Shown here piece by piece: positions 1 through 42,007 of a stretch of 42,007 nucleotides of DNA. A program made the position numbers and the translations under genes. The DNA lies in assembly GCA_027038295.1 (NCBI GenBank), contig JALVXD010000132.1:1-42007 (forward strand), in the 5' to 3' direction. Position 1 is the first letter of the stretch. Each line of letters starts with the position of its first letter. The notes under the pieces were generated by a model. The model made no database searches and was not told the origin of the DNA. It saw only the letters and a list, made by a program, of their open reading frames with translations. Source of the stretch: Campylobacteraceae bacterium (GTDB lineage Bacteria; Campylobacterota; Campylobacteria; Campylobacterales; Sulfurovaceae).

Positions 1-891
1 TACCTCTCTACACAAGTTAATGAATATGCTATTGGAATTTATGGAACAGGAGATATTTCTGCTACAGCTCATGTAGACAATAAGCGTTTGGATTTAAGTG
101 TAAAGGGTAACGATGGAAAATACTATAACTACAACCCAAATACAGACCAATACAGTGAAATAAGCCAAGCTGCCTATGAAGAAGGTTCACTGGAGTCTGC
201 CATAGGTGAAAATGGTACTACCTATGTAGATATAAAAGGTTTGGCACTTCTTGAAGTTCCTGTATCTTATGCTAAAGCATTTGACTTCAAGCAAGGAGAG
301 CTATCGGTTGGAGGAAGCTTAAAACTTATGAAAGGTTCAACCTTTGTTAAACGTATGAATATAGATTCAGAAGATAATACAGATGAAAACCTTGAAGATT
401 ATAAAAAAGACAGCTCTAATGTAGGTCTTGACTTGGGAGTACTATTTAAACCATCAAACGTTAAAAAATTATCGGTTGGACTGGTAGCAAAAAACATCAA
501 CTCACCTAAGTTTGACACCATAGATGGAGGTTCACTTAAAGCTGATATGCAATTAAGAACGGGTTTACTCTATAACTATAATGAGCAAGTAGAACTGGCA
601 ATGGACTTAGATATAACAAGTAATGAAACATTTATTCCAGGGTACGATAGCCAACAACTGGGTATGGGTGTCAACTACAAACCTGCATCATGGGTCTCAC
701 TTCGTGCAGGTCTCATGCAAAATCTAGCCAATAGCAATGAAGGGGTTATCTACTCTACTGGTTTTGGAATTGGAGCTCAAGCCTTAAGCTTAGATGTTGC
801 TGCCCAAATGGCAAGTAAATCAGGTAGTTACGATGGAGAAGATGTTCCTAAATTTGCAAAAGTAAATGTGGCACTTGTTTCTCGTTGGTAA
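1..891 (+). CDS. TraF-like outer-membrane beta-barrel protein, 5' end outside the window
   Basis: The reading frame is open from base 1, so the gene begins upstream; the first in-window start-like codon (TTG at 88) is not a convincing start. The visible 297 residues alternate polar and hydrophobic positions, with many Gly, Tyr and Asn, like outer-membrane strands. The C-terminus is VSRW, and a terminal aromatic residue is typical of barrels folded by BamA. The motif order (LLEVPVSYAKAF, GGSLKLMKG, AGLMQNLA, GFGIGAQALSLDVAAQM) resembles the TraF_2 family, often annotated 'conjugal transfer protein TraF' in this phylum. Nothing nearby suggests conjugation, so the name should not be read as a function. 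The fold class is fairly sure; the role is unknown. Confidence 0.6.
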   Translation, partial: YLSTQVNEYAIGIYGTGDISATAHVDNKRLDLSVKGNDGKYYNYNPNTDQYSEISQAAYEEGSLESAIGENGTTYVDIKGLALLEVPVSYAKAFDFKQGELSVGGSLKLMKGSTFVKRMNIDSEDNTDENLEDYKKDSSNVGLDLGVLFKPSNVKKLSVGLVAKNINSPKFDTIDGGSLKADMQLRTGLLYNYNEQVELAMDLDITSNETFIPGYDSQQLGMGVNYKPASWVSLRAGLMQNLANSNEGVIYSTGFGIGAQALSLDVAAQMASKSGSYDGEDVPKFAKVNVALVSRW

Positions 892-906
892 ACAACTTAC
901 ATTCTC

Positions 907-929
907 GTGACGACGTTAAACGTCGTCAC
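907..929. terminator. Palindrome between convergent genes
   Basis: GTGACGACG and CGTCGTCAC form a perfect 9-bp stem around TTAAA, between the end of the TraF-like gene and the end of the convergent acyl-CoA ligase gene. An A-run follows on the plus strand, so a U-tract is not in the classic place on either strand. It lacks the GTAG of the REP family found elsewhere. A transcription stop is inferred from position. Confidence 0.4.
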
Positions 930-948
930 AAAAAAATCTCTTTTTACT

Positions 949-2496
949 TTAATTATTAAGATTAAGTAGATTAACTTTCAACTCACGTTTCAAAACTTTA
1001 CCTGTAGCATTTTTAGGTAACTCATTTATAAAATGTAACTGCTTTGGTACTTTATAATTTGCCAGATGATTACGCAGATGCTTACGTAACTCACTCACAT
1101 CTATCTCATCAACCCCCTCTTCTAGTTCTATATAAGCAATAGGTATCTCTCCACTCTTCTCATCGGCTATACCGATGACAGCAGAAGAGGCAATACCTTT
1201 AAAGCTGTCTATAACCTCTTCTAACTCTCTAGGGTAGATGTTAATTCCTTTGGATATAACCAAATCTTTTTTTCTATCAACGATATAAAGAAAGTCATCT
1301 TCATCCATATAACCCATGTCGCCTGTAAGTAACCAACCTTTTACAATGGTCTCATCAGTCGCTTCAGGACGGTTCAGATAACCCAACATAACATTTTCAC
1401 CTCTTGCAATAATATCACCTACCTCACCTCTTGGCAATTCAAGTAAATTATCATCGACAATTTTCATCTCATACCCATAAAGTGCTGTACCAACAGACTT
1501 AGGCTTTTGTTGAGTAATAGGATTAATAGAGATTGCAGGAGAAGCTTCACTCAGCCCATAACCTTCTAAAAGAACACCCCTTTTAAACTTCTCTTGCATC
1601 GCTTCTAATGTTTTTGGTTGTAAGGCAGCTGCACCAGAGACAAAAATACGAACCTTGTTAAACCACATAAAGTACCAAGGTAATTTTGCTTTAATCAAAG
1701 CATTATATACATCTGGAATACCTAAGAAAATAGTTACACGTTTTACAAGTACTTGCTTAAAGATATTGGCAAAAGGTTTTAACGATTTAATAACAACGAT
1801 ACTTGCACCTTTATAAAGAGGCATAATAACCCCTATAGAGAAAGTAAAAGAGTGAAACATAGGTAAAAAGACTATAATTCTGTCTTTTGAACTTGCCTTA
1901 ACATGTAAGCTTCCTCCATGAGCATTAGAGAAGATATTTTTAGCAGAGAGCATGGCTCCTTTCGGTTTACCAGTTGTTCCTGAAGTGTAGATAATAACAG
2001 CCAAATCATCCAAATCCATAAGACGAGAATCAACACTCTCTGGGAAAGTTAATACTTTTTCAAAAGATACATGACGTAGGCTATCACCTTTGTAAGCACC
2101 TTCCCAAATGGTAAAATCTAAAAATTTTTGTACCTCATCGGATGAAACTACTTCATCATGAACAACAGAAGATATAAGTACCTTAGCATCTGAATCTTCT
2201 AAAATATACGCCAGTTCCCCCTCTTTTAAAAAAGTGTTAATAGGAACAGAGACAGCTCCAAGCTTTGAGATAGCAAAAACAGCATAAATAAACTCTGCAG
2301 AGTTACGCATAAAAAGAGCAACTTTGTCTCCTCTTTCAACACCTCTACTAGAGAGGTATGCAGCTAAAATATCTGCTTTTTGTTGTATCTGTCTATAGGA
2401 GATTTTTTCATCTCCTACAAACAGAGCTGTTTTTCGACCTCGTTTTTTGGCTTGTGTAAAAATTAAGTCATAAAAACTACTAAATGGATACTTCAT
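949..2496 (-). CDS. Long-chain fatty-acid-CoA ligase (AMP-forming, FadD-like)
   Basis: This 515-residue ANL-superfamily enzyme would activate a carboxylic acid with ATP and load it onto CoA. The P-loop YTSGTTGKPKG is at 170-180, YGLSE at 313-317, TGD at 391-393, the hinge RKKDLVISKG at 408-417, and the catalytic lysine in NATGK at 500. The length matches bacterial medium/long-chain acyl-CoA synthetases. It is the last gene of a minus-strand cassette: its ATG lies 1 nt after the stop of the FadL-type porin gene, itself preceded by a secreted lipase. That context favours long-chain fatty acids as substrate over acetate or aromatic acids. The motifs do not fix chain length. Confidence 0.85.
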   Translation of the reverse strand: MKYPFSSFYDLIFTQAKKRGRKTALFVGDEKISYRQIQQKADILAAYLSSRGVERGDKVALFMRNSAEFIYAVFAISKLGAVSVPINTFLKEGELAYILEDSDAKVLISSVVHDEVVSSDEVQKFLDFTIWEGAYKGDSLRHVSFEKVLTFPESVDSRLMDLDDLAVIIYTSGTTGKPKGAMLSAKNIFSNAHGGSLHVKASSKDRIIVFLPMFHSFTFSIGVIMPLYKGASIVVIKSLKPFANIFKQVLVKRVTIFLGIPDVYNALIKAKLPWYFMWFNKVRIFVSGAAALQPKTLEAMQEKFKRGVLLEGYGLSEASPAISINPITQQKPKSVGTALYGYEMKIVDDNLLELPRGEVGDIIARGENVMLGYLNRPEATDETIVKGWLLTGDMGYMDEDDFLYIVDRKKDLVISKGINIYPRELEEVIDSFKGIASSAVIGIADEKSGEIPIAYIELEEGVDEIDVSELRKHLRNHLANYKVPKQLHFINELPKNATGKVLKRELKVNLLNLNN

Positions 2497-2497
2497 C

Positions 2498-3733
2498 TTA
2501 GAATTTGTATGCTACACCTGCACTTAGAAGGTCAGCACCACCTCCTGAAAATTTACCTATAATTCCACCTTCATTCTCACCTGCTGCTAAAGTAAAGGAC
2601 TCTTTTTCATCATGTAAGTAAGCAAACCCGTATGAGAGGTTCTCATTGGCGTTAATACGAAAACCAAAAGTATAGATATTGGCATCAGAATCAGGCAATT
2701 CATAAGAGATATACTTTCTGTCAATAGGAGATTCATCTTTAGCATACCCAGCCATAAGTGTCAATTTAGGAGAGACTTTTGCTGTGAGACCTATTCTAAA
2801 AGTATCTGTATCTTTCCAGTTTTTGGGTTTTGGGTCATCAAAAGGTTCAACCAATACTGCCTGAATAGGAGAGCCATAATTAAAATCTAACTCTTTATAA
2901 GCTGACCAATAAGTTTTCTCATAGTTTAACTCCACTGTATATTTATCTTGCCATGTTTTACTTACTGCCAAGTTTAATGCTGCAGGTAGAGGAACCGTAA
3001 CAGAGGCATCATACTGATTACCAACACCCATCAAATAAAGATTTGCTTCACCATCTTCCTTTAAATCAACATTTGAACGGTAGGTTGCAGCCATATTAAT
3101 GTCTGAAGTTGGTCTATAGGTCATCGCTAGGTTATATCCAAACTCAACCGTATCTCCCTCCATCTCACGCTTAATAGGCTTGGTTGTCTCTGCTCCATCA
3201 CCATTGACAACCCCCTCAGAGTAGATAAATCGTAAACCACCACCCACTGCAAAGTTATCAGATACTTTATAGGAAGCTACAGGATTTACCTCTATAACTT
3301 TCAACGTAAACTCCTCAGCAAAAAGCTTCTGCTGTCCACTCTCCCAACGTTTTGTTAGACCTCCAGGAACCGTTAAACTAGCACCCCATCTAAAAGCTCC
3401 CATTGGGGCTGCCACATAGTGTAAAAATGGAAGTTGTAAGTTTTCTATTTCAGACTTGTTAGAAGCAGGATGTATTTCACTAGCAGAATAGGCTTGAACA
3501 CCTTTAAACTTATTGCTAGGTAAGTGTGCCCAAGTCAGACCAGCTTCTGCAAACTGTTTATCTTCCATAAATGCCATGTTTGCAGGGTTAAAATAGGCTG
3601 TATCAGCTCCATCCGTATGTGCCACATAAGCTGCACCCAATGCCATAGAGTTTACTGACTGCTCAGGTATCTTATAGGCACCTGCCATCAGAAAAGAACT
3701 TGCTGTTATACTTAGTAATATTGTTTTTTTCAT
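2498..3733 (-). CDS. FadL/OmpP1/TodX-family outer-membrane hydrophobe transporter
   Basis: The mature N-terminus carries the family hallmark: AYKIPEQSVNSMALGAAYVA followed by DGADTAYFNPANM, the hatch and first strands of FadL proteins. The C-terminus AGVAYKF is a typical barrel end. A signal peptide (KKTILLSITASSFLMAGA) precedes it. Three ATG codons stand in a row (3739, 3736, 3733); AGGAG directly abuts the first, so the third, 6 nt away, is the best start. The TAG stop of the upstream lipase gene overlaps this ribosome site, implying coupled translation. The family moves long-chain fatty acids or aromatic compounds across the outer membrane; lipase and acyl-CoA ligase neighbours point to fatty acids. 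Confidence 0.88.
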   Translation of the reverse strand: MKKTILLSITASSFLMAGAYKIPEQSVNSMALGAAYVAHTDGADTAYFNPANMAFMEDKQFAEAGLTWAHLPSNKFKGVQAYSASEIHPASNKSEIENLQLPFLHYVAAPMGAFRWGASLTVPGGLTKRWESGQQKLFAEEFTLKVIEVNPVASYKVSDNFAVGGGLRFIYSEGVVNGDGAETTKPIKREMEGDTVEFGYNLAMTYRPTSDINMAATYRSNVDLKEDGEANLYLMGVGNQYDASVTVPLPAALNLAVSKTWQDKYTVELNYEKTYWSAYKELDFNYGSPIQAVLVEPFDDPKPKNWKDTDTFRIGLTAKVSPKLTLMAGYAKDESPIDRKYISYELPDSDANIYTFGFRINANENLSYGFAYLHDEKESFTLAAGENEGGIIGKFSGGGADLLSAGVAYKF

Positions 3734-3742
3734 CATCATCTC

Positions 3743-4999
3743 CTAGTACCCAATGGTCTGTTTTCTAACAGTAGCAAATATTTTTGCAGTTACACCATAA
3801 GCAGGTAACCCACAAGCAGCATGACCCAATTTAGCACCTAAACCCAGTGCTGCTTCTACGGGAACAAGTTGTACATCAGAAACATTCATGGCTTTCATTG
3901 TTCCTTCAGTTAACTGAGAGATAGTATAAGGAATCACATCATCCCCTTCACAATGAACCAAACGAATAGGTGTTTTTGGAGCCCATTGATAAAGATTATT
4001 TTCAATTACAGCTTTTTTAAACCAATGATTCTCATCTGTAAAATAATTTGTTACAAAGTTATCAACAAAAAGTCCCGTAGCTCCCTTTGTATCGTAACTT
4101 AATTCTGGATCAATTTGAGTACGATTTAAATCACCATTAAATAGAGTAGGAAGCTTAGAAGCATAGGGTTCATTTATCACAGTTTCAACATCTTCATTAT
4201 AAGCTTTTGCATAAGCATAACCTACATTTGCCATAAAAGAGGGAACGCTTAGTTTTGGTTGTGATAAAACTACATCTGCCAAAGGTTTTAAAGCATACGG
4301 TCCAGCCATTGGAGCAGCCATGGTTACCTTTAAGTCGGTTAAGTTTTCATCTTCTATCTTTTTAAGTGTTGCCATAGCAGCATAACCACCTTCAGAGTAA
4401 CCAGTTAAGAAGAGTTGATTATTAAGAGTAATATTATTATCATTCGCAAATACTTTTACCTGTTTAATAAAATCAACTGTTGCATTTGCCAAAGATTTTT
4501 TTAAAATAAAAGGATGATAATGCTCATTGGAATCCCCAAAACCTATATAGTCTGGTTGTAAAGTAGCAAATCCACCCAATGCACTTAAGATAACCGAAGA
4601 ACCTGCAGGTACTGCATCTGCATCTGCCAATACAGAAGGTGCTTCTCTATTAGAAAAAATAGTTCCATGGTCATCAGACACCATAGAGAGACCTAAAGTA
4701 GTATTGACAATTTCAGGTAAACCTGTAGGAATAACAAAAAGCCCCGATGCTTTTACTTCATTGCCCTCTTCATCTGTAGTAGTATAGGGAATCTTAAATG
4801 CTTTATATCCATAGACTGTCCTATTAGCATCAACAATATGTTTATCAATTAATGTTTTTTTCATAACAGGAGCAGAAAAATTTACAACCAGTTCCCCTCC
4901 TTTAAATGTCTCATTGGATGGTTGATCTAACCCATCACCACACCCTACAAAGACCAATAAAGGGGCTACTATTGCTACTGTTTTAACTATCTGTTTCAT
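3743..4999 (-). CDS. Secreted alpha/beta-hydrolase lipase, lipoprotein
   Basis: About 418 residues. A lipoprotein signal (IVAPLLVFVGC, Cys21 counting from the upstream ATG at 5002) anchors the protein in the envelope. The nucleophile elbow GYSEGG puts Ser203 in place; GDD (354-355) supplies the likely acid and GLGAKLGHAACG the likely His394, completing a triad. The spacing and the C-terminal cap resemble the secretory lipase (LIP) group. AGGAGG lies too close to the first ATG, so the second (4999) is preferred. It is the first gene of a lipase, FadL porin, acyl-CoA ligase cassette and would release fatty acids outside the cell. The substrate could be another ester or polyester. Confidence 0.75.
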   Translation of the reverse strand: MKQIVKTVAIVAPLLVFVGCGDGLDQPSNETFKGGELVVNFSAPVMKKTLIDKHIVDANRTVYGYKAFKIPYTTTDEEGNEVKASGLFVIPTGLPEIVNTTLGLSMVSDDHGTIFSNREAPSVLADADAVPAGSSVILSALGGFATLQPDYIGFGDSNEHYHPFILKKSLANATVDFIKQVKVFANDNNITLNNQLFLTGYSEGGYAAMATLKKIEDENLTDLKVTMAAPMAGPYALKPLADVVLSQPKLSVPSFMANVGYAYAKAYNEDVETVINEPYASKLPTLFNGDLNRTQIDPELSYDTKGATGLFVDNFVTNYFTDENHWFKKAVIENNLYQWAPKTPIRLVHCEGDDVIPYTISQLTEGTMKAMNVSDVQLVPVEAALGLGAKLGHAACGLPAYGVTAKIFATVRKQTIGY

Positions 5000-5070
5000 C
5001 ATTCCTCCTTAAGAAATTTTCAAAATTTTAATTATCTACACTAAAACCTACTTACCTCACTATTTTGCAA

Positions 5071-5964
5071 CTACACCTCCTCGATTAAATTATAGAGTTC
5101 TACTATCTCTCTGTCCCAAATATCACTATCAATAGTCTCTAATACTAAAGGAATATCGTCCATTCGTTCATCATTCATAATGAATTTAAAGGCATTCCAA
5201 CCTATCTCACCTTGCCCCAAAGAGTGGTGACGGTCAACACGACTTCCTAGTTTTGGTTTAGAGTCGTTAATGTGCATGGCAGATAAGTACTCAAAGCCAA
5301 CAATACGCTCAAAATCATCCATTGTCTTATCATAAGCTTCACGCGTTCTCAAATCGTAACCACCTGTAAATGTATGACAAGTATCCAAACAGACACCTAC
5401 ACGGCTTTTATCTTCTACTTTGTTTATAATATACGCCAAATGTTCAAACTTGTACCCTAAGTTTGTTCCTTGCCCTGCTGTATTTTCTATAACCAACTTT
5501 ACACTCATGCCATTAGTAACTTCTATGGCTAAGTTTAAAGAGTCTGCAATAACATCTAAACAAGTTAGCTCTGCTTCCATAATCTTGTCATCATACTCAG
5601 GGTCTTTTTTCGCTACTTTAACCAAATGACTTCCAGGGTGAAAGTTCAGAAGCTCTAAGCCCAATTGTTCACAACGACGTAACTCATCTATAAATGCTTC
5701 TCGTGATTTCTCTAACTTCTCTACTTCTGGGTGACCCAAATTAATTAAGTAGCTATCATGAGGTAAAACATGCTTAGGAGAAATTCCAGATTTTTCAAGA
5801 TTTATCTTAAAACTCTCTATCATTTTCTCTTCTAAAGGTTTGGCGACCCACTGTCTTTGGTTTTTTGTAAAAAGGGCAAAAGCTTTTGCTCCTATCTTCA
5901 TGGCATTTAAAGGGGCGTTATCTACTCCACCACTTGCACTAACATGGGCTCCAACAAATTTCAT
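5071..5964 (-). CDS. nfo: Endonuclease IV (AP endonuclease)
   Basis: 297 residues, the usual size. The order of signatures is that of the zinc-dependent TIM-barrel AP endonuclease: [10 protein letters not shown] at the N-terminus, the NFHPGSH zinc-ligand region, [44 protein letters not shown] and LVLET. It cuts the backbone 5' of abasic sites during base-excision repair. The ATG shares one base with the stop of the preceding lipoprotein gene (TAATG), so the two are probably translated together, although no functional link is obvious. Confidence 0.95.
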
Positions 5965-6446
5965 TACTGTTCTCTCACTTTAATTAATATTTTATTTATT
6001 CTATCACGAAATTTTCTCTCACCACTTATAACAGTGTATGTTATATCATACTTATCTTTTTTTTGAATTTTCTGTGTAAATCCATCACTATTTTTTTCTA
6101 AGTTCTTAGAATTAAAAATAGGTTTTGATTTAAAAATATTTTCTAAAAGAGTATCAGGGTAAGAGGAGTTTAAAACTTTTGTATTAAAATCATGCTTCTC
6201 CATACATTCAAAAGTTGACATACATATATTCATTCCGTTAATCTCTATGCTTACCAACGGTTGCCCTGCTGCATACATTTCAACTTCTACTTTAGAAGAA
6301 CTCTGTTTTATAAAGCCCATATCAGCATACTTCATACCTGCTGTTTTTAAGACTATAAATGCACTCTCCTCTTTTTTGGGTTGACCTGTACAAGCATTGA
6401 AAAACAGTATGCTACCAAGTAGTAGTCCCGTGTGTTTTTTCATCAT
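5964..6446 (-). CDS. Hypothetical lipoprotein, coupled to nfo
   Basis: 160 residues. A short signal with lipobox FFNAC predicts lipidation at Cys19, followed by a Lys/Glu-rich linker. The rest is soluble, with two cysteines (NICMSTFEC) and a basic C-terminus; no known domain was recognised. AAGGA lies 5 nt before the first of two ATGs. It overlaps nfo by one base (TAATG). A conserved envelope lipoprotein of this phylum is possible, but the function is unknown. Confidence 0.7.
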
Positions 6447-6536
6447 ATTTATCCTTTTTTTTAATTATAACAGATATCACGTAATTTATGCTATAAATAT
6501 TTTTATTAGTTTTATATTAGATTAAGAATACTTAGC

Positions 6537-6542
6537 TATAAT
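6537..6542 (+). promoter_or_regulatory. -10 element of the tRNA-Glu pair
   Basis: Perfect TATAAT, 20 nt before the first tRNA-Glu, inside a very T-rich stretch. No good -35 is visible, as is common for sigma70 promoters in this phylum. Confidence 0.6.
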
Positions 6543-6562
6543 TTCGTCCACAAGTTGTTAAT

Positions 6563-6637
6563 GGCCCCTTCGTCTAACGGTTAGGATCCATGGTTTTCAT
6601 CCATGTTACAGGAGTTCGAATCTCCTAGGGGTCACCA
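6563..6637 (+). tRNA. tRNA-Glu (UUC), first copy
   Basis: 75 nt with encoded CCA. Acceptor arms GGCCCCT and AGGGGTC pair with one G-U. The T arm GGAGTTCGAATCTCC is canonical. The anticodon stem CATGG/CCATG encloses loop TTTTCAT, giving anticodon TTC. It is identical to the next copy. Confidence 0.97.
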
Positions 6638-6665
6638 TTTTTAACTTGTACTTTTTATATTTAGT

Positions 6666-6740
6666 GGCCCCTTCGTCTAACGGTTAGGATCCATGGTTTT
6701 CATCCATGTTACAGGAGTTCGAATCTCCTAGGGGTCACCA
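6666..6740 (+). tRNA. tRNA-Glu (UUC), second copy
   Basis: 75 nt, identical to the copy 28 nt upstream, anticodon TTC, CCA encoded. It is probably co-transcribed with the first copy. The flanks TTTAGTG and CACTAAA are complementary and would extend the acceptor helix in the precursor. Confidence 0.97.
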
Positions 6741-6775
6741 CTAAATTTTACTTCTACTTCAAATCAATTTTCTTA

Positions 6776-8446
6776 TTAAAACAACCTACTTATACTAGAT
6801 GAACAGCTTCTTGATTTTTGGCTATTAAGTACATCTTGAACCCTTCTTTTCATAATAAATTGATTGTTTTTATCAATAAGCATCTGCTCTATCTTTAACT
6901 GCTTTCCTCTTGTTAATTTATAAAAAATTGTATCTATTTTATTTGACTTGTCTACTGAAAGTGCCATATAATTATATTTGACACCTCCTGTATAACTAGG
7001 ATGAATAAGATAATCTTGTACTGTGACACCATGAATTTTACTTTGTAAATCTACATAACAACCATAAGCACTAACATTAGTATCACGTTTATATATTGAT
7101 TGAAGTTCTCCTACATTCAAGATTTTTCCATTTGTTTCACGTATCTGAACATTTTGTGCAAACATTTTTGGTATATAATTCCAGTTAGATACAGGACGTA
7201 GGAAGTTTTCTATCCCTTCTAAGGCAATCTGTTGACGAATTTCTTCATCTTTTATTCTTTGTGCTTGAGCAGCATTTTGCACGGCAAGGGCTTCAGACTT
7301 CTTTATCAAATCTTGTGCCTGATACATGAGTCCATAATAGTCACAACCTGTTGATTGTAACTCTTTTCCCAAATCATGTAGAGGATTCTGCTTATCTGCT
7401 AACAGTCTCATATATACTTTAACTTTCTCTACATTTTTCATCTGTACGCTATAGGCTAAACGTTTATACATATCACTTTGACGCAAGGCTAAACTCAAAA
7501 CCAAGGCTCTATCATAACCTGTAAACCTATTCATCAAATCTGTATTTAACAAAGAGAGTGCCTCTACTACATGTTCATCTGAAACTTGTCGAAAGTTATC
7601 AACAACTGTTTTAACAGAGATATTTTTACCTTTTAATTGATAGTTCATAACATCTTCTATACGATGGTCACTGCTGTTATAGATAAATTTAAAATTTGGC
7701 ATACCATCAAGTGTATCCACCGTAGTTAAAGTTGTTCTATACTTGGGTTTTAGAAGTATATACCCCAACTCTTGAACACTCTTATCTTCGGGAACATTTA
7801 GCTTTACTTTTATAGTTGCTATATTGGTCTTAAAATCACGACTCTTGGTACCATCAAGGTCACCATGTTTAAATGCTTCATCCATCATGTTTAAATAGTT
7901 TTGAGTAATAGGGTCTTTTATAATGTTATTGGTATGAAGTAAAAAATTTGCAGTTTGAGGAACAACCAAAGAGACAAAATCTATAAGTACACCCAATTCC
8001 CGAATAGGCACACCTTTTTCAGCCTCATTTTTTTGCAGAAGTTTCACAGAGAGATTATCACTGTCACTTACCACAAAAGGCTCTTCATTTATAAAATTTG
8101 CACTCTTTTTAACACAAGAGATATTGGAAGCATCATCATTAAGCAAAAACCAAATAGGGTACTTCCCTACTCTACTTTGCTTCGTACGTTCATTACTAAG
8201 TTTTAAGTAGGTCTCTGTAGAAAACTTATCATCACTCAGATAGGCTCTTTTATCATTACAATACTCACTTACAGGGTAGAGTTTGTTGTCATAATACTCC
8301 TGAGTAAACGACATATAATACTCGGAACTCCTCTTTGGGACAGACTCATATTTTTCAAGCGTAATCTCACCAATATTAATCTGATGTTTCTCGGCACACC
8401 CAGCCAATAAAAAAACCGTTACAACTCCAAATAAACAATTTTTCAT
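6776..8446 (-). CDS. Large hypothetical lipoprotein next to the tRNA-Glu genes
   Basis: 556 residues. The signal NCLFGVVTVFLLAGC predicts lipidation at Cys17. The body is mixed alpha/beta; residues near 380-415 (QDLIKKSEALAVQNAAQ and the stretch after it) look like a charged helix or coiled coil. The C-terminus ends in a Ser-rich stretch (SRSCSSSISRLF). No domain was recognised. GGAG precedes the ATG. It is transcribed alone towards the tRNA pair. It may be an accessory gene: tRNA genes are frequent integration sites, but no integrase or repeated tRNA end is visible beside it. Confidence 0.7.
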   Translation of the reverse strand: MKNCLFGVVTVFLLAGCAEKHQINIGEITLEKYESVPKRSSEYYMSFTQEYYDNKLYPVSEYCNDKRAYLSDDKFSTETYLKLSNERTKQSRVGKYPIWFLLNDDASNISCVKKSANFINEEPFVVSDSDNLSVKLLQKNEAEKGVPIRELGVLIDFVSLVVPQTANFLLHTNNIIKDPITQNYLNMMDEAFKHGDLDGTKSRDFKTNIATIKVKLNVPEDKSVQELGYILLKPKYRTTLTTVDTLDGMPNFKFIYNSSDHRIEDVMNYQLKGKNISVKTVVDNFRQVSDEHVVEALSLLNTDLMNRFTGYDRALVLSLALRQSDMYKRLAYSVQMKNVEKVKVYMRLLADKQNPLHDLGKELQSTGCDYYGLMYQAQDLIKKSEALAVQNAAQAQRIKDEEIRQQIALEGIENFLRPVSNWNYIPKMFAQNVQIRETNGKILNVGELQSIYKRDTNVSAYGCYVDLQSKIHGVTVQDYLIHPSYTGGVKYNYMALSVDKSNKIDTIFYKLTRGKQLKIEQMLIDKNNQFIMKRRVQDVLNSQKSRSCSSSISRLF

Positions 8447-8673
8447 ACTTCACCACTCCCATGATAGAATTTTGTTAAAACTATTGTAACATAATTTTAA
8501 GAAAAGTATAAATATGAATATTAAATAAAAAAGAATCAAATAAATAAAGTTTTTTGATTAAGAGAAGCGTTTTATCTCTACCTTGGTTAAGAAAATAATT
8601 CACAGTTAAGAATTAATTATATTCTGCTAAAATTTCATTTTAAAAAATTTTGCCCAAATAAGAGGATATTAAC

Positions 8674-9963
8674 ATGGATAAATTCAAAAATGAATGTTTA
8701 GAGTACCACATCGACGGAAAAACTGCTACCGAAATAACCAAACCCTGTAAAACACAAGAAGAGTTGTCCATGGCATACTCTCCTGGTGTGGCTTACCCCT
8801 GTTTAGAGATTGAAAAAGACCCATCTTTAGCATACAAATACACCAATAAAGGTAATACCGTTGCTGTTATCTCAAATGGTACAGCTGTTTTAGGTCTAGG
8901 AGATATTGGAGGTCTAGCAGGGAAACCTGTTATGGAGGGAAAAGCTGTTCTATTTAAATCTTTTGCCAATGTTGATGCTGTTGATGTTATTTTAAATATT
9001 CAAGATATTGATGCCATAGTCGATACCTGTGCTGCTATTTCAGATACTTATGGAGGAATCAACCTAGAAGATATTAAAGCACCAGAGTGTTTTGAAATAG
9101 AGCGAAAACTTCAAGAGCGTATAGACATTCCTGTCATGCACGATGACCAACATGGTACAGCTATCATTACCTCTGCTGGACTGCTTAATGCTTTAGAACT
9201 TTCTAACAAAAAAATAGAAGATATTAAAATTGTTGTTATCGGAGCTGGTGCAGCAGGAATCGCTTCTGCTAAAATGTACAAACTGCTAGGAGCTACCAAC
9301 ATTACATTAATAGATTCAAAAGGTGTTATTCATTCAGGTAGAGACGATTTAAACAAGTATAAAAAAGAATTTGCCATAGATACAGAAGATAGAACCTTAG
9401 AAGATGCACTTAAAAATGCCGACATGATGTTGGGGCTCTCTTCTGCCAACATTGTTTCACCTGAAATGGTTAAAACCATGGCACACAATGCTATTATCTT
9501 TGCTTGTGCGAACCCTACTCCAGAGATTACCCCTGACAGAGTAGAAGCAGTTAGACCAGACATCATCATAGGAACGGGACGTTCTGACTACCCTAACCAA
9601 GTGAACAATGTTTTAGGTTTCCCTTTTATCTTTAGAGGTGCATTAGATGCAGGTGCTAAAAAAATTACCGAAAATATGAAAATGGCAGCAGCCAAAGCTC
9701 TAGCAGCCCTAGCAAAAGAGCCTGTTCCATACTATGTAAAAGCCATCTACAATGACCCTGACTTAGTCTATGGAAAAAGACATATTATCCCTACCCCATT
9801 CTCAAAAGAGGCACTGGTATGGGTAGCATCAGCTGTTGCAGAAGCTGCATTTAAAGATGGTGTAACCGATATGAAAGAGTGTAATATAGAAGATTACCGA
9901 GAAAAATTACGTACCATGATTTATGTTGACCAGCAAGAGAGTTCTTCTGTAAAAGAGATGTAA
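8674..9963 (+). CDS. maeB: Malic enzyme (malate to pyruvate, NAD(P)+), short form
   Basis: 429 residues: the catalytic part of MaeB-type enzymes without the C-terminal phosphotransacetylase-like domain found in 750-residue versions. Seen: [11 protein letters not shown] with the catalytic Tyr35, [17 protein letters not shown] with Lys90, metal-site segments [12 protein letters not shown] and HDDQHGTA, and the dinucleotide motif GAGAAG (190-195). It oxidatively decarboxylates malate to pyruvate and CO2. AGAGGAT precedes the ATG. A REP-like pair begins 3 nt after the stop. Cofactor preference cannot be read with certainty; the maeB symbol is by family. Confidence 0.9.
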
Positions 9964-9966
9964 CTT

Positions 9967-10064
9967 GTAGGGTGTTTTCCCTGAAAACACCGTCAAAACC
10001 AAATGTAAGATTTTAATAAATTTTTAATGTTATAACACGGTGTTTTCAGGGGAAAACACCCTAC
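9967..10064. repeat. REP-like inverted pair A
   Basis: Two GTAG-hairpin units face each other. Left: GTAG, then GGTGTTTTC, loop CCT, GAAAACACC. Right: the same on the other strand with loop CCCT, ending in CTAC. The spacer starts CGTCAAAACCAAAT, shared with elements F and G. It lies between maeB and pgeF, beginning 3 nt after the maeB stop, and may end or protect the maeB transcript. Confidence 0.85.
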
Positions 10065-10082
10065 ACAAATAAAAGAAAAAAC

Positions 10083-10841
10083 ATGAAAAAAACCCACAAA
10101 TTCAAAAACCTATCAGCTCACAAAAACTCTACCCATCTCATCAGCAAAAAAGATTTAACCCAAGCTCATAACTTCTCTCTTGCCCTACATACAGGGGAAG
10201 AGCCTCAAAAGATTATAGAAAACAGAACTACTATAGCTAAAAGTTTTCCAAACATGAACTTCATCGTCGCCAATCAAACCCACAGTGACAATATAAAAGT
10301 CATTAAAGAAGCAAACAAAACTTGGCTCAGTAATAGAGCAGAACATGCCATAGAAGATTGTGATGCACTTATTACCAATCAAAAAAACATCATGCTTACC
10401 ATTCTTACTGCTGATTGTGTTCCCATACTTCTTTTTGACCCAAAACAAAAAGTAGTTTCAGCCATTCATGCAGGTTGGAAAGGAACAGAACAACAGATAG
10501 TTTTTAAAACTGTAGAGAAGATGAAAGAGCTATTTAACTCAAATCCAAATGACATCATAGCAGGAATCGCCCCATCTATTGGAAAGTGTTGTTATGAAGT
10601 AGACTGGAATGTGGCTCAACATTTTAAAGATGTAAAAGATGCTTATGATGAAAAAGATGAAAAATATATGTTAGATTTGCCCCACATTAACAAAATCCAA
10701 CTTCTACAAGCTGGACTAAAAGAAGAAAATATAGAACTCTCTAATATCTGTACGGCTTGTGAGGTAGATAATTATTTCTCTTATAGAAAAGAGGGAGGAT
10801 GCTCTGGGCGATTTATGTCGATGATTGGGTTAACTACTTAG
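10083..10841 (+). CDS. pgeF: PgeF/YfiH-family (DUF152) purine nucleoside phosphorylase-like protein
   Basis: 252 residues, the usual size of the family once called multicopper polyphenol oxidase and later linked to purine nucleoside phosphorylase/deaminase activity and peptidoglycan editing. The metal site is recognisable: His67 in NQTHSD, Cys112 in TADCVP and His129 in IHAGWKG. PSIGKCCYEV and the C-terminal YFSYRKEGGCSGR are also typical. The ribosome site is weak (AAAGAA). It overlaps the convergent rhodanese-like gene by 8 bp. The biochemical role is known from homologues only. Confidence 0.9.
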   Translation: MKKTHKFKNLSAHKNSTHLISKKDLTQAHNFSLALHTGEEPQKIIENRTTIAKSFPNMNFIVANQTHSDNIKVIKEANKTWLSNRAEHAIEDCDALITNQKNIMLTILTADCVPILLFDPKQKVVSAIHAGWKGTEQQIVFKTVEKMKELFNSNPNDIIAGIAPSIGKCCYEVDWNVAQHFKDVKDAYDEKDEKYMLDLPHINKIQLLQAGLKEENIELSNICTACEVDNYFSYRKEGGCSGRFMSMIGLTT

Positions 10842-11235
10842 TTAGCTCATACCCTGCCCTTATCCAAAAAACCACACCACCTTTAAGATTTAAAACCTCA
10901 TAGCCACGTTTGGACAATATTCGTGAAGCTTCTACAGAGCGTTCACCTCGCTCCGAATAGACCAATACTTTTTTATGTTCAGATGTATAGGTATTTGGAA
11001 TAGCCACCATTTCCATAGGGAGAGAAATCGCTCCTTTTATATGGTCTTTCTCAAACTCTTTTTTGGAACGAACATCTATGAAAGTTATGTTTTTATCATT
11101 TTCTAAAAGAGCATAAGCCTCTTGTGAAGAAACATTTTTAAAATCAGAAAAAACCCACCCTTTAAAGTAGGCAAAATACCCCAACATTAAAGCCATAAGA
11201 AGCTTCATGATAAGGTTTATTTTATTGTCTGTCAT
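10834..11235 (-). CDS. Membrane-anchored rhodanese-fold protein lacking the catalytic cysteine
   Basis: 133 residues. One N-terminal membrane segment (about 8-24) is followed by a single rhodanese domain: TFIDVRSKKEFEKDHIKGAISLP and the active-site loop LVYSERGERS. In active sulfurtransferases this loop has Cys (CxxGxRS); here the residue is Ser94. The fold should be intact but persulfide transfer by the standard mechanism is not possible. The gene starts 3 nt after the parvulin gene and is probably in its operon. It may bind or scaffold a partner at the membrane; the function is not known. Confidence 0.85.
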   Translation of the reverse strand: MTDNKINLIMKLLMALMLGYFAYFKGWVFSDFKNVSSQEAYALLENDKNITFIDVRSKKEFEKDHIKGAISLPMEMVAIPNTYTSEHKKVLVYSERGERSVEASRILSKRGYEVLNLKGGVVFWIRAGYELTK

Positions 11236-11238
11236 TAC

Positions 11239-11517
11239 CTATGCACGACTTGTAATCAAAAGTAAGTGGTAACCAAACTGAGTCTGAACTGGTCCATGAA
11301 CCACGCCTACCTCATCGTTAAAAACCACTTTGTCAAACTCTGGTACCATTGCACCTTGTCCAAAGCTTCCTAAGTCACCACCTTTTACACCCGATGGACA
11401 AAGCGAATTGTCTCTGGCTACCTCTTCAAAAGTTGCTTCACCTGAAGTGATTTTATCTTTTAACTCTTGGCATTTTGCCTCATCTTGTACTAAGATATGT
11501 TTTGCTGTTGCTGTCAT
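11239..11517 (-). CDS. ppiC: Parvulin-type peptidyl-prolyl isomerase (PpiC-like)
   Basis: 92 residues, a stand-alone parvulin domain very close in length and motif order to E. coli PpiC: AKHILVQDE, FEEVARDNSLCPSG, GGDLGSFGQGAMVPEFDKVVF and GPVQTQFGYHLL. There is no signal peptide, so it is cytoplasmic, where it would speed cis/trans isomerisation of prolyl bonds. AAGGA precedes the ATG. It is followed after 3 nt by the rhodanese-fold gene. REP-like pair B lies in its upstream region, beginning about 24 nt before the start. Confidence 0.92.
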   Translation of the reverse strand: MTATAKHILVQDEAKCQELKDKITSGEATFEEVARDNSLCPSGVKGGDLGSFGQGAMVPEFDKVVFNDEVGVVHGPVQTQFGYHLLLITSRA

Positions 11518-11540
11518 GTTTTTCCTTTTTTATTTTTTAA

Positions 11541-11647
11541 GTAGGTTTGACCATGTCAAACGTCAAATCCAAATATGCATTAATGGTTATGTGAAATAAT
11601 CATTAAATATAAAGCGAAATTTGACGTTTGGCATGGCACAAACCTAC
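11541..11647. repeat. REP-like inverted pair B
   Basis: Left unit: GTAG, GTTTGAC, loop CAT, GTCAAAC. The right unit on the other strand ends in CTAC, with an imperfect hairpin: GTTTG/CAAAC pair but the inner bases have drifted. The tail CGTCAAATCCAAAT echoes elements A, F and G although the hairpin arms are different. It lies between dnaG and ppiC. Confidence 0.8.
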
Positions 11648-11676
11648 ACGTTTAGAAAATTAATTAAATTTATGTT

Positions 11677-13326
11677 TTAAAATTTGTAAGAAACCAACTC
11701 TCCACGTTTTAAGCGTGGCATTATATCCATTTTTATTTTTTTTATCAAAAAACTCTTTTTTTCCAAGGGTATACTTGCATCAGTAGTTATACTTTTTAAC
11801 TGCATAGCATAGTGGCGAAAAAGAAAAGAAGCTAACGATTGTTTTAACTCTTCTTCACTCATAACTTTTATACTCTCATCTAAACTCAAACCTGTTATAG
11901 TTGGGTTCTCTTCTTTTTTTATCACAGCATCTAGTAACCCTGCATAAGCTCCAAACATAGAAAGCTCTATAACATTGGTTACTTTGTTTATAAAGTGTCT
12001 ATTTTCATGAAGTGTTTTTATAATGCTCAACTGACCCACATCATCACGGCTACCCTCTTCAAAACGTGCTTTGGTATTTTCTAACTTTGCATTTTTACCA
12101 AAAAGTGCTGAGTTTACACCCAAAACAGTTGAGGCATGAGATATATACGCATCACGAATAATCGGACTTAAATTATCTAGGTAAGTTTTCACATGCCCAA
12201 AAGCCACCTCTTTTTCTCGTGGGTTATTTAAGTCATAACTCTTTGCTACCATCTCTATAACAAAAGGAATCAAGGCTTGACCATGACGTAACAAGTTAGC
12301 CACCTCTTGCACTTGTCCTTGTGCTATCATGTCAGCAGGGTCTTTTCCATCAGGAAAAAGTACTACTGAACCATCAAATCCAGCCTCTGTAAGCATAGAA
12401 GCAGCCTTTAATGCAGCAGCAACCCCTGCTTTGTCACCATCGTAAGCTAAGACAATATGAGGTTCACCTTTTCGCAAAATAGGAAGATGCTCTTCGGTTA
12501 AAGCTGTACCTAGTGTTGCAACAGCCTCTTTAAACCCAGCCTGATGAAACATAATAACATCTAAGTACCCCTCACAGACTATGAGCTTTTTATTTCTATA
12601 GATACTATCTTTTGCTTTAGCATAACCGTAAAGTAGACGCGATTTATTAAACATTTTCGTTTGAGGTGAGTTAATGTACTTTGCAGGATGGTTAGTGATG
12701 GTTCGTCCACCAAAACCTACAATAGCACCACTTGCTGAATAGATAGGAAAAGTAATACGTTCCGTCAAACGTGCATAAAATCCACCCCGTTCACGCTGGG
12801 CAACTACCCCTGCCTCTTCAGCTTTAGGTATAGGTAAAAAGTTTTTAGCAAGAAAGTTCATAAGCTCATGAGAAGCCCCAACATACCCTATACCAAAAGT
12901 CTCTATGGACTGCTGAGTTATACCTCTATCTCTTAAATAGTCCATCGAAACAGGTGCAGAGACCAAGTTTTTAACATACCACTCTTGCACCTGTTCTAAA
13001 ACTCTTCTGGCTTCATTGTTGTCCGATGTACCTTGTGCATAAGCCAAAGAGAAGTTCATCATAGATGCTATTTTTTCTAATGACTCTGGGTAGTTTAATT
13101 TCTCATACTCCATCACAAATTTAATGGCATCACCACCAACTCCACATCCAAAACAGTGGTATATCTGCTTTGCAGGACTAATCACAAAACTCGGAGTCTT
13201 CTCACCATGAAAAGGACAGTTTGCCTTAAAATTAGCTCCTGCTTTTTTAACCTCAATATAGTTCGAGATAATCTCAACAATGTCCATGCTGTTTTTTAGT
13301 TGTTCAACCGATGCGTCATCTATCAT
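11677..13326 (-). CDS. dnaG: DNA primase
   Basis: 549 residues. The N-terminal zinc domain has Cys37-x2-His40-x17-Cys58-x2-Cys61 (CHC2 type). The TOPRIM core follows, with CEGYLDV (Glu252) and YDGDKAG (DGD 296-298). The C-terminal 150 residues would form the helicase-binding domain and are more variable. It makes RNA primers at the fork with DnaB. The start codon directly follows a perfect TATAAT (6 nt between) and there is no Shine-Dalgarno, so the message is probably leaderless. It is divergent from the TPR-rnc-aroC run with only 49 nt between. Confidence 0.97.
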   Translation of the reverse strand: MIDDASVEQLKNSMDIVEIISNYIEVKKAGANFKANCPFHGEKTPSFVISPAKQIYHCFGCGVGGDAIKFVMEYEKLNYPESLEKIASMMNFSLAYAQGTSDNNEARRVLEQVQEWYVKNLVSAPVSMDYLRDRGITQQSIETFGIGYVGASHELMNFLAKNFLPIPKAEEAGVVAQRERGGFYARLTERITFPIYSASGAIVGFGGRTITNHPAKYINSPQTKMFNKSRLLYGYAKAKDSIYRNKKLIVCEGYLDVIMFHQAGFKEAVATLGTALTEEHLPILRKGEPHIVLAYDGDKAGVAAALKAASMLTEAGFDGSVVLFPDGKDPADMIAQGQVQEVANLLRHGQALIPFVIEMVAKSYDLNNPREKEVAFGHVKTYLDNLSPIIRDAYISHASTVLGVNSALFGKNAKLENTKARFEEGSRDDVGQLSIIKTLHENRHFINKVTNVIELSMFGAYAGLLDAVIKKEENPTITGLSLDESIKVMSEEELKQSLASFLFRHYAMQLKSITTDASIPLEKKSFLIKKIKMDIMPRLKRGELVSYKF

Positions 13327-13332
13327 ATTGGT

Positions 13333-13338
13333 ATTATA
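13333..13338 (-). promoter_or_regulatory. -10 element placing the dnaG start at the ATG
   Basis: TATAAT on the minus strand, then ACCAAT, then the dnaG ATG. Initiation about 7 nt downstream of the -10 would fall on the A of ATG. No ribosome site can fit. Confidence 0.6.
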
Positions 13339-13375
13339 TCTAATGTGATAGAATATTAAGAAAAAAAGAGAACTT

Positions 13376-14425
13376 TTGGATAATATTTTACCTGCTTACG
13401 ATGACCCACTTTTTAGTATTTTGATTATTGTGGTACTTATTCTCATTGTTGCTATTGCTTCTTTTGTTTTAGGTAACATCAAAGAGGAGAGAAAACGTAA
13501 AAGTCTCAATCAATTTCTAAACCGTTTTAACACAAAAGAGTGTCAACTTGATGTAGAAGAGATGCCATTTGATAAAGCACTCATTAAACCTCTTACCATC
13601 TTAGCTCATGCCTTTAAAAATCAAGGGGAATACCAAAAAGCTATAAATTTAAACCTCTATCTTATAGAGAATATCTCAAAGTTTATTGAAAAAGAGATGA
13701 TACTTGAACAGCTTGGTCAAACCTACCTCAAAGCAGGTTTTTTAAAACGTGCCGAATCTATTTTTTTACAAATTCTAAGTAAACATGCCAGAAATAAAGA
13801 GGCACTCTACCATTTAGGGGTAGTCTATGAACTGCTACAAGAGCATGAAAAAGCCATTGAGACCATACAACCACTAAAAATTTTAGGTGAAAATACAGAA
13901 GCCCTAGAGGCACATCTTATATTAAATAAATTTTTAGTTAACAAAAAACTCTCCACACAGGAAAAAGTTGAAAAATTAACAGAACTACTCAATAATGAGC
14001 ATTATGCCTACAGACGAATTATGAAAGCACTTTTTGAACTGAATTTAGATGTTGCTTGGCACAATATAAAAAGTGACAAAATAAACTCTATACTTGATAT
14101 TCTATGGTTCTTACCCTCTTCAAACCTCAACTTAGATATAATTTCTACAGATGAAAAATTATCTGCCATCTATATTGCAAAAGGTTTCATAGAGCCTAAA
14201 GATGTCACTCCCAAAAGTGGTATTTTTGCTATTGACACCATTATTTCTGCTCAAAAAGGTGGAAACTTAGAAGTAGATTTAATCTTCAGCTATGGATGTG
14301 GAAAATGTAAACAACACTTCCCCATAAGCTTTACACGCTGTCCAAAATGTTATGCTATAGATGCAATACAAGTTAAAGAGACCGTTGCAAAAAAACAGTC
14401 ACATACAGGTTACTCTCTACTCTAA
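13376..14425 (+). CDS. LapB-like TPR protein with membrane anchor and zinc-ribbon end
   Basis: 349 residues, TTG start; no in-frame ATG precedes the membrane segment. The architecture is a single N-terminal membrane helix (about 11-33, then a basic KEERKRK), helical TPR-type repeats (for example [56 protein letters not shown]), and a C-terminal rubredoxin-like zinc site Cys308-x2-Cys311-x10-Cys322-x2-Cys325. Anchor, TPRs and rubredoxin-like knuckle in this order match LapB/YciM, the factor controlling LpxC turnover in enterobacteria. Orthology is inferred from architecture. It is the first gene before rnc and aroC; a -10 TAGAAT lies at 13349. Confidence 0.8.
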
Positions 14426-14454
14426 TAGCATCAAATAAAAAAAAGGAAAAACAG

Positions 14455-15132
14455 ATGAAACACCTTAAAGCACTCGAACAAGCTTTAAACTACAAGTTCA
14501 AACAAAGTGACCTCATCACCGAAGCACTCACGCATAAAAGTTATAAAAAACCTTATAACAATGAGCGATTAGAGTTCTTAGGTGATGCTGTCCTTGACTT
14601 AATAGTAGGAGAGTATCTTTTTAAGAAATTTCCAAAAGAAGACGAAGGCGTTCTCTCTAAAATTAGAGCTTCTTTAGTTAATGAAAAAGGTTTTACTAAA
14701 CTGGCTCTGAGCATTAACCTTGGAGATTTTTTACTTATATCTTCTGCTGAAGAAAATAATGAAGGAAGAACCAAGCCTTCCCTTCTCTCCAATGCATTTG
14801 AAGCCATTATCGGAGCCATATACCTAGAGTCTGGATTAGAGACTGTAGCCAAGATATCTATAGATTTAATAGAGTCAAACTACCCAACTATTGACCTCAA
14901 CTCTCTCTCTAAAGATTTTAAGACAACCCTCCAAGAGCTAACTCAAGCAGACTTTGGAGAGACTCCAACCTATAAACTCATAAAAACTTTTGGTCCCGAC
15001 CATAAAAAAGAGTTTGAAATAGCTGTTATATTACAAAATAAAAGCATCTCTTCTGCCATCGGTAAAAGCAAAAAAGAGGCACAACAAAAAGCAGCCGAAA
15101 TAGCTTTAAAAACATTAAGAGGCGAAGTATAA
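14455..15132 (+). CDS. rnc: Ribonuclease III
   Basis: 225 residues. The catalytic domain carries the signature [13 protein letters not shown] (36-48) with Glu40 and Asp44, and the second metal segment [16 protein letters not shown] with Glu116. The residue equivalent to E. coli Asp114 is Asn113, a conservative variant. The C-terminal half (about 155-223) is a double-stranded-RNA-binding domain ending [19 protein letters not shown]. It cleaves dsRNA in rRNA processing. AAGGAAAAACAG precedes the ATG. Its stop shares a base with the aroC ATG (TAATG). Confidence 0.96.
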
Positions 15133-16208
15133 TGAACACATTTGGAAAAGCATTTACCATGACCACCTTTGGCGAGTCACACGGAAAAGCTTTGGGGTGC
15201 ATCGTCGATGGTGTTCCAGCAGGTCTAGCCATAGATGAAGCTTTTATACAGTCAGAATTAGATAGAAGAAAACCAGGAAAAAGCAAACTGGAAACAGCAA
15301 GAAAAGAGGATGACAAAGTAGAGATACTCTCAGGTACTTTTGAAGGGCTTAGTACAGGAACTCCCATTATGATGGTCATTTTTAACGGTAACCAAAAGAG
15401 CCGTGACTATGATAACGTAAAAGACCTATTTCGTCCAGGTCATGCTGACTTTACCTACTTTCATAAGTATGGACTACGTGACTACCGTGGTGGTGGACGA
15501 AGCTCTGCACGGGAGACAGCAGCACGAGTGGCAGCAGGGGCCATTGCAAAACTGATGCTTAAAACCATTGGTATAAAGATAGAGTCTGGTCTTTGTGAAG
15601 TAGATGGCATCAAAAGTGAATCTTTTGATTTTACTCATGCAAAAACATCCAAACTCTATGCCCTTGATGCAAAAACAGAAGCCCAACAAGAAGAGGCTAT
15701 TTTAGCTGCAAAAAACAACCATGACTCTGTAGGTGGTGTGGTTCTAACCGTTGCTACGGGTATGCCCATAGGTTTAGGTGAACCCCTCTACTACAAACTC
15801 GATGCCATTTTAGCAGAAGCGATGATGGGAATAAATGCAGCCAAAGGTGTTGAGATAGGTGATGGAGTTGCATCAACCCATCTAAAAGGAAGCCAAAACA
15901 ACGATGAAATTACTCCTACTGGGTTTAAAACCAACCATGCAGGTGGTATACTCGGTGGTATCTCAAATGGCGATGACCTCATAGTCAAAACACACTTTAA
16001 ACCTACCCCTTCTATATTTAAAGCACAAGATACCGTCAATACTAAGAATGAGGCAATGAAATTTGAACTAAAAGGTCGCCATGACCCTTGTGTAGCTATA
16101 AGAGGTTCAATCGTTTGTGAAGCCATGATGGCTTTGGTTTTAGCCGATATGACCTTGCTCAACATGGGTAAAAAAATGGAACATCTTCAAAATATTTATA
16201 AAAAATAA
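15132..16208 (+). CDS. aroC: Chorismate synthase
   Basis: 358 residues, the usual size. Signatures: GESHGKALGCIVDGVPAG at the N-terminus, RPGHADFTYFHKYG, DYRGGGRSSARETAARVAAGA, GGILGGISNG and RHDPCVAIR. It converts EPSP to chorismate using reduced FMN as the last step of the shikimate pathway. It is translationally coupled to rnc (TAATG). Confidence 0.97.
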   Translation: MNTFGKAFTMTTFGESHGKALGCIVDGVPAGLAIDEAFIQSELDRRKPGKSKLETARKEDDKVEILSGTFEGLSTGTPIMMVIFNGNQKSRDYDNVKDLFRPGHADFTYFHKYGLRDYRGGGRSSARETAARVAAGAIAKLMLKTIGIKIESGLCEVDGIKSESFDFTHAKTSKLYALDAKTEAQQEEAILAAKNNHDSVGGVVLTVATGMPIGLGEPLYYKLDAILAEAMMGINAAKGVEIGDGVASTHLKGSQNNDEITPTGFKTNHAGGILGGISNGDDLIVKTHFKPTPSIFKAQDTVNTKNEAMKFELKGRHDPCVAIRGSIVCEAMMALVLADMTLLNMGKKMEHLQNIYKK

Positions 16209-16239
16209 TATTATATATAAAGTTTAATAATTTTTTAAG

Positions 16240-16245
16240 TATAAT
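16240..16245 (+). promoter_or_regulatory. -10 element of the 16271 lipoprotein gene
   Basis: Perfect TATAAT, 25 nt before the TTG start and followed by AGGAG at 16261. The predicted leader is about 19 nt, a contrast with the leaderless genes of the window. Confidence 0.5.
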
Positions 16246-16270
16246 GGGCTCCTAATACAAAGGAGTCTAT

Positions 16271-16870
16271 TTGAAAAATTATCTAACACTGCTCACTGCT
16301 CTTATTTTTTCATCGCTACTGTTTCAAGGTTGTGAAGAGCCAGAAAAAGAGAAGCATCCTCCTGTTATTGGTTCGGCTGCTTCTATTACTGTTGATGATA
16401 AACAAGCCCAGATGGCACCATCAGCTCAAGCTCTAAATGAGCTATCTAACACCATTGCTACTGTTTTAAAAGTACAGCTTGATGAAATAGCTCAAAAAGA
16501 GGCAGAAAATGCTGAAAATGAGCTACGATATTGTGATATTTCAGGATTGAAGCAATGGGTAAATGGTTCTACTTTAAATATTAACTATGAAGCATGTAAA
16601 ACAGAAAAGCATACTCAAAATGGAGAGCTTGAACTTACTTATGGGCTTACAGACAGTGAAGGTAAATACCCACAAACTTTAAAATTACTGGTTAAAAACG
16701 CCTATACCTTTAATGATATAGTGCTTCAAAAAGAGCTTATTGTAAAAAGCAGTATTTCCTATAATGATGACAACTCTTTAAATAAAATCTCATTCAAAAT
16801 AGATGGCTTGGTAAATTTTGACCACCAAACCATAAAACTAAAAAATTACCCATCCACTGTTAGCTTCTAA
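16271..16870 (+). CDS. Hypothetical lipoprotein
   Basis: 199 residues, TTG start placed by AGGAG 5 nt upstream. The signal NYLTLLTALIFSSLLFQGC predicts lipidation at Cys21. After an acidic/lysine stretch the protein looks like a soluble beta-rich domain with two cysteines (YCDISGL and YEACKTE). The domain was not recognised. Its 3' end overlaps the convergent tex gene by 4 bp. Confidence 0.75.
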   Translation: MKNYLTLLTALIFSSLLFQGCEEPEKEKHPPVIGSAASITVDDKQAQMAPSAQALNELSNTIATVLKVQLDEIAQKEAENAENELRYCDISGLKQWVNGSTLNINYEACKTEKHTQNGELELTYGLTDSEGKYPQTLKLLVKNAYTFNDIVLQKELIVKSSISYNDDNSLNKISFKIDGLVNFDHQTIKLKNYPSTVSF

Positions 16871-18966
16871 ATATTTTTCAAACTCAACCCAACCTTCCCT
16901 TTTTCAACATCTATACTAATCACCTCAACTCTTGCCAAGTACTGATTGACCGATAAAACCTCTAAAGGGTGGCTAATTCTTTTTTGACTCATTTGTGAGA
17001 TGTGAATCATACCATCATTTTTTAGCCCTATGTCTACAAAAGCACCAAAGTCTGCGATGTTCCTTACCACACCTGAGACAATTGAGCCTTCACGAAGCAT
17101 TGCTATGTCTGTCAAGTCATCTTTAAAAGGAATGGCTTCTAGCTCTTCTCGTGGGTCAAAGCCTGGTTTTGCTAACTCTTTTATGATGTCCTTTAATGTC
17201 ACCTCACCTACCCCAAACTTTTCAGCCAAAGCTTTTGTATCGGAGATATCAGAGAGTTTTTCAAGCTCTTTGGCTACCGCATAACTCTCGGGGTGAATTC
17301 CTGTATTGTCAAAAATACTCTCTCCATCACGAATTCTAATAAACCCTGCCAGTTGTTCATAGGCTTTTGCTCCTAAACCTTTTACTTTTAGAAGCTCTTT
17401 TTTAGCTTTAAATGCACCATTAGCCTCTCTATATTCTACAATACTTTTTGCCAATTTAGGACCAACTCCTGCCACAAACGAAAGAAGTGAAGCTGAAGCA
17501 GAGTTAACATCAACTCCCACACGGTTTACTAAGTCTTCTACACCCTCATGAAGTTTTCGCTCTAAGAGTTTTTGGTCAACATCATGTTGATACTGCCCTA
17601 TACCTAAAGATTTTGGGTCTATTTTTACAAGTGTCGCCATAGGGTCACGTACACGCCCCACTATGGAGATAGCTCCACGAACTGTTACATCTAAATTGGG
17701 GTACTCTTCTGAAGCTACCTTTGAGGCAGAGTAAACCGAAGCCCCTGCTTCTGAAACCACCGTATATTTTAACCCACCATTTAACTCTTTATTTATTTTT
17801 GCAAAAAACTCTTGTGTCTCTTTAGAGGCTGTTCCATTTCCTATGGCTACTCCTTCTATGTTGTATTTTTTCACCAAGGCTAAAACTTTTTTACGTGAAC
17901 CCTCATAGTCAGACTTTGGAGGAGCAGGAAAAATTAGGTCATGAGCTAAGTAGGTACCATTTTCATCTATAACTGCCAGTTTACACCCCGTTACATAAGC
18001 AGGGTCAGCACCCAATAAAACTTTTCCTGTCACAGGTGGTGTCATAAGAAGTTGCGTTAAATTCTTACCAAAAACCCCTATGGCAGCCAAGTCGGAACGC
18101 TCTTTTAAAATAGCTGATACTTCACGCTCTATCGAGGGGAAAAGCAGTCGTTTAAATCCATCTTTATAGGCTTCAAACAAAATATCTTTAGAACTTCCCA
18201 TATGGTCACGGAGTTTATAACGTTTAAGCGTCTCCACGTATCGGTCAGTATCTATGGTGATTTTTACAGAGAGTTCCTTCTCTTTCTCCCCACGCTTTAT
18301 GGCAAGGTAACGATGAGAGGGAACAAAAGCCACCTTTTCACTATGGTTTTTATAGTTCTTGTAAACCCCTTTTTCATCAAAAGATTTACCTGCTTTAACC
18401 TCTAATATTCCATGTTTTAGAGTCATGTCTCTTACGATGTTACGCTCTTTTGCAGAATCTGAAAAACGTTCGGCTATAATGTCTTTAGCCCCTTTTATAG
18501 CATCATCTAAACTTTTTACAGAACCTCTTACAAAAGTTTTTGCTTTTGCCTCAAACTCTTTTTTGTTAAGCTTTGCTGACTGCAATATGTTTGCTAATGG
18601 TTCCAGTCCATTTTTAATGGCTACAGAGGCACGGGTATTTTTCTTCTCTTTATAAGGTCTGTAAATATCTTCAAGCTCTGTCATGGTTTTAGCATTCTCT
18701 ATGGCATTTTTTAGCTCCACGGTTATCTGCTCACGTTCAGTTAAAAGATTGACTATCTCCTCTTTTCTATCAAGCAGTCGTTTTGCAGACATATAGACTT
18801 CATGAAAGTCACGAAGTTCATCATCAGAGGCTCCACCTGTCATCTCTTTACGATAACGGGCAATAAAGGGGATGGTTGCCCCCTCATCTAAAAGTTTTAG
18901 TATATTACTGATTTGATTTTTATTGAGCGAAGTTTTTTGTGTTAGTAAGTTTATTAAATTTTGCAT
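16867..18966 (-). CDS. tex: Tex-family RNA-binding transcription accessory protein
   Basis: 699 residues. The N-terminal helical region contains GATIPFIARYRKEMTGG, diagnostic for Tex. A YqgF/RNase-H-like domain (LLGADPAYVTGCKLAVID, AIGNGTASKETQEF) follows, then helix-hairpin-helix motifs (SFVAGVGPKLAKSIVEYRE, LLKVKGLGAKAYEQLAGF) and an S1 domain at the C-terminus (VRNIADFGAFVDIGLKNDGMIH). It is shorter than the roughly 770-residue E. coli form but all domains are present. It binds nucleic acid and affects transcription elongation. A TATAAT lies 5 nt before the ATG with no ribosome site. Confidence 0.95.
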   Translation of the reverse strand: MQNLINLLTQKTSLNKNQISNILKLLDEGATIPFIARYRKEMTGGASDDELRDFHEVYMSAKRLLDRKEEIVNLLTEREQITVELKNAIENAKTMTELEDIYRPYKEKKNTRASVAIKNGLEPLANILQSAKLNKKEFEAKAKTFVRGSVKSLDDAIKGAKDIIAERFSDSAKERNIVRDMTLKHGILEVKAGKSFDEKGVYKNYKNHSEKVAFVPSHRYLAIKRGEKEKELSVKITIDTDRYVETLKRYKLRDHMGSSKDILFEAYKDGFKRLLFPSIEREVSAILKERSDLAAIGVFGKNLTQLLMTPPVTGKVLLGADPAYVTGCKLAVIDENGTYLAHDLIFPAPPKSDYEGSRKKVLALVKKYNIEGVAIGNGTASKETQEFFAKINKELNGGLKYTVVSEAGASVYSASKVASEEYPNLDVTVRGAISIVGRVRDPMATLVKIDPKSLGIGQYQHDVDQKLLERKLHEGVEDLVNRVGVDVNSASASLLSFVAGVGPKLAKSIVEYREANGAFKAKKELLKVKGLGAKAYEQLAGFIRIRDGESIFDNTGIHPESYAVAKELEKLSDISDTKALAEKFGVGEVTLKDIIKELAKPGFDPREELEAIPFKDDLTDIAMLREGSIVSGVVRNIADFGAFVDIGLKNDGMIHISQMSQKRISHPLEVLSVNQYLARVEVISIDVEKGKVGLSLKNI

Positions 18967-18971
18967 CTGGG

Positions 18972-18977
18972 ATTATA
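18972..18977 (-). promoter_or_regulatory. -10 element directly before tex
   Basis: TATAAT, then CCCAG, then the tex ATG on the minus strand. Transcription is expected to start at or within a few nt of the ATG. A second -10-like TATAAT lies about 11 nt further upstream, next to the 15-bp repeat. Confidence 0.55.
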
Positions 18978-18988
18978 GCAAATTATAT

Positions 18989-19003
18989 TAGACTTCTTGC
19001 ATA
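18989..19003. repeat. 15-bp direct repeat, left copy
   Basis: TAGACTTCTTGCATA, identical to 20454-20468. It lies between tex and the nuclease gene. Read on the minus strand it is TATGCAAGAAGTCTA, followed one base later by TATAAT. Confidence 0.6.
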
Positions 19004-19009
19004 AGCCTA

Positions 19010-19810
19010 TTACTCATCATCCCCTATAATCAAGCTATTACAATCAACTAAATGTTTATCCAAAGTATCTTTGTCTGCATCACCTAAAACATAGTTGTTA
19101 TAGTAGTAACACTGTCTAAACTCTTCTTCGTCATTATAAAGTATCTTCCAAAATCCTTTTGAAACAGCTATTCGATTCGCTCCAATATACTTAGGTTTTT
19201 CATCAAATACCACACCGTTAATTACACTTAACTCTCCTAAAGTTGCAGCAACCAAACGCTCTTGATACTCTGCTTTTATCCAAAAGTATCGGTTTACATT
19301 GGGGTCTTGTGGAACAATATTTGCCAAGGAATAGATAATCTTTAAATCCTCTTCATTATAGTCAAAATCAGCATCAGGAGCCAAATGCCCTCTATCATAG
19401 CCACTTCTAGTATAATCACTATCGAGAACCTGATACTCTTTTGGAACCTCTCTTTCTCTATAAAAACGTGGTCGCTCAACGATATTGACCTTATTAATCA
19501 ACTCTCCATCGAGGGTATATGCCACATACTTTGCCGATTTATAACCATAGTCATAACAAATAGAGAGCAGACTACCTGTAGAAAACTCTTTTTCTAAAAC
19601 TTGGTCACAGTTGGTATCGTTGATGAAATTGTCAAGATTTATAGTTTTGTTTACTTCTACCGTATCTGTGCTATTATTAATATCTGGACTTTTTATACTA
19701 CTATTGGCATCGGGAGATGAACTCTCATTTATATCTGATATCTCTACTGTACCACAGCCAGTAAATCCTAAAAGTAGTAAAAATACTAAACTAAATTTTA
19801 ATGATTCCAT
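19010..19810 (-). CDS. DNA/RNA non-specific endonuclease (DRGH family), lipoprotein
   Basis: 266 residues. The signal FSLVFLLLLGFTGC predicts lipidation at Cys19. A low-complexity Ser/Asp/Asn linker (about 24-65) leads to a NUC1-type nuclease domain with the catalytic motif DRGH (139-142) in SGYDRGHLAPDAD and the metal-binding Asn in NIVPQDPNVNR. The enzyme would sit on the cell envelope and could degrade external nucleic acid for nutrients, uptake or competition. Its start overlaps the end of the upstream gene by 13 bp, so the two are one unit. No immunity gene is visible, as expected for an exported enzyme without a toxin delivery domain. Confidence 0.88.
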   Translation of the reverse strand: MESLKFSLVFLLLLGFTGCGTVEISDINESSSPDANSSIKSPDINNSTDTVEVNKTINLDNFINDTNCDQVLEKEFSTGSLLSICYDYGYKSAKYVAYTLDGELINKVNIVERPRFYREREVPKEYQVLDSDYTRSGYDRGHLAPDADFDYNEEDLKIIYSLANIVPQDPNVNRYFWIKAEYQERLVAATLGELSVINGVVFDEKPKYIGANRIAVSKGFWKILYNDEEEFRQCYYYNNYVLGDADKDTLDKHLVDCNSLIIGDDE

Positions 19811-20403
19811 AATGCTTTCATTTTTCTTTTTAGTGCTTTTTTAACTTCTTCTATAAGGACTTTTCCCTCTTCGTTAAAAATAAAAGTAGCCTTATACTTC
19901 TCTTCTACAGCCTTTACATAACTTTGTAGTTGTTCTTTTTCCTTTTGAGTTTTAGGGGCATGAAAAAGGTACTCCATACCACTCTCATTGTCATACTTTT
20001 TCTTTGTCTCTTCAACATAAACTTTACCCTCTATTAACTCTAGTTTTCCAGAATCTAAAATTTTATAATGCTGAATCCTAGCTCCATATGGTGACAAATT
20101 GGCTTTACCTCGTCTCGTCCACATAGTATAAAAAGTAATGGTATCACCTGATATTTCATAACTCCCATTAACCATACTTTTAGAAGAACAACCACCTGTA
20201 GAGTCTGATAGCACAAAGCTTAGAAGAAAGGTTAGGTTACTATTTTGTTCTTCTTTATAAAGCTTTAACACCTCTCCTTTGCTATCATAGTCAGCATAAT
20301 GCTCTTTAACAAGAGAAAAGTCATTATTGTTAATAGTTACATGCTCTAATGAAGCAGAAAAAAGTTGCATAAAAAATAGCGATAAGATAAAGATTGTTTT
20401 CAT
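19798..20403 (-). CDS. Hypothetical secreted protein, partner of the DRGH nuclease
   Basis: 201 residues. A cleavable signal (MKTIFILSLFFMQLFSAS) predicts export. The mature part is beta-rich in the middle (GSYEISGDTITFYTMWT, HYKILDSGKLELIEGKVYVEE) and ends in a long charged helix (EKEQLQSYVKAVEEKYKA). No domain was recognised. GGGGAG precedes the ATG. It overlaps the nuclease gene by 13 bp, suggesting co-translation. A chaperone or inhibitor role for the nuclease is possible but only inferred from position. Confidence 0.7.
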   Translation of the reverse strand: MKTIFILSLFFMQLFSASLEHVTINNNDFSLVKEHYADYDSKGEVLKLYKEEQNSNLTFLLSFVLSDSTGGCSSKSMVNGSYEISGDTITFYTMWTRRGKANLSPYGARIQHYKILDSGKLELIEGKVYVEETKKKYDNESGMEYLFHAPKTQKEKEQLQSYVKAVEEKYKATFIFNEEGKVLIEEVKKALKRKMKALWNH

Positions 20404-20453
20404 AAATTACTCCCCAAAAAGTAATCATAGCATAATTTTTTATCTAAGTATAG

Positions 20454-20468
20454 TAGACTTCTTGCATA
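20454..20468. repeat. 15-bp direct repeat, right copy
   Basis: TAGACTTCTTGCATA, same orientation as 18989-19003. On the minus strand it is followed one base later by TATACT, parallel to the left copy. The two copies bracket the two-gene nuclease unit. Confidence 0.6.
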
Positions 20469-20552
20469 TTTTTTACCGTTTAAGCATTATTTAACAATTT
20501 TAAATATATAATAACACCAAGACAAAGTATATACCTCCTTAAAAGTTATAGT

Positions 20553-20620
20553 TTGTCTTAATTAAACAACTTATATATTATACTTGGTGATAAATTTTTC
20601 TTTGTTTTCTATTTATCACC
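20553..20620 (+). promoter_or_regulatory. Promoter-like site followed by a 10-bp hairpin in the 20403/alr gap
   Basis: The gap of 296 nt between divergent genes has TTGTCT (20553-20558), a 17-nt spacer and TATTAT (20576-20581). Then GGTGATAAAT (20586-20595) pairs perfectly with ATTTATCACC (20611-20620), followed by T-rich sequence. As both neighbours read away from it, this is not a gene-end terminator. It could be an operator, a structured leader for alr or a small RNA. Nothing else stands out in the gap except the direct repeat and the alr -10. Confidence 0.4.
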
Positions 20621-20688
20621 ATATTTTCTTTTCATTCTTCCCTCTTACAATCTACCATATCACTCATTATTTTCAAGTTCCTTTTAGC

Positions 20689-20694
20689 TATAAT
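20689..20694 (+). promoter_or_regulatory. -10 element directly before alr
   Basis: TATAAT ends 5 nt before the alr ATG at 20700. No Shine-Dalgarno sequence is present, so a leaderless transcript is predicted. Confidence 0.55.
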
Positions 20695-20699
20695 TCAGC

Positions 20700-21701
20700 A
20701 TGGCATTTATAAAAATAAACAAAGAAAATTTCTTTCATAATCTATCTAAATTTACAAAAAAAACAGGTTCAAAAAACAGCATTGCTATTGTACTAAAAGA
20801 CAACGCCTATGGTCATGGCTTAGAACTTATGGCAAAACTTTCAGCTGAGTTTGGACTTACACAAGCTGTGGTTCGCACTTATGATGAGGCTCAAAAAATC
20901 AAAAAATATTTTAAACAGATACTCATCTTAGGTGACAAAGCTATTGTAGATGACTCTTGCTCTTTTGCACTTAATAGCTTAGAAGATATAAAAAAAGCTC
21001 AAATAGGCTCTATGGTTGAACTAAAAGTCGATACAGGAATGCACCGAAACGGTATAGCTATAGGTGAAATAGAAGAGGCTCTACAACTCATAAAAGAAAA
21101 AGAGCTTATTGTAAAAGGGCTAATGACCCACAACCGTTCAGCCGATGAATTAAGCTCTGAACTCTTTTGGCAACAAAAAAACTTTGAAAAAGCCGTAGGT
21201 GTGACCATGTCACACGTCAAAACCATACGTATTCACTCTTATAACTCTGCCACATCATTACGTCTCCCCTGCAATAACGAAGATATTATTCGCTTAGGCA
21301 TCGGAGCATACGGCTACTCTGAACTACCTGCTATTTACGATACCTTAGAATTAAAACCTGTTCTCTCACTCTGGGCAAAAAAAGTCTCAACAAGAGAGCT
21401 AAAAAAAGGGGAAAGAGTAGGATATGGTGGTCAATTCACAGCCCCAAAAAATATGACTGTCTCTACTTACGACTTAGGTTATGGTGATGGGTGGATGAGA
21501 AGTAACAGTTTTGAGCCATTTATTACGGCTGAAGGAGTACCTATCCTTGGTCGTGTTTCTATGGATTATGTTATTTTAGAGTCTACTAAAGATGAAGTGT
21601 GTATTTTTAATGATGCTTTAAGTGCAGGAAAAGCGTTGGGTACTATCTCTTATGAGCTTATGACACAACTACATACAGATATAAAAAGAGTGGTTATTTA
21701 A
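20700..21701 (+). CDS. alr: Alanine racemase (PLP)
   Basis: 333 residues, short but normal for this phylum. The PLP lysine is Lys33 in [10 protein letters not shown]; the second catalytic residue is Tyr242 in [29 protein letters not shown] and LGRVSMDYV are further family motifs. It makes D-alanine for peptidoglycan. The start is fixed by alignment to the family N-terminus ([14 protein letters not shown]). There is no ribosome site and TATAAT lies 5 nt upstream. It overlaps the convergent gene by 8 bp. Confidence 0.95.
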
Positions 21702-22056
21702 ACCAAACTCCATCTACATGGGCTTTTGCAAGTTCTTCTATCTCTAAATCTTTAGAGATAACGCCTAAAATTTGAGAGTCAAACAGGTAGTTTTGGGCAA
21801 TAGGCATAAGCTCTTTGGCTAACTCTTTAGAAGCTTTTATATATTTTGCTCCAAATATATTGGCAAAAATAGTCTCTTTTATATCGCTTACATTAACCAT
21901 GTATGCTAAAGAGTTTGCCTTACAATACTTCATTAACTCTATATTGAAGTTTTCAATTTTTAGTGTAGAGTTTGCAGGTGTTTTTTTAATATCTTCTTGA
22001 TTCTCAACCACATAAAACTGTTCGGTCTCTATCCAAGGGTGTCCAAATATTTTCAT
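21694..22056 (-). CDS. Conserved hypothetical protein of the ribA-rsmG operon
   Basis: 120 residues, soluble, no signal. The alternation of strands and helices ([66 protein letters not shown]) looks like part of a beta/alpha barrel or Rossmann-like fold. No catalytic motif stands out. It starts 3 nt after the PP0621-family gene stop, with AAGAGG upstream, and is the last of four coupled genes after ribA. The function is unknown. Confidence 0.75.
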
Positions 22057-22059
22057 AAA

Positions 22060-22302
22060 CTATTTTAACCTCTTGGCTTTTTCTACACACTCAGTTGAAC
22101 AGTATGCTTTTTTATGATAGATAAGAGCATCATCTTCGGTCATGTAGGTTCCACAACTAGCACACTCAGAGGTTGCTTCGATTTCACCAAACTCATGCTC
22201 TGATTTTTTTGATTTTGCTTTGTCTATAAAGGGAATATTCCCACCCATTAATCTATAAATAAATCCTGCTATTACTGCAAAGATTATCAACTTTAATATC
22301 AT
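22060..22302 (-). CDS. PP0621-family small membrane protein with zinc-binding tail
   Basis: 80 residues. An N-terminal membrane helix (about 2-18) precedes a linker and a four-cysteine site, CASCGTYM and AYCSTEC, near the C-terminus. This layout is that of the PP0621 family, small proteins that probably bind zinc through a TRASH-like knuckle on the cytoplasmic or periplasmic face. The ATG overlaps the rsmG stop (ATGA). The role is not established. Confidence 0.8.
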   Translation of the reverse strand: MILKLIIFAVIAGFIYRLMGGNIPFIDKAKSKKSEHEFGEIEATSECASCGTYMTEDDALIYHKKAYCSTECVEKAKRLK

Positions 22303-22838
22303 TTTATCCCTTTTATATAGAGGTAATTTCTTCTATCTTTTTCAATTATATCATAATCTAAAGCATGCTTAACATCTTCTATTTCATCAAAAACACGTTC
22401 ACCCTTATAAAAGAGATACTTTGTATCTTTTGATTGTAGATGATGGGTAAGTTCAAGTAACATTCTAGTATCGGTCACAGCACGTGAACTAATAAGTCCA
22501 AATGGCTCATCATCAAAATCTTCTACACGCTCTTTTACGACAACTACATTGTTAAGCTCTAGCTCCATTGCCACATATTTTAAAAACAGAGCCCGTTTTT
22601 TTCGTGGTTCACAAAGTACTGTTTTTACATCAGAGTAAGCAATCGCTAAAATCAACCCAGGAAAACCAGCCCCTGTACCTACATCTAAAATCGAACTCGG
22701 CTTCTCTATAAATGTCGAAGGAAACAGAGAATCTTCAATATTTTTTTCAATATCAGCAGGCGTTTTTGCACCTGTTAAATTATGAATCTTATTCCACTCT
22801 AACAACAAGTCTCTGAATTTTTGTAATTTTTTTTCCAT
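22299..22838 (-). CDS. rsmG: 16S rRNA (guanine527-N7)-methyltransferase
   Basis: 179 residues, slightly shorter than the E. coli enzyme, as is usual in this phylum. The SAM-binding motif is LDVGTGAGFPG (51-61), preceded by WNKIHNLTGAK and followed by LCEPRKKRALFLKYVA and SSRAVTD. It methylates G527 of 16S rRNA. It starts 1 nt after the ribA stop without a clear ribosome site of its own, so translation probably relies on ribA. Confidence 0.95.
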   Translation of the reverse strand: MEKKLQKFRDLLLEWNKIHNLTGAKTPADIEKNIEDSLFPSTFIEKPSSILDVGTGAGFPGLILAIAYSDVKTVLCEPRKKRALFLKYVAMELELNNVVVVKERVEDFDDEPFGLISSRAVTDTRMLLELTHHLQSKDTKYLFYKGERVFDEIEDVKHALDYDIIEKDRRNYLYIKGIK

Positions 22839-22839
22839 A

Positions 22840-23406
22840 CTACAGTAAATGTCCCATCTGCTCTTTCTTAACTTTTAAATAACCTTCATTATAACTATTT
22901 GGCTTCATCTTAATCGGTATACGTTTTGTAATCTCTACATTTTTTAATGAATCTATTTTACTAGGATTATTAGTAAGAAGTTGAATCTTTTTAATATTAA
23001 AATAGTCTAAAATATACTCTACTATTTCATACGTTCTCTCATCTGCTTTAAAGCCTAGTTGATGATTTGCTTCTACCGTATCATAGCCTTTATCTTGCAG
23101 GGCATACGCATTTACCTTTCCTAAAAGCCCGATATTCCTTCCCTCTTGACGATGATAGATTATCATACCACCCTGTGAGGCAATAAGCTCTTGTGAAAAA
23201 GCCAACTGCTCTCCACAGTCACACTTTACCGAACCCAAAGCATCACCTGTTAAACACTCTGAATGTACTCGAACAATGGGGTTATCACTTAAATCATCTG
23301 TAAAAATAGCCAGATGTTCTTTATATCCCTCTTTAAAAGCTTGAATCTTAAATGTACCATACTTGGTTGGGAGTTTTGCAACTTTAGAAATATCAATTTG
23401 TCTCAT
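22840..23406 (-). CDS. ribA: GTP cyclohydrolase II
   Basis: 188 residues from the ATG at 23406; a TTG two codons upstream is in frame but less likely. Zinc ligands Cys51, Cys62 and Cys64 sit in HSECLTGDALGSVKCDCG. IIYHRQEGRNIGLLGKVNAYALQD is the catalytic region. It is a mono-functional enzyme without the DHBP synthase domain, opening riboflavin synthesis from GTP. A TATAAT ends 7 nt before the ATG and no ribosome site is present. It is first in the operon with rsmG and divergent from hemB. Confidence 0.95.
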   Translation of the reverse strand: MRQIDISKVAKLPTKYGTFKIQAFKEGYKEHLAIFTDDLSDNPIVRVHSECLTGDALGSVKCDCGEQLAFSQELIASQGGMIIYHRQEGRNIGLLGKVNAYALQDKGYDTVEANHQLGFKADERTYEIVEYILDYFNIKKIQLLTNNPSKIDSLKNVEITKRIPIKMKPNSYNEGYLKVKKEQMGHLL

Positions 23407-23413
23407 GGGCAAA

Positions 23414-23419
23414 ATTATA
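23414..23419 (-). promoter_or_regulatory. -10 element directly before ribA
   Basis: TATAAT, then TTTGCCC, then the ribA ATG. A start at the A of the ATG is predicted. The hemB promoter (TAAAAT near 23430) overlaps this region on the other strand. Confidence 0.55.
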
Positions 23420-23462
23420 TCAGTTTATGATAAAATTCAGCAAATTAAAATAAGGGAAAATT

Positions 23463-24434
23463 ATGTTTACCAGATTTAGACGAAAAAGACTCAACCCTGT
23501 GTTGAGAGACCTCCTGCAAGAGACCCATTTACGAGTAGATGATTTTATCTATCCTCTTTTCATTAAAAATGGAGAAGGAATCAAAAAAGAGGTTGACTCT
23601 ATGCCTGGTGTTTTCCAAATGAGCATTGATGAAATTTTAAAAGAGTGTGCAGTACTAAAATCTTTGGGACTTTACTCTATTATTCTCTTTGGTATTCCAG
23701 AGGTTAAGGACTCAGTCGGAAGTGATGCCATGTGTGACCATGGCATTATCGCTTCAAGCATACGTGCTATCAAAGAGGCTCATCCTAATATGTTTGTAGT
23801 CACCGACCTATGTTTTTGTGAATATACGGACCATGGTCATTGTGGTGTACTTGACCCCGTTTTAGAGACAGTTGATAATGACATTACTTTAACAAACCTA
23901 CAAAAACAAGCTATTGTTCATGCTAAAGCTGGAGCTGACATGATAGCACCAAGTGGTATGATGGATGGAATGATTACAGCCATAAGAGAAGGGCTTGATG
24001 CAGGAGGATACGCACATATACCTATTATGTCTTACTCTACTAAATTTTCATCTGCTTATTATGGTCCATTTAGAGATGTGGCTGAAAGCTCTCCTAGTTT
24101 TGGAGACAGACGTTCATACCAAATGAACCCTGCAAATAGAAAAGAGGCTATTTTAGAGAGTTTGGCTGATGAGGCAGAAGGTGCAGATATCTTAATGGTT
24201 AAACCAGCTCTTGCTTATTTAGACATTGTAAGAGACATAAAAGAGAACTCTTCTCTTCCACTGGCTATCTATAATGTGAGTGGTGAATACTCTATGTTAA
24301 AAATGGCTGCAAAAGCTGGGGTAATAGATTATGAAAAAGTAATGATGGAAACGATGATTGGTTTTAAACGAGCTGGAGCCGATATTATCATCAGCTATCA
24401 TGCGAAAGAGGTAGCTGAACTTTTAAATAAATAA
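23463..24434 (+). CDS. hemB: Porphobilinogen synthase (delta-aminolevulinate dehydratase)
   Basis: 323 residues. The Schiff-base lysines are Lys194 (YSTKFSSAYYGPF) and Lys247 (LMVKPALAYLD). The zinc cysteines in the form DLCFCEYTDHGHCG (117, 119, 127) mark the zinc-dependent class. It joins two ALA molecules to porphobilinogen. AAGGGAAAATT precedes the ATG. The gene is divergent from ribA, and argF and hemN follow 3 kb downstream. Confidence 0.97.
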   Translation: MFTRFRRKRLNPVLRDLLQETHLRVDDFIYPLFIKNGEGIKKEVDSMPGVFQMSIDEILKECAVLKSLGLYSIILFGIPEVKDSVGSDAMCDHGIIASSIRAIKEAHPNMFVVTDLCFCEYTDHGHCGVLDPVLETVDNDITLTNLQKQAIVHAKAGADMIAPSGMMDGMITAIREGLDAGGYAHIPIMSYSTKFSSAYYGPFRDVAESSPSFGDRRSYQMNPANRKEAILESLADEAEGADILMVKPALAYLDIVRDIKENSSLPLAIYNVSGEYSMLKMAAKAGVIDYEKVMMETMIGFKRAGADIIISYHAKEVAELLNK

Positions 24435-24458
24435 AGAGAGATTATTTTCTCTCTTTAT
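24431..24458. terminator. Shared terminator of hemB and the convergent gene
   Basis: ATAAAGAGAG and CTCTCTTTAT form a perfect 10-bp stem around ATTATTTT. It covers the hemB stop codon and the last codons of the convergent gene. On the minus strand the stem runs into a T-rich stretch, so it should work best for that gene. Confidence 0.6.
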
Positions 24459-24981
24459 CAATCTCTGCTGTTAATTTTGCTAAATCTTCTATATATTTGC
24501 TTTCTGTATGATTGGGTAGAGAACCAATAGGTTCCTCTATACTTTTACTCTTTTTTGAAACGTCACTTTCACTTTTAGACATATCAATTTTTATTTTATC
24601 TGCCAAATCATTAACATCTAAACTTCTTGATTTTGGTAACTCATTTAATGACTTAACAACAGTTTTTTTAACCTCTTTATCTTTAATTTTATTTGTTATA
24701 ATTTTATTTTCTTTTTGAACAGGTTCAGTAGCTTCACTTGTTACCTTTAGCTCATCGTCTGATATACTTTCAACTGCAGTTTGTAGTTCTGAAGTTTTAC
24801 TATTCATATTCGTTATGTAATTATATCCAAAAATTGAAAGAGCAATAATCATAGCCAACAACAATAAAATTATTAATATTGAGCCTACATGAGATGGGCT
24901 CTCTTCTGCATCATTATTTAGTATTTGAGATTTATAGGCTTCACAAAAATCAGCTTCATCTTCTTTATTGTTTTTAAACAA
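24442..24981 (-). CDS. Hypothetical single-pass membrane protein with lysine-rich periplasmic part
   Basis: 179 residues, TTG start supported by AAGGA 5 nt upstream. An acidic N-terminus (about 1-28) precedes one membrane helix (SILIILLLLAMIIALSIFGYNYI), then a long Lys/Ser/Glu-rich tail predicted to be disordered. The layout (short cytoplasmic end, one helix, extended charged tail) is that of cell-envelope spanning or SPOR-like proteins, but no SPOR or other domain is visible. It is encoded alone between hemB and the SPFH gene. Confidence 0.65.
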   Translation of the reverse strand: MFKNNKEDEADFCEAYKSQILNNDAEESPSHVGSILIILLLLAMIIALSIFGYNYITNMNSKTSELQTAVESISDDELKVTSEATEPVQKENKIITNKIKDKEVKKTVVKSLNELPKSRSLDVNDLADKIKIDMSKSESDVSKKSKSIEEPIGSLPNHTESKYIEDLAKLTAEIDKERK

Positions 24982-25208
24982 GTTGTTCCTTTATTTAGAA
25001 TATATTTTTAATTTATTTTTAATTTAATATGATTATTTTAACATAAAAATTACTAAAATCTCTTTTAAATCACATTTTTTACATATTTGTTACCACAGAA
25101 CCCTATTTGTTTGATATAATACTAAGAATTAAATAATTCAACGCAGATAATGTTATTTTATACATTTATTTGTGTTATTATAACTTAAATTAAAGGGAGA
25201 AAAACATT

Positions 25209-26108
25209 ATGGATGCAGCAACATTTTGGATGATAGTTGTTTTTGCTATTATCTCTATAGCCGTTGTAATTAACTATACTATTGGGTTTCAAGGTATGTT
25301 ACCTGTTATAATAGTAGATTCACAAAAAGCGATGGTTATTGATAACCGTTTGGGAAAAGATAGGGTTATTACTGAAGGTATTAATCGTTATCTACCATGG
25401 GTAGAGATAATAGTCGATGAAATTAGCTTAAAAGAACACCCCGTTGATCCACCTGAACAAGAGATTATTACACAAGACAACATAAATATAATTGTTGACA
25501 TGATAGCAACAATTAAAGTAGTTGACCCCATTAAAGCTGTTATGGATATAGATGACTACGAAGCTGCTGTCAAAAGCCTAGTGATGAGTACTACACTTAG
25601 TAAATTAGGAAAAATGAATTTCTCTGATATTCAAAAACAACAAGATGAAATATCTACAGATATTCGTACCCACATGAAAGAAGATTGTGCACGTTGGGGA
25701 ATTAAAGTTGTACTTGTTAAATTTGAAAATATCACTCCTCCTGCATCTATAAAAGAAGCCATGGAAAAAGAGATTGTTGCAGAGAAAGAGACAAGAGCTG
25801 CTATTCTTAAGGCAGAAGGAGATCATAAAGTACATGAGCTTCATGCAGATGGAGAACGTGTTCTAATTGAAAAACGAGCTGAGGCAACCCATAAAGTCAT
25901 CAAAGACTTAAAAGATTTAATGCCTGATTTATCAGATGAAAAGATTATGCAATTTTTAACAAAAACTGCTTATATTGACTCCATGAAAGAGCTATCTTCA
26001 TCTTCTAATTCCAAGTTTGTTCTATATCCAACAGATGTACAACAACCTATGGAAAAAGTCATGAATGCTGAGTATATGACACGCAATATACCTAGCGATA
26101 TAAAATAA
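25209..26108 (+). CDS. SPFH/band-7 protein (slipin/prohibitin-like)
   Basis: 299 residues. An N-terminal membrane helix (about 5-27) is followed by the SPFH domain (QGMLPVIIVDSQKAMVIDNRLGK, ITEGINRYLPWVEIIVDEISLKEHPVDPPEQE, TQDNINIIVDMIATIKVVDP) and a charged helix (KEAMEKEIVAEKETRAAILKAEGD) that drives oligomerisation. Such proteins form membrane rings or rafts, often regulating proteases. No NfeD partner is next to it; instead a small four-helix membrane protein follows after 19 nt and a PPP-type phosphatase after that. AAGGGAG precedes the ATG. Confidence 0.88.
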   Translation: MDAATFWMIVVFAIISIAVVINYTIGFQGMLPVIIVDSQKAMVIDNRLGKDRVITEGINRYLPWVEIIVDEISLKEHPVDPPEQEIITQDNINIIVDMIATIKVVDPIKAVMDIDDYEAAVKSLVMSTTLSKLGKMNFSDIQKQQDEISTDIRTHMKEDCARWGIKVVLVKFENITPPASIKEAMEKEIVAEKETRAAILKAEGDHKVHELHADGERVLIEKRAEATHKVIKDLKDLMPDLSDEKIMQFLTKTAYIDSMKELSSSSNSKFVLYPTDVQQPMEKVMNAEYMTRNIPSDIK

Positions 26109-26127
26109 TCAATAAAAAAGGAAAAAT

Positions 26128-26544
26128 ATGTTTTTTATAACAGGAATGTCAACATTTACATGGGTTCTACTTGCATACGTAGGTTTACATTTAGGACATG
26201 ATTATGTTAGTTACTTTAAAGGTTTAAGTCTTGACTCAATCATACTTACACATCATATTAGTCCAGAGAGAGACTTTGTAATAAGAGTACGAGAATTGTT
26301 TCTAATCATAGGTTCATTTGCACTCTTTATAGAGATAGCGAAAGCAGCTACATCTACTAAATTTGGTCCAACTGAAACACTTTTAAGCTTTATTATCTCA
26401 ATTGTTTTTGTTGTGATGTTTTTTATGGTTTCATGGGCACAAAATGCAACCTTCCTTATCTTAGCTATGATGTCTCTAATTGATGCTACAGGTGGATTTA
26501 TTATTGAGCTTAAAGCAGCTAAACGCGATATCTCTATTGGATAA
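26128..26544 (+). CDS. Hypothetical four-helix membrane protein
   Basis: 138 residues with about four hydrophobic helices: near 5-20, 55-72, 83-103 and 107-125. A short His-containing loop (SLDSIILTHHISPERDF) lies between the first two. No recognised family. AAAAAGGAAAAAT precedes the ATG. It is sandwiched between the SPFH gene (19 nt) and the phosphatase gene (19 nt), so it is probably the membrane partner of an SPFH complex. Confidence 0.75.
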   Translation: MFFITGMSTFTWVLLAYVGLHLGHDYVSYFKGLSLDSIILTHHISPERDFVIRVRELFLIIGSFALFIEIAKAATSTKFGPTETLLSFIISIVFVVMFFMVSWAQNATFLILAMMSLIDATGGFIIELKAAKRDISIG

Positions 26545-26563
26545 CGCTTAAGAAGGAGAAACT

Positions 26564-27400
26564 ATTTCTATAAACTTACCCAACAATCACCAATACATTG
26601 TCATTGGTGATGTTCATGGTTGTATTGATGAGCTAAAAACTCTTTTAGCTCATCAAGGCTTCAAAACCAACAAAGAAGGACTTATAGAAATCTCCTCCGA
26701 GAATGAAAAAAAATCTATTATCCTGCTTGGAGATTTTGTTGACAAAGCCTCTGATGAGAAACTCACACAAACAATTGAATTTCTTTATAAAAACTACCAA
26801 CACCTCAACCAAAAACGAAAACGTCTCTATCTGATTCTTGGAAACCATGAAGATATGGTTTATAGATACATTACAAATGACCCTACTATCATTGTTAATG
26901 CAAAAACCATAAAGAATAAAGCTCTTTACTATAATACAGTAGCCCTTTTAGAAAAAAAACCTAAACTAAAAAAGCTTTTTTTAGAACTATATAACGTTTG
27001 TGATACCTATCTTCTCTATCAAAAAGACAATGACTTCTCTGTTATCTTAACTCATGCACCATGTGAAGAGAAGTACTTAGCAAAAAACGATAAAATCTCA
27101 AGAAAAAAAATGATAAAATGTGTTTCACGAAGCAAAAGCCCTAAGATGCCATTAGATGAGCTACTCCCTTACACACATGAAGAAGCTAAAGATAAGCAAC
27201 ATTATCATATTTTTGGACACCTTTCACAACCCAGTATACGTCAATATAAAAATAAAATCTGTATAGACACTTCTGCCATTTATGGTAACACCTTAAGCTG
27301 TGCGATTATAGAAAATAAAACTATAGATTTTCACTCTGTACCTTTTGAATCTAAACAAAAAAAAGGTGAACAAACCTACAATATACTTTTTGATTTTTAA
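26564..27400 (+). CDS. PPP-family metallophosphatase, apparent ATT start
   Basis: 278 residues if read from ATT at 26564. Calcineurin-like phosphatase motifs appear in order: GDVHG (15-19), GDFVDK (56-61), GNHED (93-97), LTHAPC and HIFGHL. They resemble ApaH/PrpA-type PPP enzymes that cut Ap4A or phosphoproteins. The first in-frame ATG (26855) comes after the GNHED motif, so a protein from there would be dead. Upstream, the frame is open only from a TAA at 26549; it contains AAGGAG (26553-26558) and, 5 nt later, ATT. No ATG, GTG or TTG lies between the TAA and GDVHG. The ATT is therefore the best start, a codon known from infC. A base error is the alternative. Confidence 0.8.
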   Translation: MSINLPNNHQYIVIGDVHGCIDELKTLLAHQGFKTNKEGLIEISSENEKKSIILLGDFVDKASDEKLTQTIEFLYKNYQHLNQKRKRLYLILGNHEDMVYRYITNDPTIIVNAKTIKNKALYYNTVALLEKKPKLKKLFLELYNVCDTYLLYQKDNDFSVILTHAPCEEKYLAKNDKISRKKMIKCVSRSKSPKMPLDELLPYTHEEAKDKQHYHIFGHLSQPSIRQYKNKICIDTSAIYGNTLSCAIIENKTIDFHSVPFESKQKKGEQTYNILFDF

Positions 27401-27493
27401 CGATTAATTTCTTTATAACATTTTCATGGTAAAATGGCTTCCTTAAATTAAAACTACTTATTATATAGTAAGTAATGTAATAGGAACTCCCCC

Positions 27494-28438
27494 ATGAGAC
27501 ACTTCTTAAGCATAAAAGACTTTACAAAAAATGAACTCTTAGAGATGATTAATCTAGCCCAAAAGATTAAAGCAGAGACAAAAACAAAAAACTTTGTACC
27601 CTATTTAGAGAAACAGACCCTTGGGATGATTTTTGAAAAAAGCTCTACAAGAACACGTGTAAGTTTTGAAACAGGTATCTATCAGCTTGGTGGGATTGGT
27701 CTATTCTTATCATCAAATGATATTCAACTTGGTCGTGGTGAACCCATGAAAGATACAGCAAGAGTTATAAGTCGTATGGTTGACATGGTCATGATACGAA
27801 CTTTTGCACACAGTAACATAGAAGAGTTTGCAAAATACTCAAAAGTACCCGTTATCAATGGATTAACAGACTCCTATCACCCAGTTCAACTCATGACCGA
27901 CTACCTTACCATGCTGGAGTGTGGTGTTGAAAAACCTATTGTTGCTTATGTAGGTGATGGAAACAACAACATGACCCACTCTTGGTTGATGTTGGCTTCT
28001 AAACTTGGTTTTGAACTCCGTGTTGCCACACCAAAAGGTTATGAGTGTAACCAAGAAATCGTTAATCAAGCGTTAATCTTTGCGAAAGAGAGTGGTGCTA
28101 CTATTACATTTGGACATGAGCCAAAAGTTGCCGTAAAGGGAGCCAATGTAGTAACTACAGATACTTGGGTTTCTATGGGACAAGAAGATGAAAAAGAGAA
28201 AAGATTAAAAGCTTTTGATGGATACATTGTTGATGACGCTTTAATCTCTTTGGCTCAAAAAGATGCTATATTCTTACACTGCTTACCTGCTTATCGTGGT
28301 CTTGAAGTGAGTGAAGAGATATTTGAAAAACATGCAGATGAAATCTTTTTAGAAGCAGAAAATAGACTACATGCCCAAAAAGGAATCATGGTTTGGCTTG
28401 ACCAACACCGTGATGATACAACAACAGAAGGAAAATAA
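27494..28438 (+). CDS. argF: Ornithine carbamoyltransferase
   Basis: 314 residues. The carbamoyl-phosphate site is STRTR (51-55), and the ornithine/catalytic site includes HCLP (262-265). [13 protein letters not shown] is typical too. It forms citrulline in arginine synthesis. AGGAACTCCCCC precedes the ATG. It shares a base with the hemN ATG (TAATG), so the two are coupled. Its leader (27440-27493) has a weak 6-bp hairpin TACTTA/TAAGTA. Confidence 0.96.
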
Positions 28439-29805
28439 TGAGCAACATAGATTTTGAGAAGTTTTCAAAATACTCTAAACCAGGACCTAGATACACCTCG
28501 TACCCTACAGCTTTAGAGTTTAACGATGATTTCAAATATGACAAATATATTGAGTTCCTTGAGAACTCTACAGAAAAACTCTCTTTATATGTTCACCTCC
28601 CCTTCTGTAGAAGTGCTTGTTACTTCTGTGGATGTAATGTTGTCTTTACTTCAAAAGAAGAGAAACTTAGCCGTTATGTAGACTACCTTAAAAAAGAGAT
28701 TGATATTTTAGCTCAACACATTGATACCAATCGTGAAGTGATTCAGTTTCACTTTGGTGGGGGGACACCTACCTTTTATAAAGCATTTGAATTAGATGAG
28801 ATAGTAACGTACATCAAGTCAAAATTCCCTAACTGGAGCAGTGATGCTGAAATCTCTTGTGAAATTGACCCAAGATATTTCAATGAAGAGCAGATGAAAG
28901 TATTCCAAAAACATGGCTTTAACCGAATTAGCTTTGGTGTGCAAGATTTAGATAATAAAGTACAAAAAGAGATTCACCGTGTTCAACCATTGGAGTTAAC
29001 CAAAAATGCTGTTGAACTGGCACGTAAATATGGAATCAACTCTATTAATACCGACTTCATCTATGGTTTGCCTTACCAAACGCTAGAAACATTTCAAAAG
29101 ACCTTAGAGCTGTCAACTCAACTAAATCCTGATAGAGTAGCTGTTTTCAACTATGCTCACGTACCTTGGCTCATGAAAACCATGCGTAAATTTGACGAAA
29201 CCACACTACCAACTCCTGATGTTAAACTACAGATTTTTCAATACACCATTGACTTTTTTGAAAAACATGGCTATAAAATGGTAGGTATGGATCACTTTGC
29301 TAGACCAGAAGATGAACTGTTTGGAGCCATTGAAAAAGGTGAACTCCATAGAAATTTCCAAGGTTACACCACAAGAGGTGGTGCAAACTTAGTAGGAATT
29401 GGTCTAACCAGTATTGGTGAAGGTGAGCGTTATTATGCTCAAAACACCAAAGATATGAAACTCTACGAAGAGGCATTAGAGGCAGGGAAACTACCTTTTG
29501 AAAGAGGTGTTGTTCTAAGTGATGATGACTTTCTAAGAAAAGCTGTTATTATGGAACTTATGGCAAACTTCTCTGTAGATATAAAACGTGTAGACAAAGA
29601 GCATAATATAAACTTTAAAGAGTATTTTGCTGATGCACTAGAAGCACTGCAAGAGTTTGTAGATGCAGAGTTGGTTACTATAATAGACGATAAAATATCT
29701 GTAAGTACCACAGGAACACTTTTAATAAGAAATATTGCTATGCCATTTGATGCCTACATGAAAAAATACGCACAAAGTAAAAAAGCGTTTTCTAAGACGG
29801 TTTAG
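28438..29805 (+). CDS. hemN: Oxygen-independent coproporphyrinogen III dehydrogenase
   Basis: 455 residues. Radical-SAM cysteines Cys57-x3-Cys61-x2-Cys64, followed by Cys66 (HLPFCRSACYFCGCN), are in the exact HemN arrangement, and GGGTPTF follows. The length and the N-terminal GPRYTSYPTA mark true HemN rather than HemW. It decarboxylates coproporphyrinogen III without oxygen, fitting a microaerobic or anaerobic life. It overlaps argF by one base and is followed by REP-like pair C. Confidence 0.96.
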   Translation: MSNIDFEKFSKYSKPGPRYTSYPTALEFNDDFKYDKYIEFLENSTEKLSLYVHLPFCRSACYFCGCNVVFTSKEEKLSRYVDYLKKEIDILAQHIDTNREVIQFHFGGGTPTFYKAFELDEIVTYIKSKFPNWSSDAEISCEIDPRYFNEEQMKVFQKHGFNRISFGVQDLDNKVQKEIHRVQPLELTKNAVELARKYGINSINTDFIYGLPYQTLETFQKTLELSTQLNPDRVAVFNYAHVPWLMKTMRKFDETTLPTPDVKLQIFQYTIDFFEKHGYKMVGMDHFARPEDELFGAIEKGELHRNFQGYTTRGGANLVGIGLTSIGEGERYYAQNTKDMKLYEEALEAGKLPFERGVVLSDDDFLRKAVIMELMANFSVDIKRVDKEHNINFKEYFADALEALQEFVDAELVTIIDDKISVSTTGTLLIRNIAMPFDAYMKKYAQSKKAFSKTV

Positions 29806-29822
29806 ATATATTCAAAGAATCC

Positions 29823-29891
29823 GTAGGGTGTGATTGCTATCACACCACTTACAAATAATATAATCATGGTGCAATAGCAATTGCACCCTAC
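29823..29891. repeat. REP-like inverted pair C
   Basis: Left: GTAG, GGTGTGAT, TGCT, ATCACACC. Right on the other strand: GTAG, GGTGCAAT, TGCT, ATTGCACC. The two units differ in the arm at several places, yet each remains self-complementary. The spacer is short (about 20 nt). It lies between hemN and the Fe-S protein gene. Confidence 0.85.
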
Positions 29892-29903
29892 AGTGAGAAA
29901 TAA

Positions 29904-31205
29904 ATGACAAAAAAACCAGAAGATATTTTTAATTTCCAAGAAACATCAGACGACTGTGTCAAATGTGGAAAGTGTATACCTGTCTGTACCATTCACCAAG
30001 TCAATGCCGATGAAGTAACTTCTCCTCGTGGATTTATTGACCTATTAGGACAATACCAAGCAGGAAACCTAGAGCTGGACAAAAATGCTAAAGATATTTT
30101 TGAGAGCTGTTTCCTCTGTACAGCATGTACCGAAGTCTGTCCCAATAGCCTACCTACTGACATGGTTATAGAAGAGGTTCGTGCTGATATTGCAGACAAA
30201 TTTGGTATTGCATGGTTTAAAAAAATTGCCTTTTATCTTTTAGAGCATCGTAAAGTAATGGACATAGTAATGAAGTTTGGCTTTATGTTTAAAACATGTG
30301 CTTTAGCTGAAGATGAAAAAGAAAGAGGACTAAAAGCTAGATTTAAAATGCCAATGGTCAAAAAAGGAAGGCTTCTTCCATCTATGTCAAAAGTCTCGTT
30401 TTTAAACTCTTACCCAGAAGAGATACCTGCACCAAAGCAAGAGAAGAAAAATATGCGTGTGGCACTCTTTATCGGTTGTCTTGGTAACTACAACTACACG
30501 GGTATTGGTGACTCTTTGGTTGAGATATTAAAAGAGCTAAACATTGACATTTTTATACCAAAAGAGCAACTCTGTTGTGGAGCCCCTGCCTATTTTACAG
30601 GGGCTGTTGACTCTGTTGAGCGTATGACCAAAGCCAACATAGAGTACTTTGAAAGTTTTATGGACGAGTGTGATGCCATGCTTATTCCAGAGGCTACCTG
30701 TTCTGCCATGGTTAAACATGACTGGCAAGTCTTTTTCAAAAATCATGACATGCCAGAGTGGGAAGCACGTGCTAAAAAAGTAAGCAAAAAAATATTTATG
30801 GCTACAGAGTGGCTAGATGACAACACAGAACTACAAGCACTTTTAAAAACAAAAGGAACTTTTGATACAACGGTTACTTACCATGACCCCTGTCACGCTA
30901 AAAAAGTGCAAAATATCTACAAACAACCACGTAACCTTTTAGCACCAAACTACCCTCTCGTAGAGATGAGTGAGTCTGATAGATGTTGTGGGTTTGGTGG
31001 GGTAACCATGCAGACAGAGAAGTTCCATTTTGCCGAAGCAGCAGGGAAACCAAAAGCAGCCATGATAAAAGAGACAAAAGCTCATTATGTAAGTGCAGAG
31101 TGTTCTGCTTGTAGGGTTCAGTTGAGTGAAGCGATGAACAATGCAGAGGTTGAGACTATTTTTAAGAATCCGTTGGAATTAATAGCTGAGGCTTTGAAGA
31201 AATAA
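29904..31205 (+). CDS. GlcF/LldE-like iron-sulfur protein with two CCG domains
   Basis: 433 residues. Two 4Fe-4S clusters are held by Cys18-21-24-28 (DDCVKCGKCIPVC) and Cys69-72-75-79 (CFLCTACTEVCP). Two cysteine-rich CCG domains follow (LCCGAP at 224-226; HDPCH and RCCGFGG at 361-363), as in glycolate oxidase GlcF, lactate dehydrogenase LldE and heterodisulfide reductase HdrB/D. A flavin-binding GlcD-type partner is not adjacent, so the electron donor (glycolate, lactate or another) cannot be named. The ribosome site is weak (GTGAG). It is bounded by REP-like pairs C and D. Confidence 0.88.
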   Translation: MTKKPEDIFNFQETSDDCVKCGKCIPVCTIHQVNADEVTSPRGFIDLLGQYQAGNLELDKNAKDIFESCFLCTACTEVCPNSLPTDMVIEEVRADIADKFGIAWFKKIAFYLLEHRKVMDIVMKFGFMFKTCALAEDEKERGLKARFKMPMVKKGRLLPSMSKVSFLNSYPEEIPAPKQEKKNMRVALFIGCLGNYNYTGIGDSLVEILKELNIDIFIPKEQLCCGAPAYFTGAVDSVERMTKANIEYFESFMDECDAMLIPEATCSAMVKHDWQVFFKNHDMPEWEARAKKVSKKIFMATEWLDDNTELQALLKTKGTFDTTVTYHDPCHAKKVQNIYKQPRNLLAPNYPLVEMSESDRCCGFGGVTMQTEKFHFAEAAGKPKAAMIKETKAHYVSAECSACRVQLSEAMNNAEVETIFKNPLELIAEALKK

Positions 31206-31207
31206 TG

Positions 31208-31349
31208 GTAGGGTGCGTTTTCCAACGCACCGTTTAAAAAATAGGCATATCAACAAATATCGCCGAAAGGCTTAAAAAAATAAGCCTTTCGGCAAAAACA
31301 TAAAATTATGCAAACATCAATACACGGTGCGTTGGAAAACGCACCCTAC
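31208..31349. repeat. REP-like inverted pair D with a central hairpin
   Basis: Left: GTAG, GGTGCGTT, TTCC, AACGCACC. The right unit is the same on the other strand, loop GGAA. The spacer is longer (about 95 nt) and holds a further 13-bp hairpin. It begins 2 nt after the Fe-S gene stop; its right CTAC provides the stop of the convergent NUDIX gene. Confidence 0.85.
31262..31293. terminator. Strong hairpin between convergent genes
   Basis: GCCGAAAGGCTTA pairs perfectly with TAAGCCTTTCGGC around six A. It is central between convergent genes and inside pair D. A-runs flank the stem on the plus strand, so on the minus strand U-runs precede and interrupt it. It is probably a bidirectional stop. 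Confidence 0.55.
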
Positions 31350-31906
31350 CTATCAAACCACCACATAAAAGAAAACATCAAACCAACCGTTTTACCTATG
31401 CTCTCATCATACATAAACTCTTTTGCTTCGCTTACAGGTATCTCAACAACCTCTATCTGTTCATCCTCTATGCCACCACCTTGACTAACTCTCATAGATT
31501 CATCTACCTCTACATAGTAGATAGTTTGACTACCACCAGAGGTTCCAACAGAGCTTAAGACTTTAGTTATACGCTCTATATCTTTAAGAGGAACCTCAAA
31601 ACCACACTCCTCCTCTATCTCCTCTTTGGCTATCTGCTCTAAAGATTTATCTTTATCAATCAGACCTGCACACAACTCTACTGTCATACCATCACCATTT
31701 CTATGATAGACAGGAGGTCTAAACTGCTTTACCAAAACAAACGATTTTCGTTCTGTATGATAGATTAAAATAGCTACAGAATCATGTGATTCGACAATTT
31801 CCCATGATTTTTCTATTCCATTTTGTCTATATGTTGCCAATGCCGTCTTTACAAAACTTGCATTTTCTAAGGGTTGAAGTTTAAACTTTTCTATTATATT
31901 TCGCAT
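31346..31906 (-). CDS. NUDIX hydrolase (nucleoside diphosphate-sugar type)
   Basis: 186 residues from the ATG at 31906. The NUDIX box region is GLIDKDKSLEQIAKEEIEEECGF. The EExG part is intact, but the Glu at position 7 is Lys and the Arg of REU is Glu, so metal binding may differ. The upstream FVLVKQFRPPVYHR resembles ADP-ribose/UDP-sugar pyrophosphatases. An upstream in-frame ATG (31912) is too close to GAGG. The chosen ATG shares a base with the stop of the M23 gene. Its TAG stop lies inside the GTAG of REP-like pair D. Confidence 0.85.
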   Translation of the reverse strand: MRNIIEKFKLQPLENASFVKTALATYRQNGIEKSWEIVESHDSVAILIYHTERKSFVLVKQFRPPVYHRNGDGMTVELCAGLIDKDKSLEQIAKEEIEEECGFEVPLKDIERITKVLSSVGTSGGSQTIYYVEVDESMRVSQGGGIEDEQIEVVEIPVSEAKEFMYDESIGKTVGLMFSFMWWFDR

Positions 31907-33111
31907 TACCATCCTCTGTTTTGATAATAGTTTTTCATCTTAGGAGAGACACCAATATCATTGACTGTATTCCAAACTTGAGAAGGTGTTTGATTTTTAA
32001 ACAGTTCATCTATTATCTTAGTATATTTTATTTTTCTTGCTATAAATGCTCTCTTCCCTTTTCCTGTCAATCCATCTGTAGAAAATTTTACCATACGCAT
32101 AGGGTCTATAGCACGTCCATTTTTATAGAGTCCAAAATGCAAATGAGCCCCTGTACTTCGACCTGTATTTCCTACATAGCCTATAACTTGTCCTGCAGAT
32201 ACATACTGTCCTAGTTTTGCCTTTAATCTACTCTGATGAGCATATAGAGTTACATAATTATCTTTATGTTGAATCTTAATAACATTACCATACCCACCTT
32301 TTCGACCAGCAAATATGACCTTGCCATCTGCAGCTGCTAAGATAGGTGTACCTCGTTTTGCTCCAAAGTCTACCCCATGATGAGCTTTCCATTTATGCAA
32401 TATAGGATGCCAACGTCTTTTTGTAAACTTTGAAGTAATACGTATATGATTAAGAGGTCTCCTCATATATTTTTTAATAAGAACTTTACCATTTTCATCA
32501 TAATACTTATGGTCAGTATGTTTAAAAACATAATGCTTTTTACCAGCTGTCTCCAACATAGCAGCTTTTATATTTGGGACACCTATAGGCTGACCAAGAC
32601 GCATTTTTTGAGTATATACAATAGCTAAAGAATCACCTTTTTTAATCGTTCTAAAATTCACGCTATATTTAAGAAGACGAGTAAACTCATTGGCTAATCG
32701 TCTATTTTTAATTTTTTTAACAATATCTCCATAAGGACTACTATCTATCTTAAGTAGAGCAATATAGGTGTCTTCCTGATACTCTATAGGAATCACCTCT
32801 AATTTATAACCTCTATGTGTCTTATACAAATGAAGTTGCAACTCCTCACCTACAGGAATAAGTGCTTGTAAAAGTACTCCTGTACTAGCAATAAGTTCAT
32901 AATAACTTCGACAATTCTCTACATCTGATACAATAAGCGTATCATCTCCATCCAACTCGTCTAAAACAGTTTTTGGGACATTATGCTTTTGAAGGTAGGT
33001 TGCAAAACTCATACCGTTTACCCATGCCAAACGCTTTACTTTTGCAGCAAATGTTATCGTTGATAAAATCAACAGTAATACAAGGACTCTGCGTAAACCA
33101 ATACTCCTCAA
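31906..33111 (-). CDS. M23 peptidoglycan endopeptidase, Csd3/HdpA-like
   Basis: 401 residues, TTG start with GGAG upstream. The N-terminal hydrophobic signal (VLVLLLILSTITFA) is followed by two accessory domains (about 25-215) and a LytM/M23 domain with zinc ligands in HHGVDFG (His245, Asp249-region), the catalytic YAHQS and GAHLHFG (323-325). Size and domain order resemble H. pylori Csd3/HdpA, which trims peptide crosslinks and sets helical shape. The match is by architecture. It is coupled to the NUDIX gene (TAATG). Confidence 0.82.
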   Translation of the reverse strand: MRSIGLRRVLVLLLILSTITFAAKVKRLAWVNGMSFATYLQKHNVPKTVLDELDGDDTLIVSDVENCRSYYELIASTGVLLQALIPVGEELQLHLYKTHRGYKLEVIPIEYQEDTYIALLKIDSSPYGDIVKKIKNRRLANEFTRLLKYSVNFRTIKKGDSLAIVYTQKMRLGQPIGVPNIKAAMLETAGKKHYVFKHTDHKYYDENGKVLIKKYMRRPLNHIRITSKFTKRRWHPILHKWKAHHGVDFGAKRGTPILAAADGKVIFAGRKGGYGNVIKIQHKDNYVTLYAHQSRLKAKLGQYVSAGQVIGYVGNTGRSTGAHLHFGLYKNGRAIDPMRMVKFSTDGLTGKGKRAFIARKIKYTKIIDELFKNQTPSQVWNTVNDIGVSPKMKNYYQNRGW

Positions 33112-33445
33112 AATTTCTCCTATAGTCAGTTATATCAATTATAACTTATGCTAACTAAAAGCTCAAAGTAACATTATATAACTATAAGATTTTTTAAGTA
33201 AACTTCGCACATGAAACATTTAAAAGGTTATAAACAACGTTACTTTTCATTAGCTATTATTGCTATGTATTCAACATTGTTTAAATTATGTACAATTGAC
33301 GCAAACTACAAGTACCATAAGTATGCCTTTAAAACCCCTGAACATAAGACTTCTCCTCCCTATCTGTACGCTTATTATTTACTGTAAAACATATTAATAA
33401 TGTTCGGTGTTACCGAACCTACGTAACATATATCAAGGAAACAAA
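33112..33445 (+). other. 334-nt gap before the cobalamin receptor gene
   Basis: The stretch is T-rich. It holds a possible -35 TTGACG (33296) with a poor -10, an unassigned 58-codon frame (33211-33387, no ribosome site) and a solitary REP-like unit at the end. The cobalamin-riboswitch core and B12 box were looked for by eye and not found. Confidence 0.5.
33402..33422 (-). repeat. Solitary REP-like unit H, just upstream of the TonB receptor gene
   Basis: On the minus strand: GTAG, GTTCGGT, AAC, ACCGAAC. The 7-bp stem is perfect. It ends about 23 nt before the ATG, so it will be in the receptor leader and near its ribosome site. No partner unit is visible. Confidence 0.7.
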
Positions 33446-35305
33446 ATGAATAGAACAATAAAACTCAGTCTAATGACCACGCTAGTTCTTAGCACAAACC
33501 TCATCGCAGATGAAAAGCTTGAAGATATTTTAGTAACTTCAGCAACAAAGACAACTCAAAAGCTAGAAGATGTGACTTCAACTATGAATGTTATTACAGC
33601 TCAACAAATTGAAGAGCGACATTACACAACCGTAACTCAAGCACTTAACTCTTTAACTGCTGTTAGCATAAACTCAAATGGTGGACTAGGAACAACCTCA
33701 ACTGTAAGATTAAGAGGATTTGATAACAATAAAGTTCTAGTGCTTATAGATGGTGTTAGATACAACGATATTAGTAACAGTTCAGGTGCAACTTTTGCAC
33801 ATCTTATGGCTTCAGACATAGAGCGTATAGAAGTTCTTAAAGGAGCCCAGTCAGGGGTTTGGGGTGCCGATGCAGCTGCTGGTGTTATTAGCATTACAAC
33901 AAAAGGTGCAAAAGATGGACTAAATTTTCACGCATCACAGGAGTTTGGTAGTTTTAACTCAACTACAAGCAATGTTGCTGCTTCATACAAAAATGACCTT
34001 TTCTATCTTAAAGCTTCACAAAGCAGAGTTGATAGTGATGGATTTACAGCACAAGCTCCCAAAGGGCAAGATTTAAAAAACTTTGAAGACGATGGGTACA
34101 AAAACACCAGTACCAATTTAAAAGCTGGGTTCAATATTACGCCAACCAACAAAATAGACATTTCACACAGTATCATAGATGCCACAACAAACTATGACCA
34201 AAGTGTTTATGATGGTGTCTACCCTAATTCGGTCTTAAATAGAGTAAAATCAGCAAACAGTCAAGCAGAAAGTTCCAACAAAAGTACCCTCTCATCTGTT
34301 AACTTTAACCATATAGATAGCTTTAATGAAGTGGACATTTACGCTAAAAAATCTACATTTGAGAGAAGCTATCCACAAGAATTTACTAAAGAGTATGAGG
34401 GTGAAGTAAAAGAGTATGGTATAAAATCTAAAGTACCTTATATGAACAATAGTTTTGTTCTTATTGGTGGTGACTATAAAAAGTTTGAAGACAAAGCAGG
34501 TATTAACAACTCATTTACAAATAAAGGAGTTTTTCTAACCAACTACAACAAGTTTGATGGTCTATTGGGAGGAGAGACTATTTTTACTCAATCATTACGA
34601 TACGACAAATATGATGAGTTTGACAACAAAACCACAGGGAAAATAGGTCTTAAACATATACATACCAATATAGAGGGGCTAAGTACATCTGTAAACTATG
34701 GAACAGCTTACAATGTACCCTCATCATTTCAACTCTACTCTTTCTATGGTAATCCCAATATGAAACCAGAAATCACCAAAGGGTATGATGTAACCGTTGC
34801 CTACAAAGATTTAAGCCTAACCTACTTTAACAATGAGATTGAAGATATTATAGACTACGACTTTGCTACAAGTAAATATGCCAATGTTGATGGAAAATCA
34901 AAAATAAAAGGTTTTGAAGTGGCGTACAATACAGATATTTCTGATGTTGCAGTACTCTCTTTAGGGTATACCAAACTTGATGCCAAAGACCATAAGGGGA
35001 AAGATTTAAAAAGACGGGTAGACCAGTCTCTTAAATTTGGTCTTGACTACTATGGAATAGACAATTTACATCTTGGTCTCAATGGTGAATATATAGGCAA
35101 AAGAGAAGACACAGACTTCGCAACTTATGCAAAAGTAGAAACAGGTAAATATACCGTTGCCAACTTTACAGCCAACTATGAAATAGACCAACATATGAGT
35201 CTTTATGGAAAAGTAGATAACATTACAGACAAAGATTACCAAACTGTTTATGGTTATGCCTCTAGCCCAAGAGCTGTTTATGCAGGAATGAAACTGACAT
35301 ATTAA
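33446..35305 (+). CDS. btuB: TonB-dependent receptor, probable cobalamin receptor (BtuB-like)
   Basis: 619 residues from the ATG at 33446, which has AAGGAAA upstream; a GTG 39 nt earlier is in frame but unsupported. A signal peptide (KLSLMTTLVLSTNLIA) is followed by the TonB box EDILVTSA, a plug domain (STVRLRGFDNNKVLVLIDGVRYND, IERIEVLKGAQSGVWGADAAAGVI) and a 22-strand barrel ending YAGMKLTY. The length matches BtuB, and binding protein, ATPase, permease and cobalamin-assembly genes follow, so cobalamin or cobinamide is the likely ligand. Iron-siderophore transport cannot be excluded by sequence alone. Confidence 0.85.
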   Translation: MNRTIKLSLMTTLVLSTNLIADEKLEDILVTSATKTTQKLEDVTSTMNVITAQQIEERHYTTVTQALNSLTAVSINSNGGLGTTSTVRLRGFDNNKVLVLIDGVRYNDISNSSGATFAHLMASDIERIEVLKGAQSGVWGADAAAGVISITTKGAKDGLNFHASQEFGSFNSTTSNVAASYKNDLFYLKASQSRVDSDGFTAQAPKGQDLKNFEDDGYKNTSTNLKAGFNITPTNKIDISHSIIDATTNYDQSVYDGVYPNSVLNRVKSANSQAESSNKSTLSSVNFNHIDSFNEVDIYAKKSTFERSYPQEFTKEYEGEVKEYGIKSKVPYMNNSFVLIGGDYKKFEDKAGINNSFTNKGVFLTNYNKFDGLLGGETIFTQSLRYDKYDEFDNKTTGKIGLKHIHTNIEGLSTSVNYGTAYNVPSSFQLYSFYGNPNMKPEITKGYDVTVAYKDLSLTYFNNEIEDIIDYDFATSKYANVDGKSKIKGFEVAYNTDISDVAVLSLGYTKLDAKDHKGKDLKRRVDQSLKFGLDYYGIDNLHLGLNGEYIGKREDTDFATYAKVETGKYTVANFTANYEIDQHMSLYGKVDNITDKDYQTVYGYASSPRAVYAGMKLTY

Positions 35306-35318
35306 AATAAATTTATAC

Positions 35319-35424
35319 GTAGGTTTGACCATGTCACACATTAAATCTCGGTTTGAATTAAATGGATATTTATAATTTTTATTTATGCCATGTTTATTTT
35401 GACGTGTGACACGGTCACACCTAC
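35319..35424. repeat. REP-like inverted pair E
   Basis: Left: GTAG, GTTTGAC, CAT, GTCACAC with one T-C mismatch. Right on the other strand: GTAG, GTGTGAC, CGT, GTCACAC, perfect, followed by CGTCAAAA as in other elements. It lies between btuB and btuF. Confidence 0.8.
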
Positions 35425-35445
35425 GGTTTATGAATTCAATTACAT

Positions 35446-35451
35446 TATAAT
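35446..35451 (+). promoter_or_regulatory. -10 element of btuF
   Basis: TATAAT ends 12 nt before the ATG; the sequence between is almost all A. The leader would be about 6 nt without a Shine-Dalgarno. It suggests that btuF is transcribed separately from btuB, after REP pair E. Confidence 0.5.
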
Positions 35452-35463
35452 AAAAGCAAAAAA

Positions 35464-36300
35464 ATGAATAAAATATTACTAATACTATTTATAACTCTAA
35501 CCCTAAATGCCCAAGAACGCATCATCGCTCTAAGCCCATCAATCAACGAAATTATATTTGCACTAGACGCAGGTGAGCAAATAGTTGGCAACACCGACTA
35601 CGCACTCTATCCCAAAGCATCTATACCCATACCCAAAGTGGGTGGCTACTTTAGCCCCTCTTTAGAAAAGATAGTCTCACTAAAACCAACCCTAGTCATT
35701 ATGCAACAAAACAACCACAAACTTAGCCTAAAACTTGGACAACTTGGTATTAAAACTAAAATTATAAAAATAGACAAACTTGAAAATATTAAGAAATCTA
35801 TTATAGAAATTGGTGATATTTTAGATAAAAAAGAGAGTGCTAAAAAAATCGTTAAAAATATTAATGATGAACTCAAAAATTTAAAAAATATAGTGACTAA
35901 CAAAAAAATCCTCATTGTTTTTGGACGTTACATCAAATTAGACAAACAAGTTTTTGTGGCAGGTCAGAACCTCTATTTTGATGAAATCATTAACGAAAGC
36001 AATAACACAAATGCCCTACAATCAGAACGAAAAGGTCAACCCATTTTAAACATGGAAAACATCATAGCTTCTAACCCTGACATTGTCCTACTTTTAGCAC
36101 GTTGTCAAACAGATGGAGTTGACAATAAAGAGCTTATCAAACCTTGGTTAGAGTTGCCTATAAGTGCCTCTAAAACAAACTCTATTTATGTTAATAACAA
36201 TATTTATGCCTCAATGCCCAGTGACCGTTTGGTTCTCTTTTTAAAAGATTTTAAAAATATGTTAGATGATTATAAAGAACGTATAAATCTTAAAAATTAA
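35464..36300 (+). CDS. btuF: Periplasmic cobalamin-binding protein (BtuF-like)
   Basis: 278 residues. The signal (KILLILFITLTLNA) is followed by the class III binding-protein fold: RIIALSPSINEIIFALDAGEQIVGNTDYA, then PKVGGYFSPSLEKIVSLKPTLVI and, after the linking helix, IIASNPDIVLLL and ASMPSDRLVLFLKDF. This is the pattern of BtuF/FhuD-type proteins. Its position between the receptor and the ATPase/permease supports cobalamin. It would pass ligand to the BtuC permease. Confidence 0.85.
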   Translation: MNKILLILFITLTLNAQERIIALSPSINEIIFALDAGEQIVGNTDYALYPKASIPIPKVGGYFSPSLEKIVSLKPTLVIMQQNNHKLSLKLGQLGIKTKIIKIDKLENIKKSIIEIGDILDKKESAKKIVKNINDELKNLKNIVTNKKILIVFGRYIKLDKQVFVAGQNLYFDEIINESNNTNALQSERKGQPILNMENIIASNPDIVLLLARCQTDGVDNKELIKPWLELPISASKTNSIYVNNNIYASMPSDRLVLFLKDFKNMLDDYKERINLKN

Positions 36301-36357
36301 TTCATTCCATATTAATAATAAAGTATACTTATTTAAGTATGGAAAAAAGGGAGTGTG

Positions 36358-37131
36358 ATGAAAAGAAAAATTATATTGAGCACAATGGCGACAGCAGGAT
36401 TACTTTTAAGTGGATGTGTATCGAACCCTCTAATACCTTCAAATTTAAGTGATAACAACAACCAAAAAGCACTAACATTTAAAACCAACACAACAAGTTT
36501 CATAAGTGAATTAAAAAATCGCAACAGTTATATGGATGAGTTTATATTGAAATCAGACATGCAGTGCGAAAACTACTTAAATATGCCACAAGTACAAGCC
36601 ACTACAGAAGCAGAAAATAGCAGTTTATACATGAATATATTCGATACAGTCAGTACCCTCTTTGGAATGAAACTCATTACCGATACTGCCAAAGTAATGG
36701 TCTCGGGAGAAGAGGATAAAATAGAAAATCAAAACTCTTACAAACAGGCTCTCTCTCCAGAAATTTTTAGAGGTGTTGAGATTAATAGAGAACGCTATGC
36801 TAAAAAAATGAAAAACAAACAAAAACTCTCTGAAAAAGAGTACTCTTTAGAAGCATTTCAAAAAGATATGCTAACCTACGACAAACAGTGTGCTGAAGAG
36901 TATGGGCTTATTGAGATTAATAGAGCATTAAAAGCGATGCAACAAAACATCCACCAACCAGCACTTGCCTCTACCAAAGCACCCATTAGTATTGAGGCTG
37001 TTAAAAACTCTGTAAAAGCCGTTACAGAAGAGGTTAAAGCCAAAAAAGAGACAGAAAAGAAAAAAGAGACAGAGAAAAAGCAAGAAATAGAAAAAACAGA
37101 AGTTAAAAATGACACAAATCAAACAAAATAA
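36358..37131 (+). CDS. Hypothetical lipoprotein inside the cobalamin cluster
   Basis: 257 residues from the ATG at 36358 (GGGAG upstream); the preceding GTG is too close to the ribosome site. The lipobox LLLSGC predicts lipidation at Cys20. Helical segments with two single cysteines follow (DMQCENYL, DKQCAEEY), and the C-terminus is a strongly charged Lys/Glu repeat (KKETEKKKETEKKQEIEK) that resembles a periplasm-spanning tail. No family was recognised. It is 9 nt upstream of btuD, so it belongs to this operon; a role in the transport system is inferred only from position. Confidence 0.65.
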   Translation: MKRKIILSTMATAGLLLSGCVSNPLIPSNLSDNNNQKALTFKTNTTSFISELKNRNSYMDEFILKSDMQCENYLNMPQVQATTEAENSSLYMNIFDTVSTLFGMKLITDTAKVMVSGEEDKIENQNSYKQALSPEIFRGVEINRERYAKKMKNKQKLSEKEYSLEAFQKDMLTYDKQCAEEYGLIEINRALKAMQQNIHQPALASTKAPISIEAVKNSVKAVTEEVKAKKETEKKKETEKKQEIEKTEVKNDTNQTK

Positions 37132-37140
37132 AAGTAGACA

Positions 37141-37833
37141 ATGCTAACAATTGATAACTATAGTAATGAAATTTTAAAAAATATCTCTTTTGAACTAAAA
37201 ACAAATGAAAACCTCATTATTTTAGGCTCAAACGGTGCAGGAAAATCCACCCTTGCCAAGGTACTCTGTGGCATTACCCCCTCTTCGTGCGTTACTCTTC
37301 ACGGACAAGAGTTACACAAAGTAAAAGTGAAAGAACGAACAAAGTACATTAACTATATTCCTGCAAAACTAGAGATATTTGATGAGTACATCACCCTTAA
37401 CGAATACCTTAATCTAAGCCGTCTCCACACACTTTTAGAGTCTAATAACATGCTAAAACTTTTAGAGATAGACCACCTAAAAAACAAACCTTGTCAACAA
37501 CTAAGCTCTGGTGAGCAACAACTTACCATGTTAGCTACAGCCGTACTTCATAATGCAAAAATTACTATTTTTGATGAACCCACAGCCAACCTAGACCCAC
37601 AAAAAAGTCGTAATATTTTTTCATTACTTAAAAGTAACATCTTTCAATCTAAGATTATTATTACTCATGACCTAAACCTCGCCTACCGTTTAGGATATAA
37701 AGTACTTTGCATTAATGAAGGTCAAATTACCTTTTTTGATAGCTCTAAAAAGTTTTTTAATGAATCCAATCTTAATGACTATTTTGGAACTTCGATTAAA
37801 ATGATAGATGATTGTGTTGTGGTGAATTTATGA
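37141..37833 (+). CDS. btuD: ABC transporter ATPase (BtuD-like) with altered Q-loop
   Basis: 230 residues, short but complete. Walker A GSNGAGKS (29-36), signature LSSGEQQ (121-127), Walker B ITIFDEP (141-147) and the H-loop in IITHDLN are present. At the Q-loop the usual glutamine is Ala75 (NYIPAKLEIF), which could alter coupling to the permease. It would energise cobalamin import with BtuC. The last bases contain ATGA, where a 17-codon frame starts before brnT; the true permease gene is 1.4 kb further down. Confidence 0.88.
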   Translation: MLTIDNYSNEILKNISFELKTNENLIILGSNGAGKSTLAKVLCGITPSSCVTLHGQELHKVKVKERTKYINYIPAKLEIFDEYITLNEYLNLSRLHTLLESNNMLKLLEIDHLKNKPCQQLSSGEQQLTMLATAVLHNAKITIFDEPTANLDPQKSRNIFSLLKSNIFQSKIIITHDLNLAYRLGYKVLCINEGQITFFDSSKKFFNESNLNDYFGTSIKMIDDCVVVNL

Positions 37834-37883
37834 AGTATTTTATTTTAATATCTTTTGCTATAATAAATAAAATAGAAGGATAA
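37830..37883 (+). other. 17-codon frame overlapping the btuD stop
   Basis: The ATG overlaps the btuD TGA, and the frame reads MKYFILISFAIINKIEG before a TAA. Hydrophobic residues after MK look like the start of a membrane protein such as BtuC (MKPILYLLALTLIII). It may be the remnant of the original next gene cut off by the islet, or chance. Confidence 0.25.
37859..37864 (+). promoter_or_regulatory. -10 element of brnTA
   Basis: Perfect TATAAT, followed 10 nt later by GAAGGA and the brnT GTG. The module thus has its own promoter inside the btu cluster. Confidence 0.5.
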
Positions 37884-37885
37884 AT

Positions 37886-38164
37886 GTGGCTTTACAGTTT
37901 GAATGGGATGAAAAAAAAGCTAAAATAAATAAACGGAAACATGGTATATCTTTTGAAGAGGCAACAACAGCATTTGCTGATGAACTTTCAATTACAATTG
38001 ACGACCCACTACATAGTGATGATGAAGATAGACTTATTTTAATTGGTCAATCTAAGCAATTTAAAACTTTGGTTGTTGTTCATGTTGAACGAAGAGAAAC
38101 CCTACGAATTATTTCAGCAAGAAAAGCAACAAAGCATGAACAAAAATTTTATGAGGAGTATTAA
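37886..38164 (+). CDS. brnT: BrnT-family toxin (DUF497)
   Basis: 92 residues, GTG start (GAAGGA 5 nt upstream). The family pattern is clear: FEWDEKKAKINKRKHGISFEEATTAFAD, then the strand pairs RLILIGQSKQFKTLVVVHVERRETLRIISARKAT and the terminal HEQKFYEE. BrnT has a RelE-like fold and cuts RNA during stress. Two nt separate it from the antitoxin gene, in the toxin-first order typical for brnTA. Confidence 0.9.
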   Translation: MALQFEWDEKKAKINKRKHGISFEEATTAFADELSITIDDPLHSDDEDRLILIGQSKQFKTLVVVHVERRETLRIISARKATKHEQKFYEEY

Positions 38165-38166
38165 TC

Positions 38167-38379
38167 ATGAATCAAAAAGATGAGATGTTAGAAGAGTATG
38201 ATTTTAGTAATGGTATTAGAGGAAAGTATGCACAAGCTTATAAAGAGGGTGTTAATATTGTAAAATTAGATACAGATGTAATGAAATTTTTTCCTGATGC
38301 TAAGTCTGTAAATGAAGCGTTACGAACTTTAATTAATTTGATGAATAATGGTCAAAATCCCTTAAAATTAAGTTCGTAG
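38167..38379 (+). CDS. brnA: BrnA-like antitoxin
   Basis: 70 residues. The N-terminal EEYDFSNGIRGKYAQAYKEG is the toxin-wrapping segment commonly seen in partners of DUF497 proteins; the rest (VKLDTDVMKFFPDAKSVNEALRTLI) looks like a ribbon-helix-helix dimerisation and DNA-binding unit, so it should repress its own promoter. Its TAG stop is provided by the GTAG of REP-like unit F. Confidence 0.8.
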   Translation: MNQKDEMLEEYDFSNGIRGKYAQAYKEGVNIVKLDTDVMKFFPDAKSVNEALRTLINLMNNGQNPLKLSS

Positions 38380-38399
38380 GGTGCGATTGCCATCGCACC
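38376..38399 (+). repeat. Solitary REP-like unit F at the brnA stop
   Basis: GTAG, GGTGCGAT, TGCC, ATCGCACC, followed by CGTCAAAACCAAA as in pairs A and G. No opposing unit is found in the 60 nt before the next gene, so it looks like half of an element. The GTAG overlaps the brnA stop. Confidence 0.8.
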
Positions 38400-38460
38400 G
38401 TCAAAACCAAACTTGCATAAAATTATGTTTGTACAAAAAAATTTTAGAATAAGATTTTAA

Positions 38461-39225
38461 ATGAAAATAGTAAATTGGAATTGCCATGGAGCTTTACGAA
38501 ATAAGACAGAGCAATTAGATAAATTAAATGCTGATATTTATATAATACAAGAGTGTGAAGACCCCAAATTATCAACTAAAAAGTATAGAGCGTGGGCAGG
38601 AAACTATCTATGGATTGGAGATAACAAAAATAAAGGCATTGGGATTTTTTCTAAGAACAATATTAATATACAGAAGCTAGATTGGAATGGGAGTTTTAAG
38701 ATAGAAGGTCTAAATAGTACAAGTAGTTTAATTTCTTGGAAAACATCTGATTTAAAACTTTTTCTTCCTTTTTCAGTTAATAATACATTTACTATTTTAG
38801 CTGTTTGGACAAAAGGAAAACAAGGAGAAAGGTTTGACTATATTGGACAAGTTTGGAAATATCTACAAATTCACCGTAAAGATTTACATCAAAAAAAAAC
38901 ATTTATTATAGGAGATTTTAATAGTAGTCAAAAATGGGATAAGGATAAACGAGCTGACGCTTGGTGGAATCACTCTTCTGTAGTTGAAGAGTTAAGTGAT
39001 ATTGGATTTGAGAGTTTATATCATTTTAAAACAAATGAGTTACAAGGGCAAGAGACAAAAGCTACTTATTTTCATCATAAAAAAAGAGAAACTCCTCATC
39101 ATATTGATTATGTTTTTTGTTCAAAAGAGATGTTATCTCTTCTTGAATTAGACATTAAACAGTATGATGATTGGATAAAGATAAGCGACCATATACCTCT
39201 GGTTGTAACTATAGGCAAAAAATAA
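38461..39225 (+). CDS. Endonuclease/exonuclease/phosphatase (EEP) family protein
   Basis: 254 residues, no signal peptide. Catalytic motifs are in place: VNWNCHG (4-10), IIQECED with Glu31, GDFNS (151-155) and SDHIP (Asp243, His244). The family includes ExoIII-like nucleases and phosphatases; the substrate cannot be told. There is no clear ribosome site: a -10-like TAGAAT ends 10 nt before the ATG. It follows brnTA and the solitary REP unit, and the btuC gene starts only 3 nt after its stop, so it is probably part of the foreign islet in the cobalamin cluster. Confidence 0.85.
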   Translation: MKIVNWNCHGALRNKTEQLDKLNADIYIIQECEDPKLSTKKYRAWAGNYLWIGDNKNKGIGIFSKNNINIQKLDWNGSFKIEGLNSTSSLISWKTSDLKLFLPFSVNNTFTILAVWTKGKQGERFDYIGQVWKYLQIHRKDLHQKKTFIIGDFNSSQKWDKDKRADAWWNHSSVVEELSDIGFESLYHFKTNELQGQETKATYFHHKKRETPHHIDYVFCSKEMLSLLELDIKQYDDWIKISDHIPLVVTIGKK

Positions 39226-39228
39226 TAC

Positions 39229-40170
39229 ATGAAACCCATACTCTACCTCCTAGCCCTAACCCTCATCATCATCATAGCCCCATTTCACGGGCAGATTCCC
39301 ATAGAACTCTACAACTTAGACAACCCAACAACCGTAGACTACAAACTCTTTTGGGATATACGTCTGCCTCGTGTACTGGTGGCTTTTTTTGCAGGGGGTA
39401 TTTTGGCTCTTGGTGGGCTTATTTTTCAGTCTTTGTTTAAAAACCCTATGTCTACACCCTATACTTTAGGGGTGGCTAGTGGTTCTACTCTTGGGGTGGC
39501 TTTTGCTATTGTGTTTGGGTTCTCATCTATGCTTTCTCTTTTTGGTTTTTTTGGGGCATTGTTTACCGTGATTATTCTTTTTGCTCTTACTTTAAGACTA
39601 AAGTCCTATGAGACCAATGCCCTGCTTTTGGTGGGGATTGCCCTTGCATTCTTTTACAATGCTGCCTTGATGATTCTCTTTTACCTTAGTGATGAGTCAC
39701 AAAGTTTTGAGATTATTCGTTTTACCATGGGGTCTGTTGATGTCGTTGGTTTAGAGAACACGCTACCCATCATTTTTGCAAGTCTTGGGCTTTTGGCTCT
39801 TTCTACTTTTTACAAAAAAGAGTTAAAACTTTTACTCACCTCGAACGACTACGCCTACTTAAAAGGAGTGAACGTAAAAAGAACCAACACTGTTTTACTA
39901 GTTTCTGTCTCTATAGCAGTGGGTGTTTGTGTAAGTCTTACAGGACCTATTGGTTTTGTGGGGTTGATTATTCCTCATATTGTTAAAACAGTCTATAAAA
40001 AATCTGCCGAACAGTTAATTTTGCCTATCTTCTTTTATGGAGGGTTCTTTTTAGTTCTCAGTGATTTAATAGCTCGAAATTTAGGGAGTAGCTCGGACAT
40101 ACCCATAGGCATTATAACTGCCTTTTTGGGTGGTCCATTTTTTATCTATTTGATTATGAAAAAACGGTAG
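39229..40170 (+). CDS. btuC: Cobalamin ABC permease (BtuC/FecCD family)
   Basis: 313 residues with about 9-10 membrane helices. Family motifs: RLPRVLVAFFAGGILALGG, FQSLFKNPMSTPYTLGVASG, GPIGFVGLIIPHIVK and the terminal FLGGPFFIYLIMKK. It works with the BtuD-like ATPase (1.4 kb upstream) and the BtuF-like protein. The start has no proper ribosome site and is 3 nt after the EEP gene stop, as though the original junction with btuD had been disturbed. Its TAG stop is the TAG of the GTAG of REP-like pair G. Confidence 0.9.
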   Translation: MKPILYLLALTLIIIIAPFHGQIPIELYNLDNPTTVDYKLFWDIRLPRVLVAFFAGGILALGGLIFQSLFKNPMSTPYTLGVASGSTLGVAFAIVFGFSSMLSLFGFFGALFTVIILFALTLRLKSYETNALLLVGIALAFFYNAALMILFYLSDESQSFEIIRFTMGSVDVVGLENTLPIIFASLGLLALSTFYKKELKLLLTSNDYAYLKGVNVKRTNTVLLVSVSIAVGVCVSLTGPIGFVGLIIPHIVKTVYKKSAEQLILPIFFYGGFFLVLSDLIARNLGSSSDIPIGIITAFLGGPFFIYLIMKKR

Positions 40171-40263
40171 GGTGTAGTCCCTGACTACACCGTCAAAACC
40201 AAATTTGCATTTTAATCAATTTTAAATATAAATAACACGGTGTAGTCAGGCACAACACCCTAC
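40167..40263. repeat. REP-like inverted pair G
   Basis: Left: GTAG, GGTGTAGTC, CCT, GACTACACC, perfect. The right unit on the other strand is GTAG, GGTGTTGTG, CCT, GACTACACC with two mismatches. The spacer begins CGTCAAAACCAAAT and ends ATAACAC, as in pair A. It lies between btuC and the cobT-like gene. Confidence 0.85.
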
Positions 40264-40281
40264 GTTTCAAGCCAAAATATG

Positions 40282-40287
40282 TATAAT
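40282..40287 (+). promoter_or_regulatory. -10 element of the cobT-like gene
   Basis: Perfect TATAAT, 26 nt before the ATG, so the assembly genes can be transcribed apart from btuC. Confidence 0.45.
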
Positions 40288-40313
40288 ACACAAATTAAAA
40301 AAAGAGAAAAAAG

Positions 40314-41372
40314 ATGATAAAACCAATCATAGGAAACATAGACTTTATAGAGTCACTCAGAGGTAAAAAAGCCACCTTTATGTTGGCTCTAAGCAACACA
40401 AAAACAGCTAACATTCCTGGGATAACCCAAGCAGGAATCCCAGGAATGATACACTTAACCCCTACACTTGACAGTGAATTTATTTGTACTGGTGAGGTAC
40501 GAAGTTTAGAGAACATTGCAGAAACCCCAAAAGGTGTACCAACCCCTGCTCTTCTTACTCGTGGTATTCACCTTTTAGCTTCTTATGGACGTGTGGAGCT
40601 TTTAGACTTAGGGTTAGAAATTAAACCAAAAGTTGACTACTTTAAAATTCATAGTTTTAATATAGAACCAAGCCAAAATATTGCAAAGGGAGCAAACATA
40701 GATGCCCAAGAACTCTTTCAAAAAGGTGTTGATTTTGGGCAATCATATGAGTGTAAAGATGAGTACATTATCTTAGGTGAGTCTGTTCCATCGGGAACTA
40801 CTACAGCCATGGCAACAGCTATTGGACTCAAACACAAAGTAAAAGAGTACTTCTCTAGTTCTTTTAAAGATGTACCCAATGACATCAGGGAAAACACACT
40901 AAAACTTGCTCTTTCCAATTTAACCCATAACGATGATATATTTAGCGTACTCTCAAAAGTATCAGACAATATGCTTGTTTTTAATGCTGGGTTTATTTTA
41001 GGACTCAACAACCGTGTACCTTTAGTTTTAGCAGGAGGGACACAAATGGCATGTGTTCTTCTTGTAGTTGATAGAATGCTCAAACTTATGGGAGGAAGAA
41101 TGGAGAGTTCAAACCTCTCACTCTGCACTACTAAATGGGTAGCAGAAGATAAAGAGTCAGATATAAAAGCTCTTTTAGAACTTTTATCTTTACCTATCAA
41201 TGCCTACTATGCCGACTTTGATTTTGCACTAAGTCAACACCCTGCTCTAAAACTCTATGATGAAGGTGAAGCAAAAGAGGGAGTTGGTGCTGGTGGAGCT
41301 TTGATGTATGGCTTTTTAAATGGTCTATCTAAAAAGCAAATAACCAAACAGGTTGAAGAGTTTTTAAAATAA
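40314..41372 (+). CDS. CobT-like UPF0284-family protein (lower-ligand activation)
   Basis: 352 residues. It resembles the archaeal/cyanobacterial family related to nicotinate-nucleotide:dimethylbenzimidazole phosphoribosyltransferase rather than classic CobT: LGESVPSGTTTAMATA, VFNAGFILGLNNRVPLVLAGGTQMACVL and the Gly-rich C-terminal GVGAGGALMYGFL. It would make the alpha-ribotide that becomes the lower ligand of cobalamin. The neighbours CobU and the transport genes fit this role. The exact base used and activity of this family are not proven by the sequence. Confidence 0.8.
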   Translation: MIKPIIGNIDFIESLRGKKATFMLALSNTKTANIPGITQAGIPGMIHLTPTLDSEFICTGEVRSLENIAETPKGVPTPALLTRGIHLLASYGRVELLDLGLEIKPKVDYFKIHSFNIEPSQNIAKGANIDAQELFQKGVDFGQSYECKDEYIILGESVPSGTTTAMATAIGLKHKVKEYFSSSFKDVPNDIRENTLKLALSNLTHNDDIFSVLSKVSDNMLVFNAGFILGLNNRVPLVLAGGTQMACVLLVVDRMLKLMGGRMESSNLSLCTTKWVAEDKESDIKALLELLSLPINAYYADFDFALSQHPALKLYDEGEAKEGVGAGGALMYGFLNGLSKKQITKQVEEFLK

Positions 41373-41435
41373 ATCTCGGTTGTTATTCAACGGTTAAATA
41401 ATCTTTGCTATTATTTTTAAAATAAAGGAGACAAC

Positions 41436-41780
41436 TTGATAAATTTAACCCATCATGTTAAAGAGAAGATGTCTCAACGTGGTATTAACAAAGAGTTGGT
41501 CGATACAGTGCTTATCTATGGAAAAGTAAAAAAAGACAAAGTTATACTTAACAATAAGCAGATAGATAAGGTTCTAAAAAGACTTGACAAACACCATCGT
41601 AGAGTAAAACGACTCAATAATACTCTACACCAAAATAATCTTAACAAAATACGCTCTACTTTACTCAAAGTTCGTGATAAAGGGGGGCTAACTCTTGTGG
41701 TCATGGGAGAGACGCTCATTACTACCTATAACACAGACATTAAATTAAAATATAAACGACGCTACAAAGGTCGAAAATAG
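41436..41780 (+). CDS. DUF4258-like small basic protein
   Basis: 114 residues, TTG start fixed by AAAGGAG 5 nt upstream. The N-terminal THHVKEKMSQRGINKELVDTVLIYG and the late GGLTLVVMGETLITTY match the DUF4258 pattern, a family with members among toxin-like and phage-associated proteins. The middle is an inserted, very basic helix (KHHRRVKRLNNTLHQNN). It lies between the cobT-like gene and cobU, 6 nt before cobU. No antitoxin partner is visible. Confidence 0.7.
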   Translation: MINLTHHVKEKMSQRGINKELVDTVLIYGKVKKDKVILNNKQIDKVLKRLDKHHRRVKRLNNTLHQNNLNKIRSTLLKVRDKGGLTLVVMGETLITTYNTDIKLKYKRRYKGRK

Positions 41781-41786
41781 GGACTC

Positions 41787-42007
41787 ATGAACCATAAAAA
41801 AATTTTATACTATGGAGGACAAAAGTCAGGCAAAAGCTCTTTTGCAGAAAGAAGAACGCTTGAACTCTCTCAAAACAGTAAGCCTTTTTATGTAGCAACT
41901 TACAACAACAGCTACAGTGATGGGGAGATGCAAGAACGCATAGGAAAACACAAAAAGCAAAGAGAAGAGAAGTTTATCACCATAGAAGAGCCTTTTAATC
42001 TAGTAAA
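41787..42007 (+). CDS. cobU: Adenosylcobinamide kinase / guanylyltransferase, 3' end outside the window
   Basis: The first 73 complete residues are seen. The P-loop is GGQKSGKSSFAE, followed by VATYNNSYSDGEMQERIGKH and KFITIEEPFNLV, all in CobU order (ATA..D.EM..RI..H...R and the IEEP dL site). The enzyme phosphorylates adenosylcobinamide and turns it into the GDP form for joining to the lower ligand. AGGGA precedes the ATG. Further assembly genes (cobS, cobC) may lie beyond the window. Confidence 0.88.
   Translation, partial: MNHKKILYYGGQKSGKSSFAERRTLELSQNSKPFYVATYNNSYSDGEMQERIGKHKKQREEKFITIEEPFNLV

Follow-up and report, generated by a model that had tools for sequence, protein, structure and literature searches.

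Matched hairpin arms in the REPINs of a Sulfurovum-type draft genome and their changes at orthologous sites

How does a repeated hairpin change its sequence from copy to copy and remain a palindrome? The question is raised by a 42,007-nucleotide stretch of DNA, referred to here as the window, in which the initial annotation had noted six paired and two solitary REP-like elements and had proposed that their arms are exchanged or homogenised as sets of four. All eight elements lie where they had been placed, and their reading as REP sequences is borne out, each hairpin consisting of 5' GTAG followed by a perfect or imperfect palindrome. The elements of the window are mostly REPINs, that is, inverted pairs of GTAG-tagged REP hairpins, which are small and presumably mobile and fall into at least five families, and their host is a Sulfurovum-type draft genome (293 contigs) with RAYT genes. 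Two sister species, G023 and G027, both metagenome drafts, serve for comparison. The features are as follows.

9967..10064, forward strand: element A, a family 1 REPIN with hairpins GGTGTTTTC-CCT and GGTGTTTTC-CCCT and the spacer CGTCAAAACCAAA...TGTTATAACACG
11541..11647, forward strand: element B, a family 4 type REPIN with hairpins GTTTGACCATGTCAAAC and GTTTGTGCCATGCCAAAC
21195..21215, forward strand: a solitary family 4 unit, GTAG-GTGTGAC-CAT-GTCACAC, absent from the earlier list; GTGTGACCATGTCACAC, then GTCAAAACC
29823..29891, forward strand: element C, a family 2 REPIN with hairpins GGTGTGAT and GGTGCAAT
31208..31349, forward strand: element D, a family 3 REPIN, GGTGCGTT-TTCC, with the usual bulge missing
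33402..33422, reverse strand: unit H, a solitary hairpin, GTAG-GTTCGGT-AAC-ACCGAAC, unchanged in G023 and mutated in G027
35319..35424, forward strand: element E, a family 4 REPIN whose site is empty in G023
38376..38399, forward strand: unit F, a solitary family 2 hairpin, GGTGCGAT-TGCC, then GTCAAAACCAAACTTGCATAAA
40167..40263, forward strand: element G, a family 1 REPIN with a TAGTC/TAGTC left hairpin and a chimeric right hairpin

The list of solitary units had thus been one short, at 21195. The match of all arms within an element holds for A, with four copies of GGTGTTTTC, and for D, with four copies of GGTGCGTT, but not for B, C, E and G. The two hairpins of B (GTTTGACCATGTCAAAC vs GTTTGTGCCATGCCAAAC) and of C (GGTGTGAT vs GGTGCAAT) are unlike each other, E has a single altered arm (GTTTGAC vs GTCACAC), and the right hairpin of G combines a TTGTG outer arm with a TAGTC inner arm. 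The constant spacer tail beside different arms is confirmed, CGTCAAAACC being common to A, G, F and the 21195 unit.

The GTAGGGTG-type pattern GTAGGGTGN6-20CACC occurs 141 times in the genome, compared with once for its reversed control, and GTAGGTKTGACN2-5GTCAMAC (GTTTGAC/GTGTGAC) has 88 matches against 0, a count in which every perfect single palindrome scores twice, once per strand (five such places); the copy number of both patterns is well above chance. The six window pairs all fold end to end better than every one of their 200 shuffles (z -3.75 to -14.61). Among the window's open reading frames of at least 100 amino acids, the nine elements lie outside, except for the 21195 unit within ORF 20700-21701 and minor overlaps at 33402 and 40167. 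Element A begins 3 bases past ORF 8674-9963, and element D sits between the convergent ORFs 29904-31205 and 31346-31912. Orthologous sites in relatives are empty for B (in G023, G024 and G027), E and other elements, while G027 has an identical copy of C and a copy of E that differs at one base (T here, G in G027).

The search for RAYT genes suggested by the initial annotation finds them in the same genome. Four of the five Y1 hits were scored against the RAYT model NF047646 with its 80-bit cut-off; the fifth, the RAYT copy on C52, has a stop. C222, C285 and C231 pass (103-146 bits), and C134, which is IS200-like, fails (25.9 bits). REP hairpins lie on both sides of C222 and C52, which are flanked by family 3 REPINs, and of C285, which is flanked by GTCGGTTTC hairpins; for C231, the part examined shows REPs on a single side. 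The C6 RAYT of G027 is flanked by family 1, and no RAYT flanked by family 4 REPs is found among this genome's five Y1 hits. The available part of one study describes a RAYT of another species that recognises GTAG and cuts its REP close by, in single-stranded form, and whose cutting is impaired by a stem mismatch and less so by changed stem bases (PMC8266576). The association and this biochemistry suggest that the RAYT transposases of the genome spread its REPINs.

The idea of sets of four can be followed through the whole genome, from which REP sites were drawn by four exact patterns that pass over degenerate units; the matches with GGTGT and GGTGC were taken in full. The resulting 101 rows include single palindromes and overlapping pairs, which were dropped from the family tests together with rows whose hairpin was unparsed. 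Both hairpins are of the same family in 87 of 92 pairs, with 25.1 expected (2 of the 94 pairs being left out), and at this level sets of four stand. Both ends probably share one family because one RAYT must read both. At the level of alleles the idea does not hold for family 1, the main family of the window, in which the two hairpins of a pair match in 7 of 23 cases with 6.7 expected (P=0.52). This chance-level matching rules out sets of four as a general rule for family 1, and hairpin-to-hairpin copying within an element is therefore rare or outpaced. In family 4 the alleles match in 25 of 33 pairs, with 16.3 expected (P=0.003); a narrower test, 23 of 29, omitted four pairs with GTTTGTGCC hairpins, two of them matching and two not.

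The relation of arms to spacers, which had been taken to be independent, also divides by family: spacer similarity does not predict the arms in family 1 (P=0.67 and 0.21), but arms and spacers are linked in family 4, the second large family (P=0.0008), the co-inheritance that the initial annotation had itself set against its claim. Ordinary REPIN families, in which copies of a master inherit arms and spacer together and later acquire point mutations under selection for pairing, would account for the link in family 4, and also for those close family 1 spacers that have common alleles (L106/L105, 0.81; L106/L091, 0.77; L087/L055, 0.76). The unlinked arms of family 1 argue against them, as do four elements with spacers 0.79 to 0.89 alike and four different hairpin pairs.

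The tightest covarying unit is the hairpin with its two arms, not the element with its four. Among loci taken from three genomes, 137 of 143 hairpins of family 1 have matching arms; five hairpins of family 2 that the pattern also picked up are left out of this count, and single palindromes enter it on both strands. The 137 perfect hairpins have five arm sequences in all, none of them private, and the five are connected by single pair steps, as mutation within ordinary families would also give. The absence of private alleles favours another explanation, in which gene conversion or strand transfer by RAYTs overwrites hairpins and whole elements with other copies, a small pool of hairpin sequences is redistributed among sites, and template switching has no part. 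Gene conversion of REPs was reportedly proposed by Higgins et al. in 1988, which counts for this explanation. In this genome's own pairs the arm check is informative in family 1, with 45 of 46, and in family 2, with 6 of 6; in family 4 it takes in one pair (57 of 58), and it is no test of family 3. A one-base bulge is kept in most family 3 copies among the matches listed, and a stem mismatch occurs in 11 family 5 hairpins, so arms are not always corrected.

Orthologous sites show the changes themselves. Between sister species we see a hairpin change beside an unchanged spacer, a change of one arm, an inversion of the spacer, and a REPIN in one species where the other has a single palindrome. 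The comparison covered 48 of 80 loci, with all 39 planned stretches of G023 and 41 of 60 of G027, taken from among the matches listed. Paired changes were counted in 14 of 32 comparisons with a relative (own rows with alignable spacers of identity at least 0.82; L055:70, at 0.816, falls just under the cut-off), 3 of 28 hairpins being skipped. Three of 199 stem pairs have changed on both sides and still pair, two of the three in one element, and five have changed otherwise. Independent mutation at a rate derived from spacer divergence would give 0.15 paired changes, and the coupled arm changes therefore exceed ordinary drift, as the initial annotation had held. The excess over independence also argues against ordinary families, with which the several orthologous elements that are unchanged or have single unpaired changes agree. 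At L042 and its G023 counterpart, the 47 compared spacer bases are identical and the right hairpin alone differs, by one pair and one loop base, so three bases have changed beside an intact spacer. With this evidence, descent of ordinary families by itself appears unlikely. The changed hairpin of L042, loop included, is a type present elsewhere (TAGTC-CCT), as overwriting from another copy would predict. At L065 and G023 L155, where the spacers are 0.94 alike and the loop differs slightly, one of four arms differs at two bases and has the arm type found in the other hairpin. The two chimeric hairpins, at G and L155, combine two known alleles, in line with overwriting. TAGTC forms the inner arm in each; it is the most frequent allele as well, and the arm may have come from within the element or from elsewhere.

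Spacers are also found reversed. In L055:70 the hairpins are in place and the spacer resembles that of G027 at 0.82 reversed vs 0.52 forward; reversed spacers occur likewise in L050 (0.98) and L039 (0.88, one flank only) against G027 and in the tail-to-tail pair L108 vs L169 (0.96). Inversion with the hairpins kept is better explained by template switching at inverted repeats than by overwriting. A REPIN in one species faces a single palindrome in another at the L126, L090:7688 and L115 sites.

At other sites the whole element differs. At site A, G023 carries another REPIN at the same bases with equal boundaries, the left flank being identical over 143 bases and the right over its first 34 (43/45). 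At site D, the place of the element is taken in both G023 and G027 by a REPIN of family 1, with a left flank of 43/45 and a right boundary that agrees within about 1 to 3 bases. A base-exact replacement at site C was dropped, the family 1 REPIN in that intergenic gap of G023 having flanks offset by about 18 and 3 bases. One site carries three families, the difference between species extending to both hairpins, with family 3 here (L111), family 2 in G023 (L132) and family 1 in G027 (L192). The spacers of this genome and G027 at this site have a similarity of 0.77 and are each other's best match among 135 (next best 0.73 and 0.76). A long insertion lowers the full-length similarity of the G023 spacer to 0.36 and 0.38; by eye its ends are similar. 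L094/L166 and L054/L161 are weaker candidates for family exchange in place, and for L094 vs G023 L166 the orthologous spacer ranks only 32 and 8 of 135. Fifteen low-identity comparisons are mixed, including replacements, a deletion (L040), cases next to RAYTs in which a single flank was compared (L054, L104) and an uncertain parse (L104:1664). More speculatively, REPIN sites may be long-lived sockets, where flank and spacer would persist and the two ends of an element would take on hairpins of another family.

The same observations might arise if different REPINs had inserted independently at one hot spot. The C gap does have two insertions at slightly different bases, and other hairpin elements occur at the same gaps in several relatives; the agreement to the base at A, and within 1 to 3 bases at D, speaks against this. 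A hot spot defined by its flank motif was rejected, the motif being too weak (about 1.9 bits in total across 12 bases in 156 flanks, for the most part a C or T ahead of GTAG), and we regard independent insertion as improbable. Misassembly of short metagenomic reads at repeats, producing false swaps and chimeric hairpins, is less probable still. In its favour, these genomes are drafts and REPs lie close to the ends of several contigs, including L155 and L132; immediately ahead of the site A element, two contigs of G023 share an overlap of about 127 bases, which points to a branching assembly graph. Against it, D lies inside contigs in three assemblies, G023 and G027 agree at D, and this genome and G027 agree at C.

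The swaps at A, D and L111 require a donor, as overwriting provides. Among the loci compared, from this genome and its relatives, no near-identical donor copy is found for A or D: the best other copy of D is 76% identical (L077 of this genome), that of A is 89% (L129 of G023; 87% within its own genome) and that of the element at site A in G023 is 76%. The shared homology is short (about 25 bases). Overwriting as the sole process is less likely than not.

The mechanism that we consider best, with fair though far from full confidence, is template switching between inverted arms combined with RAYT-driven turnover. Most likely, when the folded strand is replicated, template switching would transfer the change in one arm to its inverted partner, and selection against unpaired stems may help to keep the arms matched. 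The same folding would permit arms and spacers to be rearranged in place. Inverted spacers and half-changed hairpins, which are expected under template switching, both occur here. Template switching within an element cannot introduce another family, as at D and L111; replacement of a whole element or of the family of two hairpins would need a donor copy, delivered by RAYT cut-and-rejoin or by recombination. If REPIN sites are indeed sockets, REP families would turn over by the re-tipping of old elements besides new insertions, REPIN counts would reflect both re-tipping and transposition, and transposition rates based on copy number would need revision. With sister genomes whose REPIN sites can be aligned and whose intermediates are visible, palindrome-keeping REP change becomes testable.

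These elements resemble the GTAG super-family of REPs, described, in the accessible part of its account, as having stems of 5-13 bp with mostly short loops and forming head-to-head dimers mostly 20-100 bp apart, both homodimers and heterodimers; Sulfurovum sp. NBC37-1 is named there as carrying GTAG and CGTC repeats (PMC3733652). The GTAG tail, the dimers, the complementary stem changes in subfamilies and the several families per genome are shared, and inversion, single-hairpin change and replacement at fixed orthologous sites go beyond what that part reports. Compared with REPINs and their RAYTs as partly available in PMC3116915, family 1 hairpins reassort here between spacers. In an E. coli alignment, 129 of the 1,037 variable loci have palindromic units, according to an account, seen in extract, that treats dimorphic loci generally and comes close to the site differences described here (PMC2884548). 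Template switching at short inverted repeats homogenises arms and inverts spacers (PMC8604942) and makes multibase compensatory changes (PMC8794818), all three of which have their likeness in these REPINs; the two studies cover yeast coding DNA and RNA genes, and their abstracts do not mention REPINs. Our literature search, which lay outside most subscription journals and all preprints, turned up no report that follows the replacement or inversion of REPINs site by site. REPs flanking orthologous rayt genes were reported in 2010 to differ and yet remain palindromic and inverted, a change judged improbable by random mutation (PMC2817692), and a 2013 study named as 'orthoswitch' the orthologous RAYTs with different flanking classes of REP, its mechanism being given as unknown (PMC3686654), as far as the consulted portions of both papers go. 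Palindromic covariation at orthologous RAYTs was thus already published in 2010, and the present work therefore extends known work: unlike those cases beside rayt genes, similar changes are found here at dispersed elements, together with their intermediates.

The genome containing the window is a draft of 2.81 Mb in 293 contigs, the window being contig C132, and its nearest named relatives are metagenome genomes labelled mostly Sulfurovum sp. or Campylobacteraceae. Median flank identity to this genome is 92.8% for G027 and 94.1% for G023, its closest sisters, and 91.4% between G023 and G027, which makes G027 the likely outgroup. All eight GTAG-tagged hairpin (REP) elements described in the window by the initial annotation, six of them inverted pairs with a spacer (REPINs), were found in place, and a ninth, solitary unit lies at 21195 within a listed ORF, so that either a REP has entered the gene or the ORF has been called too long. 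The pattern GTAGGGTGN6-20CACC has 141 matches in this genome (GGTGT subset, 69; GGTGC subset, 66) and one in the control, and the GTTTGAC/GTGTGAC pattern has 88 and none, respectively. The former pattern matches at least once in 31 of 34 genus genomes, some having few matches where the control also matches once, and arms of other types occur in other genomes. The family names 1 to 5 were coined in this analysis.

Solitary unit, 21195-21215, within the listed ORF 20700-21701
Family 1, GGTGTxxxx arms
Family 2, GGTGCGAT and its variants
Family 3, GGTGC(C/T)GTT and GGTGCGTT
Family 4, GTTTGAC/GTGTGAC
Family 5, GTCGG...
RAYT on C222, flanked by family 3 REPINs
Y1_Tnp gene on C52, flanked by family 3 REPINs
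RAYT on C285, flanked by family 5 hairpins
RAYT on C6 of G027, flanked by family 1
RAYT on C188 of G023, family 2 on one side and the contig end on the other

The REP-associated tyrosine transposase (RAYT, Y1_Tnp) genes sought for these elements are present. The genome has five Y1_Tnp matches, and C222, C285 and C231, among the four proteins submitted, pass NCBIfam NF047646, as do the RAYTs of G027 C6 and G023 C188. The C134 protein fails this model and is IS200-like. A Y1_Tnp match occurs in 30 of 34 genus genomes. No RAYT with family 4 flanks was found among the RAYT/Y1_Tnp genes inspected in this genome, G027 C6 and G023 C188. The family 2 RAYT gene carries a REP-like stretch, GTAGGGTGCGATTGCTATC(A/T)CACC, within its own coding region (G023 C188:290-313, L161; G027 C137:36196-36219), which in G023 encodes the peptide VGCDCYHT.

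Arms are coupled, and alleles pair at random in family 1. The two hairpins belong to the same family in 87 of 92 pairs of this genome (25.1 expected; maximum of 42 in 20,000 shuffles), and so the proposal that arms are exchanged or homogenised as sets of four holds at the level of families, but not at that of family 1 alleles, which match between the hairpins of a pair in 7 of 23 cases (6.7 expected, P=0.52). Alleles match in 23 of 29 family 4 pairs (14.4 expected, P=0.002; 18.0 expected within length classes, P=0.028), or in 25 of 33 when four left-out pairs are restored (16.3 expected), in 10 of 14 family 3 pairs, where a bulge base rather than the arm is scored (4.7 expected, P=0.004), and in 2 of 3 family 2 pairs. 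Inside the hairpin, the arms agree in 45/46 cases in family 1 and 6/6 in family 2, and the single free pair of family 4 agrees in 57/58. Among family 1 hairpins at loci compared from three genomes, 137 of 143 are perfect, with only TAGTC, TTTTC, TAGAC, TTGTC and TTGTG as arms; four of the six imperfect ones carry single-base changes and two, in window G and G023 L155, join two known alleles. Family 5 hairpins retain a stem mismatch at L075:828, L080:803, L082:9545 and L102:10618 (seven GTCGGGTTG/CATCCCGAC and four GTCGGGATG/CTTCCCGAC), and thus are not corrected to perfect palindromes.

The claimed independence of arms from the spacer applies to family 1, in which the arms of neither end can be predicted from how similar the spacers are (P=0.67 and 0.21; 23 elements), but not to family 4, in which the two are linked (P=0.0008; 29 elements). 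Spacers 0.79-0.89 alike carry four left/right hairpin pairs, TTTTC/TTTTC in window A, TAGTC/TTGTG in window G, TTTTC/TAGAC in L042 and TTTTC/TTGTG in L040; counter-cases are L106/L105 (0.81), L106/L091 (0.77) and L087/L055 (0.76), all TAGTC/TAGAC. Several family 3 elements (window D, L063, L075, L077, L090, L096, L127) have within their spacers an inner repeat that includes GAAAGGCTT and is inverted in some of the copies.

Among 32 orthologous element comparisons, 14 spacers are at least 0.83 alike in the same orientation, three, from two sites, reach about 0.82 or more in reverse, and 15 are lower; a second comparison under other rules (31 comparisons) adds L050 (0.98 reversed). Compared with G023, L042 is unchanged in the spacer and the left hairpin, but one of the two genomes has TAGAC-CCC and the other TAGTC-CCT as the right hairpin (loop last); each hairpin of L060 has one paired change, this genome and G027 being the same there; and L065 differs from G023 L155 in a single arm, at two bases. 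Changed pairs among 199 stem pairs comprise three paired and five other changes, with 0.15 paired expected from spacer divergence (34/714).

Matching sites also hold reversed spacers, single palindromes and differing elements. At L055:70 the middle is reversed relative to G027 while TAGAC on the left and TAGTC on the right are kept, and further reversed spacers are found at L050, in the tail-to-tail pair L108/L169 and, on the basis of one flank, at L039; window G gives a weaker case when compared with G022 (0.69 alike in reverse, 0.51 forward). A single GTAG-hairpin-CTAC palindrome faces a REPIN in a relative at L126/L202, L090:7688/L171 and L115/L199, where the change may have run from REPIN to palindrome. 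Lone perfect palindromes of this kind lie at L049:489, L056:1001, L074:2798, L099:1001, L112:12612, L114:15250 and L126:1001, each probably the remnant of a REPIN after a deletion between its two hairpins.

At site A, the element of this genome is 98 bases long and that of G023 146, and their arms and spacers are different; the flanks are identical over 143 bases on the left and the first 34 on the right, where 90 of 100 bases match. The site has a lone TTTTC palindrome in G024, a damaged pair of the CAAT type in G009 and another hairpin in G027; in the more distant loci the gene is not followed by any GTAG hairpin with a known arm type. G023 contigs C12 and C119 overlap by about 127 bases just before or beside element A, which suggests an assembly branch and perhaps strain variation. 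Site D holds family 3 in this genome, one family 1 element in G023, G027 and L212 (right end broken), a single hairpin in L214 and L216, a TTTTC pair in L215 and another hairpin in L221, all 2 to 6 bases past the stop codon. The L111 site has three families in three species. Its spacers in this genome and G027 are each other's best match among 135, at 0.77, though the runners-up reach 0.73 and 0.76; the spacer of G023 contains a long insertion, and its similarity over the whole length is 0.36 and 0.38. Spacer retention across the family change is thus likely, not certain. A different dispersed hairpin (TTCCCACGC...GCATGGGAACGAG-like) lies in the site C intergenic gap of distant relatives (L224, L225, L227, L235, L250), upstream of their counterpart of the gene at window 29904-31205.

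Every REPIN of the window can form either a single long hairpin or two short ones, so that an arm is not limited to one partner. The inferred source of the coupled arms and inverted spacers is template switching between inverted arms, which is reported to cause both arm coupling and inversion (PMC8604942) and also reported for compensatory changes (PMC8794818). In both chimeric hairpins the inner arm is that of the other hairpin, as predicted by copying within the long hairpin, but this arm, TAGTC, is also the commonest allele. A RAYT has been described as requiring a paired stem and tolerating some altered stem bases (PMC8266576), and such a pairing-dependent, base-tolerant enzyme would keep stems paired during sequence drift. 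New families may come from RAYT activity or recombination.

Earlier work describes GTAG REPs that occur as homodimers and heterodimers and whose stems show complementary changes, Sulfurovum NBC37-1 being among the carriers (PMC3733652). REPs flanking orthologous rayt genes are reported to differ, yet remain palindromic and inverted (PMC2817692), and the orthoswitch was reported with its mechanism left open (PMC3686654). Relative to what these two reports set out for rayt-adjacent REPs and the orthoswitch, the addition here is a similar change at dispersed elements, intermediates included. The in-place changes of REPINs merit a wider test.
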